Shown here one piece after another: positions 1-64,000 of a stretch of 64,000 bases of DNA. Positions within the stretch are counted from its first letter, which is position 1, and each line of letters begins with the position of its first letter. Source of the DNA: Labia minor (taxonomy: Eukaryota > Arthropoda > Insecta > Dermaptera > Spongiphoridae); contig OY720348.1 of assembly GCA_963082975.1 (NCBI GenBank), positions 55,083,564-55,147,563 on the forward strand, read 5' to 3'. The notes beneath the pieces were generated by a model. That model ran no database searches and had not been told where the DNA came from. It saw nothing but the letters and a program-made list of their open reading frames with translations. The translations under genes and the position numbers were made by a program.

Positions 1-268
1 TTTTTATTGTAATATTTAAATTTTGTCAATATTAAATTAAAATCATTACTACCACTAATGCCAGAATAATGAAAAAATATACGTTGAGTACTTATTTTTG
101 GTGAGCTGTATTTATAAAAAATTTTGAAGAAACCAATATTATTCGAAGAGAATTGAATTTGCCATCAGCAAAAAGATGATACATGAAAATAAAAGAAAAA
201 CAAAAGACATATATAAGATTGAGTATTCAAAATATAATACATTTTTTTTTATCACAAAAAGTACTAAC

Positions 269-983
269 CTCGGAGTTATAAATAGGTTGCCCACTCGTAG
301 TAGGTCACTCGACGATATCGATGAACTCGTACTTCTCACCATCTCCCTCCATATATACTAGTGGTCCAAATTTGTTTCGTGAATCCATGTTCTTTCAGAT
401 GAACTAATAGAGAAATTGAAAATATTTAAATTATTAAATACACTTATTTTTTATATTCAAATGAATAATCCAAAACATTAAATTAAATTTTAACCTAATA
501 TTCTAAACTAAGCACGACGAATTAAATATAAAAAAAAAATTGTCTTGATCATAGCTCTTTTGTTATTTCATGATTAATTATATAAATAAATATATCTCTA
601 ATGAAAAAAAGCCATTTTTAATTTAAAGAATACTTTCATAACAAAATATTAATTTTTATTAATATGTAATAATAGAAAATTATCTACAGATATATCTATA
701 CTATACTATATATTAAATTTATTGTTAGGAACTAGAATAAAACAAATTCAGTCGAATGTCAATTTCTTTTTCTTTTTCCTCTTTGTTAATTTATGAATAT
801 TTATATATCTGTCGATACAACTCTTTTATTGATTTTCACCTTAACAATTAATTGAATATGTAATTATAATTATTAATTATAGTTTGTTGATATATCAACT
901 TTACCTCTAATGTGATGTGATTCCTTTTTCTATATGGATCAGATATATTCTTCAGTCGACGACTAACATCAAACCATAACAAG
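269..983 (-). pseudogene. Two-exon minus-strand gene fragment, internal TGA
   Basis: Exon 905-983 is preceded by a long T tract plus AG and followed by GTAAAG. It is open for 26 codons (LLWFDVSRRLKN...). Exon 269-391 has AG before it and GTTAGT after it and joins in phase. It reads NMDSRNKFGPLVYMEGDGEK and onward to FIDIVE, then a single TGA at 305-307, then remains open to the donor (...GQPIYNSE). It is either the end of a real protein or a nonsense mutation. All three units carry the same TGA. The acceptor of exon 269-391 is not unique, since another AG lies at 404-405. I do not recognise the product. Confidence 0.45.
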
Positions 984-3538
984 CTAAAAAAAAAAAACCG
1001 AAAAATTATTTAAATACCTTAACTCGCATAATAATATCAATATAGTAATTTAAAAGCAAAAAAAAATTTTTTTCAAATAAATATCAACTATAATTCTCTA
1101 TTTTCTTACTTTTAATCACTTTTAATATAATAATAAGCACAATATCTAGCCCCATTATGTGTGACTTATTAATTCTTATTTAATTTAGGTACTCTGTTCT
1201 TTATTAGAAACCTAATCAAATTGATTTCTTTTCAATAATAATATGATATGAGAGATTGAATTTCAAGTGTTTGATTTTTATTATTTATTTTATAATGCAT
1301 TTTCACTGATATTCAATAAATATTTTAATAAACTTGTCGATTTCTTAGAAAATAACGGAGAGATATCAATATTAAAAAATAAATAAAATTATATTGAAAA
1401 AATAATGATTTTTCAAGAGTTTATAATTATTTTAGATAAAATAAATCGCAATGAAAAAAATAAAAGATAAAAAAAAAAAAAATAACCCTGCACTTTTCTA
1501 GAATAAATGTTAATACAAATAATATATATATATATAATTGAATATTGAAGATAAAAAAAATAAAATAAAATGTTAAACTCGTAATTAAAAATAAAAGTAA
1601 AAAAAATTATAGTACTACATTATAATAATATGTATGTATCCGATTAAAATTTTATTCTATTTTAAATATATATATATATATATGATATGATATGATTTGG
1701 TTTAAAAATATTTAGGTACACCTAGGCATATATATGTTAGTATATAAATTAAATATTAACTAATTCTGTTAGAATAGAGGATATGTTATAGAAAAAGTTC
1801 AAATTTATAGAACAAGATGATTTATGCTCCAATTTCATTACCAAATTTGGGCTTCTATTCTATACAAATAAAACAATTTAAAATAAAAAAAATAATTATA
1901 GTAATTAATATCAGAGAATTAGATTTTAAACTAATCGAAATCTTTAATAATGCTTTTAATCAACGAATAGTATTTTTTATATTAATTACGAGTATCTATT
2001 TCATCGTACTAGTATTATAAATCTATTATTTGTAGTCTTATTTCGAAATTTAAATAAACGTTTTTCTTTTTAAAATAAATAAAATTGAATTTTATTTATA
2101 AATACCTTACTTTATAAGTTGAATCATGTGAAATGAAAAATTCAATATCATGTTTTCAAAATTTTTCGTTAATTGTTCAGGAGAATTCTGTCTGACTGAA
2201 TTGAATTTGATTTTTCTTCTAATATTTTATTTTAATTCCACCACAAGTATTCTTATTTTATATAGCGGGATAGTACTACTCCCACTTATCTAAACAATTT
2301 ATAATTTAATGTTTTTTCTTTTCTATCAAACCCCAGAAACAATCATGATTTTTGTAAATGCACCACCCTCATTCATCCTTGGATATCAAGACTCACTATG
2401 AACAAGTCAGAACTCGTTCAATAATTTATATTAAATTAATAAATAATAATTCTAGTAATTCTCAGAATTTTTAAAATATATCGATATTTAGTTTCATTTC
2501 CGACAATTAACCAAATATCCTTTATTTTATTCTAATAGTTCCCATTGGAATTGATTTATTAAAATGATACCAGATAATTTCATGACAAGACAAGATAAAA
2601 GAAATCCTAAATATTATGATTAATATTATTTATCTTCTTCACCAAAGTACAATATATTATATCTATCCTATTTCGAATTTAAAAAATAAACGTTATATAT
2701 TCTCTTGATATTACTATAAATAAAATTTAATTTTGATTATCTGTCTAGAAGAGATGAATCAATACATTCTTTATAAAATTCTTTCTGTATGTAGAGAGCT
2801 TTAAGCGAGAATTTTAGTAATTTTTTTAAATTTAGTATTTTCTGTGTCGGATGTCTAACTAAAAGGGGCTCCAACTTTGTAAAATCTTCCCAAATTCATA
2901 AATATAGTTAATTACCATCCAGTACGTATTTGAACTCTAATTCAAATATTCTATTGAATTTAAAAACATAATATTTGAAATGTAGCTCATTCGGAAGAGG
3001 GTCATTACCCACACACACAACTTTTTCATTTTTTTTCCTCTAAACTGACCGGAAAAATAAAGCTATATATTTGATAGTTTTTCACATGATTAAAAATTGA
3101 TAAAACTGCTATATATAGAATTTCAGCTTGATTGATTTGCTAAAAATACCAGAATTAATTTTTTAACACTGCAAATCACGCGCCAGCACGTGACGTGTTG
3201 CCATCAACAAAGAGCCAAACATGCGCTGGTTTAATAAATATTATTTATTAATTTTAATTTATAAATTGTAATTAATTAAATTTAATTTAAATATAATATA
3301 TGTTATTTAATCGAATTCAAACTGCGAGATAGTCCAGATTTTTTTTTTTTTTTTGATTACTTTTTTTATAAGACAAGAAAAACGATTCCAATGAAAAAAA
3401 CAACTAACAATGCATACAAATATTAATTTCAATATTATAAATAATTCAAATGATTTACACTTAAATCGGGCGTCTCTGGAACTAGTTTTTTACTCTAATA
3501 AATGCATTATTCCAAGAACTGGGTATTTTTTTTATGTT
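984..3538. other. AT-rich stretch, no supported gene
   Basis: Very AT-rich and rich in homopolymers and AT repeats (for example 1521-1536). A 67-codon frame at 1817-2020 is low-complexity and I do not call it. A weak candidate exon pair (2332-2376 and 2227-2289, minus strand) is discussed under rejected items. Equivalent stretches lie at 26373-28955 and 48761-51343, where the AT repeat is expanded to about 44 bp (near 26909 and 49297). Confidence 0.6.
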
Positions 3539-3568
3539 TAGGTGTGAAGGGGCGCTCTGAGCAGCTAG
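3539..3568 (-). repeat. Partial, inverted terminus of hairpin element
   Basis: The reverse complement of the left end of the double-hairpin element (CTAGCTGCTCAGAGCGCC...), ending in CTAG next to T. The GC hairpins are missing. Copies lie at 28956-28985 and 51344-51373. Confidence 0.6.
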
Positions 3569-3869
3569 TATAATTATAAAAAATATAAAAAAGAATGGGT
3601 AATTCTTAAAAGTACAGTTCCAATTATTAATAAAGAAATAATATAAAAAAAATAATAATAAAATAAATTACTCAAATAAATTTTAAAAAAATAAAATAAA
3701 TTATATAAATTAGCGATTTGGGTGTACTAGTTACGAGATAAATGCATTGGGAATTAATCAAGAAATCCAAATTTAGTAATGCAATTGAAATATTCTATTT
3801 ATTAGAAGAATAGTTTTTCTAAATATTCTATTATTGAATAAATCTAGGAATGTGATTAAAAAAAAAAGA

Positions 3870-4650
3870 TGCAATGGTATTTATATTCAATAGTCATCCA
3901 CTCATGGATTTGGATAAAACTTTACCAGTAGGTTCTTTTTTAAGTCCAAATAAACATTTCTTATGCAATTCTTGCGGGTCGCTTTTAGTTTACGAGATAA
4001 AAAGCATTAAAGTTTGCATATAAATCCATTGATATTCTATTTAGCTTCCATGTTTCACTAATTTGAGAATCAGAGGGATCCACTAATTTTCTTCAGTTCG
4101 GATTAGATATAGAAAAATTTAAAAAATAATTAATTAAATAATTTCTCTATATCCAAACCGAACCGAAAAAACCGAAAATTAGGAATAAGTTAATAATTAG
4201 TGAATTAGTCAATAAATAAGTTCATAATAAGGTAATCTGGCAATCTTTAATCCATTTTATCTTGTAAACTAGAATCGATTAGCATATTATGGACCTCGAA
4301 ATATAAAGAAATTTTTTATTAACTAATTAACTAATTAAATTGATTTTCGATTTTTATGGTTCAGGAATTATTTAATTAATTATTTTTTTAATTTTTCTAT
4401 ATCTAATCCAAACTGAAAAAAGAACAGAAAATTACTTAAGCCCTCTCTGATGGTCAAATAATAAAACATGCTAGTTAAATAGAATATCAATGGGTTTATA
4501 TACAAATTTTAATAATTTTTATCTCGTAAATGAAAAGCGACCGCCACATACTGCTTAAGGAAAGTTCGTTTTGAATCTAAAAAGGAATCCATTGGCAAAG
4601 TTTTATCCAAATCCATGACTGGATGACCAGTTTATATAATTACCGATGCA
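3870..4650. repeat. Long inverted repeat with related ORFs in both arms
   Basis: Arm 3870-4144 is the imperfect reverse complement of 4365-4650, with a spacer of about 220 bp. Each arm, read away from its outer end, carries a frame beginning MDLDKTLP (3904 on plus, 4616 on minus). A transcript through it could fold into a long hairpin. Copies lie at 29286-30066 and 51674-52454. Confidence 0.8.
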
Positions 4651-4894
4651 AAAATAAATCAATTGGAAATATTATATGTAGTATTGAAGGAAATTGTTTT
4701 AAAAAAATGTAAAAGAATGTTTTTCTATGCAAATCCAATAATATAATAATAGAAAAATAGAATAGATTAGATGTTTAAAAAAATAAATAACTAACTTACC
4801 ATGTAATGGAGGGTGTGATTAGAATAGTATACAACTATAATGCATGGAGTGGATGCAACCTTCCTTCATGGCCCATTCTTTGTAAATTGTAATT
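4509..4894 (-). pseudogene. Two-exon minus-strand gene fragment (MDLDKTLP)
   Basis: Exon 4800-4894 is bounded by a pyrimidine tract plus CCAG and by GTAAGT. It is open in one frame (ITIYKEWAMKEGCIHSMHYS...) except for one TAA. In that frame its last base joins the first two bases of the next exon (CCAG acceptor, exon start 4618) to continue into a 35-codon frame, MDLDKTLPMDSFLDSK... ending in TAA at 4509-4511. A GTATGT inside that exon could be an alternative donor. Splice sites and phase fit; the TAA suggests decay or a start at the second exon. The product is unknown. Confidence 0.45.
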
Positions 4895-5129
4895 CTGGAA
4901 AAAGAAAAAAAAGGAAATTATTATTTTTGTTATATAGATAGGAATATTTAAAAAAATTCGGAAAGGATAGTATATCTAATATGAATTTTTGTTATTATTT
5001 CTATAATTCTCCCTATTATAGGCTTAATAGACTGGAACTTACTTTTCAGTTTTATTTCCTAATTAGCGGTGCGATTTTCAAAAGAATCACTTGTATCTAT
5101 TCACAGTGTATTCAACGATTAATTATAGA

Positions 5130-5399
5130 ATACAAATTTTAGATGGCTTGAACTATTCCAAGACAAAGAGAGTGTAAATTTAGGTGATAAAGTGTCTGTT
5201 TGTGCGCGTCAGTAATGGCTACCAAACTAATCCACGTTTTACCGCTAGTATTTATTTCTCCAATTACTTGGGGGGTGGGAGTGGGGCAGGGGAAGAGGGG
5301 AGAGGCGCCAAAAAGTTCTATTAATCCAATAGGTTACATTACGAATCAGAAAATAAACTGCGCATATTATCTATTCGTCAATTCAATAGGATCATGAAT
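5130..5399 (+). mobile_element. 5'-truncated BEL/Pao 3' end
   Basis: Matches the last codons of the BEL polyprotein (LDGLNYSKTKRV and stop) plus its 3' untranslated region, including the purine run at 5288-5305. It starts abruptly in the run before the LDG codons and has no upstream pol. The 65-codon frame within it (5200-5397) is untranslated-region sequence, not a gene. Confidence 0.85.
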
Positions 5400-5409
5400 T
5401 ATATATATA

Positions 5410-5491
5410 CTAGCTGCTCAGAGCGCCTTCGGCGCTCTTCACACCTAGACGGGGGCTCCGCCCCCTGTACCCCCGAGTGGTACATAGTATT
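5410..5491. mobile_element. Double-hairpin element, left TIR missing
   Basis: Carries GAGCGCCTTCGGCGCTC (7 bp stem, 3 nt loop) and GGGGGCTCCGCCCCC (6 bp stem), and ends TACATAGTATT. The left ACTATGTA repeat is absent because the copy abuts the AT tract. It marks the left edge of the block found only in unit 1. Confidence 0.7.
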
Positions 5492-5639
5492 TGGTGGTTG
5501 AAAGTAGTAAAAGGTTTTCATCCATTTTGTTTCAATCAGTATATTACAATAAAACATTCATTTCTTTTTGTGTTCTTATTTAAAAAATATATTTTAATTT
5601 AATCACTATATTAATTATATATATTATTATTGTATATGT

Positions 5640-6800
5640 TATATCTATCTACCTATGTGGCTCAAAGATACTCGAAAGTTCTTAGCCGCAACAACCACAT
5701 TTCTCCAAGTGTCCCTATCCTGAGCCCTTGTTCCATCTCTCTTACGTCCCTTCCTACGCGTCATTGGTTTTCCAAGCGGACGTTTTCCAATCGGTCTTCC
5801 CACCAATATCTTTTTCCTCTCCCATTCTAGCCACGTGCCCTGCCTATCGCAGCTTTTTCCCTTTTATAACCCTAACTATTTCTGAAGATGCAGAGAGACC
5901 ATGCAATTTCTTGTTATGCAGTCTCCCCCATTCCCCGGTGACCTCATCTTTCTTTGGCCAATAAATGCAGGGAAGAATCCTATTCTCAAATACTCTGAAT
6001 CTACTCTCATCTCCAAGGGTCATAGACCATGCCTCCCACCCATATAATGCAACAGGCAAAATAATCTTTTTATATATTCCCTTTGATAATAATTTTCAAG
6101 AGATAAGCCTCTTTATTGCAAGATAACAGGCGTTTCCCGATTGCAACCCCGATTTAAATTCTTCTCAAATATTATTATCCTTCGTGATTACATTCAATTT
6201 TTCTACATATTCAAATTCTACATTTTGTATCTTAAGATTTTGTATGTTAATACTCTTCCTCTTTGATACTAAATATTTTTTCTTATCACTATTAATTTCA
6301 AACCTCCATTAAATTTTCCTCGCTAACTGTAATTGCAATTGCCGAATCTCCTATTATATTTAAGTCGTCTGGGTAACCTAATATTTTACAATTTATTTCC
6401 GCATCTTATTCTTTCTTTACTACCTTCAAGACAAATTTGAAGATTGAAAATTTGAAAAAGTTTATCCGGATCTATTGAGTCATGCGTATGTTTTACTAAA
6501 GTCTACAAATAATTAGTGAACAGAAATATTGAATTCGCGGTTTTTTTTCCTAATATCTGTCATAATGAAAATATCTTAATTAATGTTGGTCGATTTGGCC
6601 TGAACCCGCAATGATATCTCCTAATATTTCCACCGCCTATGGTTCTTAAGTATTTTCTATGTTATTATAGTGAAATAGAGTATAATATTTCTTGATCATT
6701 ACATTTGCTAGGGGATTTGAAAATTATTCGTCGCAATATGAAGATTTCGCTTACAGTTTCTGTCATGTCCGACCTCCATCCAACAGTTATTTTCTGTCAA
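5640..6800 (-). pseudogene. LINE reverse transcriptase remnant (C-terminal half)
   Basis: The minus strand reads, in shifting frames, the ordered landmarks of a non-LTR retrotransposon RT: CGFRPNRPT (near 6600), FVDFSKT (near 6500), YPDD in place of YADD with GDSAIAITV (6341-6388), then ACYLAIKRL, LYGWEAWSM, RFRVFENRI, DEVTGEWGRLHN and HVARMGEE (down to about 5700). Multiple stops and frameshifts show it is dead. The 71-codon frame at 5844-6059 is its best-preserved piece. The catalytic motif has Pro in the alanine position. The exact clade is not resolved. Confidence 0.8.
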
Positions 6801-6859
6801 GTTTTTTGATTCTCTTAATCATGTGATCTATATATTTAATTTTTTTTGATTCATTATAA

Positions 6860-8079
6860 TAAAATTTAAACAAATAAAAATTTTTACTTTGTTAATTTAT
6901 ATAAATTTCAATATAAACTGATTGTGAGTGATACGCTTAGCCAATACTCTGAATAATTTGTGTACAAAAATATTGAATGTTCTTAGCGAGATTTGATATA
7001 ATGTTGTACGATTTGTCCTAAATCTGAATTAGAAGAAAATTATAAATTGCCTCCTTTTCCAGCTCAATTCATTTACCCACCCATGTTGCATATGGCATCT
7101 AAATTTCTTAAAACTCCGTTTTTTTAATTTAAAATAGAAGGAGAGAAAGAGTTTTAAATTATATTCGAATAGTCTATATATTCTATATATCAGTATTTTT
7201 TTTCTGAATTTAATAGCAAGTTGATTTTAAAAATTTTCCATTCTTAATGCATATGATTGATTACATGTGTTAAAATTTAAAAAAATTCAAATATTCTAAT
7301 TTTTATATTTATATACAATTTAATATTATTTTTTATTAATATCATATCAAAAAAAAAGAGAATTTATTAAAATTAAAAATAAAAAAAGAAGCCTATTAAT
7401 AAAAAATTGAATGGTGATTTAAATATTTTATTAAATTAATTAAAATGAGACCTTTTAGAATAAATTATTTAATTGAAATGATATTTAAATATAAGAATTT
7501 AAAAAAATATTATATTCTTTGTTTGGCAATTGTTATTTAATTATGTGCAACATGATTCGACTTGCACAGAGCATCGTTATTTTTTATTAATATCACATAA
7601 TAAAAATGAATCTTTTAAACATAATAAATAAAAAAGACATTTTAATAAATTTAAAAAATATACCCAATTTAAAAATGTCAAAAATTTAAAACAACTTTAT
7701 ATCATCATATTTTAATTTTTATATAATATATATATATATTTAGTAATTAATAATAGAGTAATTAAATTAAAATAAAAAACAAAGATAATATAATTCAGTC
7801 ATTTTAATTCAGGTTAAATAATATTTTTTTTTATTATTCAATGATAAAATTTATATATTATTATATATATATTATAGAAAAGAAGAAATATTCAATTAAA
7901 TAAAAAATAATTTAAGATAAAAATATGATCTAATAAATATTTTAATTAAATTGAGAACTTTTAGAATAAATTATCTAATTGAATTGATATTTGTATATTA
8001 GAATTTAAAATAAAAAGGGAAATATTATAATAATTCTTCTATTGGGAATCGCTATGATAATTCATTGTTTGAAATGATT
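6860..8079. other. AT-rich part of the unit 1-only block
   Basis: No gene is seen. About 870 bp here (near 7021-7890) has no counterpart in the related block at 19251-21578, so the two blocks are old, separately diverged copies. Confidence 0.5.
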
Positions 8080-8288
8080 CCGCTAGGCCGACAGTGAGCC
8101 GCGAGCTGCTCTTGAATGAACAACACGGAGAATTATATAAACTTTAAAAAATTAATTTCTGCGGTTATTGATAAGATATTAATAAAATGTATAGCCTATG
8201 TTACTCTAGAGGTATATAAGAATATTGTGATGTAATTTCAAAGAAATCGGTTCAGCCAATTCTGAGTCTATAAAATAGTAATTTTCCG

Positions 8289-8367
<79 letters not shown>

Positions 8368-8467
8368 GTGAAAAATTCTAAAGTCACTTATGGATTCTAG
8401 AGGTCATGAAACGCGAAGATATGCAAAAATTTTTAAATTCTGAGCAATGTGCAGACAAAAACCTTTT
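8080..8467 (+). mobile_element. RTE-like 3' tail with (GACA)n
   Basis: Contains TATAGCCTATGTTACTC and, about 50 bp later, AAATCGGTTCAGCC, followed by a tetranucleotide run. I associate this combination with the 3' ends of RTE-type non-LTR elements and derived short elements in insects. The (GACA)n run (8289-8367) has nearly 20 repeats here, against about 4 in the related copies. Confidence 0.6.
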
Positions 8468-8530
8468 TTTATATATATAGATATATATATTAATTCATTT
8501 TTTTATATATTAAATAATTGAAATTTTATA

Positions 8531-8627
8531 AATACTATGTATATACTAGCTGCTAGGAGCGCCTTCGGCGCTCTTCACACCTAGACGGGGGCTCCGCCCC
8601 CTGTACCCCCGAGTGTTACATAGTATT
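8531..8627. mobile_element. Double-hairpin element with terminal inverted repeats
   Basis: A 97 bp element bounded by AATACTATGTA and TACATAGTATT. Inside are two perfect GC-rich hairpins. On the minus strand the first hairpin is followed within about a dozen bases by CTAG next to T, which is the arrangement of a Helitron 3' end. Confidence 0.7.
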
Positions 8628-9116
8628 TGGTTGAATTTAATTAATCTTTTTTGTTTTATATTTTTGTTATTTTAATTACTTCTTTATATTTCACAAATGA
8701 AAATATTTAAACAAAATAACTGATTTGAATTTGTATATAGAATTTCTCCCTCTCTTCGATATTGACAATCATAAGAGAAGGGTCTGGACTTCCGCATTTT
8801 AGAATAAATTGCTCAAAAAATTTACTATTTTTTTTCAATTAAGAAAATTCGTAATTATATTATTTAGATTTAATTTTAAAAAAAATGTGGAAAAAGTTAT
8901 TTTTAATTGTTTTCTCAATGAAAATTTAGTATGGATTTAATTTATTAATTTGAATGATTGTTTTTAAATTTAATTAAATTTTAATACAATAAAATGAATA
9001 CTTATAGAAACTATTTAGGCAATTTATTCCAATTTATTATGCTATAAAATAATATAATAATTTTCTTAATATATTTTTATTTTTAAACAAATTAGTTTTT
9101 AATCTCATTTAGTACT

Positions 9117-9162
<46 letters not shown>

Positions 9163-9596
9163 GGTATATACTGATATATGTTTTTGAACTTGAAAAATAT
9201 CCACATGACTTTGAAAGGCGAATCAAACTGTTTAAGTCTCATGAGGAAATTCAATTTATGTATTTTTTTATTAATTAAGATAAATTAATAAATAGTATTT
9301 AAAAATATTAAAATCAAAATATTTATTTCAGGGTGACTTAATTATTAGATTTTGGAATATATATTTATAGCTTACTATATATATTTTTTATATAATAATC
9401 TCTTAAAAACAATTTTCATTTTTTAAATTACTATTTATTTAAATAGATAAAATTAAAAAACATTAAATCATAATTTCTATTAAAATATTAAATAAGTTTG
9501 ACCTAATTTATGAAATAAATTAATATAATTATTTTTACTATGATTTAAATATTTTAAATGATATTTAATTAATTAAAAACTTATAATAAATTAAAT
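8628..9596. other. AT-rich stretch, no supported gene
   Basis: Contains a pure (AT)n tract at 9121-9161 and nothing gene-like. Equivalents are 30972-31924 ((AT)n at 31464-31489) and 53360-54334 ((AT)n at 53852-53899). Confidence 0.6.
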
Positions 9597-10598
9597 ATTT
9601 TAATAATCCAGCCAATTGATAAAACATGAACAGTGACTTCGAATTGAAATAGACATCAGATGAATTCTTATTAAATGTTTTATAATGATAAATAATTTAT
9701 GGTTTATTCAAATTATATAAAAAGCCTTAAAAAGTGCCATGCATCAGAATAATCTCGAATAAATATAAAAATACATTATATTATTATTTAGATTATCCCA
9801 GTATAAAATATAAATAAAAAAAATTTATTCTTATGTAATATATTGAAAAAAGATTTTTATAAGTTTATATAGAACTATATAATTTTATTTTTTTGTTATT
9901 TATTTAAATTAAAATATTTTAAATTAATATTAAATAGAATAAATACATATGGAAGTTATATTATACGTATATAATTAAATGAAAAGAATGAAAAATTATT
10001 TTGTGACAATTTTACAATGATAATTGTGAGGAGGAGTTGAGAGGGTTGTAATTGGTTATCGCGAGTTAGAATAAATGATAATAAACCTCACCCCGAGGTT
10101 GAATTTTGACAAGAACAGCGCCGCTCTCCGAGCGCCCTGGCTATGCGAGCGCACTCACACACGAACACTGATAGACTGACTACCGCTCGAGCGGCTGGCT
10201 AAGAAGAGCCCCTGGCATTTAGGCAACCCGCTTCGCTAGTTTCCAAATTTAAAATTTTCATATTTAAAGTACCTGGATTATCCAGCAGCCGCTCAGAAGA
10301 ATAAAAATGTATACTTTACTAAGTGTTTTAATAATATTAATTAATTTTAATAATATTCTTAAATTTGAATTAGTAAATTGATTGAGTATATTGATTTATT
10401 ATGATTATACTCTCTTCTGGTATTTTTATCTTATAATTAAATAATAATTATTATTTATATATATACAATCTGTATATTTATTGAATAAACCATAAATTAA
10501 TATTTATTATAAAACATTTAATAAGAAATCATTTGATGTCTATTTCAATTCGAAGACACTGTTCATGTCATGCTTTATCAATTAGCTGGATTATTAAA
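9597..10598. repeat. Inverted repeat bracketing a GC-rich islet
   Basis: Arm 9597-9711 is the near-perfect reverse complement of 10481-10598, with a spacer of about 770 bp. The spacer holds a GC-rich islet (10081-10245) with CGCTCGAGCG and several GAGCGC blocks, unlike its surroundings. It could be a non-autonomous DNA transposon with sub-terminal inverted repeats. No transposase or target duplication was identified. Confidence 0.75.
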
Positions 10599-10929
10599 AT
10601 ATATAAACTTTATATTAATTTTAATCTTAATTTAAATTATCTAATTTATCATATTTTCATTCAATTAATGTCATTTTATCATATTTATTAAATTTTTTAT
10701 ATGAATTAAGAAAGTTATACACATTTATTTTAAATATATATCATTTGAAATAAGTTGACCTGTGGCCAGGTCCGAACCGATCGACGGTTTGAAATAAATT
10801 AATTTCCAGCTACAGAAACAATTTCAAATAATTTTAATATATCTATTAATGAAATAAAAAACAGATATGGATATAACATAAATATTTTTAATTTTATTTT
10901 ATTTATAATATATATGTAAGACCAGGCTG

Positions 10930-10957
10930 TGACGTCATGAATGGCTGGATGACGTCA
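10930..10957. promoter_or_regulatory. Twin CRE-like palindromes
   Basis: TGACGTCA occurs twice, starting at 10930 and 10950, 20 bp apart (about two helical turns). This octamer is the classical CREB/ATF site. No transcript start could be tied to it. Copies: 33258/33278 and 55668/55688. Confidence 0.35.
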
Positions 10958-11109
10958 TATAATTTTAAATCAAGAAAAAACTAATAAATATGATTTTCCC
11001 GAGGATAAAACCAATACAAAGTGCATGATATTCGTGGTGATATATAAAAAAATCTCCTCATGTGAAATTTTGTGTGAAAATAACCCTTCCCTTACTATCG
11101 TCGGTCGGT

Positions 11110-11425
11110 AAAAATATAAAAAAGAATGGGTAATTCTTAAAAGTACAGTTCCAATTATTAATAAAGAAATAATATAAAAAAAATAATAATAAAATAAATT
11201 ACTCAAATAAATTTTAAAAAAATAAAATAAATTATATAAATTAGCGTTTTGTGTGCATTGGGAATTAATCAAGAAATCCAAATTTAGTAATGCAATAGAA
11301 ATATTCTATTTATTAGAAGAATAGTTTTTCTAAATATTATTGAATAAAACTAGGAATGTGATTAAAAAAAAAAGATGCAATGGTATTTATATTCAATAGT
11401 CATCCACTCATGCATTTGGTTAAAA
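11110..11425. repeat. Internal direct duplication of 3577-3915
   Basis: Repeats the stretch from AAAATATAAAAAAGAATGGG to the CATCCACTCATG segment with small indels, then breaks off in the MDLDKTLP region. Copies: 33438-33753 and 55848-56163. The 103-codon minus frame here (10970-11281) is an AT-rich chance ORF. Confidence 0.8.
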
Positions 11426-11436
11426 GTCAATATTAT

Positions 11437-12876
11437 AAGATATGCAAAAATTTTTAAATTCTGAGCAATGTGCAGACAAAAACCTTTTTATATATATATC
11501 TATATATATATTATTATTATAAGATAATGTCTATGTGGTTGAATTTATCAAATATCATATGGATTGAAATTAAAATAAGAAAAAATCTCGAGGAATCAAG
11601 TTAGTTCATAGTATGCATTGGCTGTCTACCTACAAGGGGCTTCTATCCAAAACTCTTTTTCAAGTTTTCTATTCTTTACAAACTTAATTAAAAAGAATGA
11701 CAAATTCCTATCTAGCATTGAATAGTAGAATATAATTTAATAATTAGATAGAATCAATAAAAAAAGAAATAAGAAATTGGTTGGAAAAATCTAATACAAG
11801 TAATAATTGAAAAAATATGGAGTGTCTCCACTCGATTATCTCGCAAATTAGAATCCTAAAATATGATATTTAATATTAATTATCTTCTTCATCTAAATTT
11901 ACAATTTACATAATTTGCAGCATATCTCAAATTTCAAATAAACGTAATTCTCTTTATATTTAATCAAATTTAAAGCATATTCTTTCTATAAGATATTGGA
12001 AATAAAAAATTCATTGCGTTCTTTTTAAAAGTTTGATGTGTATCTTTAGAAGAATTTCAGGAGATTTTTTTTAATAAAATATATTCGAATAAGCGTGTTT
12101 AAAATAAAATAAGGGCAGTAAAAGGGTTATTATTTGAAAAATAATTATTTGCTCTACAGTTTTCCAAAACTATCATCATTAAGGAATATTCATATTAATT
12201 TTATAAATTTTATATACTTTTGAAAAAATATTATACTGATTTAATACATATCCCGCCATCTATTGCGATTAGTGTTGACTACATTTAAAATTTTTATATT
12301 AAAATATTATTTTCAATATTATTCATTAAGTATATATATATATAGCAATAATTAAAATTAAATTAATTTAAATTAAACTGATTTAATAATAAAAATAATT
12401 ATCATTCTATTAAAGGAGAAATACAAAGGAATATATCAAAAGAATTGAAAAAAATCTCTCAACCAAGAACTGAAATCTAATTTCTAAATTATGATGAAAT
12501 TCAAATATCTTGTTATATACTAAGGGTATATGTTATCATTATCATCTATAATATACTATAAAATTAAAAATTAAAATATATAATAAATACATATACAATA
12601 CTTACAATGGATTGATTAATGGTAGCTAATGGAGTCGACAAACACTTCAACCGGATCATCGTCTTCAATTCCTGGAAAACAAAGACTAATATGAAATAAT
12701 GTTTTCCTGGAATAATTGATATTGGAAATCTACTCACCTTTTTAATGGATCCGTAAAAGTGAAAGATTGCCATCAACATCGATCGATGATACATGAAAAA
12801 CAAGAATAAAAGACATATTTATTAAGTATGAAAATAGATTAGAATAATATTAAAATATTTCTTAAAAAAATACTTA
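11437..12876. repeat. Cassette A: truncated duplicate of 21524-22874
   Basis: Colinear with the region holding the 3' half of the four-exon gene, starting in the RTE-like tail (11437-11491). It stops exactly where cassette B enters exon 2 of that gene. It differs by substitutions and by an extra segment around 12070-12160. Copies: 33765-35206 and 56175-57614. Confidence 0.85.
12231..12671 (-). pseudogene. 3' half of the four-exon gene (exons 3-4 only)
   Basis: Exon 12606-12671 (CCAG acceptor, GTAAGT donor) and exon 12231-12278 (TAG acceptor, stop TAA) are homologous to exons 3 and 4 of the gene at 22228-23199. Exon 3 here starts ELKTMIRLKC, against GFKTMIRLKC in the complete copy. Exons 1 and 2 are gone: the sequence upstream switches at about 12875 to an inverted fragment. 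It therefore cannot make the full protein. Confidence 0.6.
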
Positions 12877-13150
12877 AGTTCTCCTACTGTCCAAAAATTC
12901 TTTAAATTTTTCATATATTATCCTATTCCTATGATAGATATCCTTCAATTTCTATTAAATAATATACATTATAAATATTCATTGAATTGAATTTCAAACA
13001 TTAATGATGATATATTATAGAAATTTCTATAAAAGGATAAAATAAAATATTTCACTATTATCTTATCTTCTTCAACTATTATTTTTTAAGTTTAAAAACG
13101 GTTTTAAATAATTTTTAATATATCAATATATGTTTTATCTATCACCATCA
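12875..13150. repeat. Inverted copy of 23266-23542
   Basis: The reverse complement of an intron of the downstream gene region, ending exactly at the CAG acceptor position. It separates cassette A from the BEL leader. Copies: 35205-35480 and 57613-57888; partners 23266-23542 and 45654-45930. Confidence 0.85.
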
Positions 13151-13842
13151 TTATAATTATATTCAATACTGTTGATATAATTGTATTTAATTTTTCACAA
13201 TTTGTCTCATTTGATATCAACTTAATATCAAAAATCTTTAACTTTATATTATATCTAAATTTTAATCCTAAGTATTGTTATTTGGTCCTTTATTAAATTT
13301 TATATTCAGTTGCATAAAACATTCTGTTTTATTTAATCAATCCTATTTTTATTTCATTGTTTCTTTCCAGAAATTTGGATAGGAATAGTTTCGATTTAAA
13401 GGTACCTAAAGCATCTTTGTTGAGTTAACAAGATCCGATTTTCGCTTTTCCATTAGGCACACCCCTTTTTATATTTCATTAATTAATTTCAATACAGTTT
13501 TGTCGTGTTCTGAACAAAATACGACTGGCGACTTACTCTTTTATATACCTATCTTTATTTTCCTTCCATATCACGGTCATTCCAATCTAAGATAACTTTC
13601 CATTGGCTAGTTATCTTCAACCCCCCCCCCCCCCCCCAACAGCTTCCAGTTTCGAATTATTTCCCTTTCGGGTCGTAATAAGGGCTTTAAGCCGTGTTAT
13701 AGTGACGACACGCTGACAGGACAGGTGCGATTTTATCGATACCCTGTCTCCTTATAATCGAAATTTTCTTGTTTTTTTTCTCGAGAGAAACACATTAATT
13801 ATAAATTTTGAAATTTATTAAATTCTATCTTTTCTTAACACT
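13151..13842 (+). mobile_element. BEL/Pao 5' leader region
   Basis: The sequence between the inverted fragment and the gag start. It holds TGGCGACTTACTC at 13526, a candidate primer-binding site by position and by its TGG start, and a C17 run (13621-13637). If 13526 is the PBS, a 5' LTR would lie just before it, perhaps starting TGTTG at 13170. Nothing like that stretch is found after the polypurine tract, so an LTR pair is not supported. Equivalents: 35481-36173 (PBS candidate 35856, C17) and 57889-58576 (58264, C12). Confidence 0.5.
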
Positions 13843-16800
13843 ATGGCTAAGGCAAGTTTCAAACAGGCAACTAGTCTATGGGCATTCATTTCAACGGATG
13901 TCCAATTCGTTAAAGATTTTAAAAAAAAGTTGATATCAGACAATTGTAATCATGTAAATGAATTTATAAATAATTGTTCTGAAACAGTTCAGAAGTTGGA
14001 TAAATTTATTAATTTTATTTTAGATAATAATTTACATTCAAATGCATGTGAAACCGAGTTTAAAGAGGCTTGTGAAGCACGTTTGCTTTTGAAACATATG
14101 CTAGTCGATGCAAAGGCTTTACCAGAAGTGAAACCCATTCCAGCCGAACACAAAATGGCGGCTGCTGTCCCCACCCTCCCTAAACTTAACATTGAGCGTT
14201 TCGGAGGAGATATCCTCAGTTACACAGCTTTCAAGCAGCAATTTGACTGCTCTATCACTAACAACGTTCAACTGGGCGGGATCGACAAGCTCAAATACTT
14301 AAGAAGCTATCTTCATTCAGAAGCTTATTGTTTAATAAGCCATCTCAGCTTATCAGATGGCAATTTTGAGGTTGCACTGGCAATCCTCGATCAACATTAC
14401 AATCAGCGGCGCACACTTGTTTACGCGCATATTTCCGCTTTATACAACTTTCCTAAAGTTTCAGCCCCGAATAAACACGAGTATTCAAAACTATGCTCAA
14501 CCGTTTTGCAATTAATTTCGGAGCTGGGTGCACTGAAGATAGAAACCACTACTTGGAGCCCGATGCTGGGCCTATGGATTCTTGACAAGCTGCCACCTGC
14601 TGTTAAGGACCAGTTTCTAATGCAACTTCCGGATGATAATGTTATACCTGAAGTTGAATCCATTCTTCAATATATTCAGAAGATGGCCAAGTTCACAGCT
14701 GACAAGGAGCGAGAAGGCAGTCATATTAAAAATAAGCTAAGTTATCCTCTTTCTAAAAAAACAAGTTACAAAAAACAAAGCAATTATAAAAAATTTTACT
14801 TGAAATCTAATTATACAAATTCTAAAAATGTTGGTTCTAGTAAAATTAACTCAAAATTTCTATGTTTTCTTTGTAAGAAAGACCACTTAATTTTTAAATG
14901 TCCTGAGTTTATTAATTGGACAGTTCAAAAGAGGTGTGACTTTTGTCAAGCCAATAACTTATGTAAAGTATGCTTGTCTAGACATAATGGAAAATGCAAA
15001 TCATTAAACTCTTGTCAAATATGTCAAAACAGACACTCATCCTTTTTGCACTTTTCTAGGTTTATCACCTTAAGGATGACAGCGAAATTTTACTTTCAAA
15101 AGTTTCCATGAGGGTATTCACTCCAGGTGGTATTGCCATTATTCTTCCATGTTTCATAGACTCTGGTTCACAAATAAGCGCTATAAGCCATGATGTTGCG
15201 TCCTCTCTTAATCTGCCTTTAATCCCCCATAAAATGTCCATTGGCGGAATAGACAATTCATTTTCTATTCAGTCAAAATATAAAGTAAATTTGAACTGTC
15301 AATCGACAGTCAATGATTTTGAATTTTCCCATTTATTCCAGGTTATTGATTCAATTCAAACAGGTATACCCTCAAATTATTTAAATTCTAATCAATTTGA
15401 TTTCGTTAAGAATTTCCCCTGGGCTGATCCCAATTACTGTATCCCCACAAAAGTTAAAATTATCATTGGGTCTGATTTAATACCATTAATATTGAAATCT
15501 CATAACATTCTAAGTCCCAATAAATCCATTGTAGCAATAGACACCAAATTAGGTTGGACCTTTTGTGGTCGAGCATCACACGAGTCCAGCATTAATCATA
15601 TTGTAACTCAATCTTCTGAACAAATAGAAGATAACACTTTGGACAAGAATCATGACCTTATTTTGAAATTATTTGAAATGGACCAAATGGGTCTATCTAC
15701 AAAGATAGACTCGAACAACGAGGTGGAGAAACATTTTGTTAAAAATGTAAAATTATTAAATTCTGGCCATCTCGAAGTAGATCTACCTTTTGTTAATAGT
15801 TCTAAACCGTTGGGACAATCCTTTAACAAGGCTTTGCAAGTTTTTAACAGTTTAGAAAGGAAAATGTCTAAAGACAAGTCCTTATTTATCGAATATCATG
15901 ATTACATGAAGAATATGCTTAATCAAGGCTTCATGGAAAGGGTAGGCCCCCTCTCGTGTCATAACCATGCCCAAAAGAATAGCTTTTACCTGCCTCATCA
16001 CGTGATTTATAAAAAATCAAATCACTCCATGAGAGTCGTGATGAATGGCAGTTGCCCATCTTCTAATCATTTATCATTAAATTCTATTTTATCCATTGGC
16101 CCACCCCTCCAAAATGACTTGAGATTGATTTTACTCAAGTCGCGATTAAATTCTATTTTATTATCTACTGACATAGTTAGCATGTATCTTATGATTTCAA
16201 TTAACCCCACACATAGGTATTTCCTAAGAATTATTTGGAAATTACCTGAAGACGATCATGCACAGATTTTTCGCATGTGTCGTCTCCCCTTCGGATTAGC
16301 TTGTAGTGCATTTTTAGCGGTTCGCTGTTTATTTTATCTTGCTGACAAGCATAAGTCGACTCACCCGTTGGCTTATCGAGTTTTTAAGCAAAATTCTTAC
16401 TTGGATGATTTTATCATCACTGCATCCTCATCGGATGAATTGATTAAAATTGTCAATCAATTAGTGGATCTTTTGAAAACTTATAATTTTTTACTTAACA
16501 AATGGTCCACTAATGACCAAAATATTTTAGACTATTTATTGAATCATTTTAATCAAAATGACAATATTAAATATAATCCCATTCACTCTTCCACTAAATT
16601 ATTGGGAGTGATGTGGAGCCCAAGTAATGACAGATTTCTTTTTGATATTCCTGACGTGTCTGTCAACGTTTTAACTAAACGCTCTTTGCTTTCGCTTACA
16701 GCGTCTCATTGGGACCCAATTGGAATTGTTTCCCCTGTTACAATATCCCTTCGGATATTATTACAAGTGGCTTGGAAGTCACCTTTAAAATTGGGCTGGG

Positions 16801-18953
16801 ATGACCCCTTGCCAGATAACATACAATCCTTTTGGTTGAAATTTAAATCAGAATACCCTTTACTTTCAAATTATAACATCCCACGTCTATTAATTCACCC
16901 TTTAGGCAAAACATTTAAAATTTTCGCTTTTAGCGATGCAAGTGAGTCAGCATACGGATATTGCTCGTATCCTGTATCCTTTGACCAAAACAATCTCATA
17001 TTATCATCTGTTTTCTTGTTATCTCGCTTTAGGGTATCCCCTATAAAAAAAATGTCAATTGCAAGATTAGAATTAGCTGCGTATTCTTTAATGTGTCAGT
17101 CGATCAACTTTATTTACCCATCTTTCGAAGTTCCTATTGACAGAATCCACTTGTTTAGTGATTCTAAAGTTGTTTTAAGTTGGGTCCTTTCCGATCCCAA
17201 CCGATTTAAAACTTACATTTCCAATCGAATAACTCATATACAAAATTTAGACTTTTCTCCCACTCATTCTTATATATCTACTGAATTGAATCCTGCTGAT
17301 TTAGCCACTAGGTCAATCAGCATTTCTAAATTTATATCTAATCCTTTATGGCAAACAGGTCCATTGGATATTTATTCAAATGTATTACCTTTTGATAAAA
17401 GCTTATGTGCTAATGCACTTGATCATTCTTTATTAGAAGAAAAGGCTGATGCCTCCTTATTTATTTTATCCCTAAAAAATAAGTTTAACTATATTGAAAA
17501 TTTTATACAAAATTATTCCTCCTTTTATAAATTAGTTATTCATATTGCCACTTGGCACAAGTATTTTGAATATCTTAAGTTTAAACTAGCGGCCTCTAAA
17601 AGCAATTCTCAAATTAAGAATTGTTTCAATGGTTTAACTTCAGAGGATTTAAATCGAGCTAAATTGTTTTTAATAAAAAATGCTCAGAATTTCTATTATT
17701 CCCAGGACATCAAAAATTTGTCACAAAACAAAGATGTCGAAAACTCATCTCTTAAATTGCTTTGACCTTTTTTAGACAGTAAAAATTATTTGCGCTTAGG
17801 TGGGCGTATAAATAAATCCAAATTTTCTTACAATTTTAAACACCCATATTTACTCCCCTCTGAGAGTTTCTTAATCCCTCTTTTAATTCGTTATTATCAC
17901 TTGCGTACCATGCATATGGGACCTAGCGCCCTTCAGGCATTTCTTAATAGCCATTTGTGGATTCCTCGACGTCGAAAACTCATTCGAAAAGTCTGTTTCG
18001 ATTGCATTACTTGCAAGGCTCAGAAATCACAAAATGTTAAAACCCCTATAGGTGATTTACCTATTGACAGGTTAAACATAGCACCCAATTTTTCAACTGT
18101 CATGATCGATTATGCCGGTCCTTTTGAAGCCTCTTTAGTTAGAAAAAAGGGTCAAATTTATGTAAAAACTTATGCTTTACTATTCAAATGTCTTGTTACA
18201 AAAGGGGTGCATATTGAATTGTGTTATGATCTTACCACCTCTTCCTTTATGAACGCTTTTAAACGTTTTGTAGCACGACGAGGTTGCCCTCGCAAAATTT
18301 ATTCCGATAACGCCACTACCTTTGTTTCGGCCAGTAAAATTTTAAAGTCTGATTATAAATATTTAATAACACAATTTCAGAACGCGCTGTTTAAAAATTA
18401 TCTTTTAGAACATAATATTGATTGGCATATTTCACCTCCCCTGTCCCCTCATATGAACGGATTAATAGAGAACGCAGTCAAGGCACTTAAATTTCATCTC
18501 AAAAGAGTTACGTCAAATCTAAAATTTTCCGTCTCCGAGCTGTCTACCCTCTTGGATGTAGCCGAGTCATTCATTAACATGCGTCCTCTGTTTCATATCC
18601 TTGCAGACGACGGTGAGGTTGATATCTTAACCCCTTCACATTTTTTGCTTTCTAAACCTGTTTCTCTTTCTCTGGCCTCAGATGGTTTTGTGGAGAATAT
18701 AAATTTAAGTACTAGATATAAAATGGTTCAGAATGTAACTTCGCAATTGTGGCGCACCTGGTCTAAATCATATGTTGCCCAATTGCAACTTAAAGCCAAA
18801 GTAAAAAATTGTACAAATTTAAATGTAAACGACATTGTTTTGATCAAAGACCTGTCTTTGATACCTAACAACTGGGTAAAAGGTCGAGTGGTGAAATTAT
18901 ATTACAAATTTTTTTTAGATGGCTTGAACTATTCCAAGACAAAGAGAGTGTAA
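13843..18953 (+). pseudogene. gag-pol: BEL/Pao gag-pol, unit 1, broken
   Basis: Same polyprotein as in units 2 and 3, but disabled twice. A 121 bp deletion at the junction 15060/15061 removes the linker between the zinc-knuckle region and the protease and shifts the frame, so gag reads out after about 407 native codons (422 in all, stop by 15111). A dinucleotide, GT, is shared by both deletion edges. A C-to-G change then makes TGA at 17763-17765, in the linker between RNase H and integrase. Protease-RT-RNase H (15108-17765) and integrase (up to 18953) remain open as separate pieces. The catalytic motifs are still readable. Confidence 0.95.
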
Positions 18954-19172
18954 ATTTTGGTGATAATGTGTCCGTTTGTGCGCGTCAGTAATGGCTACCA
19001 AACTAATCCACGTTTTACCGCTAGTATTAATTTCTCCAATTACTTGGGGGGTGGGAGTGGGGCAGGGGAAGAGGGGAGAGGCGCCAAAAAGTTCTATTAA
19101 TCCAATAGGTTACATTACGAATCAGAAAATAAACTTATTATATTATCTATTCGTCAATTCAATAGGATCATG

Positions 19173-19174
<2 letters not shown>
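18954..19174 (+). mobile_element. BEL 3' untranslated region and polypurine tract
   Basis: Follows the stop codon. It contains a G-rich stretch and an 18-base all-purine run (19064-19081), a good plus-strand priming tract. The sequence after it (CGCCAAAAAGTTCTATT...) does not begin TG and does not match the 5' leader, so no 3' LTR is recognised. An (AT)n tract (19175-19211) follows. Equivalents: 41406-41628 (run at 41516-41533) and 63809-64000 (63919-63936). Confidence 0.6.
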
Positions 19175-19214
<40 letters not shown>

Positions 19215-19250
19215 TCATTTCTTTTCATATTAAATAAGTGAAATTTTATA

Positions 19251-19347
19251 AATACTATGTATATACTAGCTGCTTAGAGCGCCTTCGGCGCTCTTCACAC
19301 CTAGACGGGGGCTCCGCCCCCTGTACCCCCGAGTGTTACATAGTATT
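19251..19347. mobile_element. Double-hairpin element, second site of unit 1
   Basis: Complete, with AATACTATGTA/TACATAGTATT ends and both hairpins. It lies between the BEL 3' end and the LINE remnant. Confidence 0.7.
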
Positions 19348-19489
19348 TGGTTGAAAGTAGTAAAAGGTTTTCATCCATTTTGTTTCAATCAGTATATTAC
19401 ATAAAACATTCATTTCTTTTTGTGGTCTTATTTAAAATATATTTTAATTTAATCAGTAAATTAATTATATATATATATTATTATTGTAT

Positions 19490-20860
19490 ATTTTATATCT
19501 ATCTATCTATGTCGCTCAAAGATACTCGAAAGTTCTTGGCCACATTTCTCCAAATGTCCCTATCCTGAGCCCTTGTCCCATCTCTCTTACGCCCCTTCCT
19601 ACGCGTCCTTGGTTTTCCAAGCGGACGTTTTCCAATCGGTCTCTCCCCACCAATACCTTTTTCCTCTCCCATTCTAGCCACGTGCCCTGCCTATCGCAAC
19701 TTTTTCCCTTTTATAACCCTAACTATTTCTGAAGGTGCAGAGGTCATGCAATTTCTTGTTATGCAGTCTCCCCCATTCCCCGGTGACCTCATCTTTCTTT
19801 GGCCAATAAATGCAGGCAAGAATTCTATTCTCAAATACTCTGATAATGCAACAGGCAAAATAATTTTTTTATATATTCCCTTTGATAATAATTTTGATGA
19901 GATAAGCCTCTTTATTGCAAGATAACAGGCGTTTCCCGATTGCAACCCCGAATTAAATTCTTCTCAAATATTATTATCCTTCGTGATTACATTCAATTTT
20001 TCTACATATTCAAATTCTACATTTTGTATATTAAGATTTTGTATGTTAATACCTGTCCTCTTTGTTACGAAATATTTTTTCTTATCACTATTAATTTCAA
20101 ACCTCCATTAATTTTTCCTCGCTATCTGTAATTGCAATTGCCGAATCTCCTATTATATTTAAGTCGTCCTTGTAACCTAATAGTTTACAATTGATTTCCG
20201 CATCTTATTTTTTCTTTAGTACCTTTAAGACAAATATTAAGATCAAAATATGAAAAAGTTTATGCTGATCTATATTGAGTCATGTGTATGTTTTACTAAA
20301 TTCTACAAATAATAGTGAACAGAAATATTGAATTCGCGATTTTTTTCCTAATATCTGTCATAATGAAAATATCTTAATTAATGTTGGTCGATTTGGCCTG
20401 AACCCGCAATGATATCTTCTAATATTTCCTCCGCCTATGGTTCTTAAGTATTGTATATGTTATAATAGTGAAATAGAGTATAATATTTCTTGATCATTAC
20501 ATTTTGGTATTTTATTTTCATTGCTAGATTATTATTGAATATTTTTAATTATAATGAAATTTGAGAAAATGCAAAAATAGAGACTTGAGACAATTTATAA
20601 AAATTAACGGTATAAAACTATAGATAAATTGCCAATATATACATTTATTAAGTTCATTTATTAATTTTTTTAGATCATAGTTATTTTCCTCCTTTAAATG
20701 AAACTTATCTAATTCTGTGGTGCTAGGGGATTTGAAAATTATTAGTCGCAATATGAAGATTTCGCTTACATTTTCTGTCATGTCCGACCTCCGTCCAACA
20801 GTTATTTCCCTCAAGTTTCTTGCTTCTCTAAATCATGTGATCTATATATTTAATTTTTTT
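19490..20860 (-). pseudogene. LINE reverse transcriptase remnant, second copy
   Basis: The same RT C-terminal half as at 5640-6800, with different lesions. It keeps CYLAIKRLISSKLLSK and IVRVIKGKKLR, and HVARMGEE runs on to KRPLGKPRTR. It has lost the segment after PVAL that carries LYGWEAW. The polymerase motif reads YKDD (near 20160-20180). A 223 bp segment (20503-20725) absent from the other copy is flanked by short TGCTAG-like matches. Confidence 0.8.
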
Positions 20861-21229
20861 GATTCATTGTAATAAAATTTAAACAAATAAAAATTTTCTC
20901 TTTGTTAATTTATATAAATTTCAATTTAAACTGATTGTGAGTGATACGCTTTGCCAATACTCTGAATAATTTGTTTATAGAAATATTGAATGTTCTTAGC
21001 GAGATTTTTTAACCTTTCACTTTCCAATAGAAAAGAAGAAATATTCAAATTTATAGAAAGAATAAATAAAAATTAAGTTAAATATGATCTAAATATTTTA
21101 TTAAATTAATTAAAATGGGAACTTTTAGAATAAATTATCTAATTGAATTGATATTTGAATATTAGAATTTAAAATAAAAAGTGAAATATTACAATAATTC
21201 TTTGATTGGGAATCGCTAGATAATTCATT

Positions 21230-21573
21230 GTTTAAAATGATTCCGATAGGGACAGTGAGCCGATAGATGCTCTTGAATGAACAACACGGAGAATTATATA
21301 AACTTTAAAAAATTAATTCCTGCGGTTATTGATTAGATTATAATAAAATGTATAGCCTATGTTACTCTAGAGGTATATAAGAATATTGTGATGTAATTTC
21401 ATAGAAATCGGTTCAGCTAAATTCAGAGTCTATAAAATAGTAATTTTCCGGACAGACCGAAAGACAGACAGACAGACATGAAAAATTCTAAAGTCACTTT
21501 TGGATTCTAGAGGTCATGAAACGCGAAGATATGCAAAAATTTTTAAATTCTGAGCAATGTGCAGACAAAAACC

Positions 21574-21578
<5 letters not shown>
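21230..21578 (+). mobile_element. RTE-like 3' tail, second copy
   Basis: Same TATAGCCTATGTTACTC and AAATCGGTTCAGC landmarks as at 8080-8467, but the tetranucleotide run is short and interrupted (21449-21478). An (AT)n tract follows. Confidence 0.6.
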
Positions 21579-21612
<34 letters not shown>

Positions 21613-22227
21613 ATAAGATAATGTCTATGTTGTTGAATTTATCAAATATTATATGGATTGAAATTAAAATAAGAAAAAATCTCGAGGAATCAAGTTAGTT
21701 CATAGTATGCATTGGCTGTCTACGTACAAGGGGCTTCTATCCAAAACTCTTTTCAAGTTTTCTATTCTTTACAAACTTAATTAAAAAGAATGACAAATTC
21801 CTATCTAGCATTGAATAGTAGAATATAATTTAATAATTAGATAGAATCAATAAAAAAAGAAATAAGAAATTGGTTGGAAAAATCTAATACAAGTAATAAT
21901 TGAAAAAATATGGAGTGTCTCCACTCGATTATCTCGCTAATTAGAATCCTAAAATATGATATTTAATATTAAATATCTTCTTCATCTAAATTTACAATTT
22001 ACATTATTTGTAGCATATCTCAAATTTCAAATAAACGTAATTCTCTTTATATTTAATCAAATTTAAAGCATATTCTTTCTATAAGATATTGGAAATAAAA
22101 AATTCATTGCGTTCTTTTTAAAAGTTTGATGTGTATCTTTAGAAGTATTTCAGGAGTTTTCCAAAACTATCATCATTAAGGAATATTCATATTAATTTTA
22201 TAAATTTTATATACTTTTGAAAAAATA

Positions 22228-23199
22228 TTATACTGATTTAATACATATCCCGCCATCTATTGCGATTAGTGTTGACTACATTTAAAAGTTTTATATTAAA
22301 ATATTATTTTCAATATTATTCATTAAGTATATACATATATATAGCAATAATTAAAATTAAATAAATTTAAATTAAACTGATTTAATAGTAAAATAATTAT
22401 CCTTCTATTAAAGGAGAAATACAAAGGAATAAATCAAAAGAATTGAAAAAAATCTCTCAACCAAGAACTGAAATCTAATTTCTAAATTATGATGAAATTC
22501 AAATATCTTGTTATATACTAAGGGTATATTTTATCATTATCATCTATAATATACTATAAAATTAAAAATTAAAATATATAATAAATACATATACAATACT
22601 TACAATGGATTGATTAATGGTAGGTAATGGAGTCGACAAACACTTCAACCGGATCATCGTCTTGAATCCCTGGAAAACAAAGACTAATATGAAATAATGT
22701 TTTCCTGGAATAATTGATATTGGAAATCTACTCACCTTTTTAATGGAACCGTAAAAGTGAAAGATTGCCATCAACATCGATCGATGATACATGAAAAACA
22801 AGAATAAAAGACATATTTATTAAGAATGAAAATAGATTAGAATAATATTAAAATATTTCTTAAAAAAATACTTACGGCGGGGTTTTCACCCCTTGCAAAT
22901 GCCCGAAGGATGATGATGATGATTTGGAAGTCATTATGTTGTTCAATCTCTCTCTTGATTCTGGAATAATGTTGGACATCAAGTAAAACTAAAAAATTAA
23001 GAAAACATTTCACTTAGTAATTTAATAAACGCGTGTAGTATCTTTATAAATTCATCAATGTAAATCTATCTAGAAATATCTATACAAGAAATTAAACATT
23101 GTAATATACATATATCTGGATTATTTTGAAATGATATTCCATTCATAATTCTACTCACCGTTGGTACATGCGCTTATTCTCATTAGCTTCTTCCATCAT
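22228..23199 (-). CDS. Predicted four-exon gene, 79-residue protein
   Basis: Four minus-strand exons join into one frame: 23159-23199, 22876-22960, 22604-22669 and 22228-22275 (41+85+66+48 nt). All introns start GT and end AG: GTGAG/CCAG, GTAAG/CCAG and GTAAG/TAG, with lengths 198, 206 and 328 bp. The phases (2, 0, 0) match at every join. The start is the first of two ATGs; an in-frame TAA lies two codons upstream. The protein begins MMEEANENKRMYQRIKREIE, continues through five Ile codons made by an ATC run (near 22913-22927), LRAFARGENPA, MIRLKCLSTP and TINQSI, and ends IDGGICIKSV. It is charged at the N-terminus and hydrophobic after that. No signal peptide or known domain is recognised. 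It is a gene model from sequence only; there is no transcript evidence. Confidence 0.55.
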
Positions 23200-23242
23200 T
23201 TCTTAGTGACCAGAGTGAGAGTAGAGTCAAGACATCACAGCA

Positions 23243-24103
23243 TCATCCACGGGTACGAACATATCTGATGGTGATAGATAAAACATATTTTGATATATTA
23301 AAAATTATTTAAAACTTTTTTTAAACTTAAAAAATAATAGTTGAAGAAGAGATAAGATAATAGTGAAATATTTTATTTTATCCTTTTATAGAAATTTCTA
23401 TAATATACCATCATTAATATTTGAAATTCAATTCAATGAATATTTATAATGTATATTATTTAATAGAAATTGGAGGATATCTATCATAGGAATAGGATTA
23501 TATATGAAAAACTTAAAGAATTTTTGGACAGTAGGAGAACTTGTGTAATATTTGAAAATTTAAAATAATATTTCAATATTAATTATTTAAAAATAGTAGA
23601 AAAAATAAATAAAATTCTTACCCATTGATTGACCATTGTTTTTTATTTTCCTTTTTAGTAACCTTCATATTAGGTAGATGAAATCTTATGCTCGCTCCAT
23701 TCCCTTCAAAGTAGATCTAAAAACAAGAAATAGATTTATAATTAGTTCTGTGATTTCGAAATATTTACTTGTATATATTATTTATTATATCCAGTATATT
23801 CTTCTATATTGTAAGTTAGAAAAATCAAAGAATAATTAATAAAAAACAAAGAAAGTTTTTTAGATTTATTTTAACATTTTTTAAGAAGAATTACTGTCAC
23901 AAAAATTTAAGTTCTAACAATAAACGCCATTTAAAAATTATGTAATTTTAATTATATTTAAACATATTGATATTATTTCATGAAATATTATAGAAATAAA
24001 AATTCAACTCACCGATAAGATGTCTTGCAGTCGTTGTGATGTGATGCGATGAACTTCTGAACTGCGACAACATACCACCAAACCAAGTTCTTCAAATGAT
24101 GCT
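23243..24103 (-). CDS. Partial three-exon reading frame upstream of the four-exon gene
   Basis: Exon 24013-24103 (CTGAAG acceptor, GTGAG donor; ASFEELGLVVCCRSSEVHRI...), exon 23622-23716 (TTTTTAG acceptor, GTAAG donor; IYFEGNGASIRFHLPNMKVT...) and an exon starting at 23264 after CAG join in phase and end at TGA 23243-23245 (...GYVRTRG). Each internal exon is open in only that frame. The first exon needs two bases from an upstream exon that I could not place: the candidate at 24233-24317 (GTAGGT donor) is closed in all frames. The last exon continues into the start of the four-exon gene. The product is unknown. Confidence 0.45.
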
Positions 24104-24229
24104 CTTCAGACAATGAAAAGAAATAGAAATAGAAAAAAGATCATTAGTTAGAGTTGAATAGGATAAGAGAGAATAACGTTCCAAAAAAGAGGTTATAAAT
24201 TGTATTTCAATTGAAATATACATATAACC

Positions 24230-24858
24230 TACCGTGGAGGCTACTTCATTGCGCCCTGATGTCTTCCCTGTACAGTCTATCCTATGCCAGACCAAATTCT
24301 ATGGCACGGATGGCCATCTAATAATATTTTCTATCTACGTGCAAAACACTCTTCTTGCTAGAAAAGATTGCAATCACGGAAACGGAAAAAAAAACACTCC
24401 CGAACGCGCTTATTAGACACAGTATGGTCTATTTTGTGTTTTAACTACCGAAGAAATGCGCAATTTAGAAGAAGAAGGAAAAAAAAAAGAAAAAGAAAAG
24501 CATAGATTAAGTGGGAAGCCGTTTGTGAGTATCTGTGGATCAGCTGAGAGTGACTTTGAGTTTTTGGATTACGATTGAACACCACATTCGTGGCAACCTG
24601 TAAAAAATGCCTACCTACCTACAATGGGGATTCATGGCGTCCTCCATAGTGGGAGGAACACTCATGAAAAAGAGACTAAGCTTAGCTCCAAGGTAGTCAA
24701 TACATCCTGGCGGGCTAATCCCATTAAGGAACATTGTTGAACTACCTTCACGAATGCCTGTCCAATACCATAGAGCCACGTCTTAGCCATTCTCAGTGAT
24801 ACACATTACTTTACACAAACAAGGGAATCGTCATTAAAAAAAAAAAAAAAAAAAAAAA
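24230..24858 (+). mobile_element. Poly(A)-tailed retroposon-like segment
   Basis: GC content is higher than in the surroundings. It ends in a pure A23 tract (24836-24858), as expected of a retrotransposed transcript read on plus. The bases flanking the tract are themselves inverted (AATCGTCATT before, TGACGATT after). A plus frame at 24417-24578 (53 codons, ATG at 24456) reads MRNLEEEGKKKEKEKHRLSG and ends ICGSAESDFEFLDYD. The left limit is approximate and no target duplication was found. Confidence 0.45.
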
Positions 24859-25073
24859 TGACGATTTGGGAAGCACAAAACACATGCAGATAAACAATCC
24901 CTTAACATTTTCTGGCACATACCCGACTCCACCCACTAAATACTAAATAGGAAATACTAAAAAGGTGTTTCCTTTAATAGTTAGAAGCATGCAAAAACCA
25001 AACACCTTTTTTCTATTCTATTCTAAAATATTAATAATTCATTAAATTTAATGTTTCTAGTTTCTATCTATAT

Positions 25074-25315
25074 TTATTGGCTACCACAAAGGTTTGGAAG
25101 CGATGACTCAGGAGGCATTTTCTTGAAGCATTCCTTTATCTGTAAATCCCTAACAACAAACGATTAAGCCAAATAAATAAATAATCACCCCCCATACGCA
25201 ACCTATCAGGCTAACAATTCTAAATACCTTTAAAGGAATTGATGATTCAGTAGATTGTAGATTTGCCATCCTTATTCTTCTATCTTCCAATTCTTTCTGT
25301 CTTCTATGGTAGCAT
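25074..25315 (-). CDS. Terminal two exons of a minus-strand gene
   Basis: Exon 25228-25315 (TTTTTCAG acceptor, GTATTT donor) is open in one frame only, for 29 codons (CYHRRQKELEDRRIRMANLQ...). It joins in phase to exon 25074-25139 (TTTACAG acceptor), which reads IKECFKKMPPESSLPNLCGS and Q and then stops. AATAAA overlaps the stop codon. The upstream exon must end with two bases of a codon; a 53-nt candidate at 25452-25504 has the right length but carries a stop. A (CTAA)n run (25331-25358) sits just before the acceptor. The protein is lysine/arginine-rich with two Cys in the last exon. Not recognised. Confidence 0.45.
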
Positions 25316-25667
25316 CTGAAAAACTCGAATCTAACTAACTAACTAACTAACTAACTAACAAACAATGTTAAATTTAAAATATTAATAGAAATATAGTATT
25401 TTTTATTGTAATATTTAAATTTTGTCAATATTAAATTAAAATCATTACTACCACTAATGCCAGAATAATGAAAAAATATACGTTGAGTACTTATTTTTGG
25501 TGAGCTGTATTTATAAAAAATTTTGAAGAAACCAATATTATTCGAAGAGAATTGAATTTGCCATCAGCAAAAAGATGATACATGAAAATAAAAGAAAAAC
25601 AAAAGACATATATAAGATTGAGTATTCAAAATATAATACATTTTTTTTTATCACAAAAAGTACTAAC

Positions 25668-26372
25668 CTCGGAGTTATAAATAGGTTGCCCACTCGTAGT
25701 AGGTCACTCGACGATATCGATGAACTCGTACTTCTCACCATCTCCCTCCATATATACTAGTGGTCCAAATTTGTTTCGTGAATCCATGTTCTTTCAGATG
25801 AACTAATAGAGAAATTGAAAATATTTAAATTATTAAATACACTTATTTTTTATATTCAAATGAATAATCCAAAACATTAAATTAAATTTTAACCTAATAT
25901 TCTAAACTAAGCACGACGAATTAAATATAAAAAAAAAATTGTCTTGATCATAGCTCTTTTGTTATTTCATGATTAATTATATAAATAAATATATCTCTAA
26001 TGAAAAAAAGCCATTTTTAATTTAAAGAATACTTTCATAACAAAATATTAATTTTTATTAATATGTAATAATAGAAAATTATCTACAGATATATCTATAC
26101 TATACTATATATTAAATTTATTGTTAGGAACTAGAATAAAACAAATTCAGTCGAATGTCAATTTCTTTTTCTTTTTCCTCTTTGTTAATTTATATATCTG
26201 TCGATACAACTCTTTTATTGATTTTCACCTTAACAATTAATTGAATATGTAATTATAATTATTAATTATAGTTTGTTGATATATCAACTTTACCTCTAAT
26301 GTGATGTGATTCCTTTTTCTATATGGATCAGATATATTCTTCAGTCGACGACTAACATCAAACCATAACAAG
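25668..26372 (-). pseudogene. Unit 2 copy of two-exon fragment
   Basis: Exons 26294-26372 and 25668-25790 repeat the unit 1 pair with the same splice dinucleotides and the same internal TGA. Confidence 0.45.
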
Positions 26373-26905
26373 CTAAAAAAAAAAAAACCGAAAAATTATT
26401 TAAATACCTTAACTCGCATAATAATATCAATATAGTAATTTAAAAGCAAAAAAAATTTTTTTTCAAATAAATATCAACTATAATTCTCTATTTTCTTACT
26501 TTTAATCACTTTTAATATAATAATAAGCACAATATCTAGACCCATTATGTGTGACTTATTAATTCTTATTTAATTTAGGTACTCTGTTCTTTATTAGAAA
26601 CCTAATCAAATTGATTTCTTTTCAATAATAATATGAGAGATTGAATTTCAAGTGTTTGATTTTTATTATTTATTTTATAATGCATTTTCACTGATATTCA
26701 ATAAATATTTTAATAAACTTGTCGATTTCTTAGAAAATAACGGAGAGATATCAATATTAAAAAATAAATAAAATTATATTGAAAAAATAATGATTTTTCA
26801 AGAGTTTATAATTATTTTAGATAAAATAAATCGCAATGAAAAAAATAAAAGATAAAAAAAAAAAAAATAACCCTGCACTTTTCTAGAATAAATGTTAATA
26901 CAAAT

Positions 26906-26950
<45 letters not shown>

Positions 26951-29924
26951 ATAATTGAATATTGAAGATAAAAAAAATAAAATAAAATGTTAAACTCGTA
27001 ATTAAAAATAAAAGTAAAAAAAATTATAGTACTACATTATAATAATATGTATGTATCCGATTAAAATTTTATTCTATTTTAAATATATATATATATATAT
27101 GATATGATATGATTTGGTTTAAAAATATTTAGGTACACCTAGGCATATATATGTTAGTATATAAATTAAATATTAACTAATTCTGTTAGAATAGAGGATA
27201 TGTTATAGAAAAAGTTCAAATTTATAGAACAAGATGATTTATGCTCCAATTTCATTACCAAATTTGGGTTTCTATTCTATACAAATAAAACAATTTAAAA
27301 TAAAAAAAATAATTATAGTAATTAATATCAGAGAATTAGATGTTAAACTAATCGAAATCTTTAATAATGCTTTTAATCAACGAATAGTATTTTTTATATT
27401 AATTACGAGTATCTATTTCATCGTACTAGTATTATAAATCTATTATTTGTAGTCTTATTTCGAAATTTAAATAAACGTTTTTCTTTTTAAAATAAATAAA
27501 ATTGAATTTTATTTATAAATACCTTACTTTATAAGTTGAATCATGTGAAATGAAAAATTCAATATCATGTTTTCAAAATTTTTCGTTAATTGTTCAGGAG
27601 AATTCTGTCTGACTGAATTGAATTTGATTTTTCTTCTAATATTTTATTTTAATTCCACCACAAGTATTCTTATTTTATATAGCGGGATAGTACTACTCCC
27701 ACTTATCTAAACAATTTATAATTTAATGTTTTTTCTTTTCTATCAAACCCCAGAAACAATCATGATTTTTGTAAATGCACCACCCTCATTCATCCTTGGA
27801 TATCAAGACTCACTATGAACAAGTCAGAACTCGTTCAATAATTTATATTAAATTAATAAATAATAATTCTAGTAATTCTCAGAATTTTTAAAATATATCG
27901 ATATTTAGTTTCATTTCCGACAATTAACCAAATATCCTTTATTTTATTCTAATAGTTCCCATTGGAATTGATTTATTAAAATGATACCAGATAATTTCAT
28001 GACAAGACAAGATAAAAGAAATCCTAAATATTATGATTAATATTATTTATCTTCTTCACCAAAGTACAATATATTATATCTATCCTATTTCGAATTTAAA
28101 AAATAAACGTTATATATTCTCTTGATATTACTATAAATAAAATTTAATTTTGATTATCTGTCTAGAAGAGATGAATCAATACATTCTTTATAAAATTCTT
28201 TCTGTATGTAGAGAGCTTTAAGCGAGAATTTTAGTAATTTTTTTAAATTTAGTATTTTCTGTGTCGGATGTCTAACTAAAAGGGGCTCCAACTTTGTAAA
28301 ATCTTCCCAAATTCATAAATATAGTTAATTACCATCCAGTACGTATTTGAACTCTAATTCAAATATTCTATTGAATTTAAAAACATAATATTTGAAATGT
28401 AGCTCATTCGGAAGAGGGTCATTACCCACACACACAACTTTTTCATTTTTTTTCCTCTAAACTGACCGGAAAAATAAAGCTATATATTTGATAGTTTTTC
28501 ACATGATTAAAAATTGATAAAACTGCTATATATAGAATTTCAGCTTGATTGATTTGCTAAAAATACCAGAATTAATTTTTTAACACTGCAAATCACGCGC
28601 CAGCACGTGACGTGTTGCCATCAACAAAGAGCCAAACATGCGCTGGTTTAATAAATATTATTTATTAATTTTAATTTATAAATTGTAATTAATTAAATTT
28701 AATTTAAATATAATATATGTTATTTAATCGAATTCAAACTGCGAGATAGTCCAGATTTTTTTTTTTTTTTTGATTACTTTTTTTATAAGACAAGAAAAAC
28801 GATTCCAATGAAAAAAACAACTAACAATGCATACAAATATTAATTTCAATATTATAAATAATTCAAATGATTTACACTTAAATCGGGCGTCTCTGGAACT
28901 AGTTTTTTACTCTAATAAATGCATTATTCCAAGAACTGGGTATTTTTTTTATGTTTAGGTGTGAAGGGGCGCTCTGAGCAGCTAGTATAATTATAAAAAA
29001 TATAAAAAAGAATGGGTAATTCTTAAAAGTACAGTTCCAATTATTAATAAAGAAATAATATAAAAAAAATAATAATAAAATAAATTACTCAAATAAATTT
29101 TAAAAAAATAAAATAAATTATATAAATTAGCGATTTGGGTGTACTAGTTACGAGATAAATGCATTGGGAATTAATCAAGAAATCCAAATTTAGTAATGCA
29201 ATTGAAATATTCTATTTATTAGAAGAATAGTTTTTCTAAATATTCTATTATTGAATAAATCTAGGAATGTGATTAAAAAAAAAGATGCAATGGTATTTAT
29301 ATTCAATAGTCATCCACTCATGGATTTGGATAAAACTTTACCAGTAGGTTCTTTTTTAAGTCCAAATAAACATTTCTTATGCAATTCTTGCGGGTCGCTT
29401 CTAGTTTACGAGATAAAAAGCATTAAAGTTTGCATATAAATCCATTGATATTCTATTTAGCTTCCATGTTTCACTAATTTGAGAATCAGAGGGATCCACT
29501 AATTTTCTTCAGTTCGGATTAGATATAGAAAAATTTAAAAAATAATTAATTAAATAATTTCTCTATATCCAAACCGAACCGAAAAAACCGAAAATTAGGA
29601 ATAAGTTAATAATTAGTGAATTAGTCAATAAATAAGTTCATAATAAGGTAATCTGGCAATCTTTAATCCATTTTATCTTGTAAACTAGAATCGATTAGCA
29701 TATTATGGACCTCGAAATATAAAGAAATGTTTTATTAACTAATTAACTAATTAAATTGATTTTCGATTTTTATGGTTCAGGAATTATTTAATTAATTATT
29801 TTTTTAATTTTTCTATATCTAATCCAAACTGAAAAAAGAACAGAAAATTACTTAAGCCCTCTCTGATGGTCAAATAATAAAACATGCTAGTTAAATAGAA
29901 TATCAATGGGTTTATATACAAATT

Positions 29925-30310
29925 TTAATAATTTTTATCTCGTAAATGAAAAGCGACCGCCACATACTGCTTAAGGAAAGTTCGTTTTGAATCTAAAAAG
30001 GAATCCATTGGCAAAGTTTTATCCAAATCCATGACTGGATGACCAGTTTATATAATTACCGATGCAAAAATAAATCAATTGGAAATATTATATGTAGTAT
30101 TGAAGGAAATTGTTTTAAAAAAATGTAAAAGAATGTTTTTCTATGCAAATCCAATAATATAATAATAGAAAAATAGAATAGATTAGATGTTTAAAAAAAT
30201 AAATAACTAACTTACCATGTAATGGAGGGTGTGATTAGAATAGTATACAACTATAATGCATGGAGTGGATGCAACCTTCCTTCATGGCCCATTCTTTGTA
30301 AATTGTAATT
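29925..30310 (-). pseudogene. Unit 2 copy of MDLDKTLP fragment
   Basis: Exons 30216-30310 and 29925-30034 (ATG at 30032), with splice sites as in unit 1. Confidence 0.45.
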
Positions 30311-30545
30311 CTGGAAAAAGAAAAAAAAGGAAATTATTATTTTTGTTATATAGATAGGAATATTTAAAAAAATTCGGAAAGGATAGTATATCTAATATGA
30401 ATTTTTGTTATTATTTCTATAATTCTCCCTATTATAGGCTTAATAGACTGGAACTTACTTTTCAGTTTTATTTCCTAATTAGCGGTGCGATTTTCAAAAG
30501 AATCACTTGTATCTATTCACAGTGTATTCAACGATTAATTATAGA

Positions 30546-30815
30546 ATACAAATTTTAGATGGCTTGAACTATTCCAAGACAAAGAGAGTGTAAATTTAGG
30601 TGATAAAGTGTCTGTTTGTGCGCGTCAGTAATGGCTACCAAACTAATCCACGTTTTACCGCTAGTATTAATTTCTCCAATTACTTGGGGGGTGGGAGTGG
30701 GGCAGGGGAAGAGGGGAGAGGCGCCAAAAAGTTCTATTAATCCAATAGGTTACATTACGAATCAGAAAATAAACTGCGCATATTATCTATTCGTCAATTC
30801 AATAGGATCATGAAT
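30546..30815 (+). mobile_element. Unit 2 truncated BEL 3' end
   Basis: Same fragment as in unit 1, with the purine run at 30704-30721. An (AT)n tract follows it and then one hairpin element at 30875. Confidence 0.85.
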
Positions 30816-30874
30816 TATATATATATATATATATTAATTCATTTTTTTATATATTAAATAATTGAAATTTTATA

Positions 30875-30971
30875 AATACTATGTATATACTAGCTGCTAG
30901 GAGCGCCTTCGGCGCTCTTCACACCTAGACGGGGGCTCCGCCCCCTGTACCCCCGAGTGTTACATAGTATT
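30875..30971. mobile_element. Double-hairpin element, unit 2 first site
   Basis: The single copy at the place where unit 1 has two copies flanking 3.1 kb. Both hairpins are intact. Confidence 0.7.
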
Positions 30972-31924
30972 TGGTTGAATTTAATTAATCTTTTTTGTTT
31001 TATATTTTTGTTATTTTAATTACTTCTTTATATTTCACAAATGAAAATATTTAAACAAAATAACTGATTTGAATTTGTATATAGAATTTCTCCCTCTCTT
31101 CGATATTGACAATCATAAGAGAAGGGTCTGGACTTCCGCATTTTAGAATAAATTGCTCAAAAAATTTACTATTTTTTTTCAATTAAGAAAATTCGTAATT
31201 ATATTATTTAGATTTAATTTTAAAAAAAATGTGGAAAAAGTTATTTTTAATTGTTTTCTCAATGAAAATTTAGTAAGGATTTAATTTATTAATTTGAATG
31301 ATTGTTTTTAAATTTAATTAAATTTTAATACAATAAAATGAATACTTATAGAAACTATTTAGGCAATTTATTCCAATTTATTATGCTATAAAATAATATA
31401 ATAATTTTCTTAATATATTTTTATTTTTAAACAAATTAGTTTTTAATCTCATTTAGTACTAACAATATATATATATATATATATATATACGGTATATACT
31501 GATATATGTTTTTGAACTTGAAAAATATCCACATGACTTTGAAAGGCGAATCAAACTGTTTAAGTCTCATGAGGAAATTCAATTTATGTATTTTTTTATT
31601 AATTAAGATAAATTAATAAATAGTATTTAAAAATATTAAAATCAAAATATTTATTTCAGGGTGACTTAATTATTAGATTTTGGAATATATATTTATAGCT
31701 TACTATATATATTTTTTATATAATAATCTCTTAAAAACAATTTTCATTTTTTAAATTACTATTTATTTAAATAGATAAAATTAAAAAACATTAAATCATA
31801 ATTTCTATTAAAATATTAAATAAGTTTGACCTAATTTATGAAATAAATTAATATAATTATTTTTACTATGATTTAAATATTTTAAATGATATTTAATTAA
31901 TTAAAAACTTATAATAAATTAAAT

Positions 31925-32926
31925 ATTTTAATAATCCAGCCAATTGATAAAACATGAACAGTGACTTCGAATTGAAATAGACATCAGATGAATTCTTATT
32001 AAATGTTTTATAATGATAAATAATTTATGGTTTATTCAAATTATATAAAAAGCCTTAAAAAGTGCCATGCATCAGAATAATCTCGAATAAATATAAAAAT
32101 ACATTATATTATTATTTAGATTATCCCAGTATAAAATATAAATAAAAAAAATTTATTCTTATGTAATATATTGAAAAAAGATTTTTATAAGTTTATATAG
32201 AACTATATAATTTTATTTTTTTGTTATTTATTTAAATTAAAATATTTTAAATTAATATTAAATAGAATAAATACATATGGAAGTTATATTATACGTATAT
32301 AATTAAATGAAAAGAATGAAAAATTATTTTGTGACAATTTTACAATGATAATTGTGAGGAGGAGTTGAGAGGGTTGTAATTGGTTATCGCGAGTTAGAAT
32401 AAATGATAATAAACCTCACCCCGAGGTTGAATTTTGACAAGAACAGCGCCGCTCGCCGAGCGCCCTGGCTATGCGAGCGCACTCACACACGAACACTGAT
32501 AGACTGACTACCGCTCGAGCGGCTGGCTAAGAAGAGCCCCTGGCATTTAGGCAACCCGCTTCGCTAGTTTCCAAATTTAAAATTTTCATATTTAAAGTAC
32601 CTGGATTATCCAGCAGCCGCTCAGAAGAATAAAAATGTATACTTTACTAAGTGTTTTAATAATATTAATTAATTTTAATAATATTCTTAAATTTGAATTA
32701 GTAAATTGATTGAGTATATTGATTTATTATGATTATACTCTCTTCTGGTATTTTTATCTTATAATTAAATAATAATTATTATTTATATATATACAATCTG
32801 TATATTTATTGAATAAACCATAAATTAATATTTATTATAAAACATTTAATAAGAAATCATTTGATGTCTATTTCAATTCGAAGACACTGTTCATGTCATG
32901 CTTTATCAATTAGCTGGATTATTAAA
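31925..32926. repeat. Unit 2 inverted repeat with GC islet
   Basis: Arms 31925-32039 and 32809-32926; islet 32409-32573. Confidence 0.75.
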
Positions 32927-34558
32927 ATATATAAACTTTATATTAATTTTAATCTTAATTTAAATTATCTAATTTATCATATTTTCATTCAATTAATGTC
33001 ATTTTATCATATTTATTAAATTTTTTATATGAATTAAGAAAGTTATACACATTTATTTTAAATATATATCATTTGAAATAAGTTGACCTGTGGCCAGGTC
33101 CGAACCGATCGACGGTTTGAAATAAATTAATTTCCAGCTACAGAAACAATTTCAAATAATTTTAATATATCTATTAATGAAATAAAAAACAGATATGGAT
33201 ATAACATAAATATTTTTAATTTTATTTTATTTATAATATATATGTAAGACCAGGCTGTGACGTCATGAATGGCTGGATGACGTCATATAATTTTAAATCA
33301 AGAAAAAACTAATAAATATGATTTTCCCGAGGATAAAACCAATACAAAGTGCATGATATTCGTGGTGATATATAAAAAAATCTCCTCATGTGAAATTTTG
33401 TGTGAAAATAACCCTTCCCTTACTATCGTCGGTCGGTAAAAATATAAAAAAGAATGGGTAATTCTTAAAAGTACAGTTCCAATTATTAATAAAGAAATAA
33501 TATAAAAAAAATAATAATAAAATAAATTACTCAAATAAATTTTAAAAAAATAAAATAAATTATATAAATTAGCGTTTTGTGTGCATTGGGAATTAATCAA
33601 GAAATCCAAATTTAGTAATGCAATAGAAATATTCTATTTATTAGAAGAATAGTTTTTCTAAATATTATTGAATAAAACTAGGAATGTGATTAAAAAAAAA
33701 AGATGCAATGGTATTTATATTCAATAGTCATCCACTCATGCATTTGGTTAAAAGTCAATATTATAAGATATGCAAAAATTTTTAAATTCTGAGCAATGTG
33801 CAGACAAAAACCTTTTTATATATATATCTATATATATATTATTATTGTAAGATAATGTCTATGTGGTTGAATTTATCAAATATCATATGGATTGAAATTA
33901 AAATAAGAAAAAATCTCGAGGAATCAAGTTAGTTCATAGTATGCATTGGCTGTCTACCTACAAGGGGCTTCTATCCAAAACTCTTTTTCAAGTTTTCTAT
34001 TCTTTACAAACTTAATTAAAAAGAATGACAAATTCCTATCTAGCATTGAATAGTAGAATATAATTTAATAATTAGATAGAATCAATAAAAAAAGAAATAA
34101 GAAATTGGTTGGAAAAATCTAATACAAGTAATAATTGAAAAAATATGGAGTGTCTCCACTCGATTATCTCGCAAATTAGAATCCTAAAATATGATATTTA
34201 ATATTAATTATCTTCTTCATCTAAATTTACAATTTACATAATTTGTAGCATATCTCAAATTTCAAATAAACGTAATTCTCTTTATATTTAATCAAATTTA
34301 AAGCATATTCTTTCTATAAGATATTGGAAATAAAAAATTCATTGCGTTCTTTTTAAAAGTTTGATGTGTATCTTTAGAAGAATTTCAGGAGATTTTTTTT
34401 AATAAAATATATTCGAATAAGCGTGTTTAAAATAAAATAAGGGCAGTAAAAGGGTTATTATTTGAAAAATAATTATTTGCTCTACAGTTTTCCAAAACTA
34501 TCATCATTAAGGAATATTCATATTAATTTTATAAATTTTATATACTTTTGAAAAAATA

Positions 34559-35001
34559 TTATACTGATTTAATACATATCCCGCCATCTATTGCGATTAG
34601 TGTTGACTACATTTAAAAGTTTTATATTAAAATATTATTTTCAATATTATTCATTAAGTATATATATATATATAGCAATAATTAAAATTAAATTAATTTA
34701 AATTAAACTGATTTAATAATAAAAATAATTATCATTCTATTAAAGGAGAAATACAAAGGAATATATCAAAAGAATTGAAAAAAATCTCTCAACCAAGAAC
34801 TGAAATCTAATTTCTAAATTATGATGAAATTCAAATATCTTGTTATATACTAAGGGTATATGTTATCATTATCATCTATAATATACTATAAAATTAAAAA
34901 TTAAAATATATAATAAATACATATACAATACTTACAATGGATTGATTAATGGTAGCTAATGGAGTCGACAAACACTTCAACCGGATCATCGTCTTCAATT
35001 C
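34559..35001 (-). pseudogene. Unit 2 truncated gene (exons 3-4)
   Basis: Exons 34936-35001 and 34559-34606, with the same truncation next to an inverted fragment at 35205-35480. Confidence 0.6.
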
Positions 35002-36173
35002 CTGGAAAACAAAGACTAATATGAAATAATGTTTTCCTGGAATAATTGATATTGGAAATCTACTCACCTTTTTAATGGATCCGTAAAAGTGAAAGATTGC
35101 CATCAACATCGATCGATGATACATGAAAAACAAGAATAAAAGACATATTTATTAAGTATGAAAATAGATTAGAATAATATTAAAATATTTCTTAAAAAAA
35201 TACTTAAGTTCTCTTACTGTCCAAAAATTCTTTAAATTTTTCATATATTATCCTATTCCTATGATAGATATCCTTCAATTTCTATTAAATAATATACATT
35301 ATAAATATTCATTGAATTGAATTTCAAACATTAATGATGATATATTATAGAAATTTCTATAAAAGGATAAAATAAAATATTTCACTATTATCTTATATTC
35401 TTCAACTATTATTTTTTAAGTTTAAAAACGGTTTTAAATAATTTTTAATATATCAATATATGTTTTATCTATCACCATCATTATAATTATATTCAATACT
35501 GTTGATATAATTGTATTTAATTTTTCACAATTTGTCTCATTTGATATCAACTTAATATCAAAAATCTTTAACTTTATATTATATCTAAATTTTAATCCTA
35601 AGTATTGTTATTTGGTCCTTTATTAAATTTTATATTCAGTTGCATAAAACATTCTGTTTTATTTAATCAATCCTATTTTTATTTCATTGTTTCTTTCCAG
35701 AAATTTGGATAGGAATAGTTTCGATTTAAAGGTACCTAAAGCATCTTTGTTGAGTTAACAAGATCCGATTTTCGCTTTTCCATTAGGCACACCCCTTTTT
35801 ATATTTCATTAATTAATTTCAATACAGTTTTGTCGTGTTCTGAACAAAATACGACTGGCGACTTACTCTTTTATATACCTATCTTTATTTTCCTTCCATA
35901 TCACGGTCATTCCAATCTAAGATAACTTTCCATTGGCTAGTTATCTTCAAACCCCCCCCCCCCCCCCCAACAGCTTCCAGTTTCGAATTATTTCCCTTTC
36001 GGGTCGTAATAAGGGCTTTAAGCCGTGTTATAGTGACGACACTCTGACAGGACAGGTGCGATTTTATCGATACCCTGTCTCCTTATAATCGAAATTTTCT
36101 TGTTTTTTTTCTCGAGAGAAACACATTAATTATAAATTTTGAAATTTATTAAATTCTATCTTTTCTTAACACT

Positions 36174-39100
36174 ATGGCTAAGGCAAGTTTCAAACAGGCA
36201 ACTAGTCTATGGGCATTCATTTCAACGGATGTCCAATTCGTTAAAGATTTTAAAAAAAAGTTGATATCAGACAATTGTAATCATGTAAATGAATTTATAA
36301 ATAATTGTTCTGAAACAGTTCAGAAGTTGGATAAATTTATTAATTTTATTTTAGATAATAATTTACATTCAAATGCATGTGAAACCGAGTTTAAAGAGGC
36401 TTGTGAAGCACGTTTGCTTTTGAAACATATGCTAGTCGATGCAAAGGCTTTACCAGAAGTGAAACCCATTCCAGCCGAACACAAAATGGCGGCTGCTGTC
36501 CCCACCCTCCCTAAACTTAACATTGAGCGTTTCGGAGGAGATATCCTCAGTTACACAGCTTTCAAGCAGCAATTTGACTGCTCTATCACTAACAACGTTC
36601 AACTGGGCGGGATCGACAAGCTCAAATACTTAAGAAGCTATCTTCATTCAGAAGCTTATTGTTTAATAAGCCATCTCAGCTTATCAGATGGCAATTTTGA
36701 GGTTGCACTGGCAATCCTCGATCAACATTACAATCAGCGGCGCACACTTGTTTACGCGCATATTTCCGCTTTATACAACTTTCCTAAAGTTTCAGCCCCG
36801 AATAAACACGAGTATTCAAAACTATGCTCAACCGTTTTGCAATTAATTTCGGAGCTGGGTGCACTGAAGATAGAAACCACTACTTGGAGCCCGATGCTGG
36901 GCCTATGGATTCTTGACAAGCTGCCACCTGCTGTTAAGGACCAGTTTCTAATGCAACTTCCGGATGATAATGTTATACCTGAAGTTGAATCCATTCTTCA
37001 ATATATTCAGAAGATGGCCAAGTTCACAGCTGACAAGGAGCGAGAAGGCAGTCATATTAAAAATAAGCTAAGTTATCCTCTTTCTAAAAAACCAAGTTAC
37101 AAAAAACAAAGCAATTATAAAAAATTTTACTTGAAATCTAATTATACAAATTCTAAAAATGTTGGTTCTAGTAAAATTAACTCAAAATTTCTATGTTTTC
37201 TTTGTAAGAAAGACCACTTAATTTTTAAATGTCCTGAGTTTATTAATTGGACAGTTCAAAAGAGGTGTGACTTTTGTCAAGCCAATAACTTATGTAAAGT
37301 ATGCTTGTCTAGACATAATGGAAAATGCAAATTATTAAACTCTTGTCAAATATGTCAAAACAGACACTCATCCTTTTTGCACTTTTCTAGGTCTAATAAC
37401 AACACCGTCAGGGAGCAGAGAGAGAGAGACAATGATTCATCGTCAAACGCCAAGGAGTCACCCGTCGGCGGGGAGCTGGAACCGCGGACGCAAAATTCGT
37501 CATCGCGTGATGTTTATCACCTTAAGGATGACAGCGAAATTTTACTTTCAAAAGTTTCCATGAGGGTATTCACTCCAGGTGGTATTGCCATTATTCTTCC
37601 ATGTTTCATAGACTCTGGTTCACAAATAAGCGCTATAAGCCATGATGTTGCGTCCTCTCTTAATCTGCCTTTAATCCCCCATAAAATGTCCATTGGCGGA
37701 ATAGACAATTCATTTTCTATTCAGTCAAAATATAAAGTAAATTTGAACTGTCAATCGACAGTCAATGATTTTGAATTTTCCCATTTATTCCAGGTTATTG
37801 ATTCAATTCAAACAGTTATACCCTCAAATTATTTAAATTCTAATCAATTTGATTTCGTTAAGAATTTCCCCTGGGCTGATCCCAATTACTGTATCCCCAC
37901 AAAAGTTAAAATTATCATTGGGTCTGATTTAATACCATTAATATTGAAATCTCATAACATTCTAAGTCCCAATAAATCCATTGTAGCAATAGACACCAAA
38001 TTAGGTTGGACCTTTTGTGGTCGAGCATCACACGAGTCCAGAATTAATCATATTGTAACTCAATCTTCTGAACAAATAGAAGATAACACTTTGGACAAGA
38101 ATCATGACCTTATTTTGAAATTATTTGAAATGGACCAAATGGGTCTATCTACAAAGATAGACTCGAACAACGAGGTGGAGAAACATTTTGTTAAAAATGT
38201 AAAATTATTAAATTCTGGCCATCTCGAAGTAGATCTACCTTTTGTTAATAGTTCTAAACCGTTGGGACAATCCTTTAACAAGGCTTTGCAAGTTTTTAAC
38301 AGTTTAGAAAGGAAAATGTCTAAAGACAAGTCCTTATTTATCGAATATCATGATTACATGAAGAATATGCTTAATCAAGGCTTCATGGAAAGGGTAGGCC
38401 CCCTCTCGTGTCATAACCATGCCCAAAAGAATAGCTTTTACCTGCCTCATCACGTGATTTATAAAAAATCAAATCACTCCATGAGAGTCGTGATGAATGG
38501 CAGTTGCCCATCTTCTAATCATTTATCATTAAATTCTATTTTATCCATTGGCCCACCCCTCCAAAATGACTTGAGATTGATTTTACTCAAGTCGCGATTA
38601 AATTCTATTTTATTATCTACTGACATAGTTAGCATGTATCTTATGATTTCAATTAACCCCACACATAGGTATTTCCTAAGAATTATTTGGAAATTACCTG
38701 AAGACGATCATGCACAGATTTTTCGCATGTGTCGTCTCCCCTTCGGATTAGCTTGTAGTGCATTTTTAGCGGTTCGCTGTTTATTTTATCTTGCTGACAA
38801 GCATAAGTCGACTCACCCGTTGGCTTATCGAGTTTTTAAGCAAAATTCTTACTTGGATGATTTTATCATCACTGCATCCTCATCGGATGAATTGATTAAA
38901 ATTGTCAATCAATTAGTGGATCTTTTGAAAACTTATAATTTTTTACTTAACAAATGGTCCACTAATGACCAAAATATTTTAGACTATTTATTGAATCATT
39001 TTAATCAAAATGACAATATTAAATATAATCCCATTCACTCTTCCACTAAATTATTGGGAGTGATGTGGAGCCCAAGTAATGACAGATTTCTTTTTGATAT

Positions 39101-41405
39101 TCCTGACGTGTCTGTCAACGTTTTAACTAAACGCTCTTTGCTTTCGCTTACAGCGTCTCATTGGGACCCAATTGGAATTGTTTCCCCTGTTACAATATCC
39201 CTTCGGATATTATTACAAGTGGCTTGGAAGTCACCTTTAAAATTGGGCTGGGATGACCCCTTGCCAGATAACATACAATCCTTTTGGTTGAAATTTAAAT
39301 CAGAATACCCTTTACTTTCAAATTATAACATCCCACGTCTATTAATTCACCCTTTAGGCAAAACATTTAAAATTTTCGCTTTTAGCGATGCAAGTGAGTC
39401 AGCATACGGATTTTGCTCGTATCCTGTATCCTTTGACCAAAACAATCTCATATTATCATCTGTTTTCTTGTTATCTCGCTTTAGGGTATCCCCTATAAAA
39501 AAAATGTCAATTGCAAGATTAGAATTAGCTGCGTATTCTTTAATGTGTCAGTCGATCAACTTTATTTACCCATCTTTCGAAGTTCCTATTGACAGAATCC
39601 ACTTGTTTAGTGATTCTAAAGTTGTTTTAAGTTGGGTCCTTTCCGATCCCAACCGATTTAAAACTTACATTTCCAATCGAATAACTCATATACAAAATTT
39701 AGACTTTTCTCCCACTCATTCTTATATATCTACTGAATTGAATCCTGCTGATTTAGCCACTAGGTCAATCAGCATTTCTAAATTTATATCTAATCCTTTA
39801 TGGCAAACAGGTCCATTGGATATTTATTCAAATGTATTACCTTTTGATAAAAGCTTATGTGCTAATGCACTTGATCATTCTTTATTAGAAGAAAAGGCTG
39901 ATGCCTCCTTATTTATTTTATCCCTAAAAAATAAGTTTAACTATATTGAAAATTTTATACAAAATTATTCCTCCTTTTATAAATTAGTTATTCATATTGC
40001 CACTTGGCACAAGTATTTTGAATATCTTAAGTTTAAACTAGCGGCCTCTAAAAGCAATTCTCAAATTAAGAATTGTTTCAATGGTTTAACTTCAGAGGAT
40101 TTAAATCGAGCTAAATTGTTTTTAATAAAAAATGCTCAGAATTTCTATTATTCCCAGGACATCAAAAATTTGTCACAAAACAAAGATGTCGAAAACTCAT
40201 CTCTTAAATTGCTTTCACCTTTTTTAGACAGTGAAAATTATTTGCGCTTAGGTGGGCGTATAAATAAATCCAAATTTTCTTACAATTTTAAACACCCATA
40301 TTTACTCCCCTCTGAGAGTTTCTTAATCCCTCTTTTAATTCGTTATTATCACTTGCGTACCATGCATATGGGACCTAGCGCCCTTCAGGCATTTCTTAAT
40401 AGCCATTTGTGGATTCCTCGACGTCGAAAACTCATTCGAAAAGTCTGTTTCGATTGCATTACTTGCAAGGCTCAGAAATCACAAAATGTTAAAACCCCTA
40501 TAGGTGATTTACCTATTGACAGGTTAAACATAGCACCCAATTTTTCAACTGTCATGATCGATTATGCCGGTCCTTTTGAAGCCTCTTTAGTTAGAAAAAA
40601 GGGTCAAATTTATGTAAAAACTTATGCTTTACTATTCAAATGTCTTGTTACAAAAGGGGTGCATATTGAATTGTGTTATGATCTTACCACCTCTTCCTTT
40701 ATGAACGCTTTTAAACGTTTTGTAGCACGACGAGGTTGCCCTCGCAAAATTTATTCCGATAACGCCACTACCTTTGTTTCGGCCAGTAAAATTTTAAAGT
40801 CTGATTATAAATATTTAATAACACAATTTCAGAACGCGCTGTTTAAAAATTATCTTTTAGAACATAATATTGATTGGCATATTTCACCTCCCCTGTCCCC
40901 TCATATGAACGGATTAATAGAGAACGCAGTCAAGGCACTTAAATTTCATCTCAAAAGAGTTACGTCAAATCTAAAATTTTCCGTCTCCGAGCTGTCTACC
41001 CTCTTGGATGTAGCCGAGTCATTCATTAACATGCGTCCTCTGTTTCATATCCTTGCAGACGACGGTGAGGTTGATATCTTAACCCCTTCACATTTTTTGC
41101 TTTCTAAACCTGTTTCTCTTTCTCTGGCCTCAGATGGTTTTGTGGAGAATATAAATTTAAGTACTAGATATAAAATGGTTCAGAATGTAACTTCGCAATT
41201 GTGGCGCACCTGGTCTAAATCATATGTTGCCCAATTGCAACTTAAAGCCAAAGTAAAAAATTGTACAAATTTAAATGTAAACGACATTGTTTTGATCAAA
41301 GACCTGTCTTTGATACCTAACAACTGGGTAAAAGGTCGAGTGGTGAAATTATATTACAAATTTTTTTTAGATGGCTTGAACTATTCCAAGACAAAGAGAG
41401 TGTAA
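36174..41405 (+). CDS. gag-pol: BEL/Pao retrotransposon Gag-Pol polyprotein, intact
   Basis: One 1743-codon frame with the full BEL/Pao order. Residues about 115-265 are the Gag DUF1759-like region (FGGDILSYTAFKQQF). Residues 341-401 are a Cys/His-rich cluster (CFLCKKDHLIFKC and further CxxC pairs). The aspartic protease has DSG at 480-482. The RT is about 730-900 with TDI at 816-818 and YLDD at 893-896 (a variant of YVDD). A Pao/A17-type segment spans about 958-1060 (LTASHWDPIGIVSPV). RNase H has acidic residues D1072, E1117, D1147 and D1193. The integrase has an H1393/H1398 plus Cys zinc site and a D1463-D1529-E1583 triad. A DUF5641-like tail ends the protein. The ATG follows a long leader with no competing in-frame start. 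The product should make virus-like particles and reverse-transcribe and integrate its RNA, but no LTRs are visible, so transposition is doubtful. Confidence 0.97.
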   Translation: MAKASFKQATSLWAFISTDVQFVKDFKKKLISDNCNHVNEFINNCSETVQKLDKFINFILDNNLHSNACETEFKEACEARLLLKHMLVDAKALPEVKPIPAEHKMAAAVPTLPKLNIERFGGDILSYTAFKQQFDCSITNNVQLGGIDKLKYLRSYLHSEAYCLISHLSLSDGNFEVALAILDQHYNQRRTLVYAHISALYNFPKVSAPNKHEYSKLCSTVLQLISELGALKIETTTWSPMLGLWILDKLPPAVKDQFLMQLPDDNVIPEVESILQYIQKMAKFTADKEREGSHIKNKLSYPLSKKPSYKKQSNYKKFYLKSNYTNSKNVGSSKINSKFLCFLCKKDHLIFKCPEFINWTVQKRCDFCQANNLCKVCLSRHNGKCKLLNSCQICQNRHSSFLHFSRSNNNTVREQRERDNDSSSNAKESPVGGELEPRTQNSSSRDVYHLKDDSEILLSKVSMRVFTPGGIAIILPCFIDSGSQISAISHDVASSLNLPLIPHKMSIGGIDNSFSIQSKYKVNLNCQSTVNDFEFSHLFQVIDSIQTVIPSNYLNSNQFDFVKNFPWADPNYCIPTKVKIIIGSDLIPLILKSHNILSPNKSIVAIDTKLGWTFCGRASHESRINHIVTQSSEQIEDNTLDKNHDLILKLFEMDQMGLSTKIDSNNEVEKHFVKNVKLLNSGHLEVDLPFVNSSKPLGQSFNKALQVFNSLERKMSKDKSLFIEYHDYMKNMLNQGFMERVGPLSCHNHAQKNSFYLPHHVIYKKSNHSMRVVMNGSCPSSNHLSLNSILSIGPPLQNDLRLILLKSRLNSILLSTDIVSMYLMISINPTHRYFLRIIWKLPEDDHAQIFRMCRLPFGLACSAFLAVRCLFYLADKHKSTHPLAYRVFKQNSYLDDFIITASSSDELIKIVNQLVDLLKTYNFLLNKWSTNDQNILDYLLNHFNQNDNIKYNPIHSSTKLLGVMWSPSNDRFLFDIPDVSVNVLTKRSLLSLTASHWDPIGIVSPVTISLRILLQVAWKSPLKLGWDDPLPDNIQSFWLKFKSEYPLLSNYNIPRLLIHPLGKTFKIFAFSDASESAYGFCSYPVSFDQNNLILSSVFLLSRFRVSPIKKMSIARLELAAYSLMCQSINFIYPSFEVPIDRIHLFSDSKVVLSWVLSDPNRFKTYISNRITHIQNLDFSPTHSYISTELNPADLATRSISISKFISNPLWQTGPLDIYSNVLPFDKSLCANALDHSLLEEKADASLFILSLKNKFNYIENFIQNYSSFYKLVIHIATWHKYFEYLKFKLAASKSNSQIKNCFNGLTSEDLNRAKLFLIKNAQNFYYSQDIKNLSQNKDVENSSLKLLSPFLDSENYLRLGGRINKSKFSYNFKHPYLLPSESFLIPLLIRYYHLRTMHMGPSALQAFLNSHLWIPRRRKLIRKVCFDCITCKAQKSQNVKTPIGDLPIDRLNIAPNFSTVMIDYAGPFEASLVRKKGQIYVKTYALLFKCLVTKGVHIELCYDLTTSSFMNAFKRFVARRGCPRKIYSDNATTFVSASKILKSDYKYLITQFQNALFKNYLLEHNIDWHISPPLSPHMNGLIENAVKALKFHLKRVTSNLKFSVSELSTLLDVAESFINMRPLFHILADDGEVDILTPSHFLLSKPVSLSLASDGFVENINLSTRYKMVQNVTSQLWRTWSKSYVAQLQLKAKVKNCTNLNVNDIVLIKDLSLIPNNWVKGRVVKLYYKFFLDGLNYSKTKRV

Positions 41406-41624
41406 ATTTTGGTGATAATGTGTCTGTTTGTGCGCGTCAGTAATAGCTACCAAACTAATCCACGTTTTACCGCTAGTATTAATTTCTCCAATTACTTGGG
41501 GGGTGGGAGTGGGGCAGGGGAAGAGGGGAGAGGCGCCAAAAAGTTCTATTAATCCAATAGGTTACATTACGAATCAGAAAATAAACTTATCATATTATCT
41601 ATTCGTCAATTCAATAGGATCATG

Positions 41625-41662
<38 letters not shown>

Positions 41663-41698
41663 TCATTTCTTTTCATATTAAATAAGTGAAATTTTATA

Positions 41699-41795
41699 AA
41701 TACTATGTATATACTAGCTGCTTAGAGCGCCTTCGGCGCTCTTCACACCTAAACGGGGGCTCCGCCCCCTGTACCCCCGAGTGTTACATAGTATT
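41699..41795. mobile_element. Double-hairpin element, unit 2 second site
   Basis: Complete. One substitution between the hairpins (CCTAAACGG for CCTAGACGG). Confidence 0.7.
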
Positions 41796-41937
41796 TGGTT
41801 GAAAGTAGTAAAAGGTTTTCATCCATTTTGTTTCAATCAGTATATTACATAAAACATTCATTTCTTTTTGTGGTCTTATTTAAAATATATTTTAATTTAA
41901 TCAGTAAATTAATTATATATATATATTATTATTGTAT

Positions 41938-43290
41938 ATTTTATATCTATCTATCTATGTCACTCAAAGATACTCGAAAGTTCTTGGCCACATTTCTCCA
42001 AATGTCCCTATCCTGAGCCCTTGTCCCATCTCTCTTACGCCCCTTCCTACGCGTCCTTGGTTTTCCAAGCGGACGTTTTCCAATCGGTCTCTCCCCACCA
42101 ATATCTTTTTCCTCTCCCATTCTAGCCACGTGCCCTGCCTATCTCAACTTTTTCCCTTTTATAACCCTAACTATTTCTGAAGGTGCAGAGGTCATGCAAT
42201 TTCTTGTTATGCAGTCTCCCCCATTCCCCGGTGACCTCATCTTTCTTTGGCCAATAAATGCAGGCAAGAATTCTATTCTCAAATACTCTGATAATGCAAC
42301 AGGCAAAATAATTTTTTTATATATTCCCTTTGATAATAATTTTGATGAGATAAGCCTCTTTATTGCAAGATAACAGGCGTTTCCCGATTGCAACCCCGAA
42401 TTAAATTCTTCTCAAATATTATTATCCTTCGTGATTACATTCAATTTTTCTACATATTCAAATTCTACATTTTGTATATTAAGATTTTGTATGTTAATAC
42501 CTGACCTCTTTGTTACGAAATATTTTTTCTTATCACTATTAATTTCAAACCTCCATTAATTTTTCCTCGCTATCTGTAATTGCAATTGCCGAATCTCCTA
42601 TTATATTTAAGTCGTCCTTGTAACCTAATAGTTTACAATTGATTTCCGCATCTTATTTTTTCTTTAGTACCTTTAAGACAAATATTAAGATCAAAATATG
42701 AAAAAGTTTATGCTGATCTATATTGAGTCATGTGTATGTTTTACTAAATTCTACAAATAATAGTGAACAGAAATATTGAAATCGCGTTTTTTTTCCTAAT
42801 ATCTGTCATAATGAAAATATCTTAATTAATGTTGGTCGATTTGGCCTGAACCCGCAATGATATCTTCTAATATTTCCTCCGCCTATGGTTCTTAAGTATT
42901 GTATATGTTATAATAGTGAAATAGAGTATAATATTTCTTGATCATTACATTTTGGTATTTTATTTTCATTGCTAGATTATTATTGAATATTTTTAATTAT
43001 AATGAAATTTGAGAAAATGCAAAAATAGAGACTTGAGACAATTTATAAAAATTAACGGTATAAAACTATAGATAAATTGCCAATATATACATTTATTAAG
43101 TTCATTTATTAATTTTTTTAGATCATAGTTATTTTCCTCCTTTAAATGAAACTTATCTAATTCTGTGGTGCTAGGGGATTTGAAAATTATTAGTCGCAAT
43201 ATGAAGATTTCGCTTACAGTTTCTGTCATGTCCGACCTCCATCCAACAGTTATTTCCCTAAAGTTTCTTGCTTCTCTAAATCATGTGATC
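41938..43290 (-). pseudogene. LINE reverse transcriptase remnant, unit 2
   Basis: Near-identical to 19490-20860, with YKDD in the polymerase motif and the same internal deletion and insertion, so it was copied with the unit. Confidence 0.8.
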
Positions 43291-43620
43291 TATATATTTA
43301 ATTTTTTTGATTCATTGTAATAAAATTTAAACAAATAAAAATTTTCTCTTTGTTAATTTATATAAATTTCAATTTAAACTGATTGTGAGTGATACGCTTT
43401 GCCAATACTCTGAATAATTTGTTTATAGAAATATTGAATGTTCTTAGCGAGATTTTTTAACCTTTCACTTTCCAATATCTAAATATTTTATTAAATTAAT
43501 TAAAATGGGAACTTTTAGAATAAGTTATCTAATTGAATTGATATTTGAATATTAGAATTTAAAATAAAAAGTGAAATATTATAATAATTCTTTGATTGGG
43601 AATCGCTAGATAATTCATTG

Positions 43621-43963
43621 TTTAAAATGCTTCCGATAGGGACAGTGAGCCGATAGATGCTCTTGAATGAACAACACGGAGAATTATATAAACTTTAAAA
43701 AATTAATTCCTGCGGTTATTGATTAGATTATAATAAAATGTATAGCCTATGTTACTCTAGAGGTATATAAGAATATTGTGATGTAATTTCATAGAAATCG
43801 GTTCAGCTAAATTCAGAGTCTATAAAATAGTAATTTTCCGGACAGACCGAAAGACAGACAGACAGATATGAAAAATTCTAAAGTCACTTTTGGATTCTAG
43901 AGGTCATGAAACGCGAAGATATGCAAAAATTTTTAAATTCTGAGCAATGTGCAGACAAAAACC

Positions 43964-43969
<6 letters not shown>
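43621..43969 (+). mobile_element. RTE-like 3' tail, unit 2
   Basis: As at 21230-21578, with an even shorter GACA run. About 57 bp just upstream is missing relative to unit 1 (junction near 43477). Confidence 0.6.
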
Positions 43970-44000
<31 letters not shown>

Positions 44001-44615
44001 ATAAGATAATGTCTATGTTGTTGAATTTATCAAATATTATATGGATTGAAATTAAAATAAGAAAAAATCTCGAGGAATCAAGTTAGTTCATAGTATGCAT
44101 TGGCTGTCTACGTACAAGGGGCTTCTATCCAAAACTCTTTTCAAGTTTTCTATTCTTTACAAACTTAATTAAAAAGAATGACAAATTCCTATCTAGCATT
44201 GAATAGTAGAATATAATTTAATAATTAGATAGAATCAATAAAAAAAGAAATAAGAAATTGGTTGGAAAAATCTAATACAAGTAATAATTGAAAAAATATG
44301 GAGTGTCTCCACTCGATTATCTCGCTAATTAGAATCCTAAAATATGATATTTAATATTAAATATCTTCTTCATCTAAATTTACAATTTACATTATTTGTA
44401 GCATATCTCAAATTTCAAATAAACGTAATTCTCTTTATATTTAATCAAATTTAAAGCATATTCTTTCTATAAGATATTGGAAATAAAAAATTCATTGCGT
44501 TCTTTTTAAAAGTTTGATGTGTATCTTTAGAAGAATTTCAGGAGTTTTCCAAAACTATCATCATTAAGGAATATTCATATTAATTTTATAAATTTTATAT
44601 ACTTTTGAAAAAATA

Positions 44616-45587
44616 TTATACTGATTTAATACATATCCCGCCATCTATTGCGATTAGTGTTGACTACATTTAAAAGTTTTATATTAAAATATTATTTTCA
44701 ATATTATTCATTAAGTATATACATATATATAGCAATAATTAAAATTAAATAAGTTTAAATTAAACTGATTTAATAGTAAAATAATTATCCTTCTATTAAA
44801 GGAGAAATACAAAGGAATAAATCAAAAGAATTGAAAAAAATCTCTCAACCAAGAACTGAAATCTAATTTCTAAATTATGATGAAATTCAAATATCTTGTT
44901 ATATACTAAGGGTATATTTTATCATTATCATCTATAATATACTATAAAATTAAAAATTAAAATATATAATAAATACATATACAATACTTACAATGGATTG
45001 ATTAATGGTAGGTAATGGAGTCGACAAACACTTCAACCGGATCATCGTCTTGAATCCCTGGAAAACAAAGACTAATATGAAATAATGTTTTCCTGGAATA
45101 ATTGATATTGGAAATCTACTCACCTTTTTAATGGAACCGTAAAAGTGAAAGATTGCCATCAACATCGATCGATGATACATGAAAAACAAGAATAAAAGAC
45201 ATATTTATTAAGAATGAAAATAGATTAGAATAATATTAAAATATTTCTTAAAAAAATACTTACGGCGGGGTTTTCACCCCTTGCAAATGCCCGAAGGATG
45301 ATGATGATGATTTGGAAGTCATTATGTTGTTCAATCTCTCTCTTGATTCTGGAATAATGTTGGACATCAAGTAAAACTAAAAAATTAAGAAAACATTTCA
45401 CTTAGTAATTTAATAAACGCGTGTAGTATCTTTATAAATTCATCAATGTAAATCTATCTAGAAATATCTATACAAGAAATTAAACATTGTAATATACATA
45501 TATCTGGATTATTTTGAAATGATATTCCATTCATAATTCTACTCACCGTTGGTACATGCGCTTATTCTCATTAGCTTCTTCCATCAT
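44616..45587 (-). CDS. Predicted four-exon gene, unit 2 copy
   Basis: Exons 45547-45587, 45264-45348, 44992-45057 and 44616-44663 repeat the unit 1 model with splice sites and frame unchanged. The unit 3 copy would lie beyond the window. Confidence 0.55.
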
Positions 45588-45630
45588 TTCTTAGTGACCA
45601 GAGTGAGAGTAGAGTCAAGACATCACAGCA

Positions 45631-46491
45631 TCATCCACGGGTACGAACATATCTGATGGTGATAGATAAAACATATTTTGATATATTAAAAATTATTTAA
45701 AACTTTTTTTAAACTTAAAAAATAATAGTTGAAGAAGAGATAAGATAATAGTGAAATATTTTATTTTATCCTTTTATAGAAATTTCTATAATATACCATC
45801 ATTAATATTTGAAATTCAATTCAATGAATATTTATAATGTATATTATTTAATAGAAATTGGAGGATATCTATCATAGGAATAGGATTATATATGAAAAAC
45901 TTAAAGAATTTTTGGACAGTAGGAGAACTTGTGTAATATTTGAAAATTTAAAATAATATTTCAATATTAATTATTTAAAAATAGTAGAAAAAATAAATAA
46001 AATTCTTACCCATTGATTGACCATTGTTTTTTATTTTCCTTTTTAGTAACCTTCATATTAGGTAGATGAAATCTTATGCTCGCTCCATTCCCTTCAAAGT
46101 AGATCTAAAAACAAGAAATAGATTTATAATTAGTTCTGTGATTTCGAAATATTTACTTGTATATATTATTTATTATATCCAGTATATTCTTCTATATTGT
46201 AAGTTAGAAAAATCAAAGAATAATTAATAAAAAACAAAGAAAGTTTTTTAGATTTATTTTAACATTTTTTAAGAAGAATTACTGTCACAAAAATTTAAGT
46301 TCTAACAATAAACGCCATTTAAAAATTATGTAATTTTTATTATATTTAAACATATTGATATTATTTCATGAAATATTATAGAAATAAAAATTCAACTCAC
46401 CGATAAGATGTCTTGCAGTCGTTGTGATGTGATGCGATGAACTTCTGAACTGCGACAACATACCACCAAACCAAGTTCTTCAAATGATGCT
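45631..46491 (-). CDS. Partial three-exon reading frame, unit 2 copy
   Basis: Exons 46401-46491, 46010-46104 and the one starting 45652, ending at TGA 45631-45633. Phase is preserved. Confidence 0.45.
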
Positions 46492-46617
46492 CTTCAGACA
46501 ATGAAAAGAAAAAGAAATAGAAAAAAGATCATTAGTTAGAGTTGAATAGGATAAGAGAGAATAACGTTCCAAAAAAGAGGTTATAAATTGTATTTCAATT
46601 GAAATATACATATAACC

Positions 46618-47246
46618 TACCGTGGAGGCTACTTCATTGCGCCCTGATGTCTTCCCTGTACAGTCTATCCTATGCCAGACCAAATTCTATGGCACGGATG
46701 GCCATCTAATAATATTTTCTATCTACGTGCAAAACACTCTTCTTGCTAGAAAAGATTGCAATCACGGAAACGGAAAAAAACACTCCCGAACGCGCTTATT
46801 AGACACAGTATGGTCTATTTTGTGTTTTAACTACCGAAGAAATGCGCAATTTAGAAGAAGAAGGAAAAAAAAAAGAAAAAGAAAAGCATAGATTAAGTGG
46901 GAAGCCGTTTGTGAGTATCTGTGGATCAGCTGAGAGTGACTTTGAGTTTTTGGATTACGATTGAACACCACATTCGTGGCAACCTGTAAAAAATGCCTAC
47001 CTACCTACAATGGGGATTCATGGCGTCCTCCATAGTAGGAGGAACACTCATGAAAAAGAGACTAAGCTTAGCTCCAAGGTAGTCAATACATCCTGGCGGG
47101 CTAATCCCATTAAGGAACATTGTTGAACTACCTTCACGAATGCCTGTCCAATACCATAGAGCCACGTCTTAGCCATTCTCAGTGATACACATTACTTTAC
47201 ACAAACAAGGGAATCGTCATTAAAAAAAAAAAAAAAAAAAAAAAAA
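46618..47246 (+). mobile_element. Poly(A)-tailed segment, unit 2 copy
   Basis: Same segment with an A25 tract (47222-47246); the 53-codon frame is at 46803-46964. An A run upstream is 7 instead of 9, which opens a different, longer plus frame (46622-46891) that I regard as accidental. Confidence 0.45.
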
Positions 47247-47461
47247 TGACGATTTGGGAAGCACAAAACACATGCAGATAAACAATCCCTTAACATTTTC
47301 TGGCACATACCCGACTCCACCCACTAAATACTAAATAGGAAATACTAAAAAGGTGTTTCCTTTAATAGTTAGAAGCATGCAAAAACCAAACACCTTTTTT
47401 CTATTCTATTCTAAAATATTAATAATTCATTAAATTTAATGTTTCTAGTTTCTATCTATAT

Positions 47462-47703
47462 TTATTGGCTACCACAAAGGTTTGGAAGCGATGACTCAGG
47501 AGGCATTTTCTTGAAGCATTCCTTTATCTGTAAATCCCTAACAACAAACGATTAAGCCAAATAAATAAATAATCACCCCCCATACGCAACCTATCAGGCT
47601 AACAATTCTAAATACCTTTAAAGGAATTGATGATTCAGTAGATTGTAGATTTGCCATCCTTATTCTTCTATCTTCCAATTCTTTCTGTCTTCTATGGTAG
47701 CAT
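47462..47703 (-). CDS. Terminal two exons, unit 2 copy
   Basis: Exons 47616-47703 and 47462-47527, same splice sites and frame; (CTAA)n at 47719-47746. Confidence 0.45.
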
Positions 47704-48055
47704 CTGAAAAACTCGAATCTAACTAACTAACTAACTAACTAACTAACAAACAATGTTAAATTTAAAATATTAATAGAAATATAGTATTTTTTATTGTAAT
47801 ATTTAAATTTTGTCAATATTAAATTAAAATCATTACTACCACTAATGCCAGAATAATGAAAAAATATACGTTGAGTACTTATTTTTGGTGAGCTGTATTT
47901 ATAAAAAATTTTGAAGAAACCAATATTATTCGAAGAGAATTGAATTTGCCATCAGCAAAAAGATGATACATGAAAATAAAAGAAAAACAAAAGACATATA
48001 TAAGATTGAGTATTCAAAATATAATACATTTTTTTTTATCACAAAAAGTACTAAC

Positions 48056-48760
48056 CTCGGAGTTATAAATAGGTTGCCCACTCGTAGTAGGTCACTCGAC
48101 GATATCGATGAACTCGTACTTCTCACCATCTCCCTCCATATATACTAGTGGTCCAAATTTGTTTCGTGAATCCATGTTCTTTCAGATGAACTAATAGAGA
48201 AATTGAAAATATTTAAATTATTAAATACACTTATTTTTTATATTCAAATGAATAATCCAAAACATTAAATTAAATTTTAACCTAATATTCTAAACTAAGC
48301 ACGACGAATTAAATATAAAAAAAAAATTGTCTTGATCATAGCTCTTTTGTTATTTCATGATTAATTATATAAATAAATATATCTCTAATGAAAAAAAGCC
48401 ATTTTTAATTTAAAGAATACTTTCATAACAAAATATTAATTTTTATTAATATGTAATAATAGAAAATTATCTACAGATATATCTATACTATACTATATAT
48501 TAAATTTATTGTTAGGAACTAGAATAAAACAAATTCAGTCGAATGTCAATTTCTTTTTCTTTTTCCTCTTTGTTAATTTATATATCTGTCGATACAACTC
48601 TTTTATTGATTTTCACCTTAACAATTAATTGAATATGTAATTATAATTATTAATTATAGTTTGTTGATATATCAACTTTACCTCTAATGTGATGTGATTC
48701 CTTTTTCTATATGGATCAGATATATTCTTCAGTCGACGACTAACATCAAACCATAACAAG
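48056..48760 (-). pseudogene. Unit 3 copy of two-exon fragment
   Basis: Exons 48682-48760 and 48056-48178, with the TGA retained. Confidence 0.45.
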
Positions 48761-49293
48761 CTAAAAAAAAAAAAACCGAAAAATTATTTAAATACCTTAA
48801 CTCGCATAATAATATCAATATAGTAATTTAAAAGCAAAAAAAATTTTTTTTCAAATAAATATCAACTATAATTCTCTATTTTCTTACTTTTAATCACTTT
48901 TAATATAATAATAAGCACAATATCTAGACCCATTATGTGTGACTTATTAATTCTTATTTAATTTAGGTACTCTGTTCTTTATTAGAAACCTAATCAAATT
49001 GATTTCTTTTCAATAATAATATGAGAGATTGAATTTCAAGTGTTTGATTTTTATTATTTATTTTATAATGCATTTTCACTGATATTCAATAAATATTTTA
49101 ATAAACTTGTCGATTTCTTAGAAAATAACGGAGAGATATCAATATTAAAAAATAAATAAAATTATATTGAAAAAATAATGATTTTTCAAGAGTTTATAAT
49201 TATTTTAGATAAAATAAATCGCAATGAAAAAAATAAAAGATAAAAAAAAAAAAAATAACCCTGCACTTTTCTAGAATAAATGTTAATACAAAT

Positions 49294-49338
<45 letters not shown>

Positions 49339-52312
49339 ATAATTGAATATTGAAGATAAAAAAAATAAAATAAAATGTTAAACTCGTAATTAAAAATAAA
49401 AGTAAAAAAAATTATAGTACTACATTATAATAATATGTATGTATCCGATTAAAATTTTATTCTATTTTAAATATATATATATATATATGATATGATATGA
49501 TTTGGTTTAAAAATATTTAGGTACACCTAGGCATATATATGTTAGTATATAAATTAAATATTAACTAATTCTGTTAGAATAGAGGATATGTTATAGAAAA
49601 AGTTCAAATTTATAGAACAAGATGATTTATGCTCCAATTTCATTACCAAATTTGGGCTTCTATTCTATACAAATAAAACAATTTAAAATAAAAAAAATAA
49701 TTATAGTAATTAATATCAGAGAATTAGATGTTAAACTAATCGAAATCTTTAATAATGCTTTTAATCAACGAATAGTATTTTTTATATTAATTACGAGTAT
49801 CTATTTCATCGTACTAGTATTATAAATCTATTATTTGTAGTCTTATTTCGAAATTTAAATAAACGTTTTTCTTTTTAAAATAAATAAAATTGAATTTTAT
49901 TTATAAATACCTTACTTTATAAGTTGAATCATGTGAAATGAAAAATTCAATATCATGTTTTCAAAATTTTTCGTTAATTGTTCAGGAGAATTCTGTCTGA
50001 CTGAATTGAATTTGATTTTTCTTCTAATATTTTATTTTAATTCCACCACAAGTATTCTTATTTTATATAGCGGGATAGTACTACTCCCACTTATCTAAAC
50101 AATTTATAATTTAATGTTTTTTCTTTTCTATCAAACCCCAGAAACAATCATGATTTTTGTAAATGCACCACCCTCATTCATCCTTGGATATCAAGACTCA
50201 CTATGAACAAGTCAGAACTCGTTCAATAATTTATATTAAATTAATAAATAATAATTCTAGTAATTCTCAGAATTTTTAAAATATATCGATATTTAGTTTC
50301 ATTTCCGACAATTAACCAAATATCCTTTATTTTATTCTAATAGTTCCCATTGGAATTGATTTATTAAAATGATACCAGATAATTTCATGACAAGACAAGA
50401 TAAAAGAAATCCTAAATATTATGATTAATATTATTTATCTTCTTCACCAAAGTACAATATATTATATCTATCCTATTTCGAATTTAAAAAATAAACGTTA
50501 TATATTCTCTTGATATTACTATAAATAAAATTTAATTTTGATTATCTGTCTAGAAGAGATGAATCAATACATTCTTTATAAAATTCTTTCTGTATGTAGA
50601 GAGCTTTAAGCGAGAATTTTAGTAATTTTTTTAAATTTAGTATTTTCTGTGTCGGATGTCTAACTAAAAGGGGCTCCAACTTTGTAAAATCTTCCCAAAT
50701 TCATAAATATAGTTAATTACCATCCAGTACGTATTTGAACTCTAATTCAAATATTCTATTGAATTTAAAAACATAATATTTGAAATGTAGCTCATTCGGA
50801 AGAGGGTCATTACCCACACACACAACTTTTTCATTTTTTTTCCTCTAAACTGACCGGAAAAATAAAGCTATATATTTGATAGTTTTTCACATGATTAAAA
50901 ATTGATAAAACTGCTATATATAGAATTTCAGCTTGATTGATTTGCTAAAAATACCAGAATTAATTTTTTAACACTGCAAATCACGCGCCAGCACGTGACG
51001 TGTTGCCATCAACAAAGAGCCAAACATGCGCTGGTTTAATAAATATTATTTATTAATTTTAATTTATAAATTGTAATTAATTAAATTTAATTTAAATATA
51101 ATATATGTTATTTAATCGAATTCAAACTGCGAGATAGTCCAGATTTTTTTTTTTTTTTTGATTACTTTTTTTATAAGACAAGAAAAACGATTCCAATGAA
51201 AAAAACAACTAACAATGCATACAAATATTAATTTCAATATTATAAATAATTCAAATGATTTACACTTAAATCGGGCGTCTCTGGAACTAGTTTTTTACTC
51301 TAATAAATGCATTATTCCAAGAACTGGGTATTTTTTTTATGTTTAGGTGTGAAGGGGCGCTCTGAGCAGCTAGTATAATTATAAAAAATATAAAAAAGAA
51401 TGGGTAATTCTTAAAAGTACAGTTCCAATTATTAATAAAGAAATAATATAAAAAAAATAATAATAAAATAAATTACTCAAATAAATTTTAAAAAAATAAA
51501 ATAAATTATATAAATTAGCGATTTGGGTGTACTAGTTACGAGATAAATGCATTGGGAATTAATCAAGAAATCCAAATTTAGTAATGCAATTGAAATATTC
51601 TATTTATTAGAAGAATAGTTTTTCTAAATATTCTATTATTGAATAAATCTAGGAATGTGATTAAAAAAAAAGATGCAATGGTATTTATATTCAATAGTCA
51701 TCCACTCATGGATTTGGATAAAACTTTACCAGTAGGTTCTTTTTTAAGTCCAAATAAACATTTCTTATGCAATTCTTGCGGGTCGCTTCTAGTTTACGAG
51801 ATAAAAAGCATTAAAGTTTGCATATAAATCCATTGATATTCTATTTAGCTTCCATGTTTCACTAATTTGAGAATCAGAGGGATCCACTAATTTTCTTCAG
51901 TTCGGATTAGATATAGAAAAATTTAAAAAATAATTAATTAAATAATTTCTCTATATCCAAACCGAACCGAAAAAACCGAAAATTAGGAATAAGTTAATAA
52001 TTAGTGAATTAGTCAATAAATAAGTTCATAATAAGGTAATCTGGCAATCTTTAATCCATTTTATCTTGTAAACTAGAATCGATTAGCATATTATGGACCT
52101 CGAAATATAAAGAAATGTTTTATTAACTAATTAACTAATTAAATTGATTTTCGATTTTTATGGTTCAGGAATTATTTAATTAATTATTTTTTTAATTTTT
52201 CTATATCTAATCCAAACTGAAAAAAGAACAGAAAATTACTTAAGCCCTCTCTGATGGTCAAATAATAAAACATGCTAGTTAAATAGAATATCAATGGGTT
52301 TATATACAAATT

Positions 52313-52698
52313 TTAATAATTTTTATCTCGTAAATGAAAAGCGACCGCCACATACTGCTTAAGGAAAGTTCGTTTTGAATCTAAAAAGGAATCCATTGGC
52401 AAAGTTTTATCCAAATCCATGACTGGATGACCAGTTTATATAATTACCGATGCAAAAATAAATCAATTGGAAATATTATATGTAGTATTGAAGGAAATTG
52501 TTTTAAAAAAATGTAAAAGAATGTTTTTCTATGCAAATCCAATAATATAATAATAGAAAAATAGAATAGATTAGATGTTTAAAAAAATAAATAACTAACT
52601 TACCATGTAATGGAGGGTGTGATTAGAATAGTATACAACTATAATGCATGGAGTGGATGCAACCTTCCTTCATGGCCCATTCTTTGTAAATTGTAATT
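52313..52698 (-). pseudogene. Unit 3 copy of MDLDKTLP fragment
   Basis: Exons 52604-52698 and 52313-52422, unchanged in layout. Confidence 0.45.
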
Positions 52699-52933
52699 CT
52701 GGAAAAAGAAAAAAAAGGAAATTATTATTTTTGTTATATAGATAGGAATATTTAAAAAAATTCGGAAAGGATAGTATATCTAATATGAATTTTTGTTATT
52801 ATTTCTATAATTCTCCCTATTATAGGCTTAATAGACTGGAACTTACTTTTCAGTTTTATTTCCTAATTAGCGGTGCGATTTTCAAAAGAATCACTTGTAT
52901 CTATTCACAGTGTATTCAACGATTAATTATAGA

Positions 52934-53203
52934 ATACAAATTTTAGATGGCTTGAACTATTCCAAGACAAAGAGAGTGTAAATTTAGGTGATAAAGTGTC
53001 TGTTTGTGCGCGTCAGTAATGGCTACCAAACTAATCCACGTTTTACCGCTAGTATTAATTTCTCCAATTACTTGGGGGGTGGGAGTGGGGCAGGGGAAGA
53101 GGGGAGAGGCGCCAAAAAGTTCTATTAATCCAATAGGTTACATTACGAATCAGAAAATAAACTGCGCATATTATCTATTCGTCAATTCAATAGGATCATG
53201 AAT
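52934..53203 (+). mobile_element. Unit 3 truncated BEL 3' end
   Basis: Same fragment again, followed by (AT)n and the hairpin element at 53263. Confidence 0.85.
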
Positions 53204-53262
53204 TATATATATATATATATATTAATTCATTTTTTTATATATTAAATAATTGAAATTTTATA

Positions 53263-53359
53263 AATACTATGTATATACTAGCTGCTAGGAGCGCCTTCGG
53301 CGCTCTTCACACCTAGACGGGGGCTCCGCCCCCTGTACCCCCGAGTGTTACATAGTATT
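53263..53359. mobile_element. Double-hairpin element, unit 3 first site
   Basis: Complete, identical in layout to the copy at 30875. Confidence 0.7.
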
Positions 53360-53848
53360 TGGTTGAATTTAATTAATCTTTTTTGTTTTATATTTTTGTT
53401 ATTTTAATTACTTCTTTATATTTCACAAATGAAAATATTTAAACAAAATAACTGATTTGAATTTGTATATAGAATTTCTCCCTCTCTTCGATATTGACAA
53501 TCATAAGAGAAGGGTCTGGACTTCCGCATTTTAGAATAAATTGCTCAAAAAATTTACTATTTTTTTTCAATTAAGAAAATTCGTAATTATATTATTTAGA
53601 TTTAATTTTAAAAAAAATGTGGAAAAAGTTATTTTTAATTGTTTTCTCAATGAAAATTTAGTAAGGATTTAATTTATTAATTTGAATGATTGTTTTTAAA
53701 TTTAATTAAATTTTAATACAATAAAATGAATACTTATAGAAACTATTTAGGCAATTTATTCCAATTTATTATGCTATAAAATAATATAATAATTTTCTTA
53801 ATATATTTTTATTTTTAAACAAATTAGTTTTTAATCTCATTTAGTACT

Positions 53849-53900
<52 letters not shown>

Positions 53901-54334
53901 GGTATATACTGATATATGTTTTTGAACTTGAAAAATATCCACATGACTTTGAAAGGCGAATCAAACTGTTTAAGTCTCATGAGGAAATTCAATTTATGTA
54001 TTTTTTTATTAATTAAGATAAATTAATAAATAGTATTTAAAAATATTAAAATCAAAATATTTATTTCAGGGTGACTTAATTATTAGATTTTGGAATATAT
54101 ATTTATAGCTTACTATATATATTTTTTATATAATAATCTCTTAAAAACAATTTTCATTTTTTAAATTACTATTTATTTAAATAGATAAAATTAAAAAACA
54201 TTAAATCATAATTTCTATTAAAATATTAAATAAGTTTGACCTAATTTATGAAATAAATTAATATAATTATTTTTACTATGATTTAAATATTTTAAATGAT
54301 ATTTAATTAATTAAAAACTTATAATAAATTAAAT

Positions 54335-55336
54335 ATTTTAATAATCCAGCCAATTGATAAAACATGAACAGTGACTTCGAATTGAAATAGACATCAGATG
54401 AATTCTTATTAAATGTTTTATAATGATAAATAATTTATGGTTTATTCAAATTATATAAAAAGCCTTAAAAAGTGCCATGCATCAGAATAATCTCGAATAA
54501 ATATAAAAATACATTATATTATTATTTAGATTATCCCAGTATAAAATATAAATAAAAAAAATTTATTCTTATGTAATATATTGAAAAAAGATTTTTATAA
54601 GTTTATATAGAACTATATAATTTTATTTTTTTGTTATTTATTTAAATTAAAATATTTTAAATTAATATTAAATAGAATAAATACATATGGAAGTTATATT
54701 ATACGTATATAATTAAATGAAAAGAATGAAAAATTATTTTGTGACAATTTTACAATGATAATTGTGAGGAGGAGTTGAGAGGGTTGTAATTGGTTATCGC
54801 GAGTTAGAATAAATGATAATAAACCTCACCCCGAGGTTGAATTTTGACAAGAACAGCGCCGCTCGCCGAGCGCCCTGGCTATGCGAGCGCACTCACACAC
54901 GAACACTGATAGACTGACTACCGCTCGAGCGGCTGGCTAAGAAGAGCCCCTGGCATTTAGGCAACCCGCTTCGCTAGTTTCCAAATTTAAAATTTTCATA
55001 TTTAAAGTACCTGGATTATCCAGCAGCCGCTCAGAAGAATAAAAATGTATACTTTACTAAGTGTTTTAATAATATTAATTAATTTTAATAATATTCTTAA
55101 ATTTGAATTAGTAAATTGATTGAGTATATTGATTTATTATGATTATACTCTCTTCTGGTATTTTTATCTTATAATTAAATAATAATTATTATTTATATAT
55201 ATACAATCTGTATATTTATTGAATAAACCATAAATTAATATTTATTATAAAACATTTAATAAGAAATCATTTGATGTCTATTTCAATTCGAAGACACTGT
55301 TCATGTCATGCTTTATCAATTAGCTGGATTATTAAA
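54335..55336. repeat. Unit 3 inverted repeat with GC islet
   Basis: Arms 54335-54449 and 55219-55336; islet 54819-54983. Confidence 0.75.
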
Positions 55337-56968
55337 ATATATAAACTTTATATTAATTTTAATCTTAATTTAAATTATCTAATTTATCATATTTTCATTC
55401 AATTAATGTCATTTTATCATATTTATTAAATTTTTTATATGAATTAAGAAAGTTATACACATTTATTTTAAATATATATCATTTGAAATAAGTTGACCTG
55501 TGGCCAGGTCCGAACCGATCGACGGTTTGAAATAAATTAATTTCCAGCTACAGAAACAATTTCAAATAATTTTAATATATCTATTAATGAAATAAAAAAC
55601 AGATATGGATATAACATAAATATTTTTAATTTTATTTTATTTATAATATATATGTAAGACCAGGCTGTGACGTCATGAATGGCTGGATGACGTCATATAA
55701 TTTTAAATCAAGAAAAAACTAATAAATATGATTTTCCCGAGGATAAAACCAATACAAAGTGCATGATATTCGTGGTGATATATAAAAAAATCTCCTCATG
55801 TGAAATTTTGTGTGAAAATAACCCTTCCCTTACTATCGTCGGTCGGTAAAAATATAAAAAAGAATGGGTAATTCTTAAAAGTACAGTTCCAATTATTAAT
55901 AAAGAAATAATATAAAAAAAATAATAATAAAATAAATTACTCAAATAAATTTTAAAAAAATAAAATAAATTATATAAATTAGCGTTTTGTGTGCATTGGG
56001 AATTAATCAAGAAATCCAAATTTAGTAATGCAATAGAAATATTCTATTTATTAGAAGAATAGTTTTTCTAAATATTATTGAATAAAACTAGGAATGTGAT
56101 TAAAAAAAAAAGATGCAATGGTATTTATATTCAATAGTCATCCACTCATGCATTTGGTTAAAAGTCAATATTATAAGATATGCAAAAATTTTTAAATTCT
56201 GAGCAATGTGCAGACAAAAACCTTTTTATATATATATCTATATATATATTATTATTGTAAGATAATGTCTATGTGGTTGAATTTATCAAATATCATATGG
56301 ATTGAAATTAAAATAAGAAAAAATCTCGAGGAATCAAGTTAGTTCATAGTATGCATTGGCTGTCTACCTACAAGGGGCTTCTATCCAAAACTCTTTTTCA
56401 AGTTTTCTATTCTTTACAAACTTAATTAAAAAGAATGACAAATTCCTATCTAGCATTGAATAGTAGAATATAATTTAATAATTAGATAGAATCAATAAAA
56501 AAAGAAATAAGAAATTGGTTGGAAAAATCTAATACAAGTAATAATTGAAAAAATATGGAGTGTCTCCACTCGATTATCTCGCAAATTAGAATCCTAAAAT
56601 ATGATATTTAATATTAATTATCTTCTTCATCTAAATTTACAATTTACATAATTTGTAGCATATCTCAAATTTCAAATAAACGTAATTCTCTTTATATTTA
56701 ATCAAATTTAAAGCATATTCTTTCTATAAGATATTGGAAATAAAAAATTCATTGCGTTCTTTTTAAAAGTTTGATGTGTATCTTTAGAAGAATTTCAGGA
56801 GATTTTTTTTAATAAAATATATTCGAATAAGCGTGTTTAAAATAAAATAAGGGCAGTAAAAGGGTTATTATTTGAAAAATAATTATTTGCTCTACAGTTT
56901 TCCAAAACTATCATCATTAAGGAATATTCATATTAATTTTATAAATTTTATATACTTTTGAAAAAATA

Positions 56969-57409
56969 TTATACTGATTTAATACATATCCCGCCATCTA
57001 TTGCGATTAGTGTTGACTACATTTAAAAGTTTTATATTAAAATATTATTTTCAATATTATTCATTAAGTATATATATATATAGCAATAATTAAAATTAAA
57101 TTAATTTAAATTAAACTGATTTAATAATAAAAATAATTATCATTCTATTAAAGGAGAAATACAAAGGAATATATCAAAAGAATTGAAAAAAATCTCTCAA
57201 CCAAGAACTGAAATCTAATTTCTAAATTATGATGAAATTCAAATATCTTGTTATATACTAAGGGTATATGTTATCATTATCATCTATAATATACTATAAA
57301 ATTAAAAATTAAAATATATAATAAATACATATACAATACTTACAATGGATTGATTAATGGTAGCTAATGGAGTCGACAAACACTTCAACCGGATCATCGT
57401 CTTCAATTC
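56969..57409 (-). pseudogene. Unit 3 truncated gene (exons 3-4)
   Basis: Exons 57344-57409 and 56969-57016, adjoining the inverted fragment at 57613-57888. Confidence 0.6.
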
Positions 57410-58576
57410 CTGGAAAACAAAGACTAATATGAAATAATGTTTTCCTGGAATAATTGATATTGGAAATCTACTCACCTTTTTAATGGATCCGTAAAAGTGA
57501 AAGATTGCCATCAACATCGATCGATGATACATGAAAAACAAGAATAAAAGACATATTTATTAAGTATGAAAATAGATTAGAATAATATTAAAATATTTCT
57601 TAAAAAAATACTTAAGTTCTCTTACTGTCCAAAAATTCTTTAAATTTTTCATATATTATCCTATTCCTATGATAGATATCCTTCAATTTCTATTAAATAA
57701 TATACATTATAAATATTCATTGAATTGAATTTCAAACATTAATGATGATATATTATAGAAATTTCTATAAAAGGATAAAATAAAATATTTCACTATTATC
57801 TTATATTCTTCAACTATTATTTTTTAAGTTTAAAAACGGTTTTAAATAATTTTTAATATATCAATATATGTTTTATCTATCACCATCATTATAATTATAT
57901 TCAATACTGTTGATATAATTGTATTTAATTTTTCACAATTTGTCTCATTTGATATCAACTTAATATCAAAAATCTTTAACTTTATATTATATCTAAATTT
58001 TAATCCTAAGTATTGTTATTTGGTCCTTTATTAAATTTTATATTCAGTTGCATAAAACATTCTGTTTTATTTAATCAATCCTATTTTTATTTCATTGTTT
58101 CTTTCCAGAAATTTGGATAGGAATAGTTTCGATTTAAAGGTACCTAAAGCATCTTTGTTGAGTTAACAAGATCCGATTTTCGCTTTTCCATTAGGCACAC
58201 CCCTTTTTATATTTCATTAATTAATTTCAATACAGTTTTGTCGTGTTCTGAACAAAATACGACTGGCGACTTACTCTTTTATATACCTATCTTTATTTTC
58301 CTTCCATATCACGGTCATTCCAATCTAAGATAACTTTCCATTGGCTAGTTATCTTCAAACCCCCCCCCCCCAACAGCTTCCAGTTTCGAATTATTTCCCT
58401 TTCGGGTCGTAATAAGGGCTTTAAGCCGTGTTATAGTGACGACACGCTGACAGGACAGGTGCGATTTTATCGATACCCTGTCTCCTTATAATCGAAATTT
58501 TCTTGTTTTTTTTCTCGAGAGAAACACATTAATTATAAATTTTGAAATTTATTAAATTCTATCTTTTCTTAACACT

Positions 58577-61500
58577 ATGGCTAAGGCAAGTTTCAAACAG
58601 GCAACTAGTCTATGGGCATTCATTTCAACGGATGTCCAATTCGTTAAAGATTTTAAAAAAAAGTTGATATCAGACAATTGTAATCATGTAAATGAATTTA
58701 TAAATAATTGTTCTGAAACAGTTCAGAAGTTGGATAAATTTATTAATTTTATTTTAGATAATAATTTACATTCAAATGCATGTGAAACCGAGTTTAAAGA
58801 GGCTTGTGAAGCACGTTTGCTTTTGAAACATATGCTAGTCGATGCAAAGGCTTTACCAGAAGTGAAACCCATTCCAGCCGAACACAAAATGGCGGCTGCT
58901 GTCCCCACCCTCCCTAAACTTAACATTGAGCGTTTCGGAGGAGATATCCTCAGTTACACAGCTTTCAAGCAGCAATTTGACTGCTCTATCACTAACAACG
59001 TTCAACTGGGCGGGATCGACAAGCTCAAATACTTAAGAAGCTATCTTCATTCAGAAGCTTATTGTTTAATAAGCCATCTCAGCTTATCAGATGGCAATTT
59101 TGAGGTTGCACTGGCAATCCTCGATCAACATTACAATCAGCGGCGCACACTTGTTTACGCGCATATTTCCGCTTTATACAACTTTCCTAAAGTTTCAGCC
59201 CCGAATAAACACGAGTATTCAAAACTATGCTCAACCGTTTTGCAATTAATTTCGGAGCTGGGTGCACTGAAGATAGAAAGGACTACTTGGAGCCCGATGC
59301 TGGGCCTATGGATTCTTGACAAGCTGCCACCTGCTGTTAAGGACCAGTTTCTAATGCAACTTCCGGATGATAATGTTATACCTGAAGTTGAATCCATTCT
59401 TCAATATATTCAGAAGATGGCCAAGTTCACAGCTGACAAGGAGCGAGAAGGCAGTCATATTAAAAATAAGCTAAGTTATCCTCTTTCTAAAAAACCAAGT
59501 TACAAAAAACAAAGCAATTATAAAAAATTTTACTTGAAATCTAATTATACAAATTCTAAAAATGTTGGTTCTAGTAAAATTAACTCAAAATTTCTATGTT
59601 TTCTTTGTAAGAAAGACCACTTAATTTTTAAATGTCCTGAGTTTATTAATTGGACAGTTCAAAAGAGGTGTGACTTTTGTCAAGCCAATAACTTATGTAA
59701 AGTATGCTTGTCTAGACATAATGGAAAATGCAAATCATTAAACTCTTGTCAAATATGTCAAAACAGACACTCATCCTTTTTGCACTTTTCTAGGTCTAAT
59801 AACAACACCGTCAGGGAGCAGAGAGAGAGAGACAATGATTCATCGTCAAACGCCAAGGAGTCACCCGTCGGCGGGGAGCTGGAACCGCGGACGCAAAATT
59901 CGTCATCGCGTGATGTTTATCACCTTAAGGATGACAGCGAAATTTTACTTTCAAAAGTTTCCATGAGGGTATTCACTCCAGGTGGTATTGCCATTATTCT
60001 TCCATGTTTCATAGACTCTGGTTCACAAATAAGCGCTATAAGCCATGATGTTGCGTCCTCTCTTAATCTGCCTTTAATCCCCCATAAAATGTCCATTGGC
60101 GGAATAGACAATTCATTTTCTATTCAGTCAAAATATAAAGTAAATTTGAACTGTCAATCGACAGTCAATGATTTTGAATTTTCCCATTTATTCCAGGTTA
60201 TTGATTCAATTCAAACAGTTATACCCTCAAATTATTTAAATTCTAATCAATTTGATTTCGTTAAGAATTTCCCCTGGGCTGATCCCAATTACTGTATCCC
60301 CACAAAAGTTAAAATTATCATTGGGTCTGATTTAATACCATTAATATTGAAATCTCATAACATTCTAAGTCCCAATAAATCCATTGTAGCAATAGACACC
60401 AAATTAGGTTGGACCTTTTGTGGTCGAGCATCACACGAGTCCAGCATTAATCATATTGTAACTCAATCTTCTGAACAAATAGAAGATAACACTTTGGACA
60501 AGAATCATGACCTTATTTTGAAATTATTTGAAATGGACCAAATGGGTCTATCTACAAAGATAGACTCGAACAACGAGGTGGAGAAACATTTTGTTAAAAA
60601 TGTAAAATTATTAAATTCTGGCCATCTCGAAGTAGATCTACCTTTTGTTAATAGTTCTAAACCGTTGGGACAATCCTTTAACAAGGCTTTGCAAGTTTTT
60701 AACAGTTTAGAAAGGAAAATGTCTAAAGACAAGTCCTTATTTATCGAATATCATGATTACATGAAGAATATGCTTAATCAAGGCTTCATGGAAAGGGTAG
60801 GCCCCCTCTCGTGTCATAACCATGCCCAAAAGAATAGCTTTTACCTGCCTCATCACGTGATTTATAAAAAATCAAATCACTCCATGAGAGTCGTGATGAA
60901 TGGCAGTTGCCCATCTTCTAATCATTTATCATTAAATTCTATTTTATCCATTGGCCCACCCCTCCAAAATGACTTGAGATTGATTTTACTCAAGTCGCGA
61001 TTAAATTCTATTTTATTATCTACTGACATAGTTAGCATGTATCTTATGATTTCAATTAACCCCACACATAGGTATTTCCTAAGAATTATTTGGAAATTAC
61101 CTGAAGACGATCATGCACAGATTTTTCGCATGTGTCGTCTCCCCTTCGGATTAGCTTGTAGTGCATTTTTAGCGGTTCGCTGTTTATTTTATCTTGCTGA
61201 CAAGCATAAGTCGACTCACCCGTTGGCTTATCGAGTTTTTAAGCAAAATTCTTACTTGGATGATTTTATCATCACTGCATCCTCATCGGATGAATTGATT
61301 AAAATTGTCAATCAATTAGTGGATCTTTTGAAAACTTATAATTTTTTACTTAACAAATGGTCCACTAATGACCAAAATATTTTAGACTATTTATTGAATC
61401 ATTTTAATCAAAATGACAATATTAAATATAATCCCATTCACTCTTCCACTAAATTATTGGGAGTGATGTGGAGCCCAAGTAATGACAGATTTCTTTTTGA

Positions 61501-63808
61501 TATTCCTGACGTGTCTGTCAACGTTTTAACTAAACGCTCTTTGCTTTCGCTTACAGCGTCTCATTGGGACCCAATTGGAATTGTTTCCCCTGTTACAATA
61601 TCCCTTCGGATATTATTACAAGTGGCTTGGAAGTCACCTTTAAAATTGGGCTGGGATGACCCCTTGCCAGATAACATACAATCCTTTTGGTTGAAATTTA
61701 AATCAGAATACCCTTTACTTTCAAATTATAACATCCCACATCTATTAATTCACCCTTTAGGCAAAACATTTAAAATTTTCGCTTTTAGCGATGCAAGTGA
61801 GTCAGCATACGGATTTTGCTCGTATCCTGTATCCTTTGACCAAAACAATCTCATATTATCATCTGTTTTCTTGTTATCTCGCTTTAGGGTATCCCCTATA
61901 AAAAAAATGTCAATTGCAAGATTAGAATTAGCTGCGTATTCTTTAATGTGTCAGTCGATCAACTTTATTTACCCATCTTTCGAAGTTCCTATTGACAGAA
62001 TCCACTTGTTTAGTGATTCTAAAGTTGTTTTAAGTTGGGTCCTTTCCGATCCCAACCGATTTAAAACTTACATTTCCAATCGAATAACTCATATACAAAA
62101 TTTAGACTTTTCTCCCACTCATTCTTATATATCTACTGAATTGAATCCTGCTGATTTAGCCACTAGGTCAATCAGCATTTCTAAATTTATATCTAATCCT
62201 TTATGGCAAACAGGTCCATTGGATATTTATTCAAATGTATTACCTTTTGATAAAAGCTTATGTGCTAATGCACTTGATCATTCTTTATTAGAAGAAAAGG
62301 CTGATGCCTCCTTATTTATTTTATCCCTAAAAAATAAGTTTAACTATATTGAAAATTTTATACAAAATTATTCCTCCTTTTATAAATTAGTTATTCATAT
62401 TGCCACTTGGCACAAGTATTTTGAATATCTTAAGTTTAAACTAGCGGCCTCTAAAAGCAATTCTCAAATTAAGAATTGTTTCAATGGTTTAACTTCAGAG
62501 GATTTAAATCGAGCTAAATTGTTTTTAATAAAAAATGCTCAGAATTTCTATTATTCCCAGGACATCAAAAATTTGTCACAAAACAAAGATGTCGAAAACT
62601 CATCTCTTAAATTGCTTTCACCTTTTTTAGACAGTGAAAATTATTTGCGCTTAGGTGGGCGTATAAATAAATCCAAATTTTCTTACAATTTTAAACACCC
62701 ATATTTACTCCCCTCTGAGAGTTTCTTAATCCCTCTTTTAATTCGTTATTATCACTTGCGTACCATGCATATGGGACCTAGCGCCCTTCAGGCATTTCTT
62801 AATAGCCATTTGTGGATTCCTCGACGTCGAAAACTCATTCGAAAAGTCTGTTTCGATTGCATTACTTGCAAGGCTCAGAAATCACAAAATGTTAAAACCC
62901 CTATAGGTGATTTACCTATTGACAGGTTAAACATAGCACCCAATTTTTCAACTGTCATGATCGATTATGCCGGTCCTTTTGAAGCCTCTTTAGTTAGAAA
63001 AAAGGGTCAAATTTATGTAAAAACTTATGCTTTACTATTCAAATGTCTTGTTACAAAAGGGGTGCATATTGAATTGTGTTATGATCTTACCACCTCTTCC
63101 TTTATGAACGCTTTTAAACGTTTTGTAGCACGACGAGGTTGCCCTCGCAAAATTTATTCCGATAACGCCACTACCTTTGTTTCGGCCAGTAAAATTTTAA
63201 AGTCTGATTATAAATATTTAATAACACAATTTCAGAACCCGCTATTTAAAAATTATCTTTTAGAACATAATATTGATTGGCATTTTTCACCTCCCCTGTC
63301 CCCTCATATGAACGGATTAATAGAGAACGCAGTCAAGGCACTTAAATTTCATCTCAAAAGAGTTAGGTCAAATCTAAAATTTTCCGTCTCCGAGCTGTCT
63401 ACCCTCTTGGATGTAGCCGAGTCATTCATTAACATGCGTCCTCTGTTTCATATCCTTGCAGACGACGGTGAGGTTGATATCTTAACCCCTTCACATTTTT
63501 TGCTTTCTAAACCTGTTTCTCTTTCTCTGGCCTCAGATGGTTTTGTGGAGAATATAAATTTAAGTACTAGATATAAAATGGTTCAGAATGTAACTTCGCA
63601 ATTGTGGCGCACCTGGTCTAAATCATATGTTGCCCAATTGCAACTTAAAGCCAAAGTAAAAAATTGTACAAATTTAAATGTAAACGACATTGTTTTGATC
63701 AAAGACCTGTCTTTGATACCTAACAACTGGGTAAAAGGTCGAGTGGTGAAATTATATTACAAATTTTTTTTAGATGGCTTGAACTATTCCAAGACAAAGA
63801 GAGTGTAA
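58577..63808 (+). CDS. gag-pol: BEL/Pao Gag-Pol polyprotein, unit 3, intact
   Basis: Again 1743 codons with every domain and catalytic residue named for the unit 2 copy. Replacements relative to units 1 and 2 include T to R near residue 236 (two adjacent base changes), R1055 to H, and three clustered in the integrase/C-terminal part: A1555 to P, I1570 to F and T1597 to R. None hits a catalytic position. The absence of frameshifts in 5.2 kb shows that the copy is young or was recently homogenised. Confidence 0.97.
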   Translation: MAKASFKQATSLWAFISTDVQFVKDFKKKLISDNCNHVNEFINNCSETVQKLDKFINFILDNNLHSNACETEFKEACEARLLLKHMLVDAKALPEVKPIPAEHKMAAAVPTLPKLNIERFGGDILSYTAFKQQFDCSITNNVQLGGIDKLKYLRSYLHSEAYCLISHLSLSDGNFEVALAILDQHYNQRRTLVYAHISALYNFPKVSAPNKHEYSKLCSTVLQLISELGALKIERTTWSPMLGLWILDKLPPAVKDQFLMQLPDDNVIPEVESILQYIQKMAKFTADKEREGSHIKNKLSYPLSKKPSYKKQSNYKKFYLKSNYTNSKNVGSSKINSKFLCFLCKKDHLIFKCPEFINWTVQKRCDFCQANNLCKVCLSRHNGKCKSLNSCQICQNRHSSFLHFSRSNNNTVREQRERDNDSSSNAKESPVGGELEPRTQNSSSRDVYHLKDDSEILLSKVSMRVFTPGGIAIILPCFIDSGSQISAISHDVASSLNLPLIPHKMSIGGIDNSFSIQSKYKVNLNCQSTVNDFEFSHLFQVIDSIQTVIPSNYLNSNQFDFVKNFPWADPNYCIPTKVKIIIGSDLIPLILKSHNILSPNKSIVAIDTKLGWTFCGRASHESSINHIVTQSSEQIEDNTLDKNHDLILKLFEMDQMGLSTKIDSNNEVEKHFVKNVKLLNSGHLEVDLPFVNSSKPLGQSFNKALQVFNSLERKMSKDKSLFIEYHDYMKNMLNQGFMERVGPLSCHNHAQKNSFYLPHHVIYKKSNHSMRVVMNGSCPSSNHLSLNSILSIGPPLQNDLRLILLKSRLNSILLSTDIVSMYLMISINPTHRYFLRIIWKLPEDDHAQIFRMCRLPFGLACSAFLAVRCLFYLADKHKSTHPLAYRVFKQNSYLDDFIITASSSDELIKIVNQLVDLLKTYNFLLNKWSTNDQNILDYLLNHFNQNDNIKYNPIHSSTKLLGVMWSPSNDRFLFDIPDVSVNVLTKRSLLSLTASHWDPIGIVSPVTISLRILLQVAWKSPLKLGWDDPLPDNIQSFWLKFKSEYPLLSNYNIPHLLIHPLGKTFKIFAFSDASESAYGFCSYPVSFDQNNLILSSVFLLSRFRVSPIKKMSIARLELAAYSLMCQSINFIYPSFEVPIDRIHLFSDSKVVLSWVLSDPNRFKTYISNRITHIQNLDFSPTHSYISTELNPADLATRSISISKFISNPLWQTGPLDIYSNVLPFDKSLCANALDHSLLEEKADASLFILSLKNKFNYIENFIQNYSSFYKLVIHIATWHKYFEYLKFKLAASKSNSQIKNCFNGLTSEDLNRAKLFLIKNAQNFYYSQDIKNLSQNKDVENSSLKLLSPFLDSENYLRLGGRINKSKFSYNFKHPYLLPSESFLIPLLIRYYHLRTMHMGPSALQAFLNSHLWIPRRRKLIRKVCFDCITCKAQKSQNVKTPIGDLPIDRLNIAPNFSTVMIDYAGPFEASLVRKKGQIYVKTYALLFKCLVTKGVHIELCYDLTTSSFMNAFKRFVARRGCPRKIYSDNATTFVSASKILKSDYKYLITQFQNPLFKNYLLEHNIDWHFSPPLSPHMNGLIENAVKALKFHLKRVRSNLKFSVSELSTLLDVAESFINMRPLFHILADDGEVDILTPSHFLLSKPVSLSLASDGFVENINLSTRYKMVQNVTSQLWRTWSKSYVAQLQLKAKVKNCTNLNVNDIVLIKDLSLIPNNWVKGRVVKLYYKFFLDGLNYSKTKRV

Positions 63809-64000
63809 ATTTTGGTGATAATGTGTCTGTTTGTGCGCGTCAGTAATAGCTACCAAACTAATCCACGTTTTACCGCTAGTATTAATTTCTCCAATTACTT
63901 GGGGGGTGGGAGTGGGGCAGGGGAAGAGGGGAGAGGCGCCAAAAAGTTCTATTAATCCAATAGGTTACATTACGAATCAGAAAATAAACTTATCATATTA

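What the first reader, a model, noticed from the sequence alone, without database searches (positions are those of the whole stretch)
1..64000. Head-to-tail array of a 22.4 kb unit carrying transposons plus spliced genes
Three successive units keep the same order over the whole window and are nearly identical. A period this long containing mixed genes and dead transposons is unusual: it could be a recently amplified locus, a B- or sex-chromosome block, or a macrosatellite. Units 2 and 3 share indels against unit 1, so amplification was stepwise.
Basis: seen in the sequence. Interest (0 to 1): 0.75.

Follow-up and report, generated by a model that had tools for sequence, protein, structure and literature searches.

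The report
Irregular 22-kb gene-and-transposon tandem array
A chromosome-scale contig of an unidentified genome carries a run of nearly identical blocks of about 22,000 letters, each holding a gene-like relic and a retrotransposon; it is an amplified repeat array of a known general kind whose irregular spacing shows how it grows and shrinks.

Summary
The repeat is real: window units 2 and 3 match over 20.5 kb at 99.7%, and a 2-kb probe finds 16 copies over 367 kb of contig C10. The period is not constant: 7 of 15 intervals are 21-23.5 kb. Each unit holds a longer (B) and a truncated (A) copy of one ~6.5-kb gene-like segment plus a BEL/Pao element without a detectable 3' LTR. A and B share 1.4 kb at ~98%, 10,056-10,152 bp apart. 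One interval lacks exactly 10,152 bp, and another place repeats the A half in steps of 10,220 and 9,901 bp: unequal recombination between A and B explains half-unit gains and losses. The segment also occurs at 25 places outside the array, 22 on C10, several in tandem at 5.8-7.7 kb (lower bound), so the 22.4-kb unit looks like a transposon-laden higher-order form of an older, smaller repeat. Splice-donor enrichment supports a formerly or still spliced gene, but copies share no consistent open frame. The BEL frame is open in units 2 and 3, broken in unit 1. Sex or B chromosome: untested. Macrosatellite-like array; new member of a known kind.

The parts
1..25399 (.). Unit 1 (25.4 kb, with an extra ~3 kb at 5410-8471)
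25400..47787 (.). Unit 2 (22,388 bp)
47788..64000 (.). Unit 3 (cut by the window end)
5410..8471 (.). ~3 kb present only in unit 1 at this place; pieces 90-94% like pieces of 19256-21478; lies between two parts of a short interspersed repeat
13822..18953 (+). BEL/Pao element, unit 1: frame split into 429, 901 and 395 codons (DUF1759; A17 peptidase and reverse transcriptase; H2C2 integrase zinc-binding and DUF5641)
   Evidence: no 3' LTR found
36153..41405 (+). BEL/Pao element, unit 2: one open frame of 1,750 codons
58556..63808 (+). BEL/Pao element, unit 3: one open frame of 1,750 codons
11437..12876 (-). Fragment A, unit 1: truncated copy of the gene-like segment, ~98% identical to 21526-22874
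33765..35206 (-). Fragment A, unit 2
56175..57614 (-). Fragment A, unit 3
21526..28400 (-). Gene-like segment, copy B, unit 1 (approximate ends); about 6.5 kb of it related to C10:45.27 Mb (L029) and C10:11.17 Mb (L030)
43916..50788 (-). Gene-like segment, copy B, unit 2 (placed by offset 22,388-22,390)
22604..25798 (-). Exon-like islands X8 to X1 of copy B, unit 1 (boundaries set by eye): 22604-22669, 22736-22793, 22876-22960, 23159-23264, 23622-23716, 24013-24103, 24236-24320, 25664-25798; GC 0.42 vs 0.20 in the gaps between X2 and X8
24230..24830 (.). Slowest-changing block of the gene-like segment
   Evidence: 15/594 differences to L029 vs 345/5,234 elsewhere, p=2.9e-5; to L030 9/408 vs 145/3,400, p=0.046
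18913..19355 (.). Short interspersed (SINE-like) repeat where the BEL copy ends; relatives at 5137-5409 with 8470-8635, 30553-30979, 41365-41803, 52941-53367, 63768-64000 (the label SINE-like is mine)
29286..30066 (.). Foldback-like inverted repeat (arms 29286-29562 and 29779-30066, imperfect)

Best explanation
A macrosatellite-like tandem array. An older repeat of about 6-7 kb containing a spliced-gene-like segment, found at several other places on the same contig, gained at this place a BEL/Pao element and other interspersed repeats, so that a longer copy (B), a truncated copy (A) and the transposon became one unit of about 22.4 kb. The unit was amplified by unequal crossing-over in whole-unit steps, and by unequal recombination between the ~98% identical A and B fragments in half-unit steps of about 10.1 kb. 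Shown: the array, a lower bound of its copy number, the A/B duplication, relatives outside, half-unit gains and losses. Inferred: unequal crossing-over as the process, the order of events, and that no protein is needed to explain the array.
For: Near-identical units with a mix of shared and private differences. 16 copies over 367 kb. A-B spacing in the unit is 10,151/10,152 in one sub-block and 10,057/10,056 in the other; between 55,080,000 and 55,083,063 exactly 10,152 bp of the unit are missing; and at 54,973,717-54,993,838 the A-plus-BEL half follows itself with no gene body between, in steps of 10,220 and 9,901. The two copies nearest the left end are the most diverged of 14 compared (2.0-5.9 per 1,000 to the other 12, which differ among themselves by 0-3.5). 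Long best-matching blocks also join non-neighbouring copies, e.g. offsets of 58.8 and 60.2 kb. Outside the array 25 places score above 1,300 bits, 22 of them on C10; the C10:45.27 Mb relative repeats itself with period 6,790 (710 bp at 100%).
Against: The 3,062 bases that should hold the deletion junction were not read. The longer intervals need other insertions, only partly identified. Three of the A-B half-steps are not exact (10,220, 9,901; 9,997 in unit 1). No reads, so an artefact is not excluded. The slow block and the donor enrichment allow that the segment still has a function.
Confidence: 0.78

Rival explanations
1. The array is kept for the dose or variety of a working gene in the 6.5-kb segment (protein or long non-coding RNA); the transposon is a passenger.
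For: Six GTRAGT donors on the minus strand of 22200-28400 against 1.87 in dinucleotide shuffles (reached in 5 of 500; plus strand 2 vs 1.27, reached in 182 of 500); GC-rich islands; a slow block; donor sites kept in a relative ~6% apart.
Against: Exon-like and intron-like pieces change alike (51/645 vs 93/1,063, p=0.59), exon indels of 2, 4 and 14 bases, X2 and X5 closed in all three frames in both copies seen, X1 closed in two of three. No expression data. The donor test was made after the region had been chosen by eye.
Confidence: 0.15
2. The 6.5-kb segment is itself a mobile element that tends to sit in tandem, and the array is a cluster of it.
For: Copies on C2, C6 and C9 as well; the first look found 566 candidates of which only 40 were scored, so its number may be higher.
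Against: 22 of 25 scored places outside the array are on C10, in local tandem sets, unlike a dispersing element; no Pfam transposon domain in the pieces tested; no ends or target-site copies were sought.
Confidence: 0.12
3. Assembly artefact: one or two real units written out many times.
For: Some copies are identical over 2 kb (c192, c204 and c342). No read data here.
Against: Copies carry private differences, copy-specific insertions (hAT-like frame at 54,937,403-54,939,082, LINE reverse transcriptase at 55,041,703-55,042,701) and a ~3.2-kb insertion shared by just two copies 58.8 kb apart.
Confidence: 0.04

Closest known systems
Macrosatellites and other long-unit tandem arrays such as human D4Z4, DXZ4 and RS447 (recalled; D4Z4 seen only in a search listing)
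   Same: Head-to-tail array of kilobase units that contain gene-like sequence, near-identical units, homogenised by recombination.
   Different: Unit here is several times longer than those human examples as I recall them, carries an internal A/B half-repeat and a retrotransposon, and is irregular.
BEL/Pao LTR retrotransposons
   Same: DUF1759, A17 peptidase, reverse transcriptase, integrase zinc-binding and DUF5641 matches in the usual order.
   Different: No 3' LTR found; copied by array amplification instead of by its own insertion.
Bicycle genes (aphid effector family; PMC9168663)
   Same: Short exons (58-135 bp) in a small gene.
   Different: Exon phases are not uniform and several pieces have no open frame; host order unknown.

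Membership tests
macrosatellite-like tandem array | head-to-tail, same-strand long units | tested here: met
macrosatellite-like tandem array | more than a few copies | tested here: met
   16 probe matches over 367 kb
macrosatellite-like tandem array | units homogenised within the array | tested here: met
   0-5.9 substitutions per 1,000 among 14 copies vs 87-95% to relatives elsewhere
macrosatellite-like tandem array | copy number varies between individuals | not testable with these tools
   one assembly, no reads
BEL/Pao retrotransposon | gag and pol domains of the family | tested here: met
   DUF1759 2e-24, Peptidase_A17 7.6e-36, RVT_1 2.4e-8, Integrase_H2C2 1.6e-7, DUF5641 3.6e-12
BEL/Pao retrotransposon | two LTRs | tested here: not met
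   no direct repeat of note between 12800-13900 and 18400-21200 in unit 1 (one copy, one search)
bicycle gene | many small internal exons, nearly all starting at codon position 2 | tested here: not met
   against PMC9168663 sections 6 and passages; eight candidate pieces, lead/tail phases differ, X2 and X5 closed
bicycle gene | aphid, phylloxerid or coccid host | not testable with these tools
   organism not named; the search meant to narrow it did not complete
bicycle gene | signal peptide, CYC motif, salivary expression | not tested
   pieces were not joined; no expression data

The most novel reading that the evidence does not exclude
The 6.5-kb segment is a fast-changing gene family made of many small exons and largely confined to one chromosome (perhaps host-interaction or germline-drive genes), alive in the smaller 6-7 kb arrays and decaying in this transposon-laden 22-kb array. 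In the three last exon-like pieces the exons differ while the introns hardly do (21/212 vs 2/148 substitutions, chosen after the fact, copies), which is the mark of positive selection on exons.
Probability: 0.07. Interest if true: 0.6.

Novelty: new member of a known kind. Interest (0 to 1): 0.33.

Why it matters
Long-unit arrays are usually collapsed in assemblies. This one is written out, and its half-unit gains and losses fit recombination between two internal homologous fragments to the base in one case, so it can serve as a readable record of how such arrays change and how transposons are co-amplified without moving.

Tried and rejected
Bicycle-type effector gene: suggested by short exon-like pieces; rejected as a classification after frames were tabulated and exon/intron rates were found equal overall.

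RNA families: none at gathering threshold in 1-31000; at E<=1 in 8400-31000 three matches, all to one bacterial sRNA family at 24.1 bits against a cut-off of 58.6, all in the GC-rich hairpin of the short interspersed repeat, taken as chance. No tRNA in the window or in L009, L014, L029, L030.

An automatic exon finder with strict thresholds gave 5 candidates in L029, none with the phase pattern sought; looser reading by eye was used afterwards, which weakens the exon model. X7 has no AG acceptor next to it (seen).

Papers: PMC9168663 seen as abstract/outline, passages and sections 11 and 6; PMC13041983 as outline and abstract; others only as search listings. I make no claim that this array is not in print.

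Not done because the genome service stopped answering: counting the slow block genome-wide, fetching the C9 and C2 relatives, reading C10:55,080,001-55,083,062, and a family search meant to narrow the host.

Full report
The window lies at C10:55,083,564-55,147,563 of a genome of 604 Mb in 71 contigs; it is 72.7% A+T (base counts).

Observation. The head-to-tail repeat is confirmed. Units start at 1, 25400 and 47788. Unit 2 is 22,388 bp; unit 1 is 25.4 kb because of about 3 kb at 5410-8471; unit 3 is cut by the window end. Units 2 and 3 share more differences against unit 1 than any other grouping. Probing the assembly with window:1000-3000 gives 16 matches in 367 kb of C10. Of the 15 intervals 7 are within 21-23.5 kb; the rest range from 12.2 to 41.5 kb.

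Anatomy. In the plus direction each unit holds: a truncated fragment A of a gene-like segment (11437-12876 in unit 1), a BEL/Pao element (13822-18953), a short interspersed repeat at its 3' end (18913-19355), a region with a relative elsewhere in unit 1, the longer copy B of the gene-like segment (about 21526-28400), a foldback-like inverted repeat (29286-30066), and a second short interspersed repeat (30553-30979). A and B share about 1.4 kb at 97.5-98.1% in unit 1. The BEL element matches DUF1759, Peptidase_A17, RVT_1, Integrase_H2C2 and DUF5641; no 3' LTR was found in unit 1. Its frame is open for 1,750 codons in units 2 and 3 and split in unit 1. In the part of the array that I read (54,880,001-55,080,000 and the window) ten copies begin with the same residues; two are open throughout and eight are interrupted, six of the eight after the same residue (frames of 200 or more codons listed).

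Gene-like segment. About 6.5 kb of copy B is related to C10:45.27 Mb (L029, 86.6-94.5% by piece) and C10:11.17 Mb (L030, mostly 91-99% by piece) (pieces of 60 bp or more, leaving aside short 70-79% internal matches). In one search, 25 places outside the array score above 1,300 bits: 22 on C10 and one each on C2, C6 and C9. Only 40 of 566 candidates were scored, so these are lower bounds and the C10 share may shift. Start-to-start distances within sets are 6,774, 6,790, 5,803 and 6,791 (also one of 12,844) near 45.27 Mb; 6,139 twice and 9,739 near 4.58 Mb; 7,651 near 0.55 Mb; 6,901 and 7,343 near 76.5 Mb. L029 repeats itself with period 6,790.

Is it a spliced gene? For: on the minus strand of 22200-28400 there are six GTRAGT donors against 1.87 in shuffles (5 of 500 shuffles reach six), on the plus strand two against 1.27 (182 of 500); eight GTRAG sites on the minus strand are kept in L029, three on the plus strand; exon-like islands have GC 0.42 against 0.20 between them. 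The region and boundaries were chosen by eye first. Against protein coding: the exon-like and intron-like pieces differ alike between window and L029 (51/645 and 93/1,063, p=0.59); indels in exon-like pieces are often not multiples of three; X2 and X5 are closed in all frames in both copies seen, X1 in two of three copies; one piece (X7) lacks an acceptor. A block at 24230-24830 changes more slowly (15/594 vs 345/5,234 to L029; 9/408 vs 145/3,400 to L030); G+C-rich sequence also aligns more reliably, so this is suggestive only. In X6-X8 alone the islands vary (21/212) while the gaps hardly do (2/148), a pattern picked after the fact and opposite to X1-X5 as a whole.

How the array changes. In the unit, A and B are 10,151-10,152 bp apart in one sub-block and 10,056-10,057 in the other. 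Between 55,080,000 (unit position 3257) and 55,083,063 (position 16472) exactly 10,152 bp are missing, so two gene bodies follow one another 12.2 kb apart; the 3,062 bases with the junction were not read. At 54,973,717, 54,983,937 and 54,993,838 three fragments follow in steps of 10,220 and 9,901, the first two with BEL and no gene body between: the reciprocal product. These are the two products expected from unequal recombination between A and B. The two left-end copies are the most diverged of 14, as expected if exchange keeps the middle alike. Some blocks match best between non-neighbours, and a ~3.2-kb insertion is shared by two places 58.8 kb apart, so multi-unit blocks were copied too. 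Other array copies hold a hAT-like frame (E=0.00075, just under the Pfam cut-off) and a LINE reverse transcriptase.

Verdict. A macrosatellite-like, transposon-laden array grown from an older 6-7 kb tandem repeat; real, well resolved, of a known general kind.

Noticed in passing
C10:54,937,403-54,939,082 (L014:7400-9082, minus): A 560-codon open frame resembling a hAT transposase inserted in one array copy (Pfam hAT dimerisation E=0.00075, below cut-off).
   Followed up: partly
C10:54,942,677-54,943,639 and 55,001,497-55,002,459: A 321-codon open frame without a Pfam match, in a ~3.2-kb insertion shared by two array places 58.8 kb apart.
   Followed up: partly
window 22604-22963: Exon-like islands X6-X8 vary between copies while the gaps between them are almost unchanged.
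   Followed up: partly
window 8558-8618, 19278-19338, 30902-30962: G+C-rich hairpin inside the short interspersed repeat, standing out in a 73% A+T window.
   Followed up: no
C10 near 0.55, 4.58, 45.27 and 76.5 Mb: Smaller tandem sets of the same segment at 5.8-7.7 kb spacing, three of the 4.58-Mb and all six of the 45.27-Mb matches with equal scores.
   Followed up: partly
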